Virus record (IMG/VR): IMGVR_UViG_3300025133_009608
Location: 248,001-312,000 of that record
Strand: one strand, 5' to 3'
DNA length: 64,000 nucleotides
Source: a virus
The notes beneath the pieces were generated by a model that saw only the letters and a program-made list of their open reading frames with translations, did no database searches and was not told where the DNA came from. Position 1 is the stretch's first letter. Every line of letters begins with the position of its first letter. Shown here in pieces: positions 1-64,000 of this stretch. Both the position numbers and the translations under genes were made by a program.

Positions 1-2047
1 GAACCTCTTCTTCCGATATATGCTCGGAATGTAGGACGTATGAGCTCACAGCTTTCGAGATAAGCACATCTGGCAGGTGATTGTCCTTATTCGCCCTCAT
101 AACCTTCTCAAATCCGTAACTTCGTTCGTCGATCATTATTGTTTCAATATTTTTAGCAAGAAACCTCAAAGCAATTGGGGATAGCGCAGACATCCCAAGT
201 ACGGAAAAGAAAACACTACTGAGATTGTACTCTTTACCTTTCTCTTCCATATTGCTCAAAACACCGTCGACCAAGTTATGCTCCTCTCGACCGGCTAGGA
301 CTGCTATAACTTCATCCGGAGACCATAGGGCTCCGGAGTAATAATTATCCATTATCTTTTCAGTCTCGGCAATCATCCAATAATCGTCTGAATCTTCATA
401 ATCTATTGGAGCAAAATACTCATCCAGCCAATTACGAATATATGGTGCATACTTCTGTACCGGAGGGGCGTTTTCCTTTCCCTTTATTTGATGCACATTT
501 CTGCCCGATGAGCCTCCCACCTCTATTGTCACGTGAGGCTCATTCTTGGCGTCTCTTAGAGAATAGATCTTAAGGCGCCCAATGATGATGTCATCGCAAT
601 AGCCCCCAACGCAGTGCCCCATGTTGCGACCCTCGGTTTCGACATCCTCGGGCGGGACAAGAACCATCGTGTATCCGTCCCCAAAATCATGATGAACATT
701 TTTTGTATTATATTCGCCAACTTCAATAGCCGGAACAAACTGCTCGTGCCACTTTTCGGCAGCCTGGATCATGGTCTGCGCGGAAATACTCTGCCATGGG
801 CCCATTCCCGGCTCAGGGAACGCATCCAGAGAGTTCACATAATCCTTAATTTGAATTAAAACCAGCCGTGGCGATGCCGCTTCATTCATATTAATGTTCG
901 CCAGCCACTTAATAAATGGCTTTCTATTCTTATGGGGCAACAGGTCATCACCGACGAGGGCAATGGCATTTAATGCCGATCTATTAAAAATTGGTCCATC
1001 CTCTGCCCTCTCGGAAAGGCTCTCAAAATAAGATCGAGGATCTTGCTCCGGGCTCTTTGCGATCTGCTTTTGCAATGACTTTATATTAATCTTTTTTAGA
1101 TACTCCTTATCTGCCTGTGCGGCAACCTTGTGCAGCTTTTCTATCTGGCCCATCCGGCCTCTTTCGCTTTCGCAAGCTCTAATTATTGATATATCTTTTG
1201 CCTCTTTCTTGAAGCCATTACTCCGAAGCCATTTCGACAGCCTATCTAGAGCATAATCAGGCTCATCTGGCCACTCATCCGGATCGAACTCAGACCACTG
1301 CTCATTTAGCGAAATATATTTAGATGGTATGTGACCATTGATAATTATTGTATCGTGATCAACTCCGTCATTAGCCGCCTCAGAATCAGAATACTCCACC
1401 CCCAGAGCCCAGGCTATGGAGTTTATCATTTTTTCTCTATAAATAGCCGGCTCCATCTCTATAACAGGGAGCTCTTCATTCTTTTGCTCATAATCTTTGC
1501 GCATCGCGCTTAAATCTATTTCAAATATATAGTCGCCATAAGAGTCAATTGCTTCTGGATTGAAGCTTGCGAAAATAGCACTTCCAACCCAGCGATTTGA
1601 AAGCCCCCTCGTCTTGCTCATTGGAGATAGCCCTTCTCGCATAATTGATTTAACATTCTCTCCTGGAGTTGCGTGATAGGCTATTCCGGCAAAGTAATCC
1701 TCCTGATAATTCTCCTCGTCAACGTAGTCTTCTGGGGAAATGTTATAAATCCAATGATTCGCGTCTTCGGAGCCGCTTATATTTTCACCGTCCATGTCAG
1801 CAACATGTTTGTCGCCCCGCCAGCCAAATGCATAAATTTTACTCAGGCCCTCTTTTTCGTTCGTAAGATCTATAACTTCCGTGGATCCACCGTCCTTATT
1901 TATAAGCTCAGAAAACCTACTCCAATTAAGCGCCTCATACCCCCCTATCACGTCCTCAAGGATCCCGAGCTCTTCCTCGGTCAAGCCTTCTGGTTTCATG
2001 GCAGCTTTAAATAGACTTTTAACTCTTAATCGCCTAAAGCTTCTCAT
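1..2047 (-). CDS. Mosaic protein with ART-like and PcfJ-like modules (3' end outside window)
   Basis: The frame is open from the ATG at 2047 to the window edge, giving 682 residues with no stop, so the C terminus is missing. Residues 1-16 form a basic leader (MRSFRRLRVKSLFKAA) like that of the 825-aa protein two genes upstream. Residues 117-182 look like an ADP-ribosyltransferase-type fold: YHATP, then a helix ending in REGLSP, then IFEIDLS. A second basic motif (QIEKLHKVA, 301-309) follows. The next module carries NMGHCVGGYCD (475-485), IYSLRDAKNEPHVTIEV and VHQIKGKENAPP, which is the pattern of PcfJ-like proteins. The start overlaps the upstream stop by four bases (ATGA), so translation is probably coupled. 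PcfJ function is poorly known. I infer a virion-carried or early-acting accessory protein rather than an enzyme of known substrate. Confidence 0.75.
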   Translation of the reverse strand, partial: MRSFRRLRVKSLFKAAMKPEGLTEEELGILEDVIGGYEALNWSRFSELINKDGGSTEVIDLTNEKEGLSKIYAFGWRGDKHVADMDGENISGSEDANHWIYNISPEDYVDEENYQEDYFAGIAYHATPGENVKSIMREGLSPMSKTRGLSNRWVGSAIFASFNPEAIDSYGDYIFEIDLSAMRKDYEQKNEELPVIEMEPAIYREKMINSIAWALGVEYSDSEAANDGVDHDTIIINGHIPSKYISLNEQWSEFDPDEWPDEPDYALDRLSKWLRSNGFKKEAKDISIIRACESERGRMGQIEKLHKVAAQADKEYLKKINIKSLQKQIAKSPEQDPRSYFESLSERAEDGPIFNRSALNAIALVGDDLLPHKNRKPFIKWLANINMNEAASPRLVLIQIKDYVNSLDAFPEPGMGPWQSISAQTMIQAAEKWHEQFVPAIEVGEYNTKNVHHDFGDGYTMVLVPPEDVETEGRNMGHCVGGYCDDIIIGRLKIYSLRDAKNEPHVTIEVGGSSGRNVHQIKGKENAPPVQKYAPYIRNWLDEYFAPIDYEDSDDYWMIAETEKIMDNYYSGALWSPDEVIAVLAGREEHNLVDGVLSNMEEKGKEYNLSSVFFSVLGMSALSPIALRFLAKNIETIMIDERSYGFEKVMRANKDNHLPDVLISKAVSSYVLHSEHISEEEV

Positions 2048-2484
2048 TGCCCCCTCCAGTACATTATCAGGGCAGGTACATGCGTCATTCCAAGCTCTAT
2101 GGCCGCTGCGAGTCGATGACGACCACTAACGAGCTTATAGCTTCTATTTCCCCATGAACTTTTCCATAATGTTACCGGAGGAAGCGGAACCCCACTCATC
2201 ATTTTATCTTTCAGCTCATTCGTCCAGATCCTTCCATATTCTTCTTGTTTTTTTGCCAAATTTATTGGAGCATTATAATCAAACTCTTCGACCGAGATAA
2301 TTTCAATTCCGTCGCCAAACAAATCCTCCTTCCTATCTTCGGGCCCCAAAAACTGCTGCACTTCCCCCTGGGCATCATGCATTTCCCTGTCTACAGATGA
2401 GTGGTCAGCTTCCCATGTGACTCGCTCTACGGCTTCGGCGATCTTAAGGAATCTTTTTAATTGCATTTTTCTGCAGCCCTTCAT
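2044..2484 (-). CDS. ParB/sulfiredoxin-like domain protein
   Basis: This 146-aa protein starts with a basic leader (RKMQLKRFLKIAEA, residues 5-18) of the same kind as its neighbours. The C-terminal half reads as a ParB/Srx-type fold: a PLPPVTLW strand, then YKLVSGRHRLAAAIELGM, then a VPALIM strand. The SGRHR sequence corresponds to the conserved nucleotide/phosphate-binding loop of the family (GxRR or DGxHR). ParB-like domains bind nucleotides or act as nucleases, and some stand-alone phage versions have unknown substrates. The gene overlaps both neighbours by four bases, so it sits in the middle of a translationally coupled chain. No DNA-binding helix-turn-helix is visible, so a role in plasmid-style partition is unlikely. 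Confidence 0.7.
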   Translation of the reverse strand: MKGCRKMQLKRFLKIAEAVERVTWEADHSSVDREMHDAQGEVQQFLGPEDRKEDLFGDGIEIISVEEFDYNAPINLAKKQEEYGRIWTNELKDKMMSGVPLPPVTLWKSSWGNRSYKLVSGRHRLAAAIELGMTHVPALIMYWRGQ

Positions 2485-4958
2485 TCCAAGACATCCTTAT
2501 ATCCAGCGACCCATGAATCATCCTGCTCTATGTTTTGCATTTGATTTTTAGAAATCATTATCCAAATATACTTCTCTCCGGCATTGATTGCCGCAAAGGC
2601 CCTATGATTCCCATCTCGAATTTGGAATGTAAATTTGCCCAGATCTCCCCCTCCAGACTCCTCTGCTTTTTTCAACTGCAATTCTAACTCATCTTTGAGC
2701 TCGTTATATGAGCTTTTGATTATCTCATATTCGTCATCATATTCTGCATTGTTATTTAAGTATTCTTCTTTATCCTTCAAATATTCATCTAGATCTTCAT
2801 CTCCAGTTGTTAATGGCGCATGGCCGTAATCTTCCTGGTACTGTATCGACTCTTCAACCTCGCTGAGTCCGACTTTTGACATCTCGCCATATGGCGCGTA
2901 AAGAATCACCTTTTCTGGAGATGAATTTATCTTGTCGGCCAATTGAGAAATCTTCTCATCGTAAAATACATTCCCTTGGATTGGATAAACATAATGAGAA
3001 TCCGCCCTTACCATCTTTCCGGAGTCTCCAATCCAAATTACATTTTGCCCATGATATAGATTGTCAAATTCTGTTTCGCGCTCGATCTCATCTGAATCTA
3101 AATCTGGATAAAAATCTTCACGGTATTCCGCATATTGATCCGGCTGGCGCCAAAGCGGACCTTCGTCGCGGGGGACTGCGAGCTTGAGCAGCTGATTTAA
3201 TGTTTTTAATTCTGCATATCTTTTCGAATATGCCGTAGCGGCAGTTTCCCCCACGCCCGATCCAACAAGCAGTTCGAGAATCATATCGCTGCGGTCTGGA
3301 TTATCCCTCCTGAGCTCGCTATAAAAGTCAACCATTTTAGTGACCTTCTCGGGGGGTACATTATTTATCTTCGCTACCATATTTGTGAATTCTTCGTCCG
3401 AATAATTTGGCTTAGACAGATCGTAACCCACATCCGAAAGCCTCCTCTCAGATCCATATGGCTGATCTTTCCGGGGAACAACTTTCAGGCCTAATTTTAG
3501 AAATTCTTCTCGCGAATACCAAACCGGATCCTTGCCATACTCTTTGTGTCTTATTCTCTTTATTTGCCTCGGAGAAACAAGGCCTCTCAATAATGCTTGA
3601 GGCTCGCCTCCCTGGGTCCAGGTTAGAGACAGATGTGGCCTAAAGCTATCTGGAAACTTTTTACCTGCCATCTCGGATCTGGCTTTCACTTCGGCGTTAT
3701 GCCAATCGACAGAATGGGCATGCGGATCGCTTTTTCTTCCTATATTCCCAGAATAATCAACTCCATGAAGAAATTTGGCCCTTACATCAATCTCTAGAAT
3801 TATCTGCCCATAGCTTGCAAACTTATCCGCCGCCTCTTCGGTTGGGGCCACGAAAATACCCGCGTGTCTCGGGCCGCTATAAAGCCTTGGCATAATCTTA
3901 TTTGCGTCAAATCCATTAATCATTTCGTAGCAATCCGCCAGGGTTGTGCCATGGAAAACTGTTATGATATCATTTGGACGAACATTGTTGACATCCATTT
4001 CTTCTGATATTTTAAAAATTTGACCCAAACGAACCTTCCTGGAAGACTCTTTGTCGCCCAAAGACTCGACCATATAAGAGTGAAGGCCTCGGCGATCTTC
4101 TTTATCTTCCATTTTTTGCCGCGCATATTCTGATTTATACCTCCTGTCGAAGGGGCTCTCCTCGAACCCCTCTTCGACTCGGCTTAGCATATCGGAATGA
4201 GTGGACCTTCCCATGGATGAGTCCGGCCTATAGTCTACAAAGGAAACAAACCTTCTTCCTTCTAATTGGTTATTTCTAACAAAGGTGTCGATTATTGCCG
4301 ACAACGCGTTGATCGAAGAATCATAAGACTCTCCGCCAAATGGCAGTTTATAGCTTTTATCGTACTTCTCCTTCCACTTTTTCGCCGTCATTCCGGTCCG
4401 CAAATAATCATCTTTAAATAATCCCGGATTGTCATAGGCCGGGAAGTCATTCCACATATCCTCCGGCACAACTCCGAGCGGCTCACTTACCGTGACGAAA
4501 AATACAGAATCATCCAGTTCACCGGATTCGACCTGTTTTCTTATTTTATTATATGCCTTATAATATTCGCTAGTATTGCAGCGACCATGGCCCCAAGGCT
4601 TTGTTGACGCGCATGGAACCAGGGCGATTGTCTTGTATTCTTCGGGGATTTTATAGTTTCGCATTTTTTCATGCCACTCTATAATTTCCGGCTGAGATAG
4701 AAGCCCAACGGTTTCTCCGGGAGTATATGCAACAAGATCTGGGTTTAATCTGAAATCTTTATCGCCATAACCTTTGGTTTTTTTATCCAAAAGATGTTGG
4801 CGTAATTCTGGCCAATTCTCCTCAGATATGTATGGCTTTTTTCCTTCATTATCCGAGCCCAATTGGGCTCTTTCAAATTCTGATAGCTCAATTTTTGGGC
4901 GATCGGCAGAAGACTGCTTAAAGAGTCTTTTTAGATGTAATTTTCTAAAACTTTTCAT
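2481..4958 (-). CDS. Three-module mosaic protein: ArcS/DUF5591-like, ART-like, ParB-like
   Basis: This 825-aa protein has basic boundary motifs at residues 1-17, 306-318 (SRKVRLGQIFKIS) and 582-594 (AELKTLNQLLKLA). The first module contains ALVPCASTKPW (112-122) and SEPLGVVPEDMW (158-169), the signature order of the DUF5591-type domain of archaeosine synthase ArcS and its relatives. The second has FHGTT (335-339), then HAGIFVAPTEEAADKF and IILEIDV, the layout of H-Y-E type ADP-ribosyltransferase or KptA-like folds. The third ends in IRDGNHRAFAAINAGEKYIW, a ParB-like nucleotide-binding loop. The start overlaps the upstream ART gene by four bases. Substrates cannot be told from sequence. The modules look like independent proteins joined end to end, each preceded by the shared motif. 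Confidence 0.7.
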   Translation of the reverse strand: MKSFRKLHLKRLFKQSSADRPKIELSEFERAQLGSDNEGKKPYISEENWPELRQHLLDKKTKGYGDKDFRLNPDLVAYTPGETVGLLSQPEIIEWHEKMRNYKIPEEYKTIALVPCASTKPWGHGRCNTSEYYKAYNKIRKQVESGELDDSVFFVTVSEPLGVVPEDMWNDFPAYDNPGLFKDDYLRTGMTAKKWKEKYDKSYKLPFGGESYDSSINALSAIIDTFVRNNQLEGRRFVSFVDYRPDSSMGRSTHSDMLSRVEEGFEESPFDRRYKSEYARQKMEDKEDRRGLHSYMVESLGDKESSRKVRLGQIFKISEEMDVNNVRPNDIITVFHGTTLADCYEMINGFDANKIMPRLYSGPRHAGIFVAPTEEAADKFASYGQIILEIDVRAKFLHGVDYSGNIGRKSDPHAHSVDWHNAEVKARSEMAGKKFPDSFRPHLSLTWTQGGEPQALLRGLVSPRQIKRIRHKEYGKDPVWYSREEFLKLGLKVVPRKDQPYGSERRLSDVGYDLSKPNYSDEEFTNMVAKINNVPPEKVTKMVDFYSELRRDNPDRSDMILELLVGSGVGETAATAYSKRYAELKTLNQLLKLAVPRDEGPLWRQPDQYAEYREDFYPDLDSDEIERETEFDNLYHGQNVIWIGDSGKMVRADSHYVYPIQGNVFYDEKISQLADKINSSPEKVILYAPYGEMSKVGLSEVEESIQYQEDYGHAPLTTGDEDLDEYLKDKEEYLNNNAEYDDEYEIIKSSYNELKDELELQLKKAEESGGGDLGKFTFQIRDGNHRAFAAINAGEKYIWIMISKNQMQNIEQDDSWVAGYKDVLE

Positions 4959-5314
4959 TGTTTCTCAATCTTAATTACCATTACATTATTAGGATCGAAT
5001 ATTACCCAATTTCCATCCAAATAAATGGAATCAAACCCTTGCTCTTGAATTTGCTGCAGGTAAAGCTTGTCATATTCGCCCCATCCGGCGGTTCTGCCAA
5101 CTGATAGTTCGACTTCCATTATATATTTTGATGATATAGCCCCAGATTCACCATTTAATATTTTATCTTTATCTTCGTGGAACCACATAACGCCCTGAGC
5201 TCCCATGCTGGGATCGAAAACATGAATAGGAACATTGCTACCATGATAGGCAGTAACTACTTCCTTGTCGGCTGCGATTTTATGCAAACTTGTTATTTTG
5301 CTAAAACGATTCAC
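4955..5314 (-). CDS. Small ADP-ribosyltransferase-like protein
   Basis: This 119-aa protein starts at a GTG. Residues 7-14 (ITSLHKIA) repeat the basic leader seen four times in the 1128-aa protein, which also begins GTG AAT CG. The body matches a minimal ART-like fold of the kind found in phage and MuF-associated toxins: TAYHGS (21-26), a short Phe/Asp segment, VMWFHEDKDK, SKYIMEVELSV, then GFDSIYLDG and VIFDPNNVMVI at the end. The terminal strand ending in an FDP(N)xV/I sequence is typical of these toxins. It is the first gene of a four-gene coupled chain and has a promoter-like motif 19 bases upstream of the start. The catalytic Glu is not certain, so activity is inferred. Confidence 0.65.
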   Translation of the reverse strand: MNRFSKITSLHKIAADKEVVTAYHGSNVPIHVFDPSMGAQGVMWFHEDKDKILNGESGAISSKYIMEVELSVGRTAGWGEYDKLYLQQIQEQGFDSIYLDGNWVIFDPNNVMVIKIEKQ

Positions 5315-5332
5315 TTTAACCTAGTCCTTACG

Positions 5333-5357
5333 CTTGAAGAGCATTGATTATCAATAG
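5333..5357 (-). promoter_or_regulatory. Promoter-like motif upstream of the small ART gene (weakest copy)
   Basis: Read on the minus strand it begins CTATT GATAATCAA, nearly identical to the copy before the 1517-aa tail gene (CTATT AATAATCAA). Its downstream half departs from the AATATCGA box of the other copies. A TTCAAGCGTA 10-mer at 5329-5338 also occurs upstream of the 1128-aa gene (11977-11986). The motif ends 19 bases before the GTG start and sits just past the glmS stop codon. Confidence 0.35.
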
Positions 5358-5363
5358 AAATTT

Positions 5364-7187
5364 TCACTCAACGGAAACGGATTTTGCCAAATTACGAGGC
5401 ATATCGACCGAACAGCCCCTCTCTATTGCCAAATAGTACGAAAATAATTGACATGGAACCAAAAACATCAGTGGATTCAAAACTTTATTCGAGCAAGTTG
5501 GAATTTCAATGTAGTCATCAACAATATTTCGTAGCTCATCAGAGCATTTATCTTCGAATATCCCGATCACCGTTCCTTTCCTTGCCTTTATCTCTCTAAT
5601 ATTTGAAATCATTTTCTCCTCAGATGCATCAGCGGAAACCAGCGCTAATGTTGGCATTTCTTCCGAAATCAAGGCCAGAGGCCCGTGCTTCAACTCAGCA
5701 GCGGAGTATCCTTCGGCGTGAATATAGCTTATTTCTTTTATTTTCAATGCAGCCTCTTTTGCGACCACTTCTAATGGCCCTCGGCCGATCGTTAGCATGT
5801 TATTATATTTTGCATATTTTTTGGCCAACACCTTGAGTTTGTCGGCAGACTCAAGCGCTCCAAGCATAGCGCCCGGAAGACTTTTAAACTCAGACAGCAA
5901 AGACTCGTAACTTAGTCGAGCAAAATCTCTTTTTGCCCCGATCATTGCAGCCATAGCTAGCATCGCTGTTATTTGGTTCATAACAGCCTTGGTCGATGCC
6001 ACAGACACCTCTTTTCCTGCACGAATATATATTCCTGCGTCGACCATCTTTGAAATTGTAGAATTTGGAACATTTACAATTCCAACATTTAATGCCCCAT
6101 GGTTCTTAAATGCCTTTATGCATCCAATTGTATCCGCTGTTTCTCCGGACTGAGAAACTGACACCAAAACCGTTCCGCCCGTAACAACTGCGTTGTAATA
6201 TTTCAATTCACCGGCAGGAATCGCTCTGGTTCTTATTCTTGCGATTGTTTCCATCGCCATCGCTCCGATTTGCGCAGCATAAAATGCCGATCCGCATCCG
6301 GTAAATATTATCTCTTCTGCTTCTAGCAGATTATTAACAACAGAATCAATCCCGCCAATTCTAATTTCGTCATCGCAAACTCTCCCCGTAATAGCCGTCC
6401 TCAAGTAGTCCGGCTGTTCGAATATTTCTTTTTCCAAAAAATGAGCATAATCACCCAAATGATATTGTGACTCTACAAGTTCTACTTTTTCAAACTTCGC
6501 GTCTACTCCCGCCCCGTCTAAAGCGTGCATCTTTACCGCCCCACCTCGGGCGATTATCGCCAAACGGTTGTCTGCCATTGTAACTACATTATCTGCACCG
6601 GACGGCAGAGATCCGAAATCAGAGGATATAAATATATTATCATCCGAATCCTTAGCGATGCAGGCGGGGGAGCCTAGTCTGGCGACAAAAAGCCTATCCT
6701 TATGATCCAAATGTGTGAATACCATTGCATATGCTCCACGTATCGATCTAAGGGCGGCAATTATGGCATCTTTTATATCTAAATTTGCAGAATAAAACTG
6801 AATTAAGTTTGGAACTATTTCGCTATCCGTATCCGAGGCAAACTTAAACCCCTCCTTTTCGAGGAAGCTCTTTAGCTCGGCATAATTTTCAATAATTCCA
6901 TTATGTACCAAGGCAATTTTTTTATCATTTGAAAAATGAGGATGAGAATTAACTATACTTGGGACTCCGTGTGTTGCCCATCTATTATGCCCGAATGATA
7001 ATCCAAATGATTCGGCCTCTTCGGCTAATAGCTCCGGGTGACCTACGCACTTTTCGATCAAAAACTCACTATTTACTACCGAGACGATTCCAGCGGAATC
7101 ATATCCGCGGTAAGCAAGCCGCTCCAGCCCCGATCTCACTATGTCATATGAATTTTCATCTCCAATATATCCAAATATTCCACACAT
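5364..7187 (-). CDS. glmS: Glutamine-fructose-6-phosphate aminotransferase (glucosamine-6-phosphate synthase)
   Basis: This 607-aa protein has the normal family length. It starts MCGIFGYIG, so the catalytic Cys of the class II glutamine amidotransferase domain becomes the N-terminal residue. GHNRWATHG and HNGIIENY follow as expected. Two SIS sugar-isomerase domains come next, with SVSQSGETADT and, further on, GRGPLEVVAKEAALKIKE and AEGYSAAELKHGPLAL; the protein ends in AKSVSVE. It makes glucosamine-6-phosphate from fructose-6-phosphate and glutamine, the entry to UDP-GlcNAc. The SD is GGAGG, eight bases before the ATG, with a promoter-like motif in the 74-base divergent gap. That gap is too short for a glmS ribozyme. 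It probably supplies amino sugar to the glycan cluster at 12-29 kb. It appears intact. Confidence 0.96.
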   Translation of the reverse strand: MCGIFGYIGDENSYDIVRSGLERLAYRGYDSAGIVSVVNSEFLIEKCVGHPELLAEEAESFGLSFGHNRWATHGVPSIVNSHPHFSNDKKIALVHNGIIENYAELKSFLEKEGFKFASDTDSEIVPNLIQFYSANLDIKDAIIAALRSIRGAYAMVFTHLDHKDRLFVARLGSPACIAKDSDDNIFISSDFGSLPSGADNVVTMADNRLAIIARGGAVKMHALDGAGVDAKFEKVELVESQYHLGDYAHFLEKEIFEQPDYLRTAITGRVCDDEIRIGGIDSVVNNLLEAEEIIFTGCGSAFYAAQIGAMAMETIARIRTRAIPAGELKYYNAVVTGGTVLVSVSQSGETADTIGCIKAFKNHGALNVGIVNVPNSTISKMVDAGIYIRAGKEVSVASTKAVMNQITAMLAMAAMIGAKRDFARLSYESLLSEFKSLPGAMLGALESADKLKVLAKKYAKYNNMLTIGRGPLEVVAKEAALKIKEISYIHAEGYSAAELKHGPLALISEEMPTLALVSADASEEKMISNIREIKARKGTVIGIFEDKCSDELRNIVDDYIEIPTCSNKVLNPLMFLVPCQLFSYYLAIERGCSVDMPRNLAKSVSVE

Positions 7188-7205
7188 GCTTTTTCCCTCC
7201 GGGTT

Positions 7206-7230
7206 TCGTAATATCCCTTTAAATTAATAG
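7206..7230 (-). promoter_or_regulatory. Promoter-like motif upstream of glmS
   Basis: On the minus strand it reads CTATT, nine bases, then GGATATTACGA, keeping the CTATT block and the terminal CGA of the shared motif at the same 25-base spacing. It ends 19 bases before the glmS ATG, inside the divergent gap between glmS and the plus-strand LOG gene. Confidence 0.45.
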
Positions 7231-7261
7231 CTAATTTTTAAATATATTGCGGAGGCTAAAA

Positions 7262-8020
7262 ATGAAACCAGTTAAATGCTATGACGATCTAGACTACATT
7301 CGAGGAAAGGACGCTAGACATATTCGGATACTACTAGAGCACGAACAGGTCAAAACGAGATTGAAGGACAACAATGTGGAAAATACAGTTGTAATTTTCG
7401 GGTCAGCAAGGACGCTTCCGCCATTAGACTTGACGTCAAAAGCTGAAGATGCTCATTTTGCAAAAGATAAAGAATTTAAAAAACAACTTTCCCAGTCGAG
7501 GTACTACGAAGAGTGCATGAAGTTGTCTGGAGACCTGATTGGGTGGTCTGATAAAAACAAGACAAATATGCATATATGCTCGGGAGGCGGCCCTGGAATT
7601 ATGGAGGCCGCCAATAAGGGTGCATTTTTGGCCAATCCAAATAAAAGTATCGGATATGGAATATCCCTCCCATTTGAGGCAGAAAATAACGAATACATCA
7701 CAGAAAATTTAAGCTTCGAGTTTCATTACTTCTTTATTCGCAAATTTTGGCTCACATATCATGCAAGAGCCGTTGTGGCCATGCCCGGTGGATTTGGAAC
7801 TATGGACGAAATATTCGAGATTCTAACACTAGTACAGTGCCAGAAAATGCCAAAAGTTCCAATAGTCCTATATGGTAAAGATTATTGGAATTCTATTTTG
7901 AACCTTCAGGCATTTGCGGACCACGGAGTGATCTCGGAAGAAGATCTGAATTTATTTAAAATATGCGACACCCCGGAAGAGGCTCTGGAGTACTTGACGA
8001 AAAGCATGGAGCTGACGTAA
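7262..8020 (+). CDS. LOG family protein (nucleoside-5'-monophosphate phosphoribohydrolase-like)
   Basis: This 252-aa protein contains VVIFGSARTLPP near residue 45, CSGGGPGIMEAANKGA, and PGGFGTMDEIFE in the second half. These are the hallmarks of the LOG/'lysine decarboxylase' family, whose characterised members cleave the N-glycosidic bond of nucleoside monophosphates (cytokinin activation, PpnN-like). The ATG at 7262 is chosen because GGAGG at 7251-7255 is six bases upstream; an in-frame TTG at 7247 lies before that SD and is rejected. It is the only plus-strand gene, diverges from glmS and converges with the gene ending at 8025. Its substrate is unknown. Nucleotide salvage or production of a modified-base signal are possibilities. 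Confidence 0.85.
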   Translation: MKPVKCYDDLDYIRGKDARHIRILLEHEQVKTRLKDNNVENTVVIFGSARTLPPLDLTSKAEDAHFAKDKEFKKQLSQSRYYEECMKLSGDLIGWSDKNKTNMHICSGGGPGIMEAANKGAFLANPNKSIGYGISLPFEAENNEYITENLSFEFHYFFIRKFWLTYHARAVVAMPGGFGTMDEIFEILTLVQCQKMPKVPIVLYGKDYWNSILNLQAFADHGVISEEDLNLFKICDTPEEALEYLTKSMELT

Positions 8021-8028
8021 ATATTTAC
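8017..8028. repeat. Perfect palindrome across two convergent stop codons
   Basis: GTAAATATTTAC is a perfect 12-base palindrome. It contains the TAA stop of the plus-strand LOG gene and, mirrored, the TAA stop of the minus-strand 120-aa gene. Only four bases separate the two genes. It has no GC stem and no T-run, so there is no good evidence that it terminates transcription. Confidence 0.5.
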
Positions 8029-8387
8029 TCTCCCTCTTTCGTCTCCGGAAGTTTATTATCCTTGGTGCCGTCAATATTGTATGTTATTTGCTCTCCATCT
8101 TCAAAGGTAATAATGGTGCCATTTATTAAATGCGAAGTAATATGAATGCTTACGAAGTCGTTCATTGAGTCGAATACCGCGATCGATCCGCGAGGTGAGG
8201 GCGAGAGCCAGTGAAGCATTACCTGTCCTGTTGCCAATAACGCCCCCTCGACTATGACTCCCGTTCCTGATATCCCCGTTTCGTCATTTTGGCGGCAGAC
8301 CGTAAAGGTTCTTATGCCCCTAGGAGCAAGTCTCGCTGGAGGGCGCGGCTTCAGATCCTCGTCCTCTGCTTTTTTCTCATCTTCCAT
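8025..8387 (-). CDS. Small conserved-type beta protein of unknown function
   Basis: This 120-aa protein has a charged, Pro-rich N terminus (residues 1-22). The core reads TFTVCRQNDETGISGTG, VIVEGALLATGQVMLHWL, then SIAVFDSMNDFVSIHI. This resembles a family of small phage/actinobacterial proteins with a D-x-TG-x-SGTG-x-V-x-EG and L-x-WL pattern that I know only as uncharacterised. The tail is acidic. The ATG at 8387 touches the stop of the upstream 59-aa gene, so the two are probably translated together after the 1128-aa mosaic gene. No catalytic motif, membrane segment or signal peptide is visible. Confidence 0.65.
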   Translation of the reverse strand: MEDEKKAEDEDLKPRPPARLAPRGIRTFTVCRQNDETGISGTGVIVEGALLATGQVMLHWLSPSPRGSIAVFDSMNDFVSIHITSHLINGTIITFEDGEQITYNIDGTKDNKLPETKEGE

Positions 8388-8567
8388 TTAGGCCTCTGCC
8401 GCAGGAGACATGCTGTGTACCGCAAGGGTCTCTATCGCATCCTCTTCTGCTGCCTTTATTTCATCCATCATTTCCCAAACGCTAGCGTTTTCGTCCATAA
8501 GTCTTTCGTTTTCTTTTTCTAGTTCTTTTATCTTGGCGTACGGCCTAAATATGTCTCTAAATTTCAT
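8388..8567 (-). CDS. Small coiled-coil-like protein (59 aa)
   Basis: This short frame begins at an ATG at 8567 that overlaps the TGA of the 1128-aa gene by four bases, and ends at a TAA directly followed by the ATG of the 120-aa gene. The product starts MKFRDIFRPYAKIKELEKEN and continues as a charged helix rich in Glu/Lys with hydrophobic residues at heptad-like spacing (residues 10-45), then a short Ala/Pro tail. It fills the gap between two genes exactly and uses the coupling style of the genome, which supports it as a real gene. Function is not recognisable; a small scaffold or adaptor is possible. Confidence 0.6.
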   Translation of the reverse strand: MKFRDIFRPYAKIKELEKENERLMDENASVWEMMDEIKAAEEDAIETLAVHSMSPAAEA

Positions 8568-11500
8568 GATTCGCCCCTTGTGTGTTGTTGCTCTAAAGGA
8601 ATGTTTTTTATATCATTTGTCGTTATATGCTTTAAATTTAACGACCCAGAAGAAAGTCTCTCCCAAGCTCCCTGTGCATGGATATTCATTAATACATAAT
8701 AAAGATAATTAGAATCTAGCACGCTTTTTGCCGCCGGCCTTACGGCAACTCCTATGTGCTGCGGCTCGAAAGACTTGACCACTGACCCCACTGACTCTTT
8801 CGATCCCTTCCTTATTATCCAAAAATCTGCATCTTCAAAGTTTGTTTTAATCTCGCAGAAACCTCCGAGCTTGAGCGGGCTGGCAAGCTTATGGAGCTTT
8901 GCAATTTTATAAGATCTTCCATCCTCAATTATATTTTCGTTAGGAAAAGCTCCCCACTCAAACTTCTCCTCATCATCGCCGACTGGACTATAAAGATCGT
9001 TGTAATCTCCAGAGGATACCATGGCATCAAAGGTTCTATCTCCATCTAAATATGCTTGAAAAATTCTATGATTGCCATCTTCAACAATAAGTTGCTCGTG
9101 TTTGGTGTCCCAAAATAATTCCGGGAGCCCTTCCGTCATCGATGGCCTTCCGAGGCGAAGATGCCTCAAAGTCGAATCGCCCTGACCCTTAGACATAGTG
9201 ATTTTTTCAAAAGGAATGCCCCTAACCAGGGTGTATCCGCTTTCGCTATCTTCTATTTCTCCAAGCAGATCCTCCGAGAATGAGAAGGGCATTTTTGAGA
9301 ATGGAAGCTCCAATTGACGGCCGCTCTGCTTGCGAGCCTCGTTGTCATCGGCCAAATCCTCATCTTCCTCATATTCTATCTCTTCGAACTGTCCGTATCC
9401 TAATTCGTTTTTTGTCTCAAAGTATATTGAGGCCTCTTCCGGCGTTGCCTCGTAATAATCTGACAGCCCCTTGTAGCTCATTTCATCGTTCCGATAAATA
9501 TCGCTAGCGTTCGCCAGAATATAATATGAATCAATAAATTTTGCCGGGATTCTGCCGCGATATCCATATACGCCCATCTCCCTAGACACCGCCATCGCCG
9601 TGCCCGGCATTGCCTCACCTTGGGTGCCGGAGCTGCGAGTTTTGTTGGAAATATAGTCATAAACATTGGTCTGTTCCGACTTGTTATTTATATCATAATC
9701 CGGAACAAGTTTGGCCTCATCCTGCAGAGAAAACTCAACGATCATGGGGTCGTCGCCAACCTTATCTGCTGTATGTACCGCGTGCGCTCGAGCTTCATCA
9801 AATCTGGATGTAAAAAATATTAAATCAGAATGGGCAATATCTTTATAATTCGTCTCTGACACTCCCGGCCGAAGTCCCGTCTTTAAAATATCTCCCAAAT
9901 ACTTGGTTGACGTACCGTGAAACATGGTCTTTGCAACTCTCCCGCGTATTTCGTGCTTTGATGCTTCAAACTCATCATCTCCGCCGTAATAAACAACGTT
10001 GTTTAGCCCTAGCTCTTTGAATACTTTTTTCACTAAGATTGAAGACTTCGGGTCCAGGGAAAACCCCCCTCTTCTTTGCAAGTGAAGATCAGAGCGTGGA
10101 GGGTTGGTCCAGGGGGCGTCATGGATCGACCCAACAAGAACGTCAGAGCGCCCCTCATCGTCGATTGCCGTGTATAGATCCTCTAAGATCTCCCAGTCTT
10201 TATACTTCATCCCTATTTCGGTATTTATTTCATCTATAATGTCATCAGGTATGGGCTCATCATCATCTTCGAATCTCCATATTTTGGAGCCAAACGCAAC
10301 AATCGAAGATCCGCTGCCGTAGATATGCATAGCAATTTTATGTAAGCTTGCAATCTTGTCCATTCTAGCGCTGATATCAAAGTGAGCTAGAGCCAATAGA
10401 ACCCCCGGATGAACATCAAGACTCGAAACCTCGTCTAAATCGACAATCTTCCAATCTGTATGCTCCCAGTTTAGCGTCGGGCTTATCGAGCCCATTACGT
10501 CCGCAGTAACTTCCAGCAGAAACGTCGTAAAAGTAAAGCTGCCATCTTTAAAAACATAATTATCTACAAACCTTCCAGATGGTATGCCTCCGATCTCCTC
10601 TTCGGCCTCATGGATTGCAGATTCTTTCGGATCCCTCCCGCCCCCGTTAGAGTCCCTCGGAATGGCCCCTCCAGAAATGCCCCACAATCCCGGGTTCTCA
10701 ACGTATGGTGAGCGCTTGAGTAATAATATTCTTTCGCCGTCCGTTATCATTATGCCCGAGGCTGCTGAGCCCCAGTACTTCCCGACAAAGCCTTCGTCCC
10801 GGTAGTCCGTGGCTACTTTATTTAATTTCGCGATCTTTCTTTGACGCTTGGACATCTCCTCGTCATATCCATCGGACTGGCCAATTACCTCTCCGCCTGG
10901 AAGCACCGCCCTCCAGGTGCTGCCCACGGTCTTCTCGTGCTCAGCTATATAATCGACATAATCATTTCCACCATAATGAAATGTTAATTCATAATTTGGA
11001 TACCCAGAATCCTCTACCACATATAGTATTCTGTTCTTTCCCGAGAATCCAATTGGCATCATTGAGCGAAGATTTTGATGACGCCAATCGTTATCACTTT
11101 TTATATTTATAAGCTCTGGAGCGGCGGCGCTTAGGGCATCGACCGAGACTCTTAGCTTTTCCCATGAGCCCTTAAAGGCATTATTTCTAGTGGTTTCGAT
11201 TAAGTCTTCATAATCTTGAATCTTATCTTCGACCCCCTCTACCATTTGGTTGTTGCGCCTTATGATTCCTTCAATTATTTTATTATAACGTTTAATGTTC
11301 TCATCTTTATAACGATGAGCCTCGACCTCCATGAGGTGATTCGCATAAGAAATGAAGACATCTTTGAATAAACCATAGAATCGCTCTCTCTGTCTTTTTA
11401 TCCTATTCTTAAATCCAGGATGGTTTTCGATTAAAATATTTCCTAGGTCGTCTATCTTATCCGAATAGTCCCAAAGTCTAATTTCATCATATATCTTATT

Positions 11501-11950
11501 GTAAAAATCTGGATTAAGATTTCCCGAGTATCCCCAGCCACTTCTAGCGCCGTGGAAGACAAGGCTGCCCTCAAACGTGCGAAAGAATTGGTCAGCAGAA
11601 GACCCAATAATCCTGGATATATTCGGCAGTACAAAATCTTCGTCAACCATAGCATCTGGGCTGCGAGTTTCATAAGTTATGCCAATCATTAATTTATTAT
11701 CTCCGCGGGTCGTGGCGGTGCTCGATGCGGAAGATGCGGATCCAAAATTATCGGTCATATAGACGCCACCATGAGTCTTTATGGAGCTTGTGCCGGCCCC
11801 GCGTCCAAACTCATCGTTATAAACGGGGGGCTTATTTGGCAATAATCCTTCTTTTAGGATCCCCCTTAAATTATTTGAGGTTGTTCCGTGCCAAAATAGC
11901 TTTCTTTCGGCAATCTTGTGCAGCCTCGATATTTGCCCCGAGCGATTCAC
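8564..11950 (-). CDS. Mosaic effector polyprotein: ART-like, Nudix, ART-like, ParB-like, HsdS-like modules
   Basis: This 1128-aa protein has a GTG start with GGAG seven bases upstream. A basic motif recurs at residues 7-14 (ISRLHKIA), 372-380 (KIAKLNKVA), 532-540 (KIASLHKIA) and 1015-1023 (KIAKLHKLA). Between copies lie distinct modules. At 17-140 there is an ART-like fold (FWHGTT, KEGLLP). Residues 180-280 are a long charged helical region. At 386-525 there is a Nudix hydrolase with SGGAIP and PKESAIHEAEEEIGG, in which the usual Arg of the Nudix box is His. At 675-815 there is a second ART-like fold (TMFHGTS, KTGLRP, IFFTSRFDEARAHA). At 905-980 there is a ParB-like module (VEDGNHRIFQAYLDGD). 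At 1027-1118 there is a segment ending NYLYYVLMNIHAQG and LKHITTNDIKNIPL, like half of a type I restriction specificity subunit. The modules look like separate cargo proteins joined end to end. Confidence 0.75.
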   Translation of the reverse strand: MNRSGQISRLHKIAERKLFWHGTTSNNLRGILKEGLLPNKPPVYNDEFGRGAGTSSIKTHGGVYMTDNFGSASSASSTATTRGDNKLMIGITYETRSPDAMVDEDFVLPNISRIIGSSADQFFRTFEGSLVFHGARSGWGYSGNLNPDFYNKIYDEIRLWDYSDKIDDLGNILIENHPGFKNRIKRQRERFYGLFKDVFISYANHLMEVEAHRYKDENIKRYNKIIEGIIRRNNQMVEGVEDKIQDYEDLIETTRNNAFKGSWEKLRVSVDALSAAAPELINIKSDNDWRHQNLRSMMPIGFSGKNRILYVVEDSGYPNYELTFHYGGNDYVDYIAEHEKTVGSTWRAVLPGGEVIGQSDGYDEEMSKRQRKIAKLNKVATDYRDEGFVGKYWGSAASGIMITDGERILLLKRSPYVENPGLWGISGGAIPRDSNGGGRDPKESAIHEAEEEIGGIPSGRFVDNYVFKDGSFTFTTFLLEVTADVMGSISPTLNWEHTDWKIVDLDEVSSLDVHPGVLLALAHFDISARMDKIASLHKIAMHIYGSGSSIVAFGSKIWRFEDDDEPIPDDIIDEINTEIGMKYKDWEILEDLYTAIDDEGRSDVLVGSIHDAPWTNPPRSDLHLQRRGGFSLDPKSSILVKKVFKELGLNNVVYYGGDDEFEASKHEIRGRVAKTMFHGTSTKYLGDILKTGLRPGVSETNYKDIAHSDLIFFTSRFDEARAHAVHTADKVGDDPMIVEFSLQDEAKLVPDYDINNKSEQTNVYDYISNKTRSSGTQGEAMPGTAMAVSREMGVYGYRGRIPAKFIDSYYILANASDIYRNDEMSYKGLSDYYEATPEEASIYFETKNELGYGQFEEIEYEEDEDLADDNEARKQSGRQLELPFSKMPFSFSEDLLGEIEDSESGYTLVRGIPFEKITMSKGQGDSTLRHLRLGRPSMTEGLPELFWDTKHEQLIVEDGNHRIFQAYLDGDRTFDAMVSSGDYNDLYSPVGDDEEKFEWGAFPNENIIEDGRSYKIAKLHKLASPLKLGGFCEIKTNFEDADFWIIRKGSKESVGSVVKSFEPQHIGVAVRPAAKSVLDSNYLYYVLMNIHAQGAWERLSSGSLNLKHITTNDIKNIPLEQQHTRGES

Positions 11951-11982
11951 TTAAATTCTCCAATTTGCTTTCATTCTACGCT

Positions 11983-12007
11983 TGAATATTAGCAAATTTT
12001 CAAATAG
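11983..12007 (-). promoter_or_regulatory. Promoter-like motif upstream of the 1128-aa mosaic gene
   Basis: On the minus strand: CTATT, nine bases, then GCTAATATTCA. The GCTAATAT block sits at the same distance from CTATT as in the copy before the 1517-aa tail gene. It ends 33 bases before the GTG start, in the 62-base gap after the phosphomannomutase gene. The TTCAAGCGTA 10-mer at 11977-11986 overlaps its downstream end. Confidence 0.5.
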
Positions 12008-12012
12008 TTAAA

Positions 12013-12798
12013 TTATATTCCTAAATCTTTCATTTTCTTCTTTACAGAGGTGCAAGTATCTTTTGGTCCGGTTACCGGAAATGATTTATCTTCCAATAAT
12101 TTATGCATCGTATAGTCATTTCCTTCTGGGGTCATTCTATCTCCCCAGTAGTAAACATCGTATTCATTAAAAAATTGCATAGCGTATGTCTTGTCCCAGT
12201 TTTCGGGATAAATATCAAAACTAGTATCACCAGCGATAACGGCCGTAAGCTTTATTCCATTTTCATCTAAAAACTCTTGGAGCTCCCCGGCCCGAATCCC
12301 CCGCAGCCCTCGTTCTGCGTCAATTTCTTTAAACTTATCCCTATCGGCATCAGTTGCCATTCTCCCAATCGGGCACCAGTTTACTGTAGAGCCGCGATAC
12401 GTAATAAACGTCCCGGTTAGTGGAATATCATCGGCATCTTGCATAATTTCAGCTTGGGCGTATACCAGCTCGGTCATCAACTTTCTAAAGGCGACCTCTC
12501 CCAGGTGGGCTCGCAAATCTTCTTCTTTAATAACCTCATAAGAGATTTTTTCATCAGACTTTATAACGTTATAAGCCTTGGTTCCATTACAGGCCAGGGC
12601 ATAAACTTTAAAATCATGCGGCATTGCTAAAAATAACTCTTCGCACTGCTCTTTTAAAAAGTCCATATCCGAACCCGTAAGGATTCCGATCTCGATGGAC
12701 TTATTTGCTTTGGATAATAACTTTATAATCTTTTTTGTAACTTGTTTCCGAGACGCGCAAAGGGTGCCGTCCAGATCAAATAGGAATACTGTTTTCAT
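12013..12798 (-). CDS. Eukaryotic-type phosphomannomutase (HAD superfamily)
   Basis: This 261-aa protein matches the PMM1/PMM2-type family in length and motif order. It starts FLFDLDGTLCASRKQ (nucleophile and acid Asp), then GILTGSDMDFL, ALACNGTKAY, LTGTFITYRGSTVNWCPIGR, AGDTSFDIYPENWDKTYAM, YYWGDRMTPEGNDYTMH and TGPKDT. The family interconverts mannose-6-phosphate and mannose-1-phosphate, and often glucose phosphates, feeding GDP-mannose. Most bacteria use the unrelated ManB/AlgC type, so this form is unusual in a bacterial virus. It is the last gene of the sugar run and follows the cysteine synthase by one base. The catalytic residues look intact. Confidence 0.88.
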   Translation of the reverse strand: MKTVFLFDLDGTLCASRKQVTKKIIKLLSKANKSIEIGILTGSDMDFLKEQCEELFLAMPHDFKVYALACNGTKAYNVIKSDEKISYEVIKEEDLRAHLGEVAFRKLMTELVYAQAEIMQDADDIPLTGTFITYRGSTVNWCPIGRMATDADRDKFKEIDAERGLRGIRAGELQEFLDENGIKLTAVIAGDTSFDIYPENWDKTYAMQFFNEYDVYYWGDRMTPEGNDYTMHKLLEDKSFPVTGPKDTCTSVKKKMKDLGI

Positions 12799-12799
12799 T

Positions 12800-13654
12800 T
12801 TAAAATAACCTTTTTAAGTCATCATCAGATATATATCTTTCTCCACGATCGCAGATTATGGTTACGACTTCGCCGAAGATGCTTTTATTTAATCTAATTT
12901 GCTCGGCTGCCAGAACATTGGCCGCCGATGAAATACCAACTAGAACTCCCAACTCCCTGGACAGGGATATCATCTTTGACTTTGCATCTTCTGTTTTTAT
13001 CTTAAGTGTTGCATCAGCGTGCTCAGCATTCATCAGGTAATCTCCGCCATCGCCGATTCCCTGAATCCCGTGTTCCTCTTCTTCTGGGCGCATAAATATA
13101 AGCTTTGTATTTAAATCATTTTCTGCAACAAAAGCAGCGATCCCCATCATTGTCCCTCCGGTGCCGGCGCCGGATACAAAGGCTCCCCATGTGCTTTCGC
13201 CTAATTGCCTAAATATCTCTTTTGCGGTTGTATTTTTATGGCATTGTATATTTAGTTTGTTTTCAAATTGCATGGGCGACCAAGCCCCCGCGGCTACAAG
13301 TTCATTTCTATACTTTATGGCTCCGGCGAAATCATATGGAGCAACTTCAATAATTTCAGCTCCAAAGAACCTCATCATGCTTCGCCTTTCTTCGGACATG
13401 TTAGACGGCATTATGATCTTTACCTCGTTCCCCAAGGTTGCCCCAATCGCAGCAAGAGATATGCCGGTATTCCCGGAGGTCGCCTCAACCAATATAGTGT
13501 CTTTCGAGATTGCATTATTTTTTAATGCATCTTCTACGATATATGAGATGATTCTATCTTTTATTGAGCCCGTGGGGTTATAGGTCTCAAGCTTTACAAG
13601 AATTCCGGACCTAAGTCTAACTAATGGTGTGTTTCCAATTAATTGTTTGAGCAT
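12800..13654 (-). CDS. Cysteine synthase (O-acetylserine sulfhydrylase family)
   Basis: This 284-aa PLP enzyme is slightly shorter than typical CysK/CysM (about 300-320). It opens QLIGNTPLVRL and carries the PLP lysine in PTGSIKDR, the substrate loop in EATSGNTGISLA, the phosphate-binding loop in SGAGTGGT, and VGISSAANVLAA near the end. It would make cysteine from O-acetylserine and sulfide. An O-phosphoserine or other beta-replacement substrate cannot be excluded. It lies inside the sugar cluster, between the epimerase and phosphomannomutase genes. With two sulfotransferase-like genes nearby it hints at demand for reduced or activated sulfur, though cysteine synthase does not make PAPS. Confidence 0.9.
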   Translation of the reverse strand: MLKQLIGNTPLVRLRSGILVKLETYNPTGSIKDRIISYIVEDALKNNAISKDTILVEATSGNTGISLAAIGATLGNEVKIIMPSNMSEERRSMMRFFGAEIIEVAPYDFAGAIKYRNELVAAGAWSPMQFENKLNIQCHKNTTAKEIFRQLGESTWGAFVSGAGTGGTMMGIAAFVAENDLNTKLIFMRPEEEEHGIQGIGDGGDYLMNAEHADATLKIKTEDAKSKMISLSRELGVLVGISSAANVLAAEQIRLNKSIFGEVVTIICDRGERYISDDDLKRLF

Positions 13655-13688
13655 TTAGTCCCCCATAACTATACTCAAATATGGAAAA

Positions 13689-14606
13689 TTAATATGAGTA
13701 GCTCGTCCCTAAGATTTTTTCTTCTATATTTTTGACCGGAGAATAGCCGAGAATTCCTTTAATCTTATCTATATTGGCGAGAGAGTGCTTTACGTCGCCT
13801 AATCGTTCGGCTTTAAATATTGGAGGCATAAGATCTAAAATCTCACAAAGCTGTAAAAGCGACATATTTTCCCCCCTGGCTACGTTGAAGGCTTCCCCAT
13901 TTAACTTTTCAGGATGCTCTGCCGCCAATATGTTCGCAGAAACAACACTTTCAACGGGGCAAAAATCTCGACTCTGCATTCCATCGCCATAAATTGTTGG
14001 ACGAACATTGTTTCTCTTGCAGACCGAAAACGCGGGCAAAACGGCCGCATAAGCCGAATCGGGGCGCTGCCTTGGCCCGATCACATTAAAATATCGCAAA
14101 CATGCGGTATCTAATCCCATTTCGGATGCATATAGTCGGCAATACCGCTCACCTGTTAGCTTCTGGAGAGCATATGGGGACCGAGGGTTGGGCTCGTCGC
14201 TCTCGCAGTTAGGAGGGCCGTCAGAGCCACCGTAAATAGACGATGAAGAAGAAAATACAAATCTTTCAACCTTATATTTTCTGGATAACTCCAAAAGCCT
14301 TACCGTTCCGTTTATATTTGTAAAATCAGAGAAAACCGGATTCTCAACGGAGGGGGCTACTCCAGACTTTGCGGCAAGATGAAACACGTACTTGATTTTA
14401 TGATTCTGAAAGGCTCTTTCTAGGTTATCAGAAGTTATATCATAAAGAGCCGGAATAAAATTTTCATGCCCAATATGAGATTCCAGAGTTGTTTGCAATC
14501 CAGAGCTTAAATTATCAACACCAATAACTTTATACTTATTGAGTAATTCGTCCGTAAGGTGTCCGCCGATAAACCCCGCAGATCCGGTAACTAATACTGT
14601 ATCCAT
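13689..14606 (-). CDS. NAD-dependent nucleotide-sugar epimerase, WbpP-like (UDP-GlcNAc C4-epimerase type)
   Basis: This 305-aa extended SDR has the NAD motif GSAGFIGGHL at residues 8-17, FHLAAKSGV, the catalytic Ser region SSSSSIYG and the catalytic YALQK. The segment LRYFNVIGPRQRPDSAYAAV followed by IYGDGMQSRDFCPVESVV closely follows the pattern of the WbpP/TviC group, which interconverts UDP-GlcNAc and UDP-GalNAc or their uronic acids. The SD is AAGGA, about nine bases before the ATG. Within this cluster it could set the gluco or galacto configuration of the amino-hexuronic acid. Exact substrate is inferred from subgroup resemblance only. Confidence 0.85.
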   Translation of the reverse strand: MDTVLVTGSAGFIGGHLTDELLNKYKVIGVDNLSSGLQTTLESHIGHENFIPALYDITSDNLERAFQNHKIKYVFHLAAKSGVAPSVENPVFSDFTNINGTVRLLELSRKYKVERFVFSSSSSIYGGSDGPPNCESDEPNPRSPYALQKLTGERYCRLYASEMGLDTACLRYFNVIGPRQRPDSAYAAVLPAFSVCKRNNVRPTIYGDGMQSRDFCPVESVVSANILAAEHPEKLNGEAFNVARGENMSLLQLCEILDLMPPIFKAERLGDVKHSLANIDKIKGILGYSPVKNIEEKILGTSYSY

Positions 14607-14623
14607 TTTATAATTCCTTTCAC

Positions 14624-15285
14624 TTAAAACTTATATCCGAAATAATCTATATCTTTAGAATAAAGCTTTCGAATGAATTCTACCATTTCCTCATCATAAT
14701 AATCCTGGTATTTGTTGTTAAATTTTCGGTATGACGTTTTGAATTTTGGCAAACTTTTAGAATCAAACCTTCCAAGTTGTAATTTGTCAAAAACAACTGC
14801 TATATCATTATGTAAGTTTTCATATTTAATGTAGAAGTCACAAACTGGCTTGTCGTCTATAGTGTGAAGCTCCCAGTTGTTTAATTCTGACGCGTGCTTC
14901 TTCGAAAACAACTTAAATAAAGTCTTTGCATCGGCGAATTTATTAGCCTCCAGCTCTCTGCCTCCCACAAACCAGAATAAAGAAACGGCCCTATCCCACG
15001 GATTTCTTACGGCGGAAAATTTATAGTATGAATCAAATAATTCCGGTCCGATTTCCTTCTTTATCTTTGATGCGGGGCTATGCGGCCGCCACTGAGACCT
15101 CTTATTTATCCCATTCATTCTTCCTGCGATTATTCCATATTTTGATTCTTGCATATTGACAGAATCACCATTTTTTATGCTCTGCTTGGGGCCTATGCAA
15201 TATTTCTGAAAGACGCCTTCGACAGAACTTCCTCCGACTTTTTTATTCTTAATGTAAATGAACTTTTTCGATGTGATATTAGCAT
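14624..15285 (-). CDS. Sulfotransferase-like protein with an apparent frameshift near the 5' end
   Basis: From an internal ATG at 15154 the frame encodes 176 aa, including the 3'-phosphate-binding segment YKFSAVRNPWDRAVSLFWF of PAPS-dependent sulfotransferases. The same frame runs on upstream without a stop and encodes FIYIKNKKVGGSSVEGVFQ, which fits the 5'-phosphosulfate loop, so the true N terminus lies upstream. The only good start is the ATG at 15283-15285, directly abutting the preceding stop, but it is in another frame. One additional A in the five-A run at 15264-15268 (minus sense) would join ATG CTA ATA to the sulfotransferase frame and give about 220 aa, a normal length. Either the sequence has a homopolymer error, the gene is broken, or slippage is used. 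Confidence 0.7.
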
Positions 15286-16098
15286 TTAATCTTCGATAAT
15301 ATTTATAGAATCGGGCCTTAGTATATTCTTGGACTCAACCGCGGCCTCCAAGACTTTGCATATAGACTTTTCCCTCTTCATTTGCGCCAGAAGGGCATTT
15401 GTATCCTTCGGGAAGCAATGTCCAGAATAACTAAGTCCACCATCGGGGCCTGGAACATTTGTATGCATCTTTTCAACCCACGGGCCGAGCATTAAGTCTC
15501 TTACATTATTATAATCTATTCCAAGAGAATTGCATAGAAGATAATATTCATTAAATATTGAAACCTTAACGCTGTAATAGCAATTTCTCATAATCTTCAT
15601 TGCCTCCGACTCATCAGAAGTGCAGGCCGCGATTCTTGCCGACGGGTATAGTCTCTTATAGAACAATATCAGCCTATCGAACAGCTCAGACTTGCTAGAG
15701 CTTCCAATAACTATGTAATCTTGATTGTGAAAATCTTCAAATGCCGTTCTTTCGGTTAAAAACTCTGGATTATGAGCAATATTAAGCCCATACTTATTTG
15801 CCAGCGTCTTGGTTACACCGATTTCAACAGTAGACTTTATAACACAGAGCCCCTTGTAGTTGTTCTTTTTTAAAAGTTCAAGATTCTCTTCGATCGCAGA
15901 TAAGTCGAAGTGCTTGCCGCTTATAAATGGAGTCGGAAGGCAGAGAAACAGAATATCCGAATCTAGGACTGAATTAATCGTTCCTATTTTTTGAAACTTG
16001 TCGTATATAGCTGTGGTTACGCCATTTATTTTAAACGACTTATGCAATGCACTGCCAACAAAGCCATTCCCTATCTGTGCAATTCTCATCGTCATCAT
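15286..16098 (-). CDS. Compact UDP-glucose/UDP-GlcNAc 6-dehydrogenase-like protein
   Basis: This 270-aa protein shows the NAD-binding IGNGFVGSAL motif at the start, LCLPTPF, CVIKSTVEIGVT, AHNPEFLTERTAFEDF and the catalytic-Cys segment SGHCFPKDTNAL. These are the family signatures of UDP-sugar 4-electron dehydrogenases. Normal members are about 390-450 aa; this one stops shortly after the catalytic Cys and lacks the C-terminal UDP-binding domain. Either the N-terminal and central parts suffice in this compact form, or it partners with another protein. In this cluster it most plausibly oxidises C6 of UDP-GlcNAc (WbpA-like) to the uronic acid. It overlaps its upstream neighbour by four bases. 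Confidence 0.83.
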   Translation of the reverse strand: MMTMRIAQIGNGFVGSALHKSFKINGVTTAIYDKFQKIGTINSVLDSDILFLCLPTPFISGKHFDLSAIEENLELLKKNNYKGLCVIKSTVEIGVTKTLANKYGLNIAHNPEFLTERTAFEDFHNQDYIVIGSSSKSELFDRLILFYKRLYPSARIAACTSDESEAMKIMRNCYYSVKVSIFNEYYLLCNSLGIDYNNVRDLMLGPWVEKMHTNVPGPDGGLSYSGHCFPKDTNALLAQMKREKSICKVLEAAVESKNILRPDSINIIED

Positions 16099-16562
16099 TC
16101 CTTCCTACCGTTTAGGCGCGGGAAGCCTGCACTTTTATCGCCTGAAGCCCCAATAAATTTTATTATCTTCTCGGTAACGTCCTTATCTTTGAATATATCC
16201 AAGATCAAGAGCCTATCCATGGCGCCTGCGTCGGAAAAGGTCTTTATAACATCGCGATGGAACTCGAGCATATCGGGAAGCCCCTCGTGATTAGAGAACC
16301 GCCTCACCGAGCGTGTCCAGGCTGCACTGTCCCTGATGGTTAATATAAATCCGCTGCTATTCGACTCGGCCAGCAGCTCTTCGTATCTTTGGTATAGCGA
16401 ATTATCGATTACCGCAACTGCATCAAGATTTGCGACATTCGGAGTGCCACCGGTGAGCATGCACTTGTGCTCAGACGAAACCCCAAGCTCAAAAAGATAT
16501 GCGGCCAAGCTGGTAGTCCCCGTCCTTGGAAGCCCAATTCCATATATGGCCGTGTAATTCAC
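16095..16562 (-). CDS. Small sulfotransferase-family protein
   Basis: This 155-aa protein begins YGIGLPRTGTTSLAAYLFELG, a clear P-loop-like 5'-phosphosulfate-binding motif. FILTIRDSAAWTRSVRRF at about residue 73 corresponds to the 3'-phosphate-binding segment. It is short compared with typical members (200-300 aa) but both nucleotide-contact elements are present. It should transfer sulfate from PAPS to a hydroxyl or amino group, in this context most likely of a sugar. It is coupled by four-base overlaps to the WlbA-like gene before it and the dehydrogenase after it, which places sulfation in the same programme as sugar synthesis. Confidence 0.75.
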   Translation of the reverse strand: MNYTAIYGIGLPRTGTTSLAAYLFELGVSSEHKCMLTGGTPNVANLDAVAVIDNSLYQRYEELLAESNSSGFILTIRDSAAWTRSVRRFSNHEGLPDMLEFHRDVIKTFSDAGAMDRLLILDIFKDKDVTEKIIKFIGASGDKSAGFPRLNGRKE

Positions 16563-17452
16563 ATCACGCTCTTTGCGATTTCATTGACCACCACTAGAGA
16601 CTCCATTGCATCGTCTATTCCGAACCCGTTGCCAGATAATACTTCTTTATACGAAATTGTATGCAAATCTGTGAATCCGCCGCTAAACTCAACACTTTGG
16701 TTGTCAATCGTTATTTTTCTAAAAGCAGGCTGACCGGCAGCGATAGATTCTTTTGGAAGATCATTTTCATCCGTACTCAGCCTCCATTTTACGTTTGCTC
16801 TCTCTAGAATCAGGGTTCCAGAGACGCTTGATGAATACTTGCTTTCGACTATGTTTTCAACCGGCGACCCAAAAATCCATATTAACATATCGAAAAAATG
16901 TATACCAATATTTGCAGCAAGACCTCCCGACTTAGACTCCTGTCCCTTCCATGACTGGCAATACCACTTGCCTCTTGACGTTATATACTCAAGATTTACA
17001 TCGACAACTTTTTTGGAGTTATTATATCGGCTCTTTATGTCTATAATGGCCGGATGATGACGAAGCTGCAAAATGCAATTTACTGTTCTTCCCGTCTCTC
17101 TCTCTATCTCTTTCAAATATTGCAAGTTACCTGCCATTACAACCAGTGGCTTTTCGCAAATAACATCACAATCGTTACGAAGCGCCAGCCTTATATGCGA
17201 ATCATGCAAATAATTTGGCGAACAAATACTTATGTAGTCTATTTTGCCACTTGTTCTTCTCAGCTTGTCGACGTGTCTATCAAATCTCTCGATTTCGGTA
17301 AAAAAATCTGCCCCTGGAAAGTATGAATCAATAATTCCAACGGAATCAAATGGGTCAATTGCCGCTACCAAGTCGCAGTTGTTGTCTTTTATTGCTCGCA
17401 TATGCCGTGGGGCTACATATCCAGCGGCACCGATGAGTCCAAACTTTTTCAC
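16559..17452 (-). CDS. WlbA/WbpB-type oxidoreductase (UDP-GlcNAcA 3-dehydrogenase, Gfo/Idh/MocA family)
   Basis: This 297-aa protein starts FGLIGAAGYVAPRHMRAIKD and continues DSVGIIDSYFPGADFFTE, DYISICSPNYLHDSHI, CDVICEKPLVV and ILQLRHHPAII. This series is highly characteristic of WlbA/WbpB rather than of Gfo/Idh enzymes in general. The known reaction is NAD-dependent oxidation of C3 of UDP-N-acetylglucosaminuronate, recycling NADH with 2-oxoglutarate. It is followed directly by the sulfotransferase and dehydrogenase genes and preceded by the DegT aminotransferase with an ATGA overlap, the same partners as in Bordetella wlb and Pseudomonas wbp clusters. It is somewhat shorter than the bacterial enzymes (about 315 aa). 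Confidence 0.9.
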   Translation of the reverse strand: MKKFGLIGAAGYVAPRHMRAIKDNNCDLVAAIDPFDSVGIIDSYFPGADFFTEIERFDRHVDKLRRTSGKIDYISICSPNYLHDSHIRLALRNDCDVICEKPLVVMAGNLQYLKEIERETGRTVNCILQLRHHPAIIDIKSRYNNSKKVVDVNLEYITSRGKWYCQSWKGQESKSGGLAANIGIHFFDMLIWIFGSPVENIVESKYSSSVSGTLILERANVKWRLSTDENDLPKESIAAGQPAFRKITIDNQSVEFSGGFTDLHTISYKEVLSGNGFGIDDAMESLVVVNEIAKSVM

Positions 17453-18549
17453 TTTTTACTTCCATAATTAAAGAAAAGATTAATATTATGAGATATATAC
17501 TCCAATTCATCTGCTTTTAGCCCAGGATAAATAGGGAGTGATAAGACCTCATCGCAGGTCTTTCTCGACTCCAGCAGGCCGTCTGAGTCTGCGAACGCCG
17601 AATAGTCACAAAGAGGTGCCGGATAATATATATTCGAGGGGATCCCATTGTTGTATAAAAACTTTTTCAAATCGTCCCTTCGACTTGTTCTTATTGTGAA
17701 CTGATTAAAAGAGTGTAGGCTACATTTCTTTGGCAAAACAATGTTTTCGATATCACCTATAGCATTAAAGTAAAATCTAGCATTCTCCCTTCTCTTTTCA
17801 ATCCATTCGTCCGCTTTCTGAATTAATACTGATAAAAATGCAGCCTGCAATGCATCCAGCCTATAGTTTCCGCCAGTAATTTCATAGTTATACTTTGATG
17901 ACATGCCATGTTTTCTAATCATTCTTAGTCGTTGATCGACCCCCCCGTCGCCCGTGGTAACCGCGCCCCCGTCCCCAAGGCATCCTAGATTTTTTGCCGG
18001 AAAAAAACTAAAACTGCTCGCTATCCCGAAGCTTCCATTTGGGGCACCATAAGATTGAGCACAATCCTCTATAAGATGGATCCCCCTATCTCTGCATGCA
18101 GCCGATAGACTGCTTAGATCGCTATACTCTCCAAACAGGTGAACAAAGATTACCGCCTTCGTAGCTCCCGTGCAAGAGTTCATTATTCCATCGACAGACG
18201 GGGAAAAGGATCCTGGAGCAAGGTCTACAAAAACAGGAGTCAGACCCGCTTTTGAGATAACCGATGCAGATGATATAAACGTAAAAGCCGGGACTATAAC
18301 CTCAGATCCCGGTGGTAAGTCGAGAGATGTTAATATCGCAGTTAATGCGTCTGTGCCGTTCGACACTCCAACGCAATATTTCGACCCAACTTTTCTGGAA
18401 AAAATATCCTCAAAAAGCTCAACTTCGGAGCCTAAGATAAAGTTTCCATGCTCAAGGCACCTCTCCAGGCATCCGACCAGCTCTTTCCTGCTGCCGCTTA
18501 ACATTTTTGAAAAATTAAAAAAATCAATATTTGTATCTATTTTTTCCAA
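17449..18549 (-). CDS. DegT/DnrJ/EryC1 aminotransferase, WlbC/WbpE-like
   Basis: This 366-aa PLP aminotransferase shows GNFILGSEVELFE, VGVSNGTDALTAIL, VIVPAFTFISSASVI, PVFVDL, HLIEDCAQSYGA and the PLP-lysine segment SFFPAKNLGCLGDGGAV. Length and motifs match the sugar aminotransferase family. Next to the WlbA-like gene its likely substrate is the UDP-3-keto-GlcNAcA made by that enzyme, giving UDP-2-acetamido-3-amino-2,3-dideoxy-glucuronate. The start overlaps the upstream amidotransferase-like gene by 13 bases and the stop overlaps the WlbA-like gene by four. Catalytic residues look intact. Confidence 0.9.
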   Translation of the reverse strand: MEKIDTNIDFFNFSKMLSGSRKELVGCLERCLEHGNFILGSEVELFEDIFSRKVGSKYCVGVSNGTDALTAILTSLDLPPGSEVIVPAFTFISSASVISKAGLTPVFVDLAPGSFSPSVDGIMNSCTGATKAVIFVHLFGEYSDLSSLSAACRDRGIHLIEDCAQSYGAPNGSFGIASSFSFFPAKNLGCLGDGGAVTTGDGGVDQRLRMIRKHGMSSKYNYEITGGNYRLDALQAAFLSVLIQKADEWIEKRRENARFYFNAIGDIENIVLPKKCSLHSFNQFTIRTSRRDDLKKFLYNNGIPSNIYYPAPLCDYSAFADSDGLLESRKTCDEVLSLPIYPGLKADELEYISHNINLFFNYGSKK

Positions 18550-19394
18550 AAAACCTCTCCATTAAATGCTATACTATCGTGCGGAACTTTAAAGATATCG
18601 AGCCATATGTTAAATTGGCAAAAAAACATTTTCTGCCTCTTGCTTTTCGGCTCCACCGCGAACCCCTTTGCTCTCAATGCCTCGACGTGCTTGTCAATTA
18701 TGTCGTGGTCTACCCACTCCATAATAAAGCCACTTTTATCTCTAAATACAAAGTCTTTAGAGAAATCTTCTAAAAGTAATTCTTTTATTATCTTTTTGCC
18801 AAAAGACTCTTTGTTGTATTCTTGCAAATCACGATCCAAGAATGGGTACCGTCCTTCGATGTCAAATTTTAAGCCCATTTTATCATTTTTCCGAAGGTGA
18901 TGAAAAATAAGAAGATTCTTATCGTGATGTAGCTTGTCCTGGTTGGTTTTCGCAGAAATCTCTGCGAAAAGCCCTCTGGGATACTCTTCCGTGTCATAAT
19001 ATGAGTACCCGCCATATAACTCATCGGATCCTAGTCCGCTTATGCTTACTCTTTTTTGTTTTTTATTAATCTCACGATAAAGAAAATATCCAACCGATAC
19101 CCAGTAAAACGGCTCCTCCCATATTCTCACTATTTCATATAAATAATCTTCAAAAGAGTCTATCCTGTGAGAGAAGTAATGTACATTTATTCCATATTTA
19201 TCTTCAACAATTTTAGCATACTTATCGTCGCCATAGCACAAGAAGAGGCAATCCTCTTCTCGCCCTAGCTCGCACACCGCCTTCACTATGAGTGAGCTGT
19301 CGAGCCCTCCCGATAGTGGCACAGCGCAGTTCTTGGTTATCCTTTTTTCGACTGCTATTTTAAAGTTTTTATAGTATTTTTGCGCTACTGACAT
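18537..19394 (-). CDS. Asparagine-synthase-like protein, C-terminal ATP-pyrophosphatase part
   Basis: This 285-aa protein carries the PP-loop CAVPLSGGLDSSLIVKAV, then SISGLGSDELYGGYSYYD and GRYPFLDRDLQEY, all typical of the synthetase domain of AsnB-like enzymes. It starts with a helix that normally follows the glutaminase domain. The glutaminase domain is encoded just upstream in another frame, with a 26-base overlap. Removing one A from the five-A run at 19377-19381 would fuse both into one protein of about 460 aa. Relatives such as WbpS-like proteins amidate sugar uronic acids, which suits this cluster. It may be a naturally split enzyme or a sequence error. Confidence 0.8.
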   Translation of the reverse strand: MSVAQKYYKNFKIAVEKRITKNCAVPLSGGLDSSLIVKAVCELGREEDCLFLCYGDDKYAKIVEDKYGINVHYFSHRIDSFEDYLYEIVRIWEEPFYWVSVGYFLYREINKKQKRVSISGLGSDELYGGYSYYDTEEYPRGLFAEISAKTNQDKLHHDKNLLIFHHLRKNDKMGLKFDIEGRYPFLDRDLQEYNKESFGKKIIKELLLEDFSKDFVFRDKSGFIMEWVDHDIIDKHVEALRAKGFAVEPKSKRQKMFFCQFNIWLDIFKVPHDSIAFNGEVFWKK

Positions 19395-19896
19395 TTCCGA
19401 ATCCAGTTATGTTTGTACTATTAAAATCTATTAATGGGAGCGATGAAATATTTGACGAATATACCACTGATCCCTCAAAGCTCTGCATATATAGTGATCT
19501 TACTTTAAATGGATCTGTATAAACATACTCTTTTTTATTTTTCTTGTCCCAAATGAGTATAGCGTACTGTCCATCTAATCTCTTTACGAAATCTTCGCCC
19601 CACTTCTTAAATGAGAATAATATTGTTTCGAAATCAGAATCATACTTAAAATCATACTCTTTAAGCTCTTTGTTTATTTCTCTGTAATTATATATTTCGC
19701 CATTAAATAAGAGAACATAGTCATCACACTCTAATGGGAGCTGCATTGTATCTTCGCCTGTAATCTGCAGTCTCGTCTGTATGAGCTGTGCCCCGTCTCC
19801 TATGAATTCTCCACAAGAATCTGGGCCGCGATCCTTTATTGAATCCGGAATTTCTGGATATCTATAGTCACCAATTACCGCAAGTATTCCGCACAC
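19369..19896 (-). CDS. Asparagine-synthase-like protein, N-terminal glutaminase (class II GATase) part
   Basis: This 175-aa protein has RGPDSCGEF, LFNGEIYNYREI and a C-terminal region with ILIWDKKNKKEYVYTDPF, the order of the AsnB glutaminase domain. The start matters. Upstream in-frame GTG (19908) and ATG (19899) codons would bury the catalytic Cys behind extra residues. GTG at 19896 gives MCGILAVIG, leaving Cys at the N terminus after Met removal, and has GAGG six bases upstream. This domain releases ammonia from glutamine for the synthetase part encoded just downstream. It lacks a domain of its own for ATP use, so it should act with that product. Confidence 0.8.
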   Translation of the reverse strand: MCGILAVIGDYRYPEIPDSIKDRGPDSCGEFIGDGAQLIQTRLQITGEDTMQLPLECDDYVLLFNGEIYNYREINKELKEYDFKYDSDFETILFSFKKWGEDFVKRLDGQYAILIWDKKNKKEYVYTDPFKVRSLYMQSFEGSVVYSSNISSLPLIDFNSTNITGFGNVSSAKIL

Positions 19897-19904
19897 CATA
19901 CACC

Positions 19905-20501
19905 TCACTCGAAATGGTAAAGACAGTACTTTGCCTTACAGGAGTTGGCATAATATTCCCATATTTTTTCAAACCCAAATTGCTCGTAATCCCTCGGAAA
20001 CCAATATGGAGCCATCTCTGCGGTCCCCTGGGGCTCTCTGTCTGGAGCTTCAAATATCACAATTATTTTTCCAATTCTCTTTAGATTATCAATAATCTCA
20101 TCTACTTCGGGAATATGACATAAGACAGAATTCACATAAACAACATCATATTTTTTAGTTATACTGGGCAGGTCTGTATCGTCCCCCACCCATATATTTC
20201 TCAGTCCGAACACCCTCCTCCCCTCTTCAATGGCGCGTTCACTGATATCGATTCCATAAACTTCTATATTTCTTTCCCTAAACTGGTTGAGATGCCTCCC
20301 TATATTGCACCCAAATTCAAATAGCGTCGTTGGAGAGAGGGAGTCTATGTAGTCGTATATATAAAAATTATTTTCAAAAATATTATATTGAAAATGATAT
20401 TTATTTTTATAGTACTCCCCCGCACTACTGCTCGGCCCCGTGGGAGTCTTAGGCCCCAAGAGTGACTCAATTAAGTCTTTATATAAATACCTATGAGCCA
20501 T
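19905..20501 (-). CDS. SAM-dependent methyltransferase
   Basis: This 198-aa protein shows LFEFGCNIGRHLNQF (motif I, SAM-binding) at about residue 56, VYGIDISERAIEEG (acidic residue contacting ribose), YDVVYVNSVLCHIPE (motif IV) and IIVIFEAPD. This is a class I Rossmann methyltransferase of the small sugar- or metabolite-modifying type. The first 45 residues are rich in aromatic and charged residues and may cap the active site. It overlaps the preceding glycosyltransferase by 11 bases and the following amidotransferase region is coupled to it. O-methylation of the glycan is the simplest reading; a protein or lipid substrate cannot be excluded. Confidence 0.78.
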   Translation of the reverse strand: MAHRYLYKDLIESLLGPKTPTGPSSSAGEYYKNKYHFQYNIFENNFYIYDYIDSLSPTTLFEFGCNIGRHLNQFRERNIEVYGIDISERAIEEGRRVFGLRNIWVGDDTDLPSITKKYDVVYVNSVLCHIPEVDEIIDNLKRIGKIIVIFEAPDREPQGTAEMAPYWFPRDYEQFGFEKIWEYYANSCKAKYCLYHFE

Positions 20502-21489
20502 TCGACTTCCTTATTTTTTCCAGTTCGAATATCTCTGGGATCTCTTGGCGGATATACTCATCGCTTACAACTTCATGATTGACGCGTATAATGGATTTTG
20601 TCATATTTACTTCGCCCTTTATATCACACATAACAAGGCCATTCTCCCTGCACGAGAAGTGAAGGTGTCTTTTTCTATGGTTTTTTATGGCATCTCTTGG
20701 CCATTTGTCTAAATACTTATCCTCACTGTCGAGCCATAGCTTCCACTCTAATTTCTCCAATATTTCTTTCGATAACGCCCTCCCCGGAGCAATAGGCTCT
20801 CCTCGATGATGTCCGATACCCTTTATATTCCCCTGATATCCATTCGAATAAGTTGAGTATTTCGTTAATAAGTCATAATAATATATGTCTAATGAGGCTA
20901 TTTCGTCATACTTCTTCTTTTGCATATTCAACAATACAAATAAAAAATACTTATCTGAGAATAAATTATCGGACCCCGTCAGGATAACATAGTCTGGGTC
21001 GTATTCCTTGCACGCCAGCAGCCTAATGTTCGCCTTTCTCCCCAGCGGAGCGTTGGGGGATTCCACATACTTAAACCCACAGCCTTCCACCAGTTCTCGC
21101 GACAACCTGCCCTCACTGCCGACGACTACTACATTTATAGTGATCTTTGGAAATCTATTTTTTAATCGCCTGATTCCCGCAGCCCAGGCCATGAAGACGT
21201 CATGACGTCTCCATATCATTGTGGCAATAACTATGCTCAGGCCGGCAGGCTCCGGATCGGAAAATAATTTTTTGTTAAACTTATTTACTCCATATCTATA
21301 AATCTTTTTTTTATTAGAATATTGAACAATCGGTTTCGACTTCCCGCCGCTCTTACTCTGGAGAGGCAGCTGGTCCGATGGGATCGTATATATCCTACTT
21401 GTATTTTCAATAGCCCCCCCAGACGATGATGAGGCCTTCCTTATGGACTTAAAGTTGGCGTTCTTCTTTTTTATTTTTATTTTTTTCAC
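20491..21489 (-). CDS. GT-A-type glycosyltransferase-like protein
   Basis: This 332-aa protein starts at a GTG with a Lys-rich N-terminal tail (residues 1-40). The core begins LSIVIATMIWRRHDVF, followed by VVVGSEGRLS, PLGRKANIRLLA and YVILTGSDNLFSD, where the SDN plays the role of the usual DxD. GEPIAPGRALSKEIL follows. The same four landmarks recur in the C-terminal half of the 460-aa protein at 22486-23868, so the two are paralogues. Donor and acceptor are unknown. It shares no visible signal peptide or membrane segment, so it probably acts in the cytoplasm on a nucleotide-sugar donor. Confidence 0.7.
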   Translation of the reverse strand: MKKIKIKKKNANFKSIRKASSSSGGAIENTSRIYTIPSDQLPLQSKSGGKSKPIVQYSNKKKIYRYGVNKFNKKLFSDPEPAGLSIVIATMIWRRHDVFMAWAAGIRRLKNRFPKITINVVVVGSEGRLSRELVEGCGFKYVESPNAPLGRKANIRLLACKEYDPDYVILTGSDNLFSDKYFLFVLLNMQKKKYDEIASLDIYYYDLLTKYSTYSNGYQGNIKGIGHHRGEPIAPGRALSKEILEKLEWKLWLDSEDKYLDKWPRDAIKNHRKRHLHFSCRENGLVMCDIKGEVNMTKSIIRVNHEVVSDEYIRQEIPEIFELEKIRKSNGS

Positions 21490-21493
21490 TTTG

Positions 21494-21970
21494 TTATTTA
21501 ATCTTTATTTTATAAAATTTTGCCGGGGACCCAAACCAGACTTCTTTATCTGGGATGTTGCTTCGAACCTGAGAACACGCGCCAATAATACAATCGCTTC
21601 CTATCTCAAATCCAGGCATGAGAGTTACGTTCGCCCCAATGAGCGTTCCGTTTCCAATCCCCACAACCATCTTCTCGTCGTTCCTGCTCAAGTCTGCCGT
21701 GTCTGTCAGCACAAACCCATATTTTATTAAAACATTAGAGCCGATAACGGCGTTCGCAGAGATTGTACACCTACTTCCAAACGATGTTCCATCACCTATT
21801 GTGACATTCTCCCGAATCTCACAATAGGCCGTAAAACTACAGTTTTTTCCAATTTTTGACCCACTTCTTATGATACAAAATGGGCCAACCTTGGTACCGT
21901 CCCCAATCTCAACTCCATCTTCAATATATGCAAGCGGATGTATTTCCAAATTTCTTCCCAAATCTCTCAC
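21494..21970 (-). CDS. Hexapeptide-repeat (left-handed beta-helix) acyltransferase
   Basis: This 158-aa protein is built of hexapeptide turns from the start: IHPLAYIEDGVEIGDGTKVG, then IGKNCSF, VTIGDGTSFG, AVIGSNVLI, VGIGNGTLIG and SDCIIGACSQV. It ends in VWFGSPAKFYK, the usual C-terminal sugar O/N-acyltransferase signature (G-x-PAK). It starts at GTG, overlapping the stop of the next upstream gene by one base. In a cluster with WlbA- and WlbC-like enzymes, it is a candidate for the WlbB/WbpD N-acetyltransferase step on the 3-amino group, though its sequence is not specific enough to prove that. Confidence 0.8.
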   Translation of the reverse strand: MRDLGRNLEIHPLAYIEDGVEIGDGTKVGPFCIIRSGSKIGKNCSFTAYCEIRENVTIGDGTSFGSRCTISANAVIGSNVLIKYGFVLTDTADLSRNDEKMVVGIGNGTLIGANVTLMPGFEIGSDCIIGACSQVRSNIPDKEVWFGSPAKFYKIKIK

Positions 21971-22485
21971 TATGCGCCCCCCTCGGCCGTCTGCCGATCT
22001 AGTTTTCTAATTATTTTCGCCGGAGAGCCATAAATAAGCACTTCATTTTCATAAAACGATGAAGTGACTACAGAGCCCATCCCTATTATATTTTTGCTAC
22101 CCAGCACAGCCCTATTTCTAATGCAACAGTTTATTTTTATCTTGTTTAAGCTGCCAATTTTACAAAATCCAGCCAAAATCGCTCGCACTCCGATTTCATT
22201 TTTGTCCCCAATTAAAACATCGTGGCCAATATTCGAGTAATTCATTATAAAATTTCCAGACCCTATCGCTGTATCGCTCTCTGCTCCGGACATTATAGAG
22301 ACATGAGCTCCAATCCAATTATCATCTCCAATTACAACCCCGCAAACATCATCGGGGCCGCTACTGGTAAACCCCGGCAGACCTATAACTGCGTATGGGT
22401 ATATTATATTTCCAGTTCCAATCACAACGTTATCGCAAATAATCGCCGTACTATGAATCTTGTTTCCATCTATAAAACTCCACAT
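21970..22485 (-). CDS. LpxA-like hexapeptide-repeat acyltransferase
   Basis: This 171-aa protein shows IHSTAIICDNVVIGTGNIIY, PYAVIGLPGF, VVIGDDNWIGAHVSI, SNIGHDVLIGDKNEIG and ILIYGSPAKIIRKL-like ends, with an overall turn order like the LpxA/UDP-GlcNAc acyltransferase group. Its His in NIGHDVLIG is positioned like the catalytic His of those enzymes. It lies between the two-domain glycosyltransferase and the second hexapeptide protein. Having two acyltransferases fits a diamino sugar needing two acyl groups or one sugar plus one O-acetylation. The exact acceptor is unknown. Confidence 0.78.
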   Translation of the reverse strand: MWSFIDGNKIHSTAIICDNVVIGTGNIIYPYAVIGLPGFTSSGPDDVCGVVIGDDNWIGAHVSIMSGAESDTAIGSGNFIMNYSNIGHDVLIGDKNEIGVRAILAGFCKIGSLNKIKINCCIRNRAVLGSKNIIGMGSVVTSSFYENEVLIYGSPAKIIRKLDRQTAEGGA

Positions 22486-23868
22486 TTACTTGATCATCTC
22501 CAAGATTCTACTACGCTCATCATCCGTCAGCTCTCTATTATTCGATGTTTTTAATATCTGCTTAAGAGTGGTTCTATTCCCCTCTGTCTTTATATCTACA
22601 ATTATACCATTTATATCCTTCATGCTCAGGACCGTCTGGCTCTTGATTGATTTCAATTTTTTAGACCAAAGCTTTCCATCGGGAGAGTTATTCGCGTCGT
22701 CTGGCCATAAATTTGGACCAATTCTTTCAACCAATGACCGACTGAGGCATCGCCCGGGGGCGAGCGGCTCTGTTGATCGCCCTCCCTTGTACCCAAATGT
22801 ATATGCCCCAGTCTTGGACTTCATATCGTAAAAGTACAAGTCGCCCCAACTTATTAAATCATATGACATTGCCTTGGTCTTCAGTTCGGAAAAAACTTCC
22901 TTGGAAATTAAATCATCACTGCCTAACAGGATTATGTGGGTGTATTGCTTGCTCTTTATGAACCACTTTATTCTGGCATTAAACTTCCGTCCAAGTGGCT
23001 TATTTTTCTCCTCGACGTAGTGGCACCCGAGACTTTTTGATAGCAACTCCGATCTGCGACCCTCACTTCCGACTGCCAATATATCTGCAAATTGACTATT
23101 ATTCTTTACGAACAGCCTAAATACATCCTCTCTTCTCCAGATTGGGGTAGCTATCAATGGCCGGAACTCGCTACGTGGCGGTGGGAGCTTTCTTTTGCTC
23201 TTATTCCTCAGAGAACTAGACAGACCCTTGGAGGCTCCGTTGTAAGCTTTTTTACTTATATAACTTCCGTCCATTTTCCACTTTCTTTTTAGATATCCGA
23301 CGAAGTGTCTTGCTCCAGCGTCACTTCCGAATTTTCTCATCTTCTGTGTATACTCATAATATTTTGAAAATGCTATAGCTGCCGTCGGAGCCGAATCGTG
23401 GTCCCCGAGTACTTTGGATATTTCAACATTTTGGTACCCCAACTTCGCAGCTCTTTTTGCAAAGTCTCGGTCACCACCCAGAACATCTCTAAACTCTAAC
23501 TGCTGCAGCGCCTCAGAGCTCCATAGCTTCAATGAGCCAATCTTCTTCTCTAAGAATAAATCATATAATAACGAGGAGGCATTAAGAATTTTTACTCCAT
23601 CTGCTTCTTTCTTTTTTGCGAACTTGAGCAGCTCAGTGATAGCATTTTTCTTAAGATACATGTCCTCATCTATCTGAAGGCACCACTTGGTACCAACACA
23701 CGCATTTCGCATAGTGTTTAGCCACGCAGATTGTGGCGACTTATTTTTAATAACCACAACTTCAACAACATTTGGGCTCTCAGCGGCTAATTCATCTATT
23801 ATCTTCTTGCAGCGAGCAAACGTTGGAGACCCAACCGTTCCGATGCATATTGTTATTGAGTCACCCAT
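22486..23868 (-). CDS. Two-domain GT-A-type glycosyltransferase
   Basis: This 460-aa protein has an N-terminal family 2-like domain: ITICIGTVGSPTFARCKKII, VVVIKNKSPQSAWLN, CLQIDEDMYLKKNAI (DED as the metal site) and FRDVLGGDRDFAKRA. A basic linker at about residues 205-235 follows. The second domain, from about 240, has LIATPIWRREDVF, AVGSEGRRSELL, PLGRKFNARI, IILLGSDDLIS and EPLAPGRCLSRSL, closely paralogous to the 332-aa protein two genes downstream. Two catalytic domains suggest addition of two linkages or a polymerising activity. Stop and next start abut (TAA then ATG). Confidence 0.75.
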   Translation of the reverse strand: MGDSITICIGTVGSPTFARCKKIIDELAAESPNVVEVVVIKNKSPQSAWLNTMRNACVGTKWCLQIDEDMYLKKNAITELLKFAKKKEADGVKILNASSLLYDLFLEKKIGSLKLWSSEALQQLEFRDVLGGDRDFAKRAAKLGYQNVEISKVLGDHDSAPTAAIAFSKYYEYTQKMRKFGSDAGARHFVGYLKRKWKMDGSYISKKAYNGASKGLSSSLRNKSKRKLPPPRSEFRPLIATPIWRREDVFRLFVKNNSQFADILAVGSEGRRSELLSKSLGCHYVEEKNKPLGRKFNARIKWFIKSKQYTHIILLGSDDLISKEVFSELKTKAMSYDLISWGDLYFYDMKSKTGAYTFGYKGGRSTEPLAPGRCLSRSLVERIGPNLWPDDANNSPDGKLWSKKLKSIKSQTVLSMKDINGIIVDIKTEGNRTTLKQILKTSNNRELTDDERSRILEMIK

Positions 23869-24791
23869 TACGCTCTATCCTTCAAGAAATTATCAAACAA
23901 GGTTTGAGCCCTGCTGTCCGGGAAGTGATTATCTCTAGCATACTTAGCAATTTTATTATAAGAATATTTATTATTATTTAATTTATTTCCCTTTGAAATC
24001 ATATCTTTCTTTCCGGAAAATACCTCCCCCAAGAATGGATTGCTCATTACTATTTTAGCTTCCGGAATATTTCTCTCAATGAGGACCGGCATTCCGGCAC
24101 CTATGTACTCAAAGAATTTTGACGAACTTTCTCTCTGAAGCTTCTTGCTTCCTAGCGGATAAATTGACGGGACAAACCCAGCAAAGTAGTGGCCACGATT
24201 TAGCTCCTGATAGAGCTTGCTATGGCTTTTCGGCTCCAAAATTAAAGAACCTGGAATTTTAGACTGCACGAATTCTATATTCTCCTTAAATCCTGGAGAG
24301 CTCCTGGTGAATCTCAATATACTTTTCCCTCGCCAGTATTTTATCGGATAAACCCCAAAGCTAATTCCCGAGGCATTCATTGTCTTTATCTTTGCTTCAG
24401 CCAAGGGAGAGAGTCTTCCCAAGTAGGCCATTCGCACCCGGTCCGTGGTGGCTATTTTTATATCCCTATCTCCATGGCAGTAATTCATTAAAATAAACTG
24501 ATTATTTTTTGGAGCAGGGTATGGGGATATCGAGCAGGCTGTATCTACCCCGGTCATATCGAATCCGCACTCGGTAATCTTCAAAGTATATTTCGAACTA
24601 ATCTTTCTCCTTAGAGGCGTTCTGTCAATAATTGCGAAATCATACTTTAAATCATAATCATTAATAAAGGATTCAAATTCACATATTTTATGCAATTCTT
24701 CAACTATCTTTCCAATCTTACATGGAGAGCAGTGATAGAGCCCGCCTCTACCATAGTTGCCGGAATATCTTGAGAAGATTCCAATCCTCAC
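23868..24791 (-). CDS. Glycosyltransferase-like protein (GT-B type, tentative)
   Basis: This 307-aa protein has an N terminus (MRIGIFSRYSGNYGRGGLYH) resembling the start of the donor or acceptor fold in GT-B enzymes. A C-terminal stretch SSSKFFEYIGAGMPVLIERN matches the conserved FEYxxxGxP nucleotide-binding segment of GT-B enzymes. The middle has no hallmark I can name. It overlaps its neighbours by one and four bases in the glycosyltransferase run. Relationship to characterised enzymes is unclear, so donor and linkage are unknown. Confidence 0.6.
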   Translation of the reverse strand: MRIGIFSRYSGNYGRGGLYHCSPCKIGKIVEELHKICEFESFINDYDLKYDFAIIDRTPLRRKISSKYTLKITECGFDMTGVDTACSISPYPAPKNNQFILMNYCHGDRDIKIATTDRVRMAYLGRLSPLAEAKIKTMNASGISFGVYPIKYWRGKSILRFTRSSPGFKENIEFVQSKIPGSLILEPKSHSKLYQELNRGHYFAGFVPSIYPLGSKKLQRESSSKFFEYIGAGMPVLIERNIPEAKIVMSNPFLGEVFSGKKDMISKGNKLNNNKYSYNKIAKYARDNHFPDSRAQTLFDNFLKDRA

Positions 24792-25726
24792 TTCAATACC
24801 TCTTCGAAAGCTTCGCCCCAGCGCTCTTTGTATTCTTTAATTCCAAACACTTTGATCGCCCTGGCTCGACCGGCCGCGCTCAGCTCCGCTTGCAAATCTT
24901 TTGACCCCAAAATTCTCTTACACGCCGCTAACATATCTTCCTTCGTATCTGCAAAAAGACAGTCTCTCCCGCCCCTTAGGTGCCTGCTTATTCCATGATT
25001 ATTAGTTGTGACTAGCGGAGCCCCGCACATCATTGCCTCGACCCTGCTGCGAGGCATAGCGCTTCGCACAGTGGAATTCAGGCAAACCCCATACTTATTA
25101 TATTTTTGCACTAATTTCTTTAACGGAAAGTTTCCAATACTCTCGGGCAGGTCCTCGTCTCCATGGCCAACCAAGTCGCACAAGCCAGTCTTTTCGGAGA
25201 CATACCTCCACTCATCAAATCCTAATATTGCCCCTCTTTTTTCGAATACATTCGCTACGGTCAAGATCCTATCATTTCTTTTCAGCTTCATATCGCAAAA
25301 TTCATCCGGATCAAATCCGTGGGGGATGTAAAAATGTTTTTTTCCAGGCAAGTTTTTATAATTCTTATCCATCGCATATTTGGAATTCCACACAACCACT
25401 CTGGCCCACCTTGGAATAGAAAAGGGAGCATCCGTCTGAACTACGGCAATTCCCGGTGCGCGATGCCTTCTTCGAAATGGCTCAAGCCTTTTTGCTCCCG
25501 GTGACACGCGAACCATAATAATATTATATTTTCGCGTCATTAGTGCGCGCTCTTTTGCGGCAACGATGTTCGCCTTATCTCCGCTAATAGCTGGTCGGCC
25601 GAAGTCCTCATCGGTCGGGGCACGGCCGTTGAGTTTGGTGCACCAAAATCGAGGACCAGTCTTAAAGAACTCATATTGATGCCCGCCATGAACGAGCCAA
25701 TCCATAATTTCCAATTTTTCAACCAT
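24788..25726 (-). CDS. Glycosyltransferase, GT-B group 1-like
   Basis: This 312-aa protein starts with a short domain including DWLVHGGHQYEF. Later come VVVWNSKYAMDKNYK, YIPHGFDPDEF, ILTVANVFEKRGAI, and SRVEAMMCGAPLVTTNNHGIS, the conserved EAMxxGxPxVxT block of group 1 glycosyltransferases. LFADTKEDMLAACKRIL follows as usual. Length is at the short end of the family. It overlaps the upstream GT4 gene by eight bases. Donor specificity cannot be read from sequence. Confidence 0.8.
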   Translation of the reverse strand: MVEKLEIMDWLVHGGHQYEFFKTGPRFWCTKLNGRAPTDEDFGRPAISGDKANIVAAKERALMTRKYNIIMVRVSPGAKRLEPFRRRHRAPGIAVVQTDAPFSIPRWARVVVWNSKYAMDKNYKNLPGKKHFYIPHGFDPDEFCDMKLKRNDRILTVANVFEKRGAILGFDEWRYVSEKTGLCDLVGHGDEDLPESIGNFPLKKLVQKYNKYGVCLNSTVRSAMPRSRVEAMMCGAPLVTTNNHGISRHLRGGRDCLFADTKEDMLAACKRILGSKDLQAELSAAGRARAIKVFGIKEYKERWGEAFEEVLK

Positions 25727-26831
25727 AGTTTTTAAACCGATCTTTCTTTAAAATTTCTTCAATTCTACTCCCGACGGCCTCTATTGTCATGGTTTTTGAT
25801 ATATTTTTTGCGTTAATGACCTTGTCGGCTATGTCTTCGTTATTCTCGAATACGTTTCTCATATTTTTGCGCAAAGAAGAGGTGGAGGGATATGCCCAAT
25901 TCTGAGTCTTATTGTATAATGGCTGCCAGCCCATGCCCTTCACTGGGCCGATTTTGTGAGCAATTATATTTGCGCTATTTTCATCTAAAAATTCTGTTAT
26001 CCCGCCGAACTTTGTAGTTATCAAATGATTCCCGGCCTCAATGGCATCATGAATCGGCATCCCCCATCCTTCGCCGCGATGCGGAGCCACATAGCAGTCG
26101 CCATAATTATGAATTGCTTTAATTTGCTCAAATGGAATTTTTTCGTCAATTAAGTATACTTTTGGATAAAACTTTTTATTTAGTCTTCTCTTTATATTTA
26201 TAATATCAAGATAAATCTGCTCTTTTTTGTACTTATCCGGATCGAGCTTGCTGGTTTTTATAAGCAATAAAACCTTATCCTTCCGGGCGAACTCGTTGTA
26301 ATAGGCCGTTAGTAGCTCTTTGTACCCCTTTCTCTCGTGCCATTGAAATATAGAATAAAACTTAAATACATCATCCGATATTAAAAGCTCAGAAGTTGCC
26401 GGGGACGGAACCGCCACAGTTAGCGCTGAGGAGCTCCAGATGGACGGGGTTGGCACGACCTCTATGTGACCTTTAAAGCCAGCCCTGCGACAGGCTGTGG
26501 CGACCAGTTCGCATGGTGCCCATATCTCATCCAAAAACTTTATAGAACTACGCCAAGGCGTGGGCAAAGCATCCGCCTCCCAGTAGAAATAGCCTATTTT
26601 ATAATTATTTGACTTATGCTGGCTAAAGGGTGGCATATTCAAATATAAATCAATTTTGGGCGAACCAGAAAAGTTATTTAGCTTGATGTTAAAATCCGAA
26701 GGGCTTGAGCTTAATTCAAATTTTGTATTTACATCCGACCCAGACAACGCGAGTGCAAAAGCTCTACTGGCATTTGCATACCCAGAGGGGCCCGAGGTTT
26801 TTGCGAAATATCTTATTGAAGGCAGAGGCAT
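25719..26831 (-). CDS. Glycosyltransferase family 4-like protein
   Basis: This 370-aa protein begins IRYFAKTSGPSGYANASRAF. Landmarks include IGYFYWEADALP, IWAPCELVATACRRAGF, VVPTP, FYSIFQWHERKGYKELL and VAPHRGEGWGMPIHDAIEAG, the last being the typical E-x7-E donor-binding region of GT4 enzymes. The stop and the next start show the tight coupling of the run, and its own start overlaps the upstream stop by one base (TGATG). It resembles glycosyltransferases found in other large phages and in capsule loci. The transferred sugar is unknown. Confidence 0.8.
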   Translation of the reverse strand: MPLPSIRYFAKTSGPSGYANASRAFALALSGSDVNTKFELSSSPSDFNIKLNNFSGSPKIDLYLNMPPFSQHKSNNYKIGYFYWEADALPTPWRSSIKFLDEIWAPCELVATACRRAGFKGHIEVVPTPSIWSSSALTVAVPSPATSELLISDDVFKFYSIFQWHERKGYKELLTAYYNEFARKDKVLLLIKTSKLDPDKYKKEQIYLDIINIKRRLNKKFYPKVYLIDEKIPFEQIKAIHNYGDCYVAPHRGEGWGMPIHDAIEAGNHLITTKFGGITEFLDENSANIIAHKIGPVKGMGWQPLYNKTQNWAYPSTSSLRKNMRNVFENNEDIADKVINAKNISKTMTIEAVGSRIEEILKKDRFKNYG

Positions 26832-28390
26832 CAGACGTACCTACCCACTAGAATCTCAGAATCTCCATCATTTCTCTTGTAAAATACAGAATCCGGAAGA
26901 ACCCCAGATAAAAACTTAGCGGATATATCCTTTATATCATGATTATCTCTAACATACTTTGATGCAGCTCTAACTACATCGCTATTTTCGATATTTTCAG
27001 ATATCAATAAAGCATTTTCAGATTCAATATCACCGATAAAAAATCCATTAACTCCATTCGAAATAATATCTGGAATCCCTCCAACTTTAGGCATAAAAAC
27101 CGGAACTCCGGATGCCATAGCTTCAAGCATTGAAATGGGAGTTCCTTCCATTGTTGATGTAGAGAGAAATGCATCAAATAATGAGTAATATTTATGCACA
27201 TCCCTCTTATGTCCGAAAAACCTAACGTTCTCCCCTGCGGCCTGCCTTAGTCGTCCAAGCTCGGGGCCGGAGCCTATAATTAAAAAGGTAAAATCCTTCA
27301 TTTTTTTAGCAATATCTAAAACTCTATCTATATTTTTCTCAGATGAAAGCCTTGAAACAACTCCCACAGTCGGCCGATTGATTGGAAGATTATTTTGGAC
27401 CCGAAACTCTCTCCCATCCCGATTGCAAAATCTGTCTAGATCGATCCCAACTGGTATAGTTGTGACTCTATTCTCTTCGACTCCTTCGATATCAAGACAC
27501 AAAGATGATGATACTTTAAATATCTGATCAACTCCTCTTCTCGACTTTATGCTCGAGACCGAATCAGACCACTCGAAGTCGCTATGATAAATTTCAATTA
27601 TTCTAGATGATATCGCACCAGTAGACACCAGCGCAGAGATCTTCTCGTAAACCCTTTTGCTATTATAATAAATAACAACATCGTAACCTCTTGAGGAGAT
27701 AAGCGCCCCGAGACGATCAACGCCGCCAACCCTGGTGTGCTTTACTCTCTTATTGCTGCAAGCTCCGACGAGCGGATTTTTCCCAAGATATAGTAGTTCT
27801 ATAGAAAGCATTTTGGAGTCTATATTGTCCAATATGCTCTTTATATATATCTCTGCCCCTCCATAAATTCCATACGGGATGACGATGGCCAATGTGCTTG
27901 GGTCGGCGGTCCCAAATCTCGAAAGCAACTCTAGATCTGTTCGTTTTATGCTATTTTGTTTGCTCTTTTTCTTTTTTATCGGAAGCGCTCGGCTCGAAGA
28001 TATGACGACTCTTCCAATTTCCACTCCACCGATTGCCCCACCGGGTCTAGTTATTCTTATTTTTCCAAAAAAAGGCTCCGGCGCAGAAATCGGAAAAGAA
28101 GACTCCGACCAACTCGTGCTAGATAGTGAAATTTTTTCATCCAACAATATTATATTATCTTTCGACAAAATCTGGAGCCTCGCTGGGCCGTTTCCCGAGC
28201 GCTTCCGCCCTATAACCTTTATCCTTCCTTCGGCCGGTATCCTTGCCGGGTGCTCTGCGATTCCCCTGGGATTTAAATGAACGGTCTTCTCTGTCCCAAC
28301 ACGAATCCCGCTTCCAAACCATTTAAAATCCCTAGCGGAGTCGAAATCTCTCATACTAGGTCCAAGATTTGATTTGCTGCATTTTCCCAA
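26831..28390 (-). CDS. Glycosyltransferase family 4-like protein with an N-terminal beta-rich extension
   Basis: This 519-aa protein has a catalytic part from about residue 170: LAIVIPYGIYGGAEIYIKSI, TVGVVSRLSSEKNIDRVL, FLIIGSGPELGRLR, VRFFGHKRDVHKYY and TSTMEGTPISMLEAMASGVP, a complete GT4 set. The first 150 residues are rich in strands and Gly/Ser/Arg (for example GRIKVIGRKRSGNGPARLQI) and resemble a jelly-roll or carbohydrate-binding module. A Lys-rich linker (KKKKSKQN) follows. The extension could hold the acceptor, such as a tail protein or growing glycan. It overlaps the upstream gene by 40 bases. Confidence 0.8.
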   Translation of the reverse strand: MGKCSKSNLGPSMRDFDSARDFKWFGSGIRVGTEKTVHLNPRGIAEHPARIPAEGRIKVIGRKRSGNGPARLQILSKDNIILLDEKISLSSTSWSESSFPISAPEPFFGKIRITRPGGAIGGVEIGRVVISSSRALPIKKKKSKQNSIKRTDLELLSRFGTADPSTLAIVIPYGIYGGAEIYIKSILDNIDSKMLSIELLYLGKNPLVGACSNKRVKHTRVGGVDRLGALISSRGYDVVIYYNSKRVYEKISALVSTGAISSRIIEIYHSDFEWSDSVSSIKSRRGVDQIFKVSSSLCLDIEGVEENRVTTIPVGIDLDRFCNRDGREFRVQNNLPINRPTVGVVSRLSSEKNIDRVLDIAKKMKDFTFLIIGSGPELGRLRQAAGENVRFFGHKRDVHKYYSLFDAFLSTSTMEGTPISMLEAMASGVPVFMPKVGGIPDIISNGVNGFFIGDIESENALLISENIENSDVVRAASKYVRDNHDIKDISAKFLSGVLPDSVFYKRNDGDSEILVGRYV

Positions 28391-29442
28391 GTAAACTTTT
28401 TGAGCGTCTCTTTTCTTTCATCCGAGAATTCATCTAAAATTATAGCCTTATTGAGATACATGCGCTTCATCTTATCGGCCAGGTCTTCAACCTCTGGGAC
28501 CCATATTTTTGCCCCGGGGGATGCCCTCCAGTATTGATACTTATCTCCGGCAGCAATCTCTCTGACATCTACGAGCAAGCTATTTTTCTCATTTAAAAAG
28601 TCTAGATGGCCAGAACAATTTGGAGCTATAACCGGAAGACCAGCGGCCATTGCCTCTAAAAACGGAAGGCCGAATCCCTCTGCCGAAGTTGCGCTAACAA
28701 GCGAATCACAAGAATTATAAAGAGGAATCAGGCTGTCATACTTTCTTTGTACGATTTCAATCTGAGGAAGACTTTTTCCTTTGTGCTTTTTTTGTACTTT
28801 TACAATCTCTTTTGCAATATCACATTCAAATTTAAATTTTGGCTTCTTCAGAGAGGTCTTTATTATCAGGCAAACGTCATCGGAAGCAGAAAATGCAGAA
28901 TAATAAGCATCAACCAGCATTCCTATGTTTTTTCTGTGATGCGCTATAGACACGTTAAGAAACTTAAATGATTTATTGGTCTTGATCGAATCTAACTTGT
29001 CTTTTCGGTCAAAATCTTCAATATTTATTCCATGAGGAACCACTATGCATTTATCTTCAGGCCAGCCAGATTCTACAAATACCTTTTTAGAGTATGAACT
29101 CGACGGCAAGACGTAATCCACATGCTTTATCTCGGGGAGCCAAACCCCCGGTAGGATACTGGACTCGTAATTATATATTGCAAGCTTTAAGTTTGACTTG
29201 CCGCGAAATCGCTCTTTAAAGTTCCGAGGGAGGGTATATGTGATGTCTATGTCCGGATCTTTGACCTCTCTCTTTGTCTTTTTCATCCAATCTGGCGGAA
29301 ACATTTCATACCCGTTTATTGAATTAAGATATAAGTCATGACCCTTTGCATCAAACTGAGCAAGAAGGCTTCTGATTGTTACGGCCCAGCTATGGCTGGT
29401 TCCGAGCATGGCTTTGCTTCTGATCTTTAACGTCTTGGGCAT
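28351..29442 (-). CDS. Glycosyltransferase family 4-like protein (first gene of the glycan run)
   Basis: This 363-aa protein begins with a basic KTLKIRSKAMLGTSHSWA region. Later come YNYESSILPGVW, VDYVLPSSSYSKKVF, VVPHGINIEDF, FKFLNVSIAHHRKNIGMLVD and SATSAEGFGLPFLEAMAAGLP, the standard GT4 donor-binding block. It is the first sugar gene after the 1517-aa structural gene, with a 51-base gap in which I see no convincing terminator or copy of the promoter-like motif. That suggests read-through from the tail genes into the glycan genes. Confidence 0.82.
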   Translation of the reverse strand: MPKTLKIRSKAMLGTSHSWAVTIRSLLAQFDAKGHDLYLNSINGYEMFPPDWMKKTKREVKDPDIDITYTLPRNFKERFRGKSNLKLAIYNYESSILPGVWLPEIKHVDYVLPSSSYSKKVFVESGWPEDKCIVVPHGINIEDFDRKDKLDSIKTNKSFKFLNVSIAHHRKNIGMLVDAYYSAFSASDDVCLIIKTSLKKPKFKFECDIAKEIVKVQKKHKGKSLPQIEIVQRKYDSLIPLYNSCDSLVSATSAEGFGLPFLEAMAAGLPVIAPNCSGHLDFLNEKNSLLVDVREIAAGDKYQYWRASPGAKIWVPEVEDLADKMKRMYLNKAIILDEFSDERKETLKKFTWENAANQILDLV

Positions 29443-29493
29443 GGCATGATTTTACCAAAAAAAGTACCAATAATTGAAAATACTAAATTAAAA

Positions 29494-32400
29494 CTAACTA
29501 TCTGCCCCAGCTCCCAAGTTGCATGGCCACGGTCCGTCCACATATGACCCAACTCTTGTATCCGCAACAACAAAGAAGCATAGCTCGTCTTCTTCGAATG
29601 CCTCTATATCGGAGCACAGCCCCAGGCCAATCCTGTCGAGATCTTTAATGTTCACTTCAACGTCGCCATTAACAAATCCTGACTTCTTAAGGTAAATTCC
29701 AAAGTTTAAAACGGTTCTATTCTCAGCGTTTAGAGCATCATATAAAACATTTTTAGTTCTCAATGTGGCAATTCCAGTCTGGGGATCTAATGATACCCCA
29801 ACTTTAAATATAACTCCAGTCGTAACGTCTTCATAGAGAATTTCCAGGGTTATATCCGCCCCAACCTCAATGCTTGTTGTTGCGTCCGTGCTCGCCTCAA
29901 TCAATATCGCCTTATAATACCCCGGCAGGTGGCCGGACTGGGATAACCAGAAAATAACATGCGAGGTCACGTCGACCTCAAAGGTTTCCCCAACTGCGAC
30001 TTCTCCTGGCACAAATGTTGACACGAAAGAATCATTGTGCTCGAGCGGATAATCAAACAATGCGCCCAAGTTATCTGCATTCATTATATTATATGGAGTT
30101 ATGTTAAACTTGTCGTACGATAATATCGGTTGATATGCGGTCATTTTCAAAGATGCAGATACAATATTTGTTTTGGACGTAAGATTAAGCGGGAATGTAG
30201 CAGTAACCCTGCTTGCCCCCGCTAGGGCGTCTCTTCCGACAATAATTGACTCTCCGAGCAAATTATCTGACTCTAAATCCGACTGGAGAACCACCTCATG
30301 CAGCCTAACTGCGAAGTTTACGCCAGCACTCGGTGTATCATAATTTGCAACCTCAAAGTCTACAGTAGCATCGCCTATGCCGGGGTGAAGATCTGGGTTT
30401 TCGCCAATCCTTATATACTGGCCGGTCGGATTTGCCAAAACATCTATTGAGTTGTCATCAAAATAGTATGCAGTTACTACCTCATTTACTCTGCGCACTC
30501 TAAACAACATGTCTTCGCCCAGCTTCTCTGCGTAATCATCAAAATAATCAAAATCGTATATCAGAGCACCATCTGCATTAAAAATCTCTCCGCTAAAAAA
30601 GACTCCAAGGCCATGTCCCGCAACCTCTCTCCATCCAACCTTTAGCTCCGCCCAGGTTCCGTCATCATTTACTATGTCTATCGTAGAGAAGAAAGAGGCC
30701 TTTCCGGTGAAAAATAGATCGCTCTCCCACGCGCTCCTCGCTGCTCGAAAATCTATAATAAAATCTCCAGACATTCCCGGCGCGGCTGACGGGTACTCTA
30801 CTCTTCCGTATTTTTCCGTTGAAAACTCTATTGTTGTAATGTCAAACTTTATTCCGCGAGTTGACTTTGTTCCATCGTCCTTATCTATTGCCAAAACAGA
30901 GGATGACGCATTCCCAAGAGACTCTGCCCATTCGGAAAAGTATATATAAGAACTCTCACTGAGCTCCTCTCCTATGAGCTCAGTGGCCGTTGTGGCCTCG
31001 GCCTCATCTGCATATCCATCGACAACGTACCCGTCGACCAGGGCGTCAACATGAAGACTTGCAATGGCTTTCGAAAACTTAACCCTACCCTTTGTAATGT
31101 CGGTATCAGTAGCCGAGTCCTCACAGCCAACGTATGTCCCATCCGAAAACTTCATAGCGGGATATCCAGACGCAGTAAAGCACTTCCCTTCATCAGACTT
31201 TATAAAGTTTGTATAAAGATTTATGCTGCAGCCCTCGATACTGCCAGGCGGAAGGGGTATTGTTACGTTGGAGTACTCGAAGTCTCCATGATATGGAATC
31301 CCCGGCTCAGAGTAGATCTCTCCATTTGGAATGAACAAATCGTTTGCCAATATTTTTTGTGTTTTAAACTGAGGAGTACACAGGGACCCGTCAATGCACT
31401 TTGGCTCCTGACAGATGCAGGTTTCAATATGCTCTTCTATGAGGGTGGATTCAACGAACCTTCTTAAGTCACAAATATCTACAAACCTCTCGTCAAACGC
31501 GGCTCCTATGCTTGATATGGAATAATTCTTTTTGACAAATGGGACGCTCATCAAGTTTATGTTATCAGCAAAAACGTTTACCCTGGTTCCGCTAATAATT
31601 ATGACATTAAAGTCGGATGCTCCAGAGAATTCAACGTCTGCCCCGTCCATGCTGGAGACGACAACCGAAACGTCCAGACCAGATGTGCCGACGGTTTTGG
31701 CTGTAATTTCAAACTCTCCGGCATCCGCTTGGTCCGAGGGTATTTCGATCTTATCCCCGACCCTAATGGCGAGAGCCTCCAAATCAGAGGACGTAGAAAA
31801 TGAAATAACATTGCCTCCGGATGCAGATGAGCCGGACGATACGGAATCGGAAAATACCTCTGGATAATCAGATGATTCAAAAATATTCTCCAGCCGAAGC
31901 CTTAATATCTTAAAAGTCTCATCCGCAGAAAAATTTACATAGCCGTCTACAGCGTCTTCCATCAGCTCTATGTCTGTTCCGTCTACTGAGCCATCGGCAT
32001 TTAAATCTGCCTTTAGAAAGTCTATAATGCCAAACTCTCCGCCGAGAATTCTTCGCTCTGTTGTCTCCGAATTTATTGTATTTCCGACAACATTGAGTAG
32101 CTCTATTATATCGTTTGATGTAATCTCATTATCACCATCCAAGTCTCCGGTGAGAACCTCCTCGCATATTGCTTCTATTATTCTATAGCGAGATGTACAC
32201 TCACAATCTGTATCTGGAGTAATCACTTGCCCAACGAGGTTAGCGGCAACAAGGGCCGCCTCCGGGTTCACTATAACGACCTCATTGGCCTCGATCATTC
32301 CCGGGAGATCAATCTCTCCAGAGAATATGCTTGAATCCCGAACGTTTTTATCTGAAATTTTGCCAAGGAATATACTTGGATTATTATAATCCAGGCTGTC

Positions 32401-34047
32401 CAGATCTTTTATCATTCCAAAGGATGGGTAGTCTTCTATTTTTGAATAAACAAGATTCCCAGTTCTTGGATGAGTCTTGGGGTCTGAAAACTTGTCTTCT
32501 CTAGAAAGAGTTAGATAGTTTGTTCCGCCCTCCGATACATCGCTTATGGATATATTTCTCTCGAATTTTGATATATGAGTTCCGCCAACATATTCTTCTG
32601 TTTTTGGAAGAGTTATTGGGGTTCCATCACTTGCATATGCAGAGCCATTGGTAACTTCTATGGAGTCGGAATGAATAACAAACCACAAAGATGCCGTTAT
32701 ATCATCAACATAAACTCTATTTTTTGAGTCATATTCTACATACCTGCTCTGCTGGCGACCGAATCGCTCTGTTACCGATAGGTCTTGCCCGTTGTCTTCT
32801 TTTCTAGATACGGCATCATATCCCTTCTCGAGGAGTATCGTGCCGGTTTTATTGCTCCCTCTTCTGGAGATTAAAACGACGTAGTATTTATCGACCTCCA
32901 TCGATGGTTCGATATCGGGGTCTGCAATCAGCATATCAGCAAAATTAAAGCTGACTATCTTCGGCGTGCTGCTAAGCTCGTATCCAAGATCTTTCAAGTC
33001 CTCTTGACTATAGGCTCTTTCCGCTATTGGCTCTGGCTCGGGATCAAAATCAATGAAGTTATCCGGGACATGATCTGAGGAGCACTTTGTTTCTGTTGAC
33101 AGCTTGTGAATTGATACAACTATATCTCCAGAAAATTCATACTCAAGGCCCGCATCAGCATCCAGGTCTTCCTCTATCGATACCAACAAATCGACCCTCT
33201 GGAGGTTATTTGTTCTAGATAGAAACTTCTGACCGTACATCGGAGAATCCGACGAAGCAGCCGCAAAAGACACCTTGCTTTCTGATTCTAGCTCAATGTA
33301 TAAGTCAGATATTGAATTCTCGGACCCCAATAAGTCTATTATTTCATCTTTTATCGTCTTTTCTGGATCCGAGCTTATAAAATTAGAAATTCCAATATTT
33401 GGAGACTCAACCTGAAAGGACGAGGTCGTACGTGCGAAAACCTTTAGTGGCTCAGCCTCTCTGAATATAAAGCCGCCACCGGCATCTGAAATTGAATTAA
33501 GGCTTTCAGCATATGACAAAAACTCTGTTCTTCCAGTCCCTCCGGAGAAGTTATTGAAAATAACACCGGAAATACTAGTATAGTAATTTTCTGTAACTTG
33601 CACTTCATTATCTTTAAACTCTAAAATCTCAGAGGTCAGAAGTCCCGAATCACCAATGCCGTTGAATCTTTTTCCTAAAATCAATACCTTTGCGGCATGT
33701 CTTCCTCCGAGATTAAGGCCGTGCGCCTCAACCTCGATCCTTTCTCCATGGGCAGAATCTGCCGGCTGTCGATCAAAATATACGGCAGAGCCGTCAAAGG
33801 ATCCAGATTCTATTTTGAATTCGGAAGGGTTTGCGCCAGAAGAGTGCGCCCCAGGAGCCGAAGTATCCAGAAGAATCCTCTCGCCAAACGGCGCATCTTG
33901 AACCACGCCACTTCCGTGAAAGTCAATATTTAGCTCAGATACTAGAGATCTATGATGAATCTGCTCTTCGTCTAAATCCCTCTCTGTAACCCGCTGCCCA
34001 TCAAAGAAGTTAATCCTTGGGGCATTGGCTTTTTTCATATTTCCCAT
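29494..34047 (-). CDS. Large tail/appendage protein with a dockerin-like calcium-binding pair
   Basis: This 1517-aa protein starts RINFFDGQRVTERDLDEEQ, an opening I associate with phage structural proteins. Residues 632-700 hold two calcium-binding loops in dockerin spacing: DLDGDNEITSNDIIEL and DLNADGSVDGTDIELM. The remainder is Ser/Asp/Gly-rich beta sequence, with a Cys-containing segment near 870-890 (ETCICQEPKCIDGSLC). The C-terminal 250 residues again look beta-sandwich-like. The SD is AGGAG, six bases before the ATG, with a promoter-like motif upstream. It sits between the 3472-aa protein and the glycosyltransferases, which makes it a candidate fibre, host-contact protein or glycan acceptor. 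Confidence 0.65.
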   Translation of the reverse strand: MGNMKKANAPRINFFDGQRVTERDLDEEQIHHRSLVSELNIDFHGSGVVQDAPFGERILLDTSAPGAHSSGANPSEFKIESGSFDGSAVYFDRQPADSAHGERIEVEAHGLNLGGRHAAKVLILGKRFNGIGDSGLLTSEILEFKDNEVQVTENYYTSISGVIFNNFSGGTGRTEFLSYAESLNSISDAGGGFIFREAEPLKVFARTTSSFQVESPNIGISNFISSDPEKTIKDEIIDLLGSENSISDLYIELESESKVSFAAASSDSPMYGQKFLSRTNNLQRVDLLVSIEEDLDADAGLEYEFSGDIVVSIHKLSTETKCSSDHVPDNFIDFDPEPEPIAERAYSQEDLKDLGYELSSTPKIVSFNFADMLIADPDIEPSMEVDKYYVVLISRRGSNKTGTILLEKGYDAVSRKEDNGQDLSVTERFGRQQSRYVEYDSKNRVYVDDITASLWFVIHSDSIEVTNGSAYASDGTPITLPKTEEYVGGTHISKFERNISISDVSEGGTNYLTLSREDKFSDPKTHPRTGNLVYSKIEDYPSFGMIKDLDSLDYNNPSIFLGKISDKNVRDSSIFSGEIDLPGMIEANEVVIVNPEAALVAANLVGQVITPDTDCECTSRYRIIEAICEEVLTGDLDGDNEITSNDIIELLNVVGNTINSETTERRILGGEFGIIDFLKADLNADGSVDGTDIELMEDAVDGYVNFSADETFKILRLRLENIFESSDYPEVFSDSVSSGSSASGGNVISFSTSSDLEALAIRVGDKIEIPSDQADAGEFEITAKTVGTSGLDVSVVVSSMDGADVEFSGASDFNVIIISGTRVNVFADNINLMSVPFVKKNYSISSIGAAFDERFVDICDLRRFVESTLIEEHIETCICQEPKCIDGSLCTPQFKTQKILANDLFIPNGEIYSEPGIPYHGDFEYSNVTIPLPPGSIEGCSINLYTNFIKSDEGKCFTASGYPAMKFSDGTYVGCEDSATDTDITKGRVKFSKAIASLHVDALVDGYVVDGYADEAEATTATELIGEELSESSYIYFSEWAESLGNASSSVLAIDKDDGTKSTRGIKFDITTIEFSTEKYGRVEYPSAAPGMSGDFIIDFRAARSAWESDLFFTGKASFFSTIDIVNDDGTWAELKVGWREVAGHGLGVFFSGEIFNADGALIYDFDYFDDYAEKLGEDMLFRVRRVNEVVTAYYFDDNSIDVLANPTGQYIRIGENPDLHPGIGDATVDFEVANYDTPSAGVNFAVRLHEVVLQSDLESDNLLGESIIVGRDALAGASRVTATFPLNLTSKTNIVSASLKMTAYQPILSYDKFNITPYNIMNADNLGALFDYPLEHNDSFVSTFVPGEVAVGETFEVDVTSHVIFWLSQSGHLPGYYKAILIEASTDATTSIEVGADITLEILYEDVTTGVIFKVGVSLDPQTGIATLRTKNVLYDALNAENRTVLNFGIYLKKSGFVNGDVEVNIKDLDRIGLGLCSDIEAFEEDELCFFVVADTRVGSYVDGPWPCNLGAGADS

Positions 34048-34071
34048 TCACTGCTCCTAACTAACACATTG

Positions 34072-34096
34072 TCGATATTAGCTTGATTATTAATAG
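34072..34096 (-). promoter_or_regulatory. Promoter-like motif upstream of the 1517-aa tail gene
   Basis: On the minus strand: CTATT, nine bases (AATAATCAA), then GCTAATATCGA. It matches the motif before the gp25-like gene at the CTATT block and all eight bases of AATATCGA. It ends 25 bases before the ATG and lies between the start of this gene and the stop of the 3472-aa gene. Confidence 0.55.
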
Positions 34097-34101
34097 AGCC
34101 A

Positions 34102-37100
34102 TCAGCAATGATTTCTTGGAAATTTTACCAAGGCATTTGAGTGAGCGGGCTTAAGCCTATTTACCAATTCAATTATTAAATCTTCTGTTTTTTCATCAGT
34201 TATTCTACCTAGATCGTCTAGAATTTCTATATCAAAGTTATAAATGCCTCTTTCTGGATCGATTATCGATGCAAAATTTTCATCGTCTGCCATTACCTTC
34301 GTAAAGTTTATAATAGCAGTTGTCATATCATCTTCTATTATTGGATATATGGATTCTTTATTTTCTGAATAATTTATATCTATATAATTTCCGTAAATAT
34401 CTCTTGGAATGTGCCTTGCAACCCTACTGAATCGTATATTGTCAATTCTAGAATAAGCCGATCTTCCTCCGAGGATATCCCCTCCGACTCCTATTGTTCT
34501 GAAGTCATCAACAATTTTGATTTTATAATTATTTGATGCAATCGTTCCTCGGGAAGATAATTGCTGCCCGTAGGTTATTCCGCCATTATACGTTAAATTT
34601 GTTCCATAAGTTATTGTTCCGCCCTCGATTCCATCGACAAACATCGTCATATTATCCCGACTGGAATTTGCCTTATACGTGCAAATTATTCTATGCCAAG
34701 TATTTTTTGTCCAATTTATATTTGTCTTCACTGCATTCTCTATTCCACTTGCGGTTATGGAAAATACAATTTGGCCAAATTTACTTTTATATATTGATAT
34801 TCTATCCCCAGAAAACTCCAGGGGAACATATGAGACTACAACGTCTACATCGTGCCCGGGCAGCGCCTCTCTTAGGCTTACCTCTCTTCCGTTCGGAGAT
34901 AAAATAGCACCGACGGAGAAATCCTTATCCGTTCCGGTTCCTCCTGCGAGACGTCCGGATATCTGACTCCTATGTATCTCGTCGAAAAGTATGGCGTCCG
35001 CCTCTTCTTGGGTATAAAACTCCGAAAACTCCTTTGTTTTTCTCATTAATCTTATTCCAATGATTTTCGAGGCGGCAGAGGGCAGGCGAATAGAAGTTGG
35101 GGAGCTGGCCGAGACTCTGGCCATTGCAGATGATGCGATATCTATATAGTATCGGTCTTCGTCGTCAGCCTCTGTGTCCATGGCCGGACTGACCCAAAGC
35201 TCGATGGACCCCTCGTCCCTTCTGAAGTATGAATCTTTATTGTTTAAAATCAATGGCGGTGAGTTTATGAATCTTGCAGATTCGCCAAAGGCCGAGTTTA
35301 CACTAACCCCAGAAATATCACTACTCCCTATTCCCGGATAATATGTAGCATCATTAAATATTGGACCACCGGCTGCAGCGTGGGACTCGAGATACGTCGC
35401 TCTTGAGTCCTCTTTTGAAAATCCAATTCTCATCATGTTGTCAACGAAGGTTGCTTCGTTATTTATATGGGCGAGTAATAGGGCTATTTGTTCTGTGTTT
35501 AATTTAAATTTAAAGTTCGTTTCTTCATTTAAAAACTCTTTTAAGCGCAGCCTTCTTCGCTGTAATTCAATTGGATTCTCAAAATGAATAAGGGCCAGGG
35601 TTTGACGGTCAGGGCAGGATCTATTTGGATCATTGAATTCACCAGTAATGCTCCTTACTCCGGCACGGCCGGTGGCAACTGGTCGGGTATCTTGCGACAT
35701 CTCAGAGATTATTTTAAATTCATCAATTACTCCGCCAAACTGCCCCTCTCCTCTTATATCGGTTCCTATAAATGAATCTTTCCCTATCCTTGGAACGGAC
35801 ACTTTTAGCCTGGTTGGGTAGTCGAGCTCGTATTTTCCAGGATGCAACTCAAAGGGAACGGTCCCACCGGTCCCTGCCGTTGTAATATTAAATAGGCCAG
35901 CCCGATAAGACTCAAACTCTGCAGTTTCGCCACCATTCACCGACTCTGTAATCAAATCTGTCTCTACAAGCTCGACAACGCATGGTTCGTAGTCGATGTC
36001 TGCAACGCCAAGGGACCCGGCAATTCTTGAAACATTTAAAAATGTCTTTGACAACTCAACGCTTCCGTTTTCTCTTAAGATAACTCTCTCAACTCCGACT
36101 CCATCCGTAGTATCTCCAAAAACATCAATAAAACTATCACCCAGGCTGGCGCCATATCCGTCTATATATCCATCGCGATCATCACAGAAAATCACATTGT
36201 CGGAGTCAAATCGTAGCGTCAGATTCCGCCCCAGATTCTGAGTTGAAATCCTTCCAGACTCCGAGGTTAGCAAGTTATGCCCAAGCTCAGAGTCAAGCGA
36301 AATCTCAAAGTCTACCGACGAGCCCCATGGGCCAGTTTCGTAACTATCAATCGCCGGAATCATTCGATCAAGAACAACTCTTCGCATAGATATGTCATCC
36401 AAATCGATCGGCGGCGTAGAGTGGGTTTTTAGGATGCTCTTTCCGCTATATTTCTCAATGTCAAATCCGGAGTCCGAATAGTAAGAAGAGCCAGATAGCC
36501 AAATCCCCTCTTTTAGCCTTCCAAGGACGAGTCCAAATGTTCTAATGTGAATGTCTAAATCTGAATACTCAATTGTATCTGTACTTTTGCAATCAACATT
36601 TCCACCAACAAATTCTATCGTTCGATCCGACACGTTGGCCCGGAAGGATGGCTTAATTATTTCATCTCCAGATATTATATTTATCGCCCCACTGTCTACC
36701 GAATAGAGAACCCCACCGAGCTCCATCTCTTCTCCGTTACATGTTTTTCTATAAATCGAAAACTTTTCATTTTTAAGATCTGTTTTAATTCTACTCTTAA
36801 TTCCGGCTGTCGGAGCAAAAGAGAATCTGATATCTGATGCCGAAGTATTAAATACAACTGGATTTAAATTAATGCCAGACACTATTGTTACGCGGCTAGA
36901 GTCGATTACGCTTCCTATTATTAGCTCTTCTCCGACCATGGTTGGGGCCATTCCGGACGATCTTATTATAATAGATCTACCAACCATGTCCGAGGAGAAC
37001 CCTGCATCGCCGGAGTATAGAGAGCTGGAGCCGGCAGATACCGTTCCGTCCTCATATATGTCTGAAAACAATATATTGTCTATCGCAAATCCGTGCAGCA

Positions 37101-40100
37101 CCTCTTGGCCAATGTCTGAAAATTTATCATTTATTTTTATCTTTGCCGAACCACCAAATCTATATAGATTTGGAGCCTCTAGGCCATCAAGAAATAGGTG
37201 CATTTCATCTTGCTCGTTAAGAGTATTTAACCTCCAACTTGCAGCGACATGATGCAGCTCTCCGGGCCTAAAGTTCTTTATATTTGTAGCTATATTAAAA
37301 ACACCCGATTCGGAAGATGACTTACTTTCTTTTATTCTAAAATTTAGAAATCCCTTGCCATCCTTGAACAGAGAGACTCTTCCGTGGCGCTCATCCTCTC
37401 CGGTATCGTATATATACCTGAATCTGTCTGAATTTAAATAAATCTCATCCACGTCATAATCTGGGCCGGACAGGTAGCCATCGGCGTAACCATCAATATA
37501 GCCATCGGCGTAACCATCCACGAACAGGGCCGGCTCTCCCGCAAAGAAGGAGAACAAAACCTTTGAATCAGTATTTATAAATATATCATTGCTCTCTAGC
37601 GTACTCACCCTCTCCTCGTGCCTTCCCTCAAAGGACACTAGGGATAAATCCAGAGAGGAAGATCTTTCTGAGGCTGGCTCGAAAACAGATGAGTCAAGCC
37701 ATCTTATCGCAATGTATGGCTCGGACAGGAGATCGCAGTCATCCAGATTGGCATCATTAAAATCTGACCCGGCAAGCCTTGACAAAATTGTGCTGTCTGC
37801 GCTTATTGTTATATTTCCATCTAAATCTTTATCTACGCTTAGTCCGATAAACTCATTAGATATCCAGTCCAAATATACTATGTCCAAAATGGAGTTATCT
37901 ACTCCGTCCATAATAACAGCCAGTGGAGTTCCGAAGTTAGCATGAGCTAGGGCGATCTTAATAGATATTGATCCATCGCCGATTTCAATTGGAATCATTC
38001 CGGAAAACGTACCAGAAATTGCACCATCAAATTCGGACCCGCCGGCTTGATCGATGTAATTTGCTCGAAAAAATACAGAAGCAGAGTATTCACCGCCGGA
38101 GCATGGGAGGCTTGAATAAATAAGCTCATCTCCACCGGAGAGCCCTCCTCCGCTCATTCTATATATTCCTCCGGATTCATTGGTAGAAAAATCACCAACT
38201 TTTGCCCACGGGATTGACTCCAGGGACGACCCTCCGGTTATGACGTTTATTAGCTCAGACTGCGTCTCCCTGATGTTTCTCCACCCAGACTCCTCTATCA
38301 GTCCGTCTCCGCAGTATCTGAGCTCCGAGGAGCACACAGCTCCAATACGACACCCGTTTTCATCTTCACTTCTTCTCGCCCTCAGTACCGATGAAAATTC
38401 ACCGTTTGTTGTAACCTTTCCTGAAATACCATAATTTGAATGAATTTCTTCAAATGTATTTTGAAACGATCGAACCGCTCGGTCTACCTTGTAGCTTCCA
38501 TCCGGAAGTATTGACGGGAAGCCAAAATCAGAATTGATGACGAGAGAATACAGGGCGGGGTCAGTAGCCATGAGCTGATCTTTGCTTGTAATCTCCCACT
38601 CTTCAGAGATTAGGTCTTCATTCTCGCTATACTCGCCCAGAAGAGAAGATATTCCCCAGTATAAATATTTAGAAATCTGACACTCAAAATCACAATTTTT
38701 ATTATCATCATGATACCACGATGATATCGGGTATACAGCCGGAACTATAGGATAATATCCTCCCCGCGCCGTATTCATGGCGGTTGTCAGCTCCGATCCG
38801 ACGAAGAGCCCAAACTTGTCCGGGTATGTATTTGAATAGCCCACATCACCTATTAAACTCCACACCATTCTGGTCGTTGGATCTACAGCTTCGTCCGAGA
38901 TGTCATTTGAATATATTACAATACCAGTATTAAACTCTTTATCTTCCCAAATTCTTGACTCAAGTGAGTCAAAATCGCCTCTATCTTCTGAGACTATTAT
39001 ATATGAATTTCTTTCCGTCAAATTTTGAATAACGAGCTTATTATCAGGATGACCGTCTTCGTCATTATCCAAGAGCTGGGCAAGAACATTTGCAACGTGC
39101 AGGACTTTTTCGCTTGAAGCCAAGCTCGTAGAGAAAATATGAATCCCGAATACATTAATGTACTTTACAAGCCCCGCGGCAAAAAACGAAGATAACTCCG
39201 CCGGGGGATTGGAAAACTCCAGGGAGAAATCGTCGTATATCGGGAACGCTCCAGATGGAATTACTACATTTTTATCTATTCGACTCCTAATAACCCACTG
39301 GCCCGCATCTTCAGACAGCGGTGATTCGCAGGTCTCATCGAAGCCTATAAATATCCCCTCGCTTACATCCGCATTATGAGGAAGACCAGAAGACACGAGC
39401 GGAAAATCATCTTTGTTTACAGAAAACGGCATACGCATGGGGTTTCTTGCGGTCTTTCCAATAAATATGTCTTCCAATCCAAACCTATTTTTTATGGAAT
39501 AATTATATTTTCCTATATTAAATACAGACTGGCACATGCTATCTGGAGCAGATATGGAGATTCCGTGCCCAAATGATGAGTCGCTATGCGACATAAGATC
39601 CGAGTAGAGAACTTGAGCTTTCTTTCCGGCATTTAGGTGCGTCTTTAGCAACACAGAGACAACGTTATCTAATGGATTATGATCTGTTGTTACATTGACG
39701 TGACCAGAGCTCCAATCTAATAGGTAGTCCATATTCTCAAAATTAAAAATTTCTTCAGACAAAGCGCTGGTTGCGAGGGGAATGGAGACAGATTGAGCCA
39801 CAACTCTTAATCTTCCAATCGGAAGGTAATCGTTCAAGGCCTTCGACCCTGCGGCGCTAAGATGCTGCATATTTCCGGGGATTCTCTCGATAATAAATCC
39901 GCCAATTTTGGTCGGAATTCCGCCCCTTACCGTTCTTCCTGCAAGATCCAAGAACGCATACACCTCATATATCCCGCCATTTGAGTCGACGATCTGAAGT
40001 ACAGACGGGGACTCATCGATAAGGAAATTCTTGTTCAGGAATGACGAAAGATCGATCTCGTGGTCCAACTCAATTCTTATAACCTGGGTGTCTTTATTTC

Positions 40101-43100
40101 TAAAGTCCAAAAGATTATCAATAACATTGCTAACAGCGCAGACACATCCTCGTATGGGGTACGGCCCCTCGTATGACGGATACTCCACCGCATCAATATG
40201 CTCTTCTTTCGTCTCGAAGATTAAAATATTTCCATCGGAATCCCTTACCGGCTTCACATTAAGCAGAATCTGCAGAGATTTATTATTATCAGAGATAGAA
40301 ATTGCGGCCACACAATTAGAGTCCAAATCGGACATGTGATGGGATATATCTGTAGAATGTCCAAGCGCTTCGGGAAGGGAGAAGGTATCAACTCTTATGC
40401 TCGTATCGAGCCTAAGTGGGCCAAAATGAGAAAGGGCCGGTGGGCTTTTCTTTAGCCCAAACTCTCCGGACGAAACCTTCTCTAGTCCAGATTCGTCGTA
40501 TACCATCTTGTAGTTCGATATAGAGACTCCATCTCCAGAGTAATCTATAGTCCCAACAGCGTTGGATATCTCGAATAATTCAAATTTATTTTTGAGGCTA
40601 AACGGATCCGTGGTTGTATTGTAATAAAACCTATCTTCTCCGATATCATCCAAGTTAATCGTTAAGGTTGCATCATTATTTATACCTGCCCACTCCGGAC
40701 GAATCCATGCAGATAGCGTTCCCTCTTCTATTGAAATATTTGAATCGGAGGGTATTTTAACAATATTATCATCATTTATCATCAGCCCTGAGCCAAATCG
40801 ACCCTCGGAGAAATCCAGAACACCGCTGTATTCAACTCCACCCGGAGATAAGTAGTCTCGCCCAAGAATCCAGTTTCCAAAATGAGACTCAGTTATCTCC
40901 GGCTCAATCAGTGTGAACGATTCTATCAATGATTTGAACGCCGGGACGGTCGGCCCAGATGTAAATGCCTCTAGCGTCCCCAGTAGCGCGCTTCTATACG
41001 TTTCGCGGTCTGTCGACATAGAGAAGTCTTTGAAAAATGGTATATCAGTTAGGTTTCCGAAGTTTTTCCTCAGAGCATCCCTGAGCGCTCCGTATTTGTA
41101 TGATACATAATAATCCTGCCCCTCGATCATCGCATTGGAGATGGACCAGTCAATTTGATTATCTCCATATTCATATGATACATAGATATCGTCAGCAACA
41201 TACGAGTAATCTAAAAAGATCTTCCCGTACCTATAATCCACAATGAGACTATCTCCGGGCTCGGGGATGTTGCTATCGATATAAGATATATCTACCATAT
41301 CTCCATTTGCAACGGCGGCATCCGACGGAATTAATATCTCCATTCTATCTTCATAGATGTCTACAGTGGCTTTTACAATGATCTTCGCGCCCGCTCCTAC
41401 TGTCGGCTCTTGCGCCTCTACGTTATTTACTGCAGGAGAGAAGACGTCAAGCGTTGATGTCAGGCTGTCAAAGTTATTTATTTCGAACCTATTTCCATCC
41501 GAATCAAGCAGAAAATCTTCTAGGTTATCTATTGATGAATTTATGCTTCCGCTCCTAATCCCGGCCGAGGCTGTGCCATCGAAAGAATTGGAGAAAACTA
41601 TTTCAACATCGTCGATTTTTGTTACATTTAGCTTCTCATCAAACAGCTCCTCTCCCGTTTTGGACAAGGTTATTGATAATAGTTTGCTAATATTTGAATC
41701 TTTTACCGTTATACTATAAGTCCCATCTTTTTCTATCAGGTAGCGACTATCATGCCTCTTTAGATCGATAACATTGGCGTCGATCTTCATATGTGAGGCG
41801 TTATAAATATTTCCGCCGCCGTCCGAAACAAAGGAGGTTAACAAGGAAGCATCGAGGGCCGATTTTCTTTTGGATCTGTACCTGCTATCAAGGCTAGCGC
41901 CTACAACTGATTCTTTTAAGTAAATTCCATTTATCTGTCTTATATCGGACATCATGGCAACCGTATAGTCGCCGAGAACAGTTGCAGCAGAAACCGCCTC
42001 CCCGTGAGAGTTAAATGTACTTCCAATCTCCGGAGACTCAAATGATGGCTCTAGATCTATTAGTGATATACTATTGGAATCAAGAGAGAAATCTTCATAT
42101 ATTACGGCTGCATTTTTAATCGAATCAGAAGCTCTGTTTTTCTTTGCGATCTGATCCGAGCTTAATAGGTTGGGGTTTTTGGTTATAATCTTTGAGCAAC
42201 TATATTTTGCCGTTCCAAGCGCGAGGGGGTCCTGGCTCTTATTGATTCCAAGATATACAACTCCATGCGCATAATCAACAACATAGTCTCCAACGCGAGT
42301 TATCCTGGATAAATTCTCAAAAAATTTATCGCCGCGCTTAGACAAAACCGACGATACAAACCCCGATCTTGATGCCTCGTTGATGTCGTAATCAGATGAA
42401 AGCGGAGAAAAGAACCTCTCTTCTATAAATACATCATCTTTGGAAAAAGATAATGATGAATTAAAAAAGACACCCATGGCGTCAAGCTCTTTATTTAAAA
42501 TGCCAATATTTGAAAGAGCCATGGAAATAACTCTTGGCCCAATAATCACTTCCGAGCCCAGCATGGGGGTCGACAAGGAGTTGGATATTCCAACAGAGTT
42601 TATCACGCCCTCTGAGTCGGGGGAGCCAAAAAACTGAATCGGCAGATCGTCCGAATCGGACTCCCCTCTTATAAAGTATTCTTTTGAGTTCTCGTCGATC
42701 AGCTCTGCCGGGATGCCCGGCTTGATCTTAATGTTACTATTTGAACCTCCAGATACAACCGTAGTCTTAAATGCCGGAGAGACAAACTCTTCGAATGGCT
42801 CGATTTTTTCTGCATCAACCTTTAGGAACTCTGCCATTTCTGATTTTTTAGACTCAAACTTTGGAGGAGTTCGGCCAGTGAAATGGATTTCCGTATCGGT
42901 AGTGTATAGTTTTTTATATACTTCTCCCGTTGTTTGGTTTACAATTCTAAATACATTTGTTATCGGCTGATGCGCCGTCTCTACCGAGAAAGACGACGTA
43001 AAGTTGTTTTCCACATGCTCGGCCGAGACCTCCTCGTGACATGGAGCTCTATAATCATCTCCCTCTGAAAATACCTCTCCGTAAGAGAATTCTATTTTCA

Positions 43101-44520
43101 CCTCTTGGCCGCCGAGATCTCTCACCTTGCTGGCGACAACATCTCCTCCATCAACATAATAGTCTAAATTATTCTCAAATACGTCTCTATAGTAATATTG
43201 CGCAGCGAGGCTTTTAGACCCAGTTCCAGATACCCCGTCTCCAACGATTATTACCTCTCCGGTTTCGTAATTTATCGAGTACTCGCCCTCCAGCATCGGG
43301 AGTCTTGATGTATTAAACTTTAGTTCTTTTAAAAATGCACTTGGAAGCCCCGGCTCTCCGGATGAATGTGAAAATGCAACCCCGCCAATCTCGGCAACTT
43401 CGTTATTAGAAAAAACAATCGGAGCATTAGACAAAAAGAATCTAGAAATATTGGTTGGAATCGATTCCTTTGCCACATGTTTTACGTTAAATACACTAAC
43501 TGAATCTTCCGACACCTCAATTCCAAAGTCATTAAACGCATAAGAGATTATTAACTTATCGCCGGGTCGTGGCTTGTCTATATTTCCAAACTCAGATATT
43601 AAAATTTGATTTGATTTCAACTCAAAGTAAGAAAGAGAATGTTCTCGATCATATTTATTATCCAGTATGGAGTACTTATATCTTTCTATATTATAATCTG
43701 TTCCTATTTCATTATTGCAATCATAAATATCATTTTCCTTTATGAGCGCTAGGGACAATAATTTTATTATATTCTTATTTGCAAGACTAATTAAATATCC
43801 ATCAAATTCGCCATCACTTGTATCTTCACTAATGTCTACGCTTACCACTCGCCTGCGGAGCGACACTGGGCCGCTTGATGGCATAGCCCCCTCCCTCGCC
43901 TCTCCGCCAGAAGACAGGTCTATTGCTCCGAATCTCGACGGAAAGCCTTCGGGAATCTTCGAAACCCTATCCACACTATACGATCCTTCGTTTCCAAGGC
44001 GGTCTGTGGCGCCCGCGCCTCTTGTTCTTAGCTCGTTAATTACAGTTTCTGATATGTAGTTGTCGCTTAACACCTCTCCGATGTGCTTTTGGGCCTTATA
44101 TATTTCATCAGCTTGGGAGCTAACTATATCTTTTATTAATGTATTTTCTAGGCTATATAGATGCGGAACTTCTTCGAAAATTCTATCGCGAATCGGATTA
44201 TATGAGTCAATTCCTATAAAAAAGATCTCTCTTGAGTTATCATCATTTATTAAAGACGCGCCCCTCTCTGAAGAAAATGGAGAGTCGTCAGTATCAATCA
44301 TTTTAAGTAAATAAAAGTTTCCAGAAACCTGTGGTCTGGTTTTTATCTCTATGCTCTTATCTTTTACCGATACACTCAATATCTCCAGGTCATCTATATT
44401 CCCGCCCAGGGATGTTATCGTAAAGTTACTGGCTGAAATCTTGTCGGATACGTTGTCGGTGAATACGATCTTTATCCCAGTACTAGATGTAACCGTAAAA
44501 TGAGTTGGTCTTAATAACAT
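34102..44520 (-). CDS. Giant structural protein with LamG-like domains (3472 aa)
   Basis: The N-terminal part has many short Ig-like or beta-sandwich segments. LamG/concanavalin A-like regions occur near residue 1265 (EGTLSAWIRPEWAG), near 2420 (PGELHHVAASWRLN, MHLFLDGLEA) and near 3100-3220 (EGSIELWVSPAMD, NTWHRIICTYKANS, MTMFVDGIEGG). Such domains usually bind glycans or proteins. At about residue 1815 there is a D-x-D-x-DG segment (LLDNDEDGHPDNKLV), and at about 2340 a DGYADGYIDGYADGY repeat. It follows the J-like baseplate gene by two bases, the position where fibre or adhesin genes often occur. It is probably a baseplate-attached fibre or receptor-binding scaffold. No catalytic residue was recognised. 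Confidence 0.7.
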   Translation of the reverse strand: MLLRPTHFTVTSSTGIKIVFTDNVSDKISASNFTITSLGGNIDDLEILSVSVKDKSIEIKTRPQVSGNFYLLKMIDTDDSPFSSERGASLINDDNSREIFFIGIDSYNPIRDRIFEEVPHLYSLENTLIKDIVSSQADEIYKAQKHIGEVLSDNYISETVINELRTRGAGATDRLGNEGSYSVDRVSKIPEGFPSRFGAIDLSSGGEAREGAMPSSGPVSLRRRVVSVDISEDTSDGEFDGYLISLANKNIIKLLSLALIKENDIYDCNNEIGTDYNIERYKYSILDNKYDREHSLSYFELKSNQILISEFGNIDKPRPGDKLIISYAFNDFGIEVSEDSVSVFNVKHVAKESIPTNISRFFLSNAPIVFSNNEVAEIGGVAFSHSSGEPGLPSAFLKELKFNTSRLPMLEGEYSINYETGEVIIVGDGVSGTGSKSLAAQYYYRDVFENNLDYYVDGGDVVASKVRDLGGQEVKIEFSYGEVFSEGDDYRAPCHEEVSAEHVENNFTSSFSVETAHQPITNVFRIVNQTTGEVYKKLYTTDTEIHFTGRTPPKFESKKSEMAEFLKVDAEKIEPFEEFVSPAFKTTVVSGGSNSNIKIKPGIPAELIDENSKEYFIRGESDSDDLPIQFFGSPDSEGVINSVGISNSLSTPMLGSEVIIGPRVISMALSNIGILNKELDAMGVFFNSSLSFSKDDVFIEERFFSPLSSDYDINEASRSGFVSSVLSKRGDKFFENLSRITRVGDYVVDYAHGVVYLGINKSQDPLALGTAKYSCSKIITKNPNLLSSDQIAKKNRASDSIKNAAVIYEDFSLDSNSISLIDLEPSFESPEIGSTFNSHGEAVSAATVLGDYTVAMMSDIRQINGIYLKESVVGASLDSRYRSKRKSALDASLLTSFVSDGGGNIYNASHMKIDANVIDLKRHDSRYLIEKDGTYSITVKDSNISKLLSITLSKTGEELFDEKLNVTKIDDVEIVFSNSFDGTASAGIRSGSINSSIDNLEDFLLDSDGNRFEINNFDSLTSTLDVFSPAVNNVEAQEPTVGAGAKIIVKATVDIYEDRMEILIPSDAAVANGDMVDISYIDSNIPEPGDSLIVDYRYGKIFLDYSYVADDIYVSYEYGDNQIDWSISNAMIEGQDYYVSYKYGALRDALRKNFGNLTDIPFFKDFSMSTDRETYRSALLGTLEAFTSGPTVPAFKSLIESFTLIEPEITESHFGNWILGRDYLSPGGVEYSGVLDFSEGRFGSGLMINDDNIVKIPSDSNISIEEGTLSAWIRPEWAGINNDATLTINLDDIGEDRFYYNTTTDPFSLKNKFELFEISNAVGTIDYSGDGVSISNYKMVYDESGLEKVSSGEFGLKKSPPALSHFGPLRLDTSIRVDTFSLPEALGHSTDISHHMSDLDSNCVAAISISDNNKSLQILLNVKPVRDSDGNILIFETKEEHIDAVEYPSYEGPYPIRGCVCAVSNVIDNLLDFRNKDTQVIRIELDHEIDLSSFLNKNFLIDESPSVLQIVDSNGGIYEVYAFLDLAGRTVRGGIPTKIGGFIIERIPGNMQHLSAAGSKALNDYLPIGRLRVVAQSVSIPLATSALSEEIFNFENMDYLLDWSSGHVNVTTDHNPLDNVVSVLLKTHLNAGKKAQVLYSDLMSHSDSSFGHGISISAPDSMCQSVFNIGKYNYSIKNRFGLEDIFIGKTARNPMRMPFSVNKDDFPLVSSGLPHNADVSEGIFIGFDETCESPLSEDAGQWVIRSRIDKNVVIPSGAFPIYDDFSLEFSNPPAELSSFFAAGLVKYINVFGIHIFSTSLASSEKVLHVANVLAQLLDNDEDGHPDNKLVIQNLTERNSYIIVSEDRGDFDSLESRIWEDKEFNTGIVIYSNDISDEAVDPTTRMVWSLIGDVGYSNTYPDKFGLFVGSELTTAMNTARGGYYPIVPAVYPISSWYHDDNKNCDFECQISKYLYWGISSLLGEYSENEDLISEEWEITSKDQLMATDPALYSLVINSDFGFPSILPDGSYKVDRAVRSFQNTFEEIHSNYGISGKVTTNGEFSSVLRARRSEDENGCRIGAVCSSELRYCGDGLIEESGWRNIRETQSELINVITGGSSLESIPWAKVGDFSTNESGGIYRMSGGGLSGGDELIYSSLPCSGGEYSASVFFRANYIDQAGGSEFDGAISGTFSGMIPIEIGDGSISIKIALAHANFGTPLAVIMDGVDNSILDIVYLDWISNEFIGLSVDKDLDGNITISADSTILSRLAGSDFNDANLDDCDLLSEPYIAIRWLDSSVFEPASERSSSLDLSLVSFEGRHEERVSTLESNDIFINTDSKVLFSFFAGEPALFVDGYADGYIDGYADGYLSGPDYDVDEIYLNSDRFRYIYDTGEDERHGRVSLFKDGKGFLNFRIKESKSSSESGVFNIATNIKNFRPGELHHVAASWRLNTLNEQDEMHLFLDGLEAPNLYRFGGSAKIKINDKFSDIGQEVLHGFAIDNILFSDIYEDGTVSAGSSSLYSGDAGFSSDMVGRSIIIRSSGMAPTMVGEELIIGSVIDSSRVTIVSGINLNPVVFNTSASDIRFSFAPTAGIKSRIKTDLKNEKFSIYRKTCNGEEMELGGVLYSVDSGAINIISGDEIIKPSFRANVSDRTIEFVGGNVDCKSTDTIEYSDLDIHIRTFGLVLGRLKEGIWLSGSSYYSDSGFDIEKYSGKSILKTHSTPPIDLDDISMRRVVLDRMIPAIDSYETGPWGSSVDFEISLDSELGHNLLTSESGRISTQNLGRNLTLRFDSDNVIFCDDRDGYIDGYGASLGDSFIDVFGDTTDGVGVERVILRENGSVELSKTFLNVSRIAGSLGVADIDYEPCVVELVETDLITESVNGGETAEFESYRAGLFNITTAGTGGTVPFELHPGKYELDYPTRLKVSVPRIGKDSFIGTDIRGEGQFGGVIDEFKIISEMSQDTRPVATGRAGVRSITGEFNDPNRSCPDRQTLALIHFENPIELQRRRLRLKEFLNEETNFKFKLNTEQIALLLAHINNEATFVDNMMRIGFSKEDSRATYLESHAAAGGPIFNDATYYPGIGSSDISGVSVNSAFGESARFINSPPLILNNKDSYFRRDEGSIELWVSPAMDTEADDEDRYYIDIASSAMARVSASSPTSIRLPSAASKIIGIRLMRKTKEFSEFYTQEEADAILFDEIHRSQISGRLAGGTGTDKDFSVGAILSPNGREVSLREALPGHDVDVVVSYVPLEFSGDRISIYKSKFGQIVFSITASGIENAVKTNINWTKNTWHRIICTYKANSSRDNMTMFVDGIEGGTITYGTNLTYNGGITYGQQLSSRGTIASNNYKIKIVDDFRTIGVGGDILGGRSAYSRIDNIRFSRVARHIPRDIYGNYIDINYSENKESIYPIIEDDMTTAIINFTKVMADDENFASIIDPERGIYNFDIEILDDLGRITDEKTEDLIIELVNRLKPAHSNALVKFPRNHC
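37475..37518. repeat. In-frame direct repeat encoding DGY units
   Basis: The 20-base plus-strand sequence TAGCCATCGGCGTAACCATC occurs at 37475-37494 and again at 37499-37518, a 24-base (eight-codon) period. On the minus strand it encodes alternating DGYADGY units within the 3472-aa protein. Related DGY stretches appear elsewhere in this protein and in the 1517-aa protein. Confidence 0.85.
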
Positions 44521-44522
44521 TT

Positions 44523-47500
44523 TTAACTTATCCTAAATTCTTCTCGTAAAACTGCCTCAAAAAGTATTAATCCGGGAGAGATGTACTGATTATCTAGAGC
44601 TTTAATAAATGATTTTCTTCCGCCAAGTCCAGACTCATTAAACATAGATATATCAACTGAGTCGACACCCTTAACGGAGGCCGCAGAAGATATAAGATCA
44701 CTGTAATCAACCACGGACCCGAGTCTCGAAGAATTTAACGTGTTAGTTATATTGTTCGAAACATCCTCGATTATGGAATTTACATTAAGTATATAATCTT
44801 CATTAATCATTATAGTTCCAGATACATCTATAGATAACTCTTCTGCAGACTTTACGAGAACATCTGCCGTTATTGGCCTAACACTTTCGATTGCATTAGT
44901 TGCAGAAGATATTACGTCATTAACATTATAAGATATAGTTATTCTCTCCCCCTCCTTGGGGGCTACAAAAGAGTAATCTGCATAATATATATCATTGCTT
45001 CCCGGCTGGCTCATGGAATCTATCAAAATAGATCCGGAAAGCAATCCAGTCGAGGCTCTAAATCCAGATGATACAGATACTCTGTTTATTAATCCAAATC
45101 TTTTATTTGTAATGCTACTGCCAGACCCTGAAAAATATAGCTCTTCGACATCTTGGTCATTATAAACCAAGACGCTAACCCTAATAATATCGCCTGAAAT
45201 CGCCGTAACACTAGAGTTATTTGGAGTGGATGGCAGGCTCACGTTGTACGCCTCAAGAGACGGCGCATAGAAAGATTTTTTAGGACTATATTTCGCACTC
45301 AACAGGCCCGCCCCGGCAATATCATATTTTAACCTGAGAGTCATGTTAGAGGACAACAGCTGTGCCGAATCAATTCTGGCGATGCCCACTCCATTCGGAA
45401 TTGTTCCCCCAAAGAAGCTTTCGAGCTCTGATTTTAAAGATATTGTCAGGCCGTCAATTGATAGCCCTGCGGTTAAATCTAGATCAAATCTTGTCAGGGT
45501 TTCTCCTGCGATCTTGATCTTTCCCGGAGAGCCTGCACCAATCACCGAGACGGCTAGTTGTGCTGGCCCAAATCTCGAAACACCTCCGGAGGCGTGGTCA
45601 AAAAATATTGGCTGCATACCCTGGGCACTATCAGACGTTACAGAAGAAAATAGAGAGTTAGAAACGTCAGAGCCGAGGATCGGCAGCGCCTCCAGGGACA
45701 CTTCGCCAATAATATTTGGAATTTCTGCAACGTATTTTACAAAAATATCCGAACCCAACTGCTCCGTCTCGTCTACGAGGTCTAATACCTGCGCCTCCGA
45801 TAATATGTCCTCGGAAGGAAGAGTTATTGAGTTTAGGCCGAACGATCCATTGCCGCCCTCGATGTCAAATAACTCTACCTTGTTAAAGAACGCAGTCACA
45901 GCCTCTCCGGCGACTGCCGGAGAATCCGATGGCAAATATATGATGTTAGATGCAAACCCGCCATCTGAAGCTTTTGTATTATAAACTTCGACCCCAGTCG
46001 AGGTAATCACCGACTCAACATTTTTTATGTCGGGGTATTCTCCGCCAAGATCTATCCCGATTGCCCCCAAGACTCCATCTCTTGGGACGCCCCCTATGGC
46101 TCCGTCTATTGTGGATACTGAGTAAACAGAAACCACCCTACTTATTTGCTGCTCGGTGGAAACTATATACTCTATGCCATCGCTGGTCTTTTCTATTATT
46201 GCGGATTCTTTATAGATTCCATTGCTTAGCGCCCAATCTATGACGTCAGACTTTGAATCATCGAATAAGCTGCGCTCATTATCAACATGATCATAATCGA
46301 TATACTTATCGAATCTTTTTCTCCATGTATACGCCGCCTCAAGAATGTCCGATGAGCTTGGAAGGCTCCGGCCTTCGATTCTTATTAGCCCGGTCTCCGA
46401 TCCGCCGCCAGACAAGCTGTTGCTGCGGCCCACCACATAGGTCTCACCCGTTGTTTTATTTTTTATAGAAGAAACGCTAGTAACTGGAAAGTGATTTAAT
46501 TGGATATAATCTCTTCCAGATATAGATATAGATGAGTTTTCTCCTATTATTCTAATATCCTGGTATACGCTGCCCATATCGGACATATCGGTATATCTCA
46601 GAGCATCAGCACTATTCAGACTTGGCTTTGAAACTATTTCCCCAAGAACCTCTTTCTCTCCGGATATAAAATGAATCGAATCGAATCCAAACGGGCTTCC
46701 GCCTGTTTCTGGGTTCAGATCTTTCACTAATCTATAATTTCCAGAGGACACCCCATTCTCATCGGTAGATTCTTCCGCGAAGACCCCCGACTGGCTTCCT
46801 ACAATAGAGACTATCGAATCGACCGGCTGAAATGGAAGGTTTCCGTTTTTAAATGCCAAAACTCTACGCTCCGATGCAGTCCTTGTTGGGTCTTGCCCGG
46901 CTTGCCCGAGAATTACATCATTTCTTTCATCACTAGCTCCGCCACTACCCGATAGATCTGTATATATAAATGACTCTGAAGATTCCACTATATTTTTTCC
47001 GAGAATGTATACATCGACTTTTCCGCCAGTTCCAGAAGATAAAATTCGACTCTCACCGCCGTCTAATTCTATAGTTTCTGTTCCGTCTCTCGACATGAGT
47101 GTATCTCCCGGCTCCACAACTATCGCGTCCAGAACTCCCGGAGAGCTGAGCGCTGCGCTTCTATACCCAGAAGATGTTCCGGTATTTGAACCTCCAAATA
47201 TAGACAAAATCCTTGCACGAAAAGAGGAGTCAACCTCTACGTTTGATCCTCCAAATAGCGAGGTTAAATTTACAACATTAACTCCGGATCCAACATTTGA
47301 TTCTATAATCTGAAGAGATGCAACATTTCCGGCAGTACCGGGGCGTGTTGCCTGAACTGGAACTTCAATCGCATATTTACTATTTATTCCCGCTATATTT
47401 AGTGACTTTCTAAGCCTATTTGCCGTTGCTGCGAACCTTCCCTTCTCAAATGGGGTCATTGCATAATTGCCGATTACAGAAAACGAAACGCCATTTCTAG

Positions 47501-47831
47501 ATCTAACGGTCGTTCCAGATGGAATTAGGATATCAGTAGAAATCGAATTTGTAGCAAAAATAACGACCCCAGATGCTAACGCTCCGGCCGCTCTTGTTAT
47601 CCCAAAATTTGATGCAAGCATATCCAAATCCGCACCAGAGGTTGAGGCCAAAGATTGTTTTTCAGATATTGCCGCCAGCGTTCTATATAGCCGATCAATT
47701 TGGTCCGCCTGAATATCTACAAACAAATCCCTAGATACAGATCCGGGCTTGGTATCAAGATTTGGCTGAACCAATCTTAATCTTTCCAACATCGTTGCTA
47801 CTACTTCGCTAAATGTTCTAAATGATGCCAT
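44523..47831 (-). CDS. Baseplate J/gp6-like protein
   Basis: This 1102-aa protein has an N terminus (FSEVVATMLERLRLVQPNLD, then GSVSRDLFVDIQADQIDRLY and SGADLDMLASNFGITR) that follows the pattern of baseplate J proteins. ILIPSGTTVRSRNGVSFSV and VPVQATRPGTAGNVAS match the next conserved blocks. It is about twice the size of P2-type gpJ, with a long central insertion rich in Ser/Gly. The C terminus (residues 1010-1090) returns to a J-like helical/beta pattern ending in FEAVLREEFRIS. It would form the baseplate wedge ring together with the gp25-like product encoded just upstream (nine-base gap). Confidence 0.88.
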   Translation of the reverse strand: MASFRTFSEVVATMLERLRLVQPNLDTKPGSVSRDLFVDIQADQIDRLYRTLAAISEKQSLASTSGADLDMLASNFGITRAAGALASGVVIFATNSISTDILIPSGTTVRSRNGVSFSVIGNYAMTPFEKGRFAATANRLRKSLNIAGINSKYAIEVPVQATRPGTAGNVASLQIIESNVGSGVNVVNLTSLFGGSNVEVDSSFRARILSIFGGSNTGTSSGYRSAALSSPGVLDAIVVEPGDTLMSRDGTETIELDGGESRILSSGTGGKVDVYILGKNIVESSESFIYTDLSGSGGASDERNDVILGQAGQDPTRTASERRVLAFKNGNLPFQPVDSIVSIVGSQSGVFAEESTDENGVSSGNYRLVKDLNPETGGSPFGFDSIHFISGEKEVLGEIVSKPSLNSADALRYTDMSDMGSVYQDIRIIGENSSISISGRDYIQLNHFPVTSVSSIKNKTTGETYVVGRSNSLSGGGSETGLIRIEGRSLPSSSDILEAAYTWRKRFDKYIDYDHVDNERSLFDDSKSDVIDWALSNGIYKESAIIEKTSDGIEYIVSTEQQISRVVSVYSVSTIDGAIGGVPRDGVLGAIGIDLGGEYPDIKNVESVITSTGVEVYNTKASDGGFASNIIYLPSDSPAVAGEAVTAFFNKVELFDIEGGNGSFGLNSITLPSEDILSEAQVLDLVDETEQLGSDIFVKYVAEIPNIIGEVSLEALPILGSDVSNSLFSSVTSDSAQGMQPIFFDHASGGVSRFGPAQLAVSVIGAGSPGKIKIAGETLTRFDLDLTAGLSIDGLTISLKSELESFFGGTIPNGVGIARIDSAQLLSSNMTLRLKYDIAGAGLLSAKYSPKKSFYAPSLEAYNVSLPSTPNNSSVTAISGDIIRVSVLVYNDQDVEELYFSGSGSSITNKRFGLINRVSVSSGFRASTGLLSGSILIDSMSQPGSNDIYYADYSFVAPKEGERITISYNVNDVISSATNAIESVRPITADVLVKSAEELSIDVSGTIMINEDYILNVNSIIEDVSNNITNTLNSSRLGSVVDYSDLISSAASVKGVDSVDISMFNESGLGGRKSFIKALDNQYISPGLILFEAVLREEFRIS

Positions 47832-47840
47832 CTTTAATTC

Positions 47841-48272
47841 CTATGTTAACCTTACGGTTATAAACTCACTAACCTCTGTTAGCTCTCTGGTAATAACTGA
47901 AATGGATATATTATATAATCTTGGGTCATCAAGGTCCCTGCCTACGTTAACATTTCTAATTTCAACTATTGCCTCGCCTGGAGATAAAAATTGCCGCCTC
48001 TCTTGTGCTCTTTGCATTGCAATTAGAGTTTTAATAGCTGATTTTGCCGATGCTATTATTTCCATGGACATCATATTTTCATCAGTATAGTGACCTACCC
48101 TTAGCGCGCCAATTATGCTACCATAATTTCTATGATATTTTACGCTGCCCTTTTGGGTTAATAATATCTTTATAAGATCTTGCTTTAACTTAGAGTTTTC
48201 AGCAACAGTATCTACCCCACCCCCCGCTACAAGCCTTAGATCTCCATTCTGTATCTTAAGATCGAACGACAT
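47841..48272 (-). CDS. gp25-like baseplate wedge protein
   Basis: This 143-aa protein has the length and layout of the T4 gp25/GpW-lysozyme-like wedge family: an N-terminal strand pair (FDLKIQNGDLRLVAGG), a helix (NSKLKQDLIKILLTQKGSV), then KYHRNYGSIIGALRVGH. The segment LTQKGSVKYHRNYGS corresponds to the conserved region in which related proteins read LxTxxGExxxxPxYGS. It ends with helices and a strand (RLYNISISVITREL). It nucleates the inner baseplate with the J-like protein. It is the first gene after a promoter-like motif and a possible terminator. Confidence 0.88.
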   Translation of the reverse strand: MSFDLKIQNGDLRLVAGGGVDTVAENSKLKQDLIKILLTQKGSVKYHRNYGSIIGALRVGHYTDENMMSMEIIASAKSAIKTLIAMQRAQERRQFLSPGEAIVEIRNVNVGRDLDDPRLYNISISVITRELTEVSEFITVRLT

Positions 48273-48303
48273 TTATATTCCTATTAAATTAAACAATTAA
48301 ACT

Positions 48304-48328
48304 TCGATATTTAAGTAAAAAATAATAG
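48304..48328 (-). promoter_or_regulatory. Promoter-like motif upstream of the gp25-like gene
   Basis: On the minus strand: CTATT, nine bases, then TTAAATATCGA. It shares CTATT and all of AATATCGA with the copy before the 1517-aa gene. It ends 32 bases before the ATG and lies just downstream of a possible terminator hairpin, which supports a transcription-unit boundary in the 94-base gap. Confidence 0.55.
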
Positions 48329-48359
48329 AAAAACTACTATCGCTGCAAAGCCCCAGCAA
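48329..48359 (-). terminator. Possible weak intrinsic terminator after the 664-aa gene
   Basis: On the minus strand the six-base stem TTGCTG pairs with CAGCGA (one G-T wobble) around an eight-base loop, followed by TAGTAGTTTTTC. The stem is short and the U-run imperfect, so this is tentative. Its position between the 664-aa stop and the promoter-like motif is what a terminator would need. Confidence 0.35.
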
Positions 48360-48366
48360 AGGCGGC

Positions 48367-50361
48367 CTAGGCATCGAGCGGATCGGCCGGCGTCGGCGGT
48401 GGAGTCGGCGAAGGGCTCCATGTTTCCATGAACGTCCTGTATACGGCATTTGCAAGAAATGCGACATCATTTACGGACTCAACTATTGATTTTCTACCAC
48501 CCTCAATTGAGCTTCTTTCTTCAAAAAGATCAAATGTACCGTCTGGAAATTCTCTCTTCATATTTTCATATTGAGAATCGTTCAGCAAGCCTATCAGGCC
48601 GCCCTCTTCCATTGAGAAGAGCGCAATAGAAAAGGCCATAAGATCCAGAATTCCAACTCCCTTTTTCGTTCCCAGGATCAGCATTATATCCTCCATTGCA
48701 CTCTCCGCCACCCTTCTTTGCGCGGCCACCCTTCTCTCTGCAGATGCAGTTAGCTTGCTTCTTATTGCATCTTGATTTGCTCCAACTATTTTCATCACAT
48801 GGCCCATAAAATGAGCGCTTCCAATGTCGGAGCTTCTTTGGGTATTTCTCTGAAGATCTATTGCCAGTGGGCTCGACGCCTCTCCAAATAATGTCATCGC
48901 CGACTCTTCGAACAATAATGCCGCTCGGAGTTTGGTCTGCTCATCCGACTCTGGGGCTGGCGAAGATGTTTGAGCCACGGAAGGGCGAGAACTAGAGTCC
49001 ACTCGACCATCCTCAGAGGCCGAAAACTGCGGAGTTCTCTTTATGTCTTTATTTTTCTTTTTCGCCCACTGAACCATTCCAATCACTGCGGACCACATTC
49101 TGGATATAACCATTGCCTCTACCACTCCCATGCTATCGGCGGTTTTATCTATGGTCATTTCTACTCCAAGGTTTATCTCCTCAGAAAGCGGGTCTCTAGA
49201 GCCGGCAAATGCTAGCGTTCCAGAGATTCTATCCATTCTCAGCCTTATAACTGCCTCCAGCAGGGTCGACTTCATAGTGGCTCCATTTATCGTCCTTTGG
49301 CTCCTCGGAAGGAATGGCTCGGCAATAATCTTTGATGGCTCATTTATGCAAGTTTCTATATCCCCATCTTGGAACGGTGGAAACAGCAGATAAACATGCT
49401 TATAAAAATTACCAGGCTCATGGAGCCAATCCACAGTTTCGGGTGGCGCGCCGCCTGTCAGTTTTAGAAATATTCTTTTCAGCCTTTTCTCGCTCAAGCC
49501 TGGGAGGCTATCTATTTCATTGGCGACCAAAATTGTAAAAACTTCGGCTCCGTCATTGAGCGAGCTTCCGGACGAAAGCAATATTTGGACCCCCGTGGCT
49601 GCATCGGTACGCGCAGCAAGACCTGCTGCCGCCGTAGCCGCCGCGCCGGAGTCGCCAGCCCCAATGCCCCTTGCTTTATTTATTTCGTCAGCTATGTTCT
49701 TCATCTCTTCTTTTTCGCTATCGCCAACCGGCGGAGCCTCTGAAAACGGATCCGAGCTGCTATTTATATAGTCAAATAATGCCGCATTACTAACTCGGCT
49801 CCCCTCTGCTTCCTGTCTTTTGTTTAATGTCCCCCACAGCCCGCTTGTCACGGATGCCCTTCCCACAAATTCATCGAAGTTCGTATTCTCCAGCGATGCT
49901 CTTCCGTCGCTAGATATATCAAGCAAGCAGGCATGACAATCATCTATATCATTTGAGCTTGGCATTCCAAGCATTCTCATGAATGCATTCTCATAAGACT
50001 CCATTGCGGCGGTTGAGTTTGGAATGGCCTCATTAACTACAGTATTTTCCCCATGTTTTTCAATTGACTCGAGGATTTCTATTGGCATCCATGATGACCT
50101 CATTCCTCTGAGCAGTTCCGGTAGATCTTTTGCGTCAGATAATATTTTTTCAATTGCCTGAAGCAGCGGCGCCCCACTCGCTCCGGCTGTTAAATCCGAA
50201 TAGGCCCCAGAAACGCCATCCGAAGAGTCCGTAAAGCGATCCATAAGCCCTCTTGCTGCGGCAAGCTGGTTGCCCAAAAGGCCCCGAGCCATAATGTTGG
50301 CGCTCCTCAGGTACTCCTCTATGGGGTCACTGCCCTCAGGGCTTGTCGTATCGTCGCTCAT
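48367..50361 (-). CDS. Unknown structural protein (664 aa), probably baseplate-associated
   Basis: I do not recognise a family. The protein is mostly helical and acidic, with Ser/Asp-rich N-terminal and central regions (for example EEYLRSANIMARGLLGNQLA near the start and an Ala-rich GAAATAAAGLAARTDAATG stretch near residue 240). A Ser/Pro-rich linker lies near 455-475. The C-terminal part has long helices (ERRVAAQRRVAESAMEDIML) and ends in a Pro-rich tail. No membrane segment or enzyme motif is visible. It lies between the 2554-aa protein (nine-base gap) and the gp25-like gene, so a role in baseplate or tail-tube assembly is the best inference. Confidence 0.55.
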   Translation of the reverse strand: MSDDTTSPEGSDPIEEYLRSANIMARGLLGNQLAAARGLMDRFTDSSDGVSGAYSDLTAGASGAPLLQAIEKILSDAKDLPELLRGMRSSWMPIEILESIEKHGENTVVNEAIPNSTAAMESYENAFMRMLGMPSSNDIDDCHACLLDISSDGRASLENTNFDEFVGRASVTSGLWGTLNKRQEAEGSRVSNAALFDYINSSSDPFSEAPPVGDSEKEEMKNIADEINKARGIGAGDSGAAATAAAGLAARTDAATGVQILLSSGSSLNDGAEVFTILVANEIDSLPGLSEKRLKRIFLKLTGGAPPETVDWLHEPGNFYKHVYLLFPPFQDGDIETCINEPSKIIAEPFLPRSQRTINGATMKSTLLEAVIRLRMDRISGTLAFAGSRDPLSEEINLGVEMTIDKTADSMGVVEAMVISRMWSAVIGMVQWAKKKNKDIKRTPQFSASEDGRVDSSSRPSVAQTSSPAPESDEQTKLRAALLFEESAMTLFGEASSPLAIDLQRNTQRSSDIGSAHFMGHVMKIVGANQDAIRSKLTASAERRVAAQRRVAESAMEDIMLILGTKKGVGILDLMAFSIALFSMEEGGLIGLLNDSQYENMKREFPDGTFDLFEERSSIEGGRKSIVESVNDVAFLANAVYRTFMETWSPSPTPPPTPADPLDA

Positions 50362-50370
50362 ACATTCCTC

Positions 50371-53300
50371 TTAGTTTTCAAGCTTTGTGCCAAAGCCCTG
50401 AGGGGATGGCTTCGCGCTCTCGGCGCTGGCATCTCTTGCATCATTTTCAAAATTAATACCAGATTTGACCTTTGGAGTAAATATTATAGTTAAGATTCTG
50501 TCAACCTGCATAATCGACCCGGGAGAAAATAACTCCTGAGCTTCCTCTGCGTCCGGAATGCAGTCTACTCCGAGATCCTCCGCGGACTCCGGAAATATGA
50601 GCCCCTTGTCTGCCCAGGCTCTTATTGGAATATCACAAAATGATGCAGATATTTGCACAACGCCAGGCGTTTGAGATGTAATAGAAGCAAAATATTTCTC
50701 ACTCTCTCTGGAGATTATATTTCCATCTTCGTTTATCTCCATAAAGTACGCCCTAGACTCAGTCTTGTCTTTTACTATATTCAGCTCGACGTGGCTGGAC
50801 CAGTCTCTTGAGATCGGAAAGTCCGCATCTTTAGAATCACGAGGGACTATCTCTATATAAACTGGCGAGCCGGCCTCAATCATTATCATATCTCCAATCC
50901 CAGAGGCAAATTCAGATGCACCAGTTACGGTTGGCAAATCAAAACTAACGCCATCTATTATATCTGGATCGAGCCTGGTCGGATCCTCTCCCAGTTCATC
51001 TCCCGAGTCTGCTAGCTCTTCATTTATTATCTTAAATCCGGTATTTAACGGATTAAACACCCAAGGACACACCCTTGTAACTGCATCGTCTATACACAGC
51101 TCTAGTTTTTTATGCTCGTCGTATACTTCTTCTACGTCGAATTTTGTTTCTCTAAGTTTTATCTGAAAATCTTCTATCGACTGAGTTTTATCGCTTGCTG
51201 CTGTGAGTATGTTTTTTGACTTTTCCTTTATATAATCCCTAAATGACTCTATACAATCATTTGCCTCGCCCACTATTGATCCGAAATCATCCGGCCAAAT
51301 GGCGTCCATCGGTCCGAGGTCAAACAATGCTTCATTCATATCTGACACCTGACATGCCGAAGCTATTTCGTCGGCGCAATGGCGAAGATCTACCACATAT
51401 AATCTTGGAAAATCAAGTACTTTTATCGTGTCGATTGCCTCACTGATTGCCTGCTGATCGTCGTCGGGACTGTGGTCGTCATCGGTATGCAGATAGTTGT
51501 AAGCGCCTGGTGGTGAAGGTTGCCCTTCATCTGGAAATGGAGGAGTGAACTCGTCATGGTCGGTGGCACCAGCGCCGAACGTTGCGTTGTAACTGCTTGC
51601 AGGAATTTTGGCAAAATAGCCGCTGCCGGGGTCGCCATCGGGCCCCCAGGGCACGGTGTTCCAGCCCCCTGGATCAGAAGCGGCCTCGTAATTTGCCAAG
51701 ATCCAGTTTGCATTAGCCTGTTGTTGTACTATTTTCTCGCCATTTTTGGTGCCGCCGCCGCCTTCTTCCTCGGTAGTTCTATATACCGTAAAGTCATCTT
51801 TTGATGCTTTTTGCTTTGGAGCCGAAGGATGATTTATCATTTTGGCAGTTATAGATGTTATCTTATTTCCAACGGTATTAATTCCATTTGGCTCTATAAA
51901 GTAAACATTAAATTCATCGTCAACCAAGGCAACCATCGGAATCCCCGGGAACGTCTTTTGATATGGGGTCTCAGTAAGATCTTCCAGTGGGAATCCCTTA
52001 TCATCAACTTCCTGGGAATAGGATATTAAATCCAGAGTTAAACCGCGAGGCTGGAGCGATCCAGCTCCCTTTAAATAATTATTATAACCATCCCGAGGAC
52101 TGACAAGATCCCATCCGCCGTCGGTGCCTTCGCTTAAGCGCAAATTCCCATCGCCGTCTTTCTTTAAAAAGACAGGGCCATCATCCAAAGTCTGCAGCTC
52201 ATCAAGTGTTTTTGCCTTTACAAATATTCCGAGGAACCAGTGGTATGCAGCCCAGCTAGTAATCCCAGATTCCTCAAACTCAAAGGTTACAACTCTTGGG
52301 TCTGGACCCTTGAAGATTTTAAATCCACCCTTGGTCGACTTTGTGAATGATAAACCGAAAGTTGCCTCAAAATCTCCATTGTCAAACCTTACCGACGATG
52401 GCTTTACATTTGCATACCTGCCCGGATTCCCATCGGCATCGATCTCCTCCTCCCCGAAGTGCACACTAAAGAGCTCGCCCTCTGTATCCATTACTTCTTC
52501 GTAATTAGCGACGAGATCGCCTACTCCGGCCTCTCCCGGGCGAACCAGAACGTTGCCCGGTACGCCGGAGGTCCCGCCATCCTTGTTTTCGATCTCACTA
52601 TCGTATCCGGCCTCCGGAGTATTTCCATAGCCTCCAACGTTACTCTTCGGCAACGCAGTATAGCTCTGAGCCATAGGCAGAAGGGCGTCGGGAGTTATCT
52701 CTCCCGTTGGGCTCATAACTTTGCTCAAGATAATTCCAGCAAGCATAGACGGAGAGATGCACATCTCTGGATCTCCATCTTCTTCGATCTCACATGGGAA
52801 TCGGAAGAACATTTGAATTATTTCTAGAATCATTCCAAGAATTGTAATTATTGGCTCAAGAACCTCAAGATCGGTTTCCAGACTAAAAATATGCTCATTA
52901 AGAGTTTCCTCCAGGGTTACTATCGCCGCATAATTTTTATATGTAATAGCCGCATCTAAAGATGTAATTATATCATTTATAGCGACTATCCATCCGAGGA
53001 TCTTCAGAATAACGCACTGGAGAAGCTCCAATAGGTGCAGAAGCAGAAACAGTACCGCAATAGGAATTGCGATCTGAGGAAGAAGCAGCAGCAACTCAAA
53101 AAGGCAAGCAAATAATCTTATTATTGCATAAGCCAATTTAAATGGATTCATTAACGCACAAATAACATCAATAATACACAAAATAACTTTAATTGGAATA
53201 TATAATGTCTTTAAGTCATCAAGATGATACTTTAGCTCAGCGGTAAGATGAAAGGACAAGTCACAGAAGCTATTCAGGAACTCCTTTGCGGCCATAGACT

Positions 53301-56300
53301 TGTCCCCGATCCAGGCGCCGATCCTTAGCTGGAACATTTCAATTCTATCTTTTATGTCATCCAGGCCCATCCTCTCTAGCATGTCTCCAAAATCATCTTC
53401 TAAAGAAAATGTTTTTTCCGTCCCAAGCTGGAGAATCCCTCTCATCATATTTTCGTTAGAGTTTGTCAGACCAAACGTTACACAGCCATCCATAGAAAAT
53501 GTTGGTGATAAACTCATATCCGGAACAATAATCGTCGTTAATTGCGTTGGGCCCAAGAACGAGATTGCACCCGCTCTGTTCGCTCTTATTCCGGAAATTT
53601 CAAACTTCGTAGTCTCTGTGACTCCAATGGACTTTATTCTTAGTTTTTCCCCCGTTCTGATTGATAACTTTGAAATTGGAAACGTGCCCGCAGTCACACT
53701 CTCCGACTGATTTGGAAGATAAATATTTTCATCACCCTCCTTCTTTACTTCGACTATTTCCGGAATATTAAATCGAATAGATGAGGCGTTCCTTATCTCC
53801 ATTTCAAGGACCAGCTTGTAGTCCCTGGACCCCTCCTTATTATGTATCTGGGCTCCAGAGACTTCTGCTCCACTTGGAATAATTATTCCTTCTAGATCTG
53901 TCCCAACAAGCTTTGCGCTCGAGCCTATCATAGAGTTTAAGAGTCCCTCTATGCTTCCTGCGAAATCATTCAAAAAGTTTTCAACGAAGTCCGCCGCGGA
54001 CGATAAGTCGTCCGTTAAGACGTTAGTGAGATTATTTACATCATCAACAAATTCATTTGCAGCCTTTGATGCGTCATCAAGAGCCTCGGCACCCTCAACG
54101 ACAGCATTCACGGCGCCATCCAGCAAGCCAGTATCGCTTGGCTCTGCCGCTGCGACTTGGTCCTCGACCTGGGCCAGCGCAGCGGCCTGATCCGAAGCCC
54201 CTGCTGCCGTACCGGAACCCCCCTCTTCTTCGGAGCCCGATGCCCCGCCGCCCGCAGAGCCGGAGTCGCTCGCCGCCCCAACCTCTCCCGAGCCAGTGGG
54301 ATCGGGCTCCGATTGGGCCTGTGATCGTGATATTTCCGAGCACAAGTCCGGAGGTATCCCGCCAACTTTATTTTCGCTCTCCGCCCCTAACGCTGCGCCG
54401 ATCTCTCCCAGAATGTCTGAATTTATAACTTGGGAAATATATCCGCCCGGACTTAAATTGACAATAAGCTCATCCGGAATGCCTTCGAATCGCGTTCCAT
54501 GAATAATTTTATTGTCACCCGTACCGGCCTCACGGCCCAGCTTGAGCCCTATATTTGGGACTAAAACCACTTCGCTCATAAACTCAACATCTGATGCGGA
54601 TCCGCCTGGACGGGGATAACTAGATGGCGCGAGTATTAGCCTTTCCGTTGGAATGATAACACTACTACTATCCACCGGTTCGCCGACTACCTGGCTTGGA
54701 CTGCCCTGGTTGATGTCACTTTCACCTTTTAAAACTTTTAGATCGCTACCATTATAAATCTTAACGCCATCAACAGTTTCGAATGGCTCATCCCCTTCTA
54801 TGCTGACGGTAACTCGGTTGTATACGGAAGAGCCATAGGTAACCCCATAGTTTTTATCTTTCTTTCTTATCTCAACATCGAGCCATCCGTCGTCGTCGAT
54901 CTGCTTTCCTTTAAATACAAATAATGCACCGCCACCAAACTTAACCCTACGGCCAGTCAGGCTTTCGAATCCAAGCTTTCTACTAAGCCTTTTTCCTCCA
55001 ATATATCCCTTGTACTTCCCTGCTCCAGCGGGAAGATCAACGTGAACACCCAACAGGCTGACTTTGTTTCCGGCCTTCAGCTTCTTTCCATATTCGCTGG
55101 GTTCAAGGTTTCTTTTCTCGAGCTTCTTTTTCAGCTTACCATTGATGTCGGACTCCCTCGCATTGGTCTGTACATCGTCACTGCCGGGTAGCTTAAGATA
55201 TAGCCCGCGGATTGTTGGAGGGTGAGAAAATCCATCTATATCTACCGTTCCATATCCATTCGGCTCTAATGTAACCTCCAAAGGATCCGGATCGCCGGCA
55301 GCGGCGCCATCGTTGTCAGCAGGTGCCGCCAGCTCTATTTCTTTGTTAGTTATAAGTATCTTCGAGGGACCATCTGCACTCGGAAGCTGAGAAAAATTAT
55401 ATCCGACATAGCTTGATCCGGGGAATTTTAAAATACTATTTTTGTTTGACAGCCGATAAAAATCACCAGAGTTAGAGTCACTAAATCTATAAATAACATT
55501 TATTGCAACAATATAATTCTCGCCATCGCCAGCGCGCAAAGAAACAACCTCCGATGGCATCGAGAAGTCCTTTATTATCTTCCTGTTTTTCTCCGTAGAT
55601 TTTAACGCTAGGTATCCAAATAATTTATTTCCAGATCGAAACAGTTTGTTATTTGACTTTATCTTTAACTTTGCACTGCCTCCATCCATCAAGAGAGGGA
55701 CTGCACTAAAGCTATTTTCAAAAAACTTTGCGGCCTCAAACTCCTCCTCTGGATGCTCAATCAGTACAAGTGGAGGCGGGACCTCATCTCTCGATGGCCT
55801 ATCTGCGCTCGGCGTTCCACCGGGAGATATATAAGCAAGCCCAGTCCGCCCAGCACCATAGTGGATCCCTCCCACTCGATCTATTAGGCCGAGAGTCACG
55901 GGCCCAACGTTCGAGCCCAGTCCCGTTAGCGTACCATAATCTGCAGAGTCATCAACCCCCATGATCCCTATAGAGTTCTCGCTAACAATTCCCCTAAAGA
56001 CACCGTCCGAAAAGTAATGATCAGTTGCCAGGCTTGGGTCCAGAGAATTTGCCGGGCTAAAACGAACCCCGACTACCTCGTCAAAGTCACTCCCGCTAAT
56101 CGTCACAATTGCCCGCTCAGAGCCATACATAGGAAGGTCCCCCTGGAAGCCTCCCGGGGTGACGCGACCAAGGCTTGGGGAGGGGAGGCTTAGTTGTAGC
56201 ACAGAATTTGTTGCCCGGGCAATTTGACCGATCTCGTCCATGACGTAAACTGCAAATTTAATATTATCGGCTGGCGGCCTGAACTTCTTCCTTATATCAA

Positions 56301-58035
56301 GGCCGTCGAACGTTACTCGAACCACCGGCTCTCCATCTTCTTTTCCAGAAGTCGCCGGAGAGAGATTCTTCGCCCAAAGGCTAGATACTAAATTAATATT
56401 GAAAAACTTTGGCCTAGTAGACGATAGCATCCTTTTTAAATGCGACGAGTTATTGTTAAAATAAATATCATCATTATCAGAAGAATCGCCCAAGAATCCA
56501 TCTGATCGATTCTTTTCTCCCACAAGAAGATCCACAGATCCAACGAATGTCGGGAGGTTGACATTCGGGATCCCAACATCTCCCACAGACAGGGAGATAC
56601 TGTGTTCTGCGGCCCCCGTAAGAGTAATAGATGTCTGGTCTTCCAGGGTGGTAGATATATTAAAATTTCCGGACGAATTCAAAGTCCTCGCGGGGGTGAA
56701 CCACGGGTTCAACACAAATCCCCCTATGGTCGGAGCCCCAGTGGTGGCTCTCGTCAGAACAGGAGACGTTACTACCTCTATTTCTCCAGGAGAAAGCTCC
56801 ATGCCCTGAGAGCTTAGCGGCAGATCGTCGGGGCGAGTCATGAGTGGTGATAGAAAGAAGTTATACTTATGAAGCATATCCGGATTTAAACCCTCGGCGT
56901 CCAGGGTTATTTCCAGGTTTCCATGCACAGGATAATCAGCGGACTCAGAATTCAAGCCCAAAGATGGCGGCGGCAAGTGGTTTATCGCTATGCTTTCTTG
57001 TATGCTTGAGGACCCGTAAAACACCCTTAGAAAAAATAGCGGACCGGGAGTCTCGGAGTCTTCTTCTCCGATTTCATGCATATTTGGTGACGACCCAGAA
57101 GAATCTGTTCCGCTTAGTTCTGGAAATTTTGCATATAATGTATTATTATAAGCGGTATAGTACCCGACTATCCTTTCCGGGTTGGGCGCATTGATATCGT
57201 CCTCTGACACCCTAAAGATGGGAAACAGATCCAAAACAGCATTCATTATATCTGTTACGGCTATGTCATCTGCCGTCTCGATCGGGCTGCTTGCAGATGC
57301 CTTTTGCCATAACGACTCTGCCAGCTCTCCCATGGTCCTTCCGCTTGGACCGACTGCATTATAAAGGCCCTTTCCACTTCTGTCGTCTGGCCCCGCCTCT
57401 GAGGCTTCGTCCTTCCCCGAGAGAACCATAATTAATGATGCAAGGGCTTCTATCGGAATAAACTTAAATTTTCCGATCTCTTTGCCGGATATTGGCTGAT
57501 CTGAGCCGAGATTTGCCTTTAAAGATTCATAATCTAAAACAGAGTCTCTTCGGTCCGTCGGAGTATGCCCCGCCAAATATAGCTCCGGAGGGCCTCCCAC
57601 TCCCCACGGCAAGTCTGATGGCATGCCCTTGAGAGCCCTCGTCGAGGCTTTTCGAACCCTTTCTATGAGTTTTGAGAAATTTATGTTGCTCCCGTCAGTT
57701 GCAGCGGCCTCCATTATGGGGTCGTCGAGAAATAGGCTTTTTACAGCAGAAATTGTCGAACCATAACGTTGTAAATTATTGCTCTTTAAACTGTCAGGAA
57801 TGCCATCAGAGGTAAATACTCCGAGTGGACTTGGGATGGCGGCAACCGCCCCGCCGGATAACGGCAAGTAATTGTCATCATTACAAGGGTGCAAAACCTG
57901 TAAGTCGCCAGACTTCGAGGTCTCTGTGGAGTTATTTGCCTCACAGTTTACACGATAAAGGGAGTACTCCTCGTTCGAGCTTGGAATTTTTGCGCCAACT
58001 ATTAGCGGTAATATTTCTGATGCTTTTTCTGCCAT
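50371..58035 (-). CDS. Very large tail/baseplate protein with TIG-like domain and hydrophobic segment (2554 aa)
   Basis: The first 500 residues are mixed beta sequence. Residues about 615-720 look like an IPT/TIG domain (VTPGGFQGDLPMYG, AIVTISGSDFDEVVGVRF). Residues about 1235-1330 are low-complexity, Gly/Ser/Ala/Glu-rich, then helical. Residues about 1608-1685 are strikingly hydrophobic, with LYIPIKVILCIIDVICAL, FELLLLLPQIAIPIAVLF and QCVILKILGWIVAI-type runs, enough for two to four membrane spans. The C-terminal third returns to soluble beta/helical sequence. There is no signal peptide. The gene sits between the spike-like and 664-aa genes, so it may be an internal tail protein deployed at the membrane during infection. 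No known family was identified as a whole. Confidence 0.6.
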   Translation of the reverse strand: MAEKASEILPLIVGAKIPSSNEEYSLYRVNCEANNSTETSKSGDLQVLHPCNDDNYLPLSGGAVAAIPSPLGVFTSDGIPDSLKSNNLQRYGSTISAVKSLFLDDPIMEAAATDGSNINFSKLIERVRKASTRALKGMPSDLPWGVGGPPELYLAGHTPTDRRDSVLDYESLKANLGSDQPISGKEIGKFKFIPIEALASLIMVLSGKDEASEAGPDDRSGKGLYNAVGPSGRTMGELAESLWQKASASSPIETADDIAVTDIMNAVLDLFPIFRVSEDDINAPNPERIVGYYTAYNNTLYAKFPELSGTDSSGSSPNMHEIGEEDSETPGPLFFLRVFYGSSSIQESIAINHLPPPSLGLNSESADYPVHGNLEITLDAEGLNPDMLHKYNFFLSPLMTRPDDLPLSSQGMELSPGEIEVVTSPVLTRATTGAPTIGGFVLNPWFTPARTLNSSGNFNISTTLEDQTSITLTGAAEHSISLSVGDVGIPNVNLPTFVGSVDLLVGEKNRSDGFLGDSSDNDDIYFNNNSSHLKRMLSSTRPKFFNINLVSSLWAKNLSPATSGKEDGEPVVRVTFDGLDIRKKFRPPADNIKFAVYVMDEIGQIARATNSVLQLSLPSPSLGRVTPGGFQGDLPMYGSERAIVTISGSDFDEVVGVRFSPANSLDPSLATDHYFSDGVFRGIVSENSIGIMGVDDSADYGTLTGLGSNVGPVTLGLIDRVGGIHYGAGRTGLAYISPGGTPSADRPSRDEVPPPLVLIEHPEEEFEAAKFFENSFSAVPLLMDGGSAKLKIKSNNKLFRSGNKLFGYLALKSTEKNRKIIKDFSMPSEVVSLRAGDGENYIVAINVIYRFSDSNSGDFYRLSNKNSILKFPGSSYVGYNFSQLPSADGPSKILITNKEIELAAPADNDGAAAGDPDPLEVTLEPNGYGTVDIDGFSHPPTIRGLYLKLPGSDDVQTNARESDINGKLKKKLEKRNLEPSEYGKKLKAGNKVSLLGVHVDLPAGAGKYKGYIGGKRLSRKLGFESLTGRRVKFGGGALFVFKGKQIDDDGWLDVEIRKKDKNYGVTYGSSVYNRVTVSIEGDEPFETVDGVKIYNGSDLKVLKGESDINQGSPSQVVGEPVDSSSVIIPTERLILAPSSYPRPGGSASDVEFMSEVVLVPNIGLKLGREAGTGDNKIIHGTRFEGIPDELIVNLSPGGYISQVINSDILGEIGAALGAESENKVGGIPPDLCSEISRSQAQSEPDPTGSGEVGAASDSGSAGGGASGSEEEGGSGTAAGASDQAAALAQVEDQVAAAEPSDTGLLDGAVNAVVEGAEALDDASKAANEFVDDVNNLTNVLTDDLSSAADFVENFLNDFAGSIEGLLNSMIGSSAKLVGTDLEGIIIPSGAEVSGAQIHNKEGSRDYKLVLEMEIRNASSIRFNIPEIVEVKKEGDENIYLPNQSESVTAGTFPISKLSIRTGEKLRIKSIGVTETTKFEISGIRANRAGAISFLGPTQLTTIIVPDMSLSPTFSMDGCVTFGLTNSNENMMRGILQLGTEKTFSLEDDFGDMLERMGLDDIKDRIEMFQLRIGAWIGDKSMAAKEFLNSFCDLSFHLTAELKYHLDDLKTLYIPIKVILCIIDVICALMNPFKLAYAIIRLFACLFELLLLLPQIAIPIAVLFLLLHLLELLQCVILKILGWIVAINDIITSLDAAITYKNYAAIVTLEETLNEHIFSLETDLEVLEPIITILGMILEIIQMFFRFPCEIEEDGDPEMCISPSMLAGIILSKVMSPTGEITPDALLPMAQSYTALPKSNVGGYGNTPEAGYDSEIENKDGGTSGVPGNVLVRPGEAGVGDLVANYEEVMDTEGELFSVHFGEEEIDADGNPGRYANVKPSSVRFDNGDFEATFGLSFTKSTKGGFKIFKGPDPRVVTFEFEESGITSWAAYHWFLGIFVKAKTLDELQTLDDGPVFLKKDGDGNLRLSEGTDGGWDLVSPRDGYNNYLKGAGSLQPRGLTLDLISYSQEVDDKGFPLEDLTETPYQKTFPGIPMVALVDDEFNVYFIEPNGINTVGNKITSITAKMINHPSAPKQKASKDDFTVYRTTEEEGGGGTKNGEKIVQQQANANWILANYEAASDPGGWNTVPWGPDGDPGSGYFAKIPASSYNATFGAGATDHDEFTPPFPDEGQPSPPGAYNYLHTDDDHSPDDDQQAISEAIDTIKVLDFPRLYVVDLRHCADEIASACQVSDMNEALFDLGPMDAIWPDDFGSIVGEANDCIESFRDYIKEKSKNILTAASDKTQSIEDFQIKLRETKFDVEEVYDEHKKLELCIDDAVTRVCPWVFNPLNTGFKIINEELADSGDELGEDPTRLDPDIIDGVSFDLPTVTGASEFASGIGDMIMIEAGSPVYIEIVPRDSKDADFPISRDWSSHVELNIVKDKTESRAYFMEINEDGNIISRESEKYFASITSQTPGVVQISASFCDIPIRAWADKGLIFPESAEDLGVDCIPDAEEAQELFSPGSIMQVDRILTIIFTPKVKSGINFENDARDASAESAKPSPQGFGTKLEN

Positions 58036-58095
58036 TTATTAAACCTAAAAACTATTGCAATATATTACTACAAACATCTTATTTAATCGAGACTG

Positions 58096-60549
58096 TTATT
58101 CGCACGATTTGGGGACAAGCGACTCTGCAGCGACCTCGATGGCCTCCTTTATAGATGTTGCTATATCCAGAGGATTTGCGCTACCCTTATCCGATGCAGA
58201 TACTGTGTCCTGATGCGAAGGCCGCTCGGCCTTGCCTCCCTCTCTCATCATAATTTTCGTTCCAGATAAAATTAATTTATCGGTCGCCTCTAACATTAGA
58301 TTGCCATCATTCCTAATAACCATCGGAGTATGGGGATTCATTCCTGCTATAACTAGGCCGTGGGGGCCGATCGATATAATGTAGTCTGATGCATATGGCG
58401 GGAGTACTTCGGCATCACCCGGGGAGCCTTTCGTCGGCATCGTCTTTTCTGGCGGCTCACTATTATAATGAGCATCTAAGGTGCCCTTGTTTACTACGTT
58501 TACTCTAAGATCAAACCTGCCGGCACTGAACCCCCCAGAGCTCATCCCTCCAACGCTAATCGCTACGTCTCCGTCTGTCTGTACGACTGCACTCCTGTTA
58601 TTTTTATCTTTCCCCAGCCATGCGATCAGACTTCCTGCCGTATCCAACACCACGCTCTTCTTGTCGGCGTCATCCGCCCCAACAGACATCTCTAGTGAGC
58701 CCTCGAGGTTTACGTTCATACTTCTTCCGCCGGCGGAAGATATTGGAGCCCCAGAAGACACTTGAGATATTTCGACAGTGGATCCTCCATCCGGGGCTGG
58801 CTCAATAGACGTTATGTCAAATACATTCCCAAAAAACCCGTTTGCACGCGTTCCATCTTCATTATAGTTACTAGTCCTGTCCTTTCCGCACACCGTGACT
58901 CCGCCTCCGGAGTCAATGGCAGACCCCTTTGGGGAGACAATTATTTTCGCCATAGATCCCGAATGGGGCTTTGACTCCTCTCTTCCGTCTCCTCTTAGCG
59001 GGCCGGTACATATCTCAAACCCCTCTGGACGACTAGGAGCTCCTCGTGGAATCTTTCCCGTCGGAGTTATATTGTTTGGGGGAATATAAATTTTCGAAAT
59101 AGTATTCGCGATCAACATCTCAGCTGCGGCATACATATTATGATGCTTTGTGGTATTTACCCTCGCAGTTTCCCCCTCCTCCGGAAAGTACCCCGATGAA
59201 TTTGCAAACCTAACCCCAGTACCACGCTTTGTGCGCTGAGATGGAAATGGATGATTTATCTTTGGATATATTACCATTCCAGATTTAGATCTCAACGTTA
59301 TCGGAATATCCTCATCGGAGGTAGGGAGTGCTGGCTCGACCGATATTTCTCCATTGTTATTATACAATTTTGCATTAGTTACATATGGGATGTTTCCGGT
59401 AGGAGAGCTCCTTGGAACATTTAATTTTGCAACCCCCTCTTTGTCGATTCCAAAAACGAAATTACTAGCAGTTTCGACGGGGCTGCTTATTTCCGTAGAT
59501 GTCGACAGCTGAAAGTGGTAACCAAGCTCTCTTCTGGATATTCTTCTTGCCTTTTCAAAGCCTCTGCCAACATCCGTGGTGGGAACGGCGCCATCGGCCC
59601 CACCAATACTTACTTTTCCGTAGTTTATATCCAAAACATTGGATCCCATATCAACTACGCTTCCGCCAATTACCTCAATTAGCTGACTTGAGTCTAAAAA
59701 TAATGCATTCTTGTGACTCATTCCTCTGCGGAACTTGAGACCTCCAGTTGTGGCCCCATGTACTGGCATTGTCTCCATTATCAGTGCAGATTCCGGGCCG
59801 AATCCCGCAAAGCCCACATAACTTGGGAACTCATTTATAACTTGTCTAAATTCACTTCTTGGAATATTTCTCGGTGCGCCGCCGTCGGAGAACTCTTCGG
59901 CGGTGGCGGCAAACAGCCCTCTTTCGCTGCCCGAAAGGTCTCTAGATATATTAAGATCCGTATCGTCGTTACTCGGAATTGATGGCATCATGGAGCCGCT
60001 TCTTCGAACCGTTGTTGACCTAACTATCCCGCCCGCATCTGCCCTAACTGCGCCATGAAATAAAGCTGAAATCTGAGTTCGAGTAGCACTTCCGTCCAGG
60101 GAGCCAATCTTATATCCGGATCCGCTTGGAACCGATATTTCCACTCCATCATTATCCAAAAGAACCATGGAGCCAGATGGGCCAAGTATGCACAACTCTC
60201 CATTTTCAAGCATGCTCCTCGGAAGGGGAGTAAGCCCGGCTGGCCGATCTGATGGGTCGATTCCACTTTCATTTACATGAATCGGCGGTGTTTTTACCCC
60301 CATTATGACCAGCTCATCGGTGTTCGCGATTCTGCACGCAAATACCCTCATTCCATTCAGGGATGTTCCTCCGGAGACTATTCCGTGATCCGTTCCCGCC
60401 AACCACTGTGGGATCGATGCCGAAACAGATGGGATTGACGTTCCCGCGGAATCATCGGACTCGAGAAGAACACCTCCACGACCATCGACTCCTACGACGG
60501 TATATGAGAGCATTGAATAAGCTTTAAATGGATTTAAACCAGAAACCAT
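58096..60549 (-). CDS. Baseplate spike-like candidate (817 aa)
   Basis: This 817-aa protein has repeated short beta segments with Gly turns. Examples are ENGELCILGPSGSMVLLDND followed by VEISVPSGSGYKIG near residue 125, ISIGPHGLVIAGMN, and MVIRNDGNLMLEATDKLIL near the C terminus. This alternation is typical of gp5/VgrG-like beta-helical spikes, but I see no clear OB-fold signature or lysozyme motif. It starts two bases after the hub-like gene, the usual position for a spike gene. The last 40 residues are helical (PLDIATSIKEAIEVAAESLV). The call is therefore based on context and beta repetition. Confidence 0.5.
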   Translation of the reverse strand: MVSGLNPFKAYSMLSYTVVGVDGRGGVLLESDDSAGTSIPSVSASIPQWLAGTDHGIVSGGTSLNGMRVFACRIANTDELVIMGVKTPPIHVNESGIDPSDRPAGLTPLPRSMLENGELCILGPSGSMVLLDNDGVEISVPSGSGYKIGSLDGSATRTQISALFHGAVRADAGGIVRSTTVRRSGSMMPSIPSNDDTDLNISRDLSGSERGLFAATAEEFSDGGAPRNIPRSEFRQVINEFPSYVGFAGFGPESALIMETMPVHGATTGGLKFRRGMSHKNALFLDSSQLIEVIGGSVVDMGSNVLDINYGKVSIGGADGAVPTTDVGRGFEKARRISRRELGYHFQLSTSTEISSPVETASNFVFGIDKEGVAKLNVPRSSPTGNIPYVTNAKLYNNNGEISVEPALPTSDEDIPITLRSKSGMVIYPKINHPFPSQRTKRGTGVRFANSSGYFPEEGETARVNTTKHHNMYAAAEMLIANTISKIYIPPNNITPTGKIPRGAPSRPEGFEICTGPLRGDGREESKPHSGSMAKIIVSPKGSAIDSGGGVTVCGKDRTSNYNEDGTRANGFFGNVFDITSIEPAPDGGSTVEISQVSSGAPISSAGGRSMNVNLEGSLEMSVGADDADKKSVVLDTAGSLIAWLGKDKNNRSAVVQTDGDVAISVGGMSSGGFSAGRFDLRVNVVNKGTLDAHYNSEPPEKTMPTKGSPGDAEVLPPYASDYIISIGPHGLVIAGMNPHTPMVIRNDGNLMLEATDKLILSGTKIMMREGGKAERPSHQDTVSASDKGSANPLDIATSIKEAIEVAAESLVPKSCE

Positions 60550-60551
60550 TA

Positions 60552-63500
60552 CTACCCCCCAGCCTCACTTACTGATCCCGGAATATCGATTATCCCTATT
60601 TCGATCACATTTTCTGTATTACTCATCATTATTCGCAAATCCAGCCATGTCTTCTGCTTGGGACCCCCTTTTGGAAAGACTCCAAGAATATCAGCATCAC
60701 TTATGCTGATACCAGCAGCACTTAGATCTCCTGCGATATCCACATTCATGCACCTGATTGTTCCAACGGTATTTTCATCTTCTTTTTCTAAATATACAAT
60801 TTGCTCTAAAATTTTATCTTCCGGAACGGGACTGGCCATAATATTATTGGGGAGCCTCATTGGAGAGACTTCTTTCGAAGTTCCGGTCCCCATAAACAGG
60901 TCCCTCCCAGTTTCCATAAGAACATCCAGCCCAGACGTGCCAGAAGGCTGATGAGATACCTGCTGCGGATCCATTAGCAAAGACTTGACGGTGCTGGAGT
61001 TTCTTTCTGCATCAGATTTTGCAGAATTATCATATTTTGATTTTACAAACGTTCTTATTAGAACGTATCTATTTCCAACGGCAGTGCCGGCCAGATCGAT
61101 CATCATATTTGTAAACCTTACCTGATTATCTCCATACGCCAGAAGCTCAGCAACGCCCGCGCCAGGGGTGGAGGGAAACACCAGGGAGCAATCCGGGCGC
61201 AATGGTCTATAATTATCATCCCCTCTTTCGTTTCTATATGTTATTGTGCTGTGCTTCATTGGGTCCTTTGCAAACTGCTGCCCGATTACATCAAGTGGCG
61301 TGGGGAGGTAGATCCCGGGAGGATGCCCATATGTAAGATCCAAGGTCGTAGTAAAGGACTGGCCTATGGAGAATGAGTGATTTACAGAATTTACATAATA
61401 AAGAAGCCCCTTTTCTGATAAGTAAACCACATCTCCTGGTCGATAAAACTCGTTTCCCGCCAAGGTTACAGAGCCCTTATTGATGAGGGCTCTTTGCATT
61501 TGTAGCTCCAAAATAGCATACGGCCTACCCTGAGACTCTGGGTCGCTAATAAATGGAACTTTTATATTCTTTTGCTTGTACCCATATTGACGCCAGAGAT
61601 CAAAGTCCGTTGCCCCCGCCCAAAGATAATAACCCTCGAGCGAGCGCTCAAGAGCATCTGCTACGCCGAGTGGCAGATCTCCTTTTATATCCACTCTTGT
61701 AAATTCCGGTGGATTTTCCGAAAAGCTAGCAGATAATATATTTTCTTCTCCGATTATAAACCTAGAGCCAGAACCTGGACCCAAAAGGTTTCTTCGGTCA
61801 TCTTCAATCAAATGGTCAAAAATAGACCCTTTTGCCGCCGACCCCGTTAAAATATCCTTTATAGCATTAATCCCACGATTAACCGCCTGAAGGGGCTCTC
61901 CGATTGACTTTAGGCCGCGAGTGAGTTTTGCAATAGCGCTATTCCCGCTCATGCTTTTTATCTCATCCTCTGAGCCATAATCTCCATAAAACATTTGCTC
62001 AATTTCTTCGAGCTCCGTTCTTTTTGCTATATTGTTTTTAAGCAGCGACACCAAGGAGTCCCTCTCTGAAATAGCGCTTTCTAGCTTGCTTAGAATATCA
62101 CTTTCGCCCAAAAGATTATCTACAGCCCTCTCTGCAGCGTCGGAGCCCGTAGCCGACCCAAAGAAGAAGTCCTTACTTTGAAATCCTATATTTAAATCTA
62201 TCCCAAGATTCTTGGCCGGATCCCTCCCTGTTTTGGACATAAAGGAGTTTCTTATTGCGTTTAGGTTTTCAACAGTTGCCGCGCCTCCGGCCGTCGCAGG
62301 AGGGGTTCCGATCCCCAATATGGCTCCATATAGATCATCAGAAACACCGGCAGACTCCCTATATATTACATCGAATGCGCCCAATATTGTTTCCGTATCC
62401 GCGTCTAAGACGTCTCCCTTTTCTTCCGTGCTTGTAAATGATATATTAATTCCGTTTCCAAGAGAAACATTATTCTGCTCTGTTAAATCTCCAACCCGAG
62501 TAAGGGGAATTGACGAATCATTAGTGGCTCCAGATGACATTCCCGGGATTCCTCCTAAAAGATTTCCAAAAAATCCTTTTGGCTCTGGAGACTTTACTCC
62601 AAAGAACTCCAAAGAGTCGCCACCGGAAGTTATCATATTTGGAATCAACGTACTATCTGGATATCGACCCAACATTAGGGCTATCAATACTATTCTAATA
62701 TTCTGCGTATGAATATCCAAATAAAGGCTATCTATTCTCGTCTGAAACATATTTGTTATAAAGTCTGGAATTATAGTTCTTCCAGTCTCTCGACTCATAT
62801 TTATTGCCTCTTCTAAAACGCTATATGGAACCTTATTCCATGCCGGCGGCCTAAACTCCAGGTGTCCGTTTGGATTGCAAAAGAACTCTAATTTCAAATG
62901 ACTAGTTGCCGCAGTACACTTGTTATAAACATCAACATAATCTGAGTCAAATAGCTTCCACCCAGATCGGTTGAGCCGAAGAAGGAATGGTCTTAAGTCA
63001 GTATTATAATCATATTGATCTGATACAATAAACAAATTATTATCTGAATTAAGTCTTACTTGATCGATTTTTCTTTGAGCTCCCAATAACATTGTGGCCC
63101 TATTTATATCATGCTCTCTGGCTTCATTGCTCGAAGTTGGAAGCGACGGATTAGACCCAAAAAGACTAAATTGAATTACAGCATTATCTGCCGAAGAAAT
63201 TTGCCCAGCCTGAAGCCCCACCCTGACGTGATCGCTTATGGCGGCGCTTATAGACTGAATCTCTGCCTCTAGTGCATTTATAAGTATTCCGTTTTGAGTG
63301 TGAGCATTCTTTCTGAGATCTGATATTCTTCTTTTTATTGAAATCTTTCTTCTCTGAAGTAGATCTACAGAGTTCTTTGCAACCTCGAGCTTTCCAACTG
63401 CAGATATAGTCTGCTGTATTGTCGAATTACTCATTGTAATCATTCTATATGGCTGAAAATTTCCATAATAATCATTTTGACGACGCACAGACTCAATTAC

Positions 63501-64000
63501 TGCACTCAGTGGGTCCGCCGGATCGAGAGTTGTTGATGACCTATTAATTCTAGAGTGGGCCTCAAAAGTCCTCTTCATAAAAGTCTCTACATTGTAGGGT
63601 TCTCCGATTATGAGAACGCTCAAAATATTTGCTATATCGAGATTTGACAAAACATCTTCTGCAACCGTCAATCCATACTGAGATCGATCGGTTTGAGATT
63701 GTCGATTTGCCTCCTGAGTTGGGTCGGCCACCTGAAAGCCTGCAGTTGCAGTAATAATTCCCGTCTTCCACCTGTAAACAAATCCGCTCGGATGCTGCAA
63801 AACCTTTGCTCCATCGAGAGACCCTGCTCCATTATATTGCCCCTGAAGAATATTTCCCTCAGAAGCATTTTGGCCGGCGAGCAGCCCCGAGTCATACGAT
63901 AGCAGTCCAGAATGTAATAAGTCTTTATTCTCCTGAAGGAGCTGCTGCCCCTCTCCGTACACAACAGCGCCGGTGTCATCCAATGGAATGTCGAATGGAG
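60552..64000 (-). CDS. Baseplate hub-like protein (5' end outside window)
   Basis: The frame is open to the window edge; codons before the TTG at 63983 read PFDIP, so that TTG is not needed as a start and the true N terminus lies outside. About 1149 residues are present. A late region, near 61370-61470, reads NEFYRPGDVVYLSEKGLLYY then VNSVNHSFSIGQSFTTTLDL, a pattern typical of tail hub proteins of the gp27/gpD type (entry on 'PGD' and 'HSFSxGxxFTTTL'). An N-terminal segment with two long helices (residues about 190-250) and a central Ser/Gly region complete it. It is followed after two bases by the spike-like gene. Family assignment is by motif and position. Confidence 0.65.
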   Translation of the reverse strand, partial: PFDIPLDDTGAVVYGEGQQLLQENKDLLHSGLLSYDSGLLAGQNASEGNILQGQYNGAGSLDGAKVLQHPSGFVYRWKTGIITATAGFQVADPTQEANRQSQTDRSQYGLTVAEDVLSNLDIANILSVLIIGEPYNVETFMKRTFEAHSRINRSSTTLDPADPLSAVIESVRRQNDYYGNFQPYRMITMSNSTIQQTISAVGKLEVAKNSVDLLQRRKISIKRRISDLRKNAHTQNGILINALEAEIQSISAAISDHVRVGLQAGQISSADNAVIQFSLFGSNPSLPTSSNEAREHDINRATMLLGAQRKIDQVRLNSDNNLFIVSDQYDYNTDLRPFLLRLNRSGWKLFDSDYVDVYNKCTAATSHLKLEFFCNPNGHLEFRPPAWNKVPYSVLEEAINMSRETGRTIIPDFITNMFQTRIDSLYLDIHTQNIRIVLIALMLGRYPDSTLIPNMITSGGDSLEFFGVKSPEPKGFFGNLLGGIPGMSSGATNDSSIPLTRVGDLTEQNNVSLGNGINISFTSTEEKGDVLDADTETILGAFDVIYRESAGVSDDLYGAILGIGTPPATAGGAATVENLNAIRNSFMSKTGRDPAKNLGIDLNIGFQSKDFFFGSATGSDAAERAVDNLLGESDILSKLESAISERDSLVSLLKNNIAKRTELEEIEQMFYGDYGSEDEIKSMSGNSAIAKLTRGLKSIGEPLQAVNRGINAIKDILTGSAAKGSIFDHLIEDDRRNLLGPGSGSRFIIGEENILSASFSENPPEFTRVDIKGDLPLGVADALERSLEGYYLWAGATDFDLWRQYGYKQKNIKVPFISDPESQGRPYAILELQMQRALINKGSVTLAGNEFYRPGDVVYLSEKGLLYYVNSVNHSFSIGQSFTTTLDLTYGHPPGIYLPTPLDVIGQQFAKDPMKHSTITYRNERGDDNYRPLRPDCSLVFPSTPGAGVAELLAYGDNQVRFTNMMIDLAGTAVGNRYVLIRTFVKSKYDNSAKSDAERNSSTVKSLLMDPQQVSHQPSGTSGLDVLMETGRDLFMGTGTSKEVSPMRLPNNIMASPVPEDKILEQIVYLEKEDENTVGTIRCMNVDIAGDLSAAGISISDADILGVFPKGGPKQKTWLDLRIMMSNTENVIEIGIIDIPGSVSEAGG

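Follow-up and report, generated by a model that had tools for sequence, protein, structure and literature searches.

Few cases of phage virion glycosylation are known, and where phages carry large sugar clusters, these have been read as host-surface modifiers. The enzymes at issue here are best compared with the Wbp pathway of Pseudomonas aeruginosa, in which WbpA, WbpB, WbpE and WbpD make UDP-GlcNAc3NAcA, and with the Wbp/Vim system of Porphyromonas gingivalis, where WbpS takes part in making a linking sugar (PMC7468200). T4-like cyanophages carry sugar or 'LPS' clusters of sugar-nucleotide enzymes and glycosyltransferases (GTs) that are polymorphic among relatives (PMC7824862). In mycobacteriophages, glycans have been demonstrated on the capsid and tail tube (Freeman et al. 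2023, as cited in PMC12619734), and phage GTs are presumed to modify the structural proteins with them. The Mimiviridae and chloroviruses have glycogenes for cytoplasmic glycosylation, with a conserved core, virus-specific decoration, bacterial-type rare sugars and sulfate genes (PMC9614988, PMC4691112).

The window analysed is a 64,000-nt stretch (G000:248001-312000) of an IMG/VR virus record of 316,664 bases from a jumbo myovirus. Directly behind the tail genes, 20 tightly packed genes (12013-29442, all on the - strand) encode sugar-nucleotide enzymes, acyltransferases, sulfotransferase-like proteins, one methyltransferase and seven GTs. Most neighbouring genes are spaced by -40 to +5 nt, with exceptions of 17, 34 and 131 nt. 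The island extends past the window, to about G000:233333, and its outer part holds a GMD-like dehydratase, a further sulfotransferase-like protein, additional GTs and a GT-tubulin fusion.

As in the Wbp systems, WbpB- and WbpE-like enzymes, a hexapeptide acyltransferase, a putative C6 dehydrogenase and an AsnB-like amidotransferase are clustered. However, the island is phage-borne, its dehydrogenase is a short two-domain form, its amidotransferase is split and scores higher with a generic model for asparagine synthase than with that of the WbpS type, and no Wzx or WbaP was found in it. It shares with the cyanophage clusters the combination of sugar-nucleotide enzymes and GTs and the polymorphism among relatives, but it belongs to another jumbo lineage, sits directly behind tail genes, has edges common to that lineage, and includes sulfotransferase, nonulosonate and diamino-uronate genes. 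The conserved core and virus-specific decoration, the bacterial-type rare sugars, the sulfate genes and the predicted cytoplasmic assembly recall the Mimiviridae and chloroviruses. Those are unrelated giant viruses of eukaryotes whose capsids or fibrils are known to carry the glycans, whereas the glycan of the island is predicted from its genes. The same contrast applies to the mycobacteriophages as far as PMC12619734 describes them, with the addition that the island encodes a whole sugar pathway. Moraphages, likewise metagenomic jumbo phages, have four GT orthogroups in their core genome, and glutamine synthetase, UvsW and PhoH are also reported for them; the accessible text of PMC12619734 describes no glycan island or tail adjacency. 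A literature search on phage sulfotransferases and glycosylation islands turned up nothing closer.

On balance, we favour the reading that this is a phage O-antigen-like hypervariable island encoding a soluble pathway that glycosylates virion proteins, probably those of the tail, the acceptor being one that we infer. Such an island, tail-linked and retained in a very diverse lineage with its ends conserved and its middle exchangeable, would be for bacterial viruses what capsid glycosylation is for giant viruses, and it offers a concrete place for asking whether phages make a glycan coat of their own and vary it.

Genes of a probable diamino-uronic acid branch

Every gene named in the sequence-only reading was found where it had been placed, on the - strand, and domain matches are strong, two of the GTs excepted. 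Two genes at 12013-13654 are additions to that gene list: a HAD-IIB phosphatase or phosphomannomutase-like protein (12013-12798, 261 aa; Pfam PMM 2.1e-32, HAD-SF-IIB) and a PLP-dependent member of the cysteine synthase family (12800-13654, 284 aa; PALP 7.5e-56; cysKM 247 bits, below the curated cut-off). Glucosamine-6-phosphate synthase (GlmS), already noted near the cluster, is encoded at 5364-7187 (- strand; SIS 1.2e-38 plus GATase), and in the relatives G001 and L185 its gene directly follows the dehydrogenase and epimerase genes by synteny. Together with a GlmU-like uridylyltransferase that the phage also encodes, GlmS may supply UDP-GlcNAc.

The UDP-sugar 6-dehydrogenase (UGD; 15286-16098, 270 aa) that had been recognised by its GHCFPKD motif is present, but as a short two-domain form (PF03721 plus PF00984); a Pfam domain search did not detect the C-terminal UDP-binding domain. 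It keeps K168, N172, C228 and D232, matches UGD structures in the PDB, and from its motifs would oxidise C6 to give a uronic acid. Gene damage as the cause of its shortness was rejected because relatives keep the catalytic residues without change and many phages carry a similarly short enzyme.

Bacillus phage SP-15, whose DNA carries a hypermodification that contains glucuronate, is among the phages that also have short UGDs. DNA is a frequent target of phage GTs; might these GTs instead attach hexuronic acids or amino sugars to modified bases, as protection against restriction? We consider this improbable. No ThyA-family hydroxymethylase (PF00303) was found in nine phage records in a search whose control was positive, and at least seven GTs, sulfotransferases, acyltransferases and wholesale cassette exchange are excessive for base decoration. 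The ADDT search was run without a positive control, so some probability stays with this reading.

The genes that follow argue for the Wbp-type branch. The WbpB/WlbA-type UDP-sugar 3-dehydrogenase (16559-17452; GFO/IDH/MocA 3e-18) has WbpB as its best solved relatives (PDB 3oa2, 1.9e-96; 326 bits over residues 1-296, its full length), with sequence relatives that are 44-62% identical in phages and 51-60% identical in bacteria. Adjoining it is the gene of a WbpE/WlbC-type DegT aminotransferase (17449-18549; DegT 4.7e-86) with its PLP lysine in FFPAKNLG; WbpE structures are among its best PDB matches (~207-210 bits), although QdtB and others score higher. Strong homology thus suggests that the first enzyme oxidises C3 and the second aminates there. 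Acylation of the amine would fall to a hexapeptide enzyme, and the WbpD-like candidate is hexapeptide acyltransferase 1 (21494-21970; Hexapep 3.5e-33). Its relatives occur near WbpB/WbpE genes in bacteria and phages, and 55 of 80 bacterial loci have similar hexapeptide genes near a WbpB-like gene. The second hexapeptide acyltransferase (21970-22485; Hexapep 7.6e-19) is NeuD-like. An NAD-dependent UDP-sugar 4-epimerase of the WbpP/TviC/GalE-like type (13689-14606; Epimerase 3.1e-57) matches PDB entries 6dnt, 4zrm and 1sb8 (WbpP, 171 bits).

In L185, genes for UGD, WlbA, DegT and hexapeptide proteins lie side by side, and they do so in other phages too, where such runs include a short UGD and WecB. 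These single runs, together with the WbpB and WbpE matches, support the claim that glycan assembly is encoded by the phage itself and make a Wbp-type diamino-uronic acid branch likely. Homology points to a 2,3-diamino-uronic acid as the product of a route like that of WbpA/B/E/D.

The split AsnB-like pair and putative decorating enzymes

The AsnB-like amidotransferase is present, but as two overlapping genes in different frames instead of one. The synthetase half (18537-19394; Asn_synthase 1.1e-23) carries the SGGLDSS ATP-pyrophosphatase motif, and the glutaminase half (19369-19908; GATase_7 8.4e-26) has a GTG directly before a TGC, which would yield Met-Cys-Gly-Ile, the N-terminus required of class II amidotransferases. 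The pair thereby keeps the class II glutaminase and ATP-pyrophosphatase motifs (MCGI with the GTG start, SGGLDSS, GLGSDE) on two polypeptides. A frameshift or assembly error was set aside because the arrangement recurs base for base in a second IMG/VR contig, L005 (20,810 nt, 0 mismatches), which may derive from the same phage population as G000; no diverged relative has the split pair. An amidated uronic acid had been proposed by analogy with WbpS. The active-site motifs are intact, but the halves reach only 90 and 46 bits against the whole-protein cut-off of 817 for the WbpS-type family eps_aminotran_1 (TIGR03108), and both score higher with the generic asparagine synthase model TIGR01536. 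Amidation of the uronate carboxylate by this pair is plausible.

Sulfation, also proposed in the sequence-only reading, is plausible as well. Sulfotransferase-like protein 1 (14624-15154) matches Sulfotransfer_2 (1.2e-7) and a PHROG galactose-3-O-sulfotransferase (3.2e-11); its open frame runs upstream towards 15286 through a P-loop-like stretch, FIYIKNKKVGGSSVEGVF, without an ATG, GTG or TTG start; the gene may be broken, and the protein would include this P-loop only if translation begins at a non-standard start. Sulfotransferase-like protein 2 (16095-16562, 155 aa; Sulfotransfer_4 5.5e-11) has the P-loop GLPRTGTTSL. No APS kinase was found in the nine phage records searched, so sulfation would depend on the host. 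With host PAPS, these proteins and a SAM-dependent methyltransferase (19905-20501; Methyltransf_11 4.3e-12) may decorate the sugars.

The methyltransferase, the AsnB-like pair, the sulfotransferase-like proteins and the cysteine-synthase-like enzyme also resemble tailoring enzymes, and a metabolite cluster has been proposed in cyanophages (PMC7824862). The genes could by this account make a diffusible glycosylated or amino-sugar metabolite, such as an antibiotic or signal, and no virion polymer. We give this very little credence, as neither a carrier protein nor NRPS/PKS genes were noticed, what is conserved is four GTs with UGD and the epimerase, and the fixed position behind the tail is left unexplained. 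Whatever the product, the island is a source of unusual enzymes, including the two-domain UDP-sugar dehydrogenase, the split AsnB-like amidotransferase and sialyltransferase-like phage enzymes.

Conserved edges and exchanged middle

We compared gene content by reciprocal best hits and synteny across 11 genomes (10 compared with G000). The left edge, GT363-GT519-GT370-GT312, and the right edge, UGD-epimerase, are common to 9-10 of the 10 other genomes (GT370 in 10; GT519, GT312 and the epimerase in 9 each). The middle, in contrast, is found in 0-2 of the 10 and is replaced almost wholesale. Replacement middles include Pfam-verified NeuB, GT29 (sialyltransferase-like), DAHP/KdsA and GT11, further carbamoyltransferase, pyruvyltransferase, RmlD and methyltransferases, and, by similarity, RmlA/RmlB/NeuA-like proteins. 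The diamino-uronic genes do not define the locus but belong to this strain-specific middle, which other genomes swap for different sugar genes; UGD and the epimerase are the core genes, present with or without WbpB/E genes. The 11 genomes thus have conserved flanks with exchanged central sugar genes among relatives, as O-antigen loci do. In this lineage of uncultivated jumbo myoviruses, the island lies between the tail genes and a block of GMD, GT-tubulin and helicase genes.

Variable nonulosonate, Kdo and rhamnose genes are typical of surface polysaccharides, and similar sugar clusters in cyanophages have been interpreted in print as remodelling the host surface (PMC7824862). The island might accordingly alter the O-antigen, capsule or S-layer glycan in infection via a host lipid carrier, flippase and polymerase, which could exclude competing phages or free new virions. 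We rate this as unlikely. Among 425 island and flank ORFs of the 11 genomes, none has more than three predicted TM segments; TM prediction found no membrane export genes or Wzx/Wzy-like multi-TM proteins in the island; and the initiating phosphoglycosyltransferase PF02397 was found in none of nine records (control positive). The lack of phage export genes is not proof, because host flippases and polymerases could be borrowed; the phage records may also be incomplete. A fixed site beside tail genes in so diverse a lineage would also be unexpected for a host-directed role. Under the favoured virion-glycosylation reading, the four conserved GTs, with the strain-specific ones, would build an oligosaccharide in the cytoplasm directly on a non-membrane acceptor.

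Tail neighbourhood and glycosyltransferases

That acceptor would most likely be a virion tail protein, and a candidate is T1517 (29494-34047, - strand), a conserved tail-region protein that adjoins the island. It is 41-55% identical in closer relatives and ~30% in distant ones, and none of 50,697 phage records holds a match to it. Ser/Thr-rich stretches, as possible glycosylation regions, single out neither T1517 nor other tail proteins. A GT363 orthologue lies behind T1517 in all 26 lineage members examined (~24 independent), directly in 18 and with one or two small ORFs between them in 8, so the proximity to tail genes that was to be checked in related phages recurs throughout. As lineage marker we used the baseplate J protein (44523-47831, - strand; Baseplate_J 8.1e-26, PHROG baseplate wedge 5.8e-43). 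No cultured relative was found; the baseplate protein of Bacillus phage G is a distant one, and the annotation of that phage shows no GT cluster beside it. More tentatively, the exchange may represent lineage-wide, serotype-like switching, in which the tail is coated with a phage-made glycan and the central cassette is swapped between conserved flanks in a contest with hosts or competitors.

The earlier count of seven GTs proved right, with two of them assigned on weak evidence. The four of the left edge are GT363 (28351-29442, GT4-type), GT519 (26831-28390, a GT4 enzyme of 519 aa; Glycos_transf_1 1.8e-25), GT370 (25719-26831, a GT4 enzyme of 370 aa) and GT312 (24788-25726, a GT-B enzyme of 312 aa), the last two identified by domain search; GT312 has no match in the 50,697 phage records. 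A GT-B enzyme of 307 aa (23868-24791; Glyco_trans_1_2 0.003) has a relative in G010, as does the weakly assigned GT2-like protein of 460 aa (22486-23868; GT2 1.7e-4, below the Pfam cut-off; its G010 relative at 62%). The other weak case, a probable GT-A-like enzyme of 332 aa (20491-21489), has no Pfam hit but is related to the C-terminal half of the GT2-like protein (34%); its low-confidence structure model (pLDDT 43) was set aside.

GT363, the candidate initiating enzyme, gave a structure model with pLDDT 95.5. Its top PDB fold match is the chlorovirus NY-2A GT B736L, a further likeness to those viruses, although the acceptor of B736L is itself unproven. The fold does not name the acceptor, because GT4 folds are generic and PglA, BshA and glycogen synthase match too. 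GTs of Microcystis and Streptomyces phages resemble GT363 but sit in other contexts.

An island fixed behind the tail genes

The window covers positions 248001-312000 of an IMG/VR virus record 316,664 bases long. Domain searches identify a contractile tail in the window (baseplate J, a sheath initiator and very long tail proteins), and the 20 island genes (window 12013-29442, - strand) sit directly behind this region on the strand shared with the tail genes. They mostly overlap or touch (-40 to +5 nt; the three exceptions are 17, 34 and 131 nt), and the cluster sequence recurs over 20,810 nt without mismatch in a second IMG/VR contig. The same searches recovered every gene class named in the sequence-only reading, as well as the nearby GlmS (window 5364-7187), but two assignments needed revision. 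The AsnB-like amidotransferase is not a single gene but two overlapping genes in different frames, the glutaminase half starting best at a GTG codon that gives Met-Cys-Gly-Ile. The UDP-sugar 6-dehydrogenase (UGD; window 15286-16098, -) comprises the first two domains only but keeps the lysine, asparagine, catalytic cysteine and aspartate residues that do not vary among its relatives.

A baseplate J profile search of IMG/VR yielded 77 loci, on contigs of up to 480 kb; matches in isolated phages are only remote. T1517, a conserved tail-region protein (window 29494-34047, -), was located in 28 of 32 longer records. The DNA behind it was read in 23 of them and, with the window phage and lineage records G001 and G002, these make a set of 26 (~24 independent, given two apparently near-duplicate pairs, G007/G009 and G010/G011). 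The sequence-only reading had raised the question of whether related phages keep the cluster beside their tail genes, and the answer is uniform: an orthologue of the left-edge glycosyltransferase GT363 follows T1517 in all 26, directly in 18 and past one or two small ORFs (counted at ≥ 90 aa) in 8. The adjacency holds even in distant members, where T1517 identity is only ~30%.

Conserved edges and an exchanged middle

Reciprocal best hits in 11 genomes, with the window phage as reference against the other 10, separate the island into two parts. GT363, GT519, GT370 and GT312, the left-edge glycosyltransferases, are common to 9-10 of the other genomes, UGD and the epimerase to 9, a GMD-like gene and glycosyltransferase GT320 to 8, and a glycosyltransferase-tubulin protein to 7, vs only 0-2 for the eleven genes from glycosyltransferase GT307 to sulfotransferase 2. 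Replacement middles in other members include NeuB, GT29 sialyltransferase-like, DAHP/KdsA and GT11 genes (verified by domain search), carbamoyltransferase, pyruvyltransferase, RmlD and FkbM genes, and NeuA-, RmlA/B- and WbqC-like genes. One contig found via the WbpB-like gene, L185, reads DegT, sulfotransferase 2, hexapeptide, WbpB, UGD, epimerase, GlmS, GMD, GT320, GT2, GT-tubulin; no baseplate J match was found on it, and its lineage membership is based on gene order. Together, the reciprocal best hits and L185 indicate that loci of this type have acquired or kept the diamino-uronic cassette in at least two cases, yet it lies outside the lineage core.

Distant members (G022, G023, G025, G026, G031) have a minimal locus of GT363, a few genes, an RmlB-like gene, GT-tubulin and a helicase. 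G002 encodes a small GT29 sialyltransferase-family-like protein (L053:2119-2775, 3.4e-21) and a second judged by eye (contig 67552-68166), both adjoining KdsA- and NeuA-like genes.

Sugar clusters in phages, glycosylation encoded by viruses and the Wbp pathway have all been described before. For the combination seen here, an O-antigen-like island that keeps one position behind the tail genes throughout a phage lineage, with its edges conserved and its sugar genes exchanged, we found no description in the open-licence literature, which is weak evidence. Four core glycosyltransferase orthogroups have been reported in the moraphages, a jumbo lineage (PMC12619734).

Acceptor and sugar chemistry

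What does the glycan decorate? Cyanophage sugar clusters have been read as changing the host surface (PMC7824862), and we rank this reading second here, as rather unlikely. A simple hydropathy scan of the island and flanks in 11 genomes (425 ORFs) found none with >3 predicted membrane segments, and searches of nine records, with positive control genomes, found no initiating phosphoglycosyltransferase, which argues against a self-sufficient surface-polysaccharide locus; glycan export could be performed by host enzymes. The same nine records gave no ThyA-type hydroxymethylase (control genomes positive), which speaks against DNA glycosylation of the most familiar type.

Among solved structures, the high-confidence AlphaFold2 model of GT363 (pLDDT 95.5) best matches the chlorovirus NY-2A glycosyltransferase B736L (E 1.1e-16), and numerous ordinary GT4 enzymes come next; reviews treat the B736L acceptor as unproven (PMC9614988, PMC4691112). 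Chloroviruses and mimiviruses use virus-encoded enzymes to build a conserved core with virus-specific decoration on virion proteins (PMC9614988, PMC4691112), an arrangement that the gene content of the island resembles. Because of this likeness and the fixed place behind the tail, we infer with moderate confidence that virion glycosylation, probably of the tail, is the most likely role.

The island oxidoreductase is related to WbpB over its full length (326 bits), and the aminotransferase groups with QdtB/WbpE. Of 80 bacterial loci with a relative of the WbpB-like gene, 55 have a hexapeptide acyltransferase gene nearby and 51 have a DegT gene. In several other viral contigs the WbpB-like gene forms a single run with genes for DegT, a hexapeptide enzyme and a short UGD (264-271 aa), joined in two by WecB. 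Given this homology and co-location, a WbpA/B/E/D-type route to a 2,3-diamino-uronic acid is the best reading for the window phage. Of the originally proposed amidated, sulfated glycan, the diamino-uronic branch is likely, and the two modifications are more tentative. WbpS of P. gingivalis forms the uronamide (PMC7468200), a precedent with which the AsnB-like partner agrees, but the phage proteins score highest with a generic asparagine synthase model and failed a WbpS-type model by a wide margin, so we only infer uronate amidation. Sulfation would depend on the two divergent sulfotransferase-like proteins of the island and further ones in relatives; APS kinase is absent from all nine lineage records searched, and PAPS would therefore be host-supplied.

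The frame of sulfotransferase 1 (window 14624-15286) runs on upstream with a P-loop-like stretch, with only ATC/ATT/ATA as start candidates. A putative, nearly complete Wbp pathway lies in a compact run on three other phage contigs (L186, L187, L189), with genes for a hexapeptide acyltransferase, a glycosyltransferase, WecB, DegT, a WbpB-like enzyme and a short UGD; no baseplate J relative of the window-phage lineage was found on them.

Neighboring genes

One gene that lies close to the window but not within it encodes a fusion of a glycosyltransferase domain with a tubulin/FtsZ GTPase domain (G000:236212-238635 in the whole record, L055:8212-10635, -; Tubulin 2.7e-14, Glycos_transf_1 4e-12). 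The fusion recurs in G001 and G010, and in G006, G013, G014 and G028 the halves match two neighboring ORFs. The 3472-aa tail protein (window 34102-44520) has a laminin-G/ConA-like domain near its C-terminus; the best matches in G001 and G002 span only ~residues 1-1780, which suggests that the distal part varies as a receptor-binding tip would.

Inside the island, an ORF (window 8564-11950) encodes a protein of 1128 aa that combines PARP and NUDIX domains. A short motif resembling ISRLHKIA occurs at the N-terminus of this protein and in three internal copies. The motif also starts the ORFs at window 4955-5314 and G000:192983; 4 ORFs have it near the N-terminus vs 0.5 expected in shuffles, and such motifs are perhaps cleavable head-packaging signals. 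Elsewhere in the record, by eye from sequence, are a GlmU uridylyltransferase domain only (G000:129322-130059), glutamine synthetase (G000:122876-123991), a PurA-like protein (G000:107823-108842), IMP dehydrogenase (G000:103441-104511), seryl-tRNA synthetase (G000:32551) and two GroEL-like proteins (G000:64668 and G000:116808).
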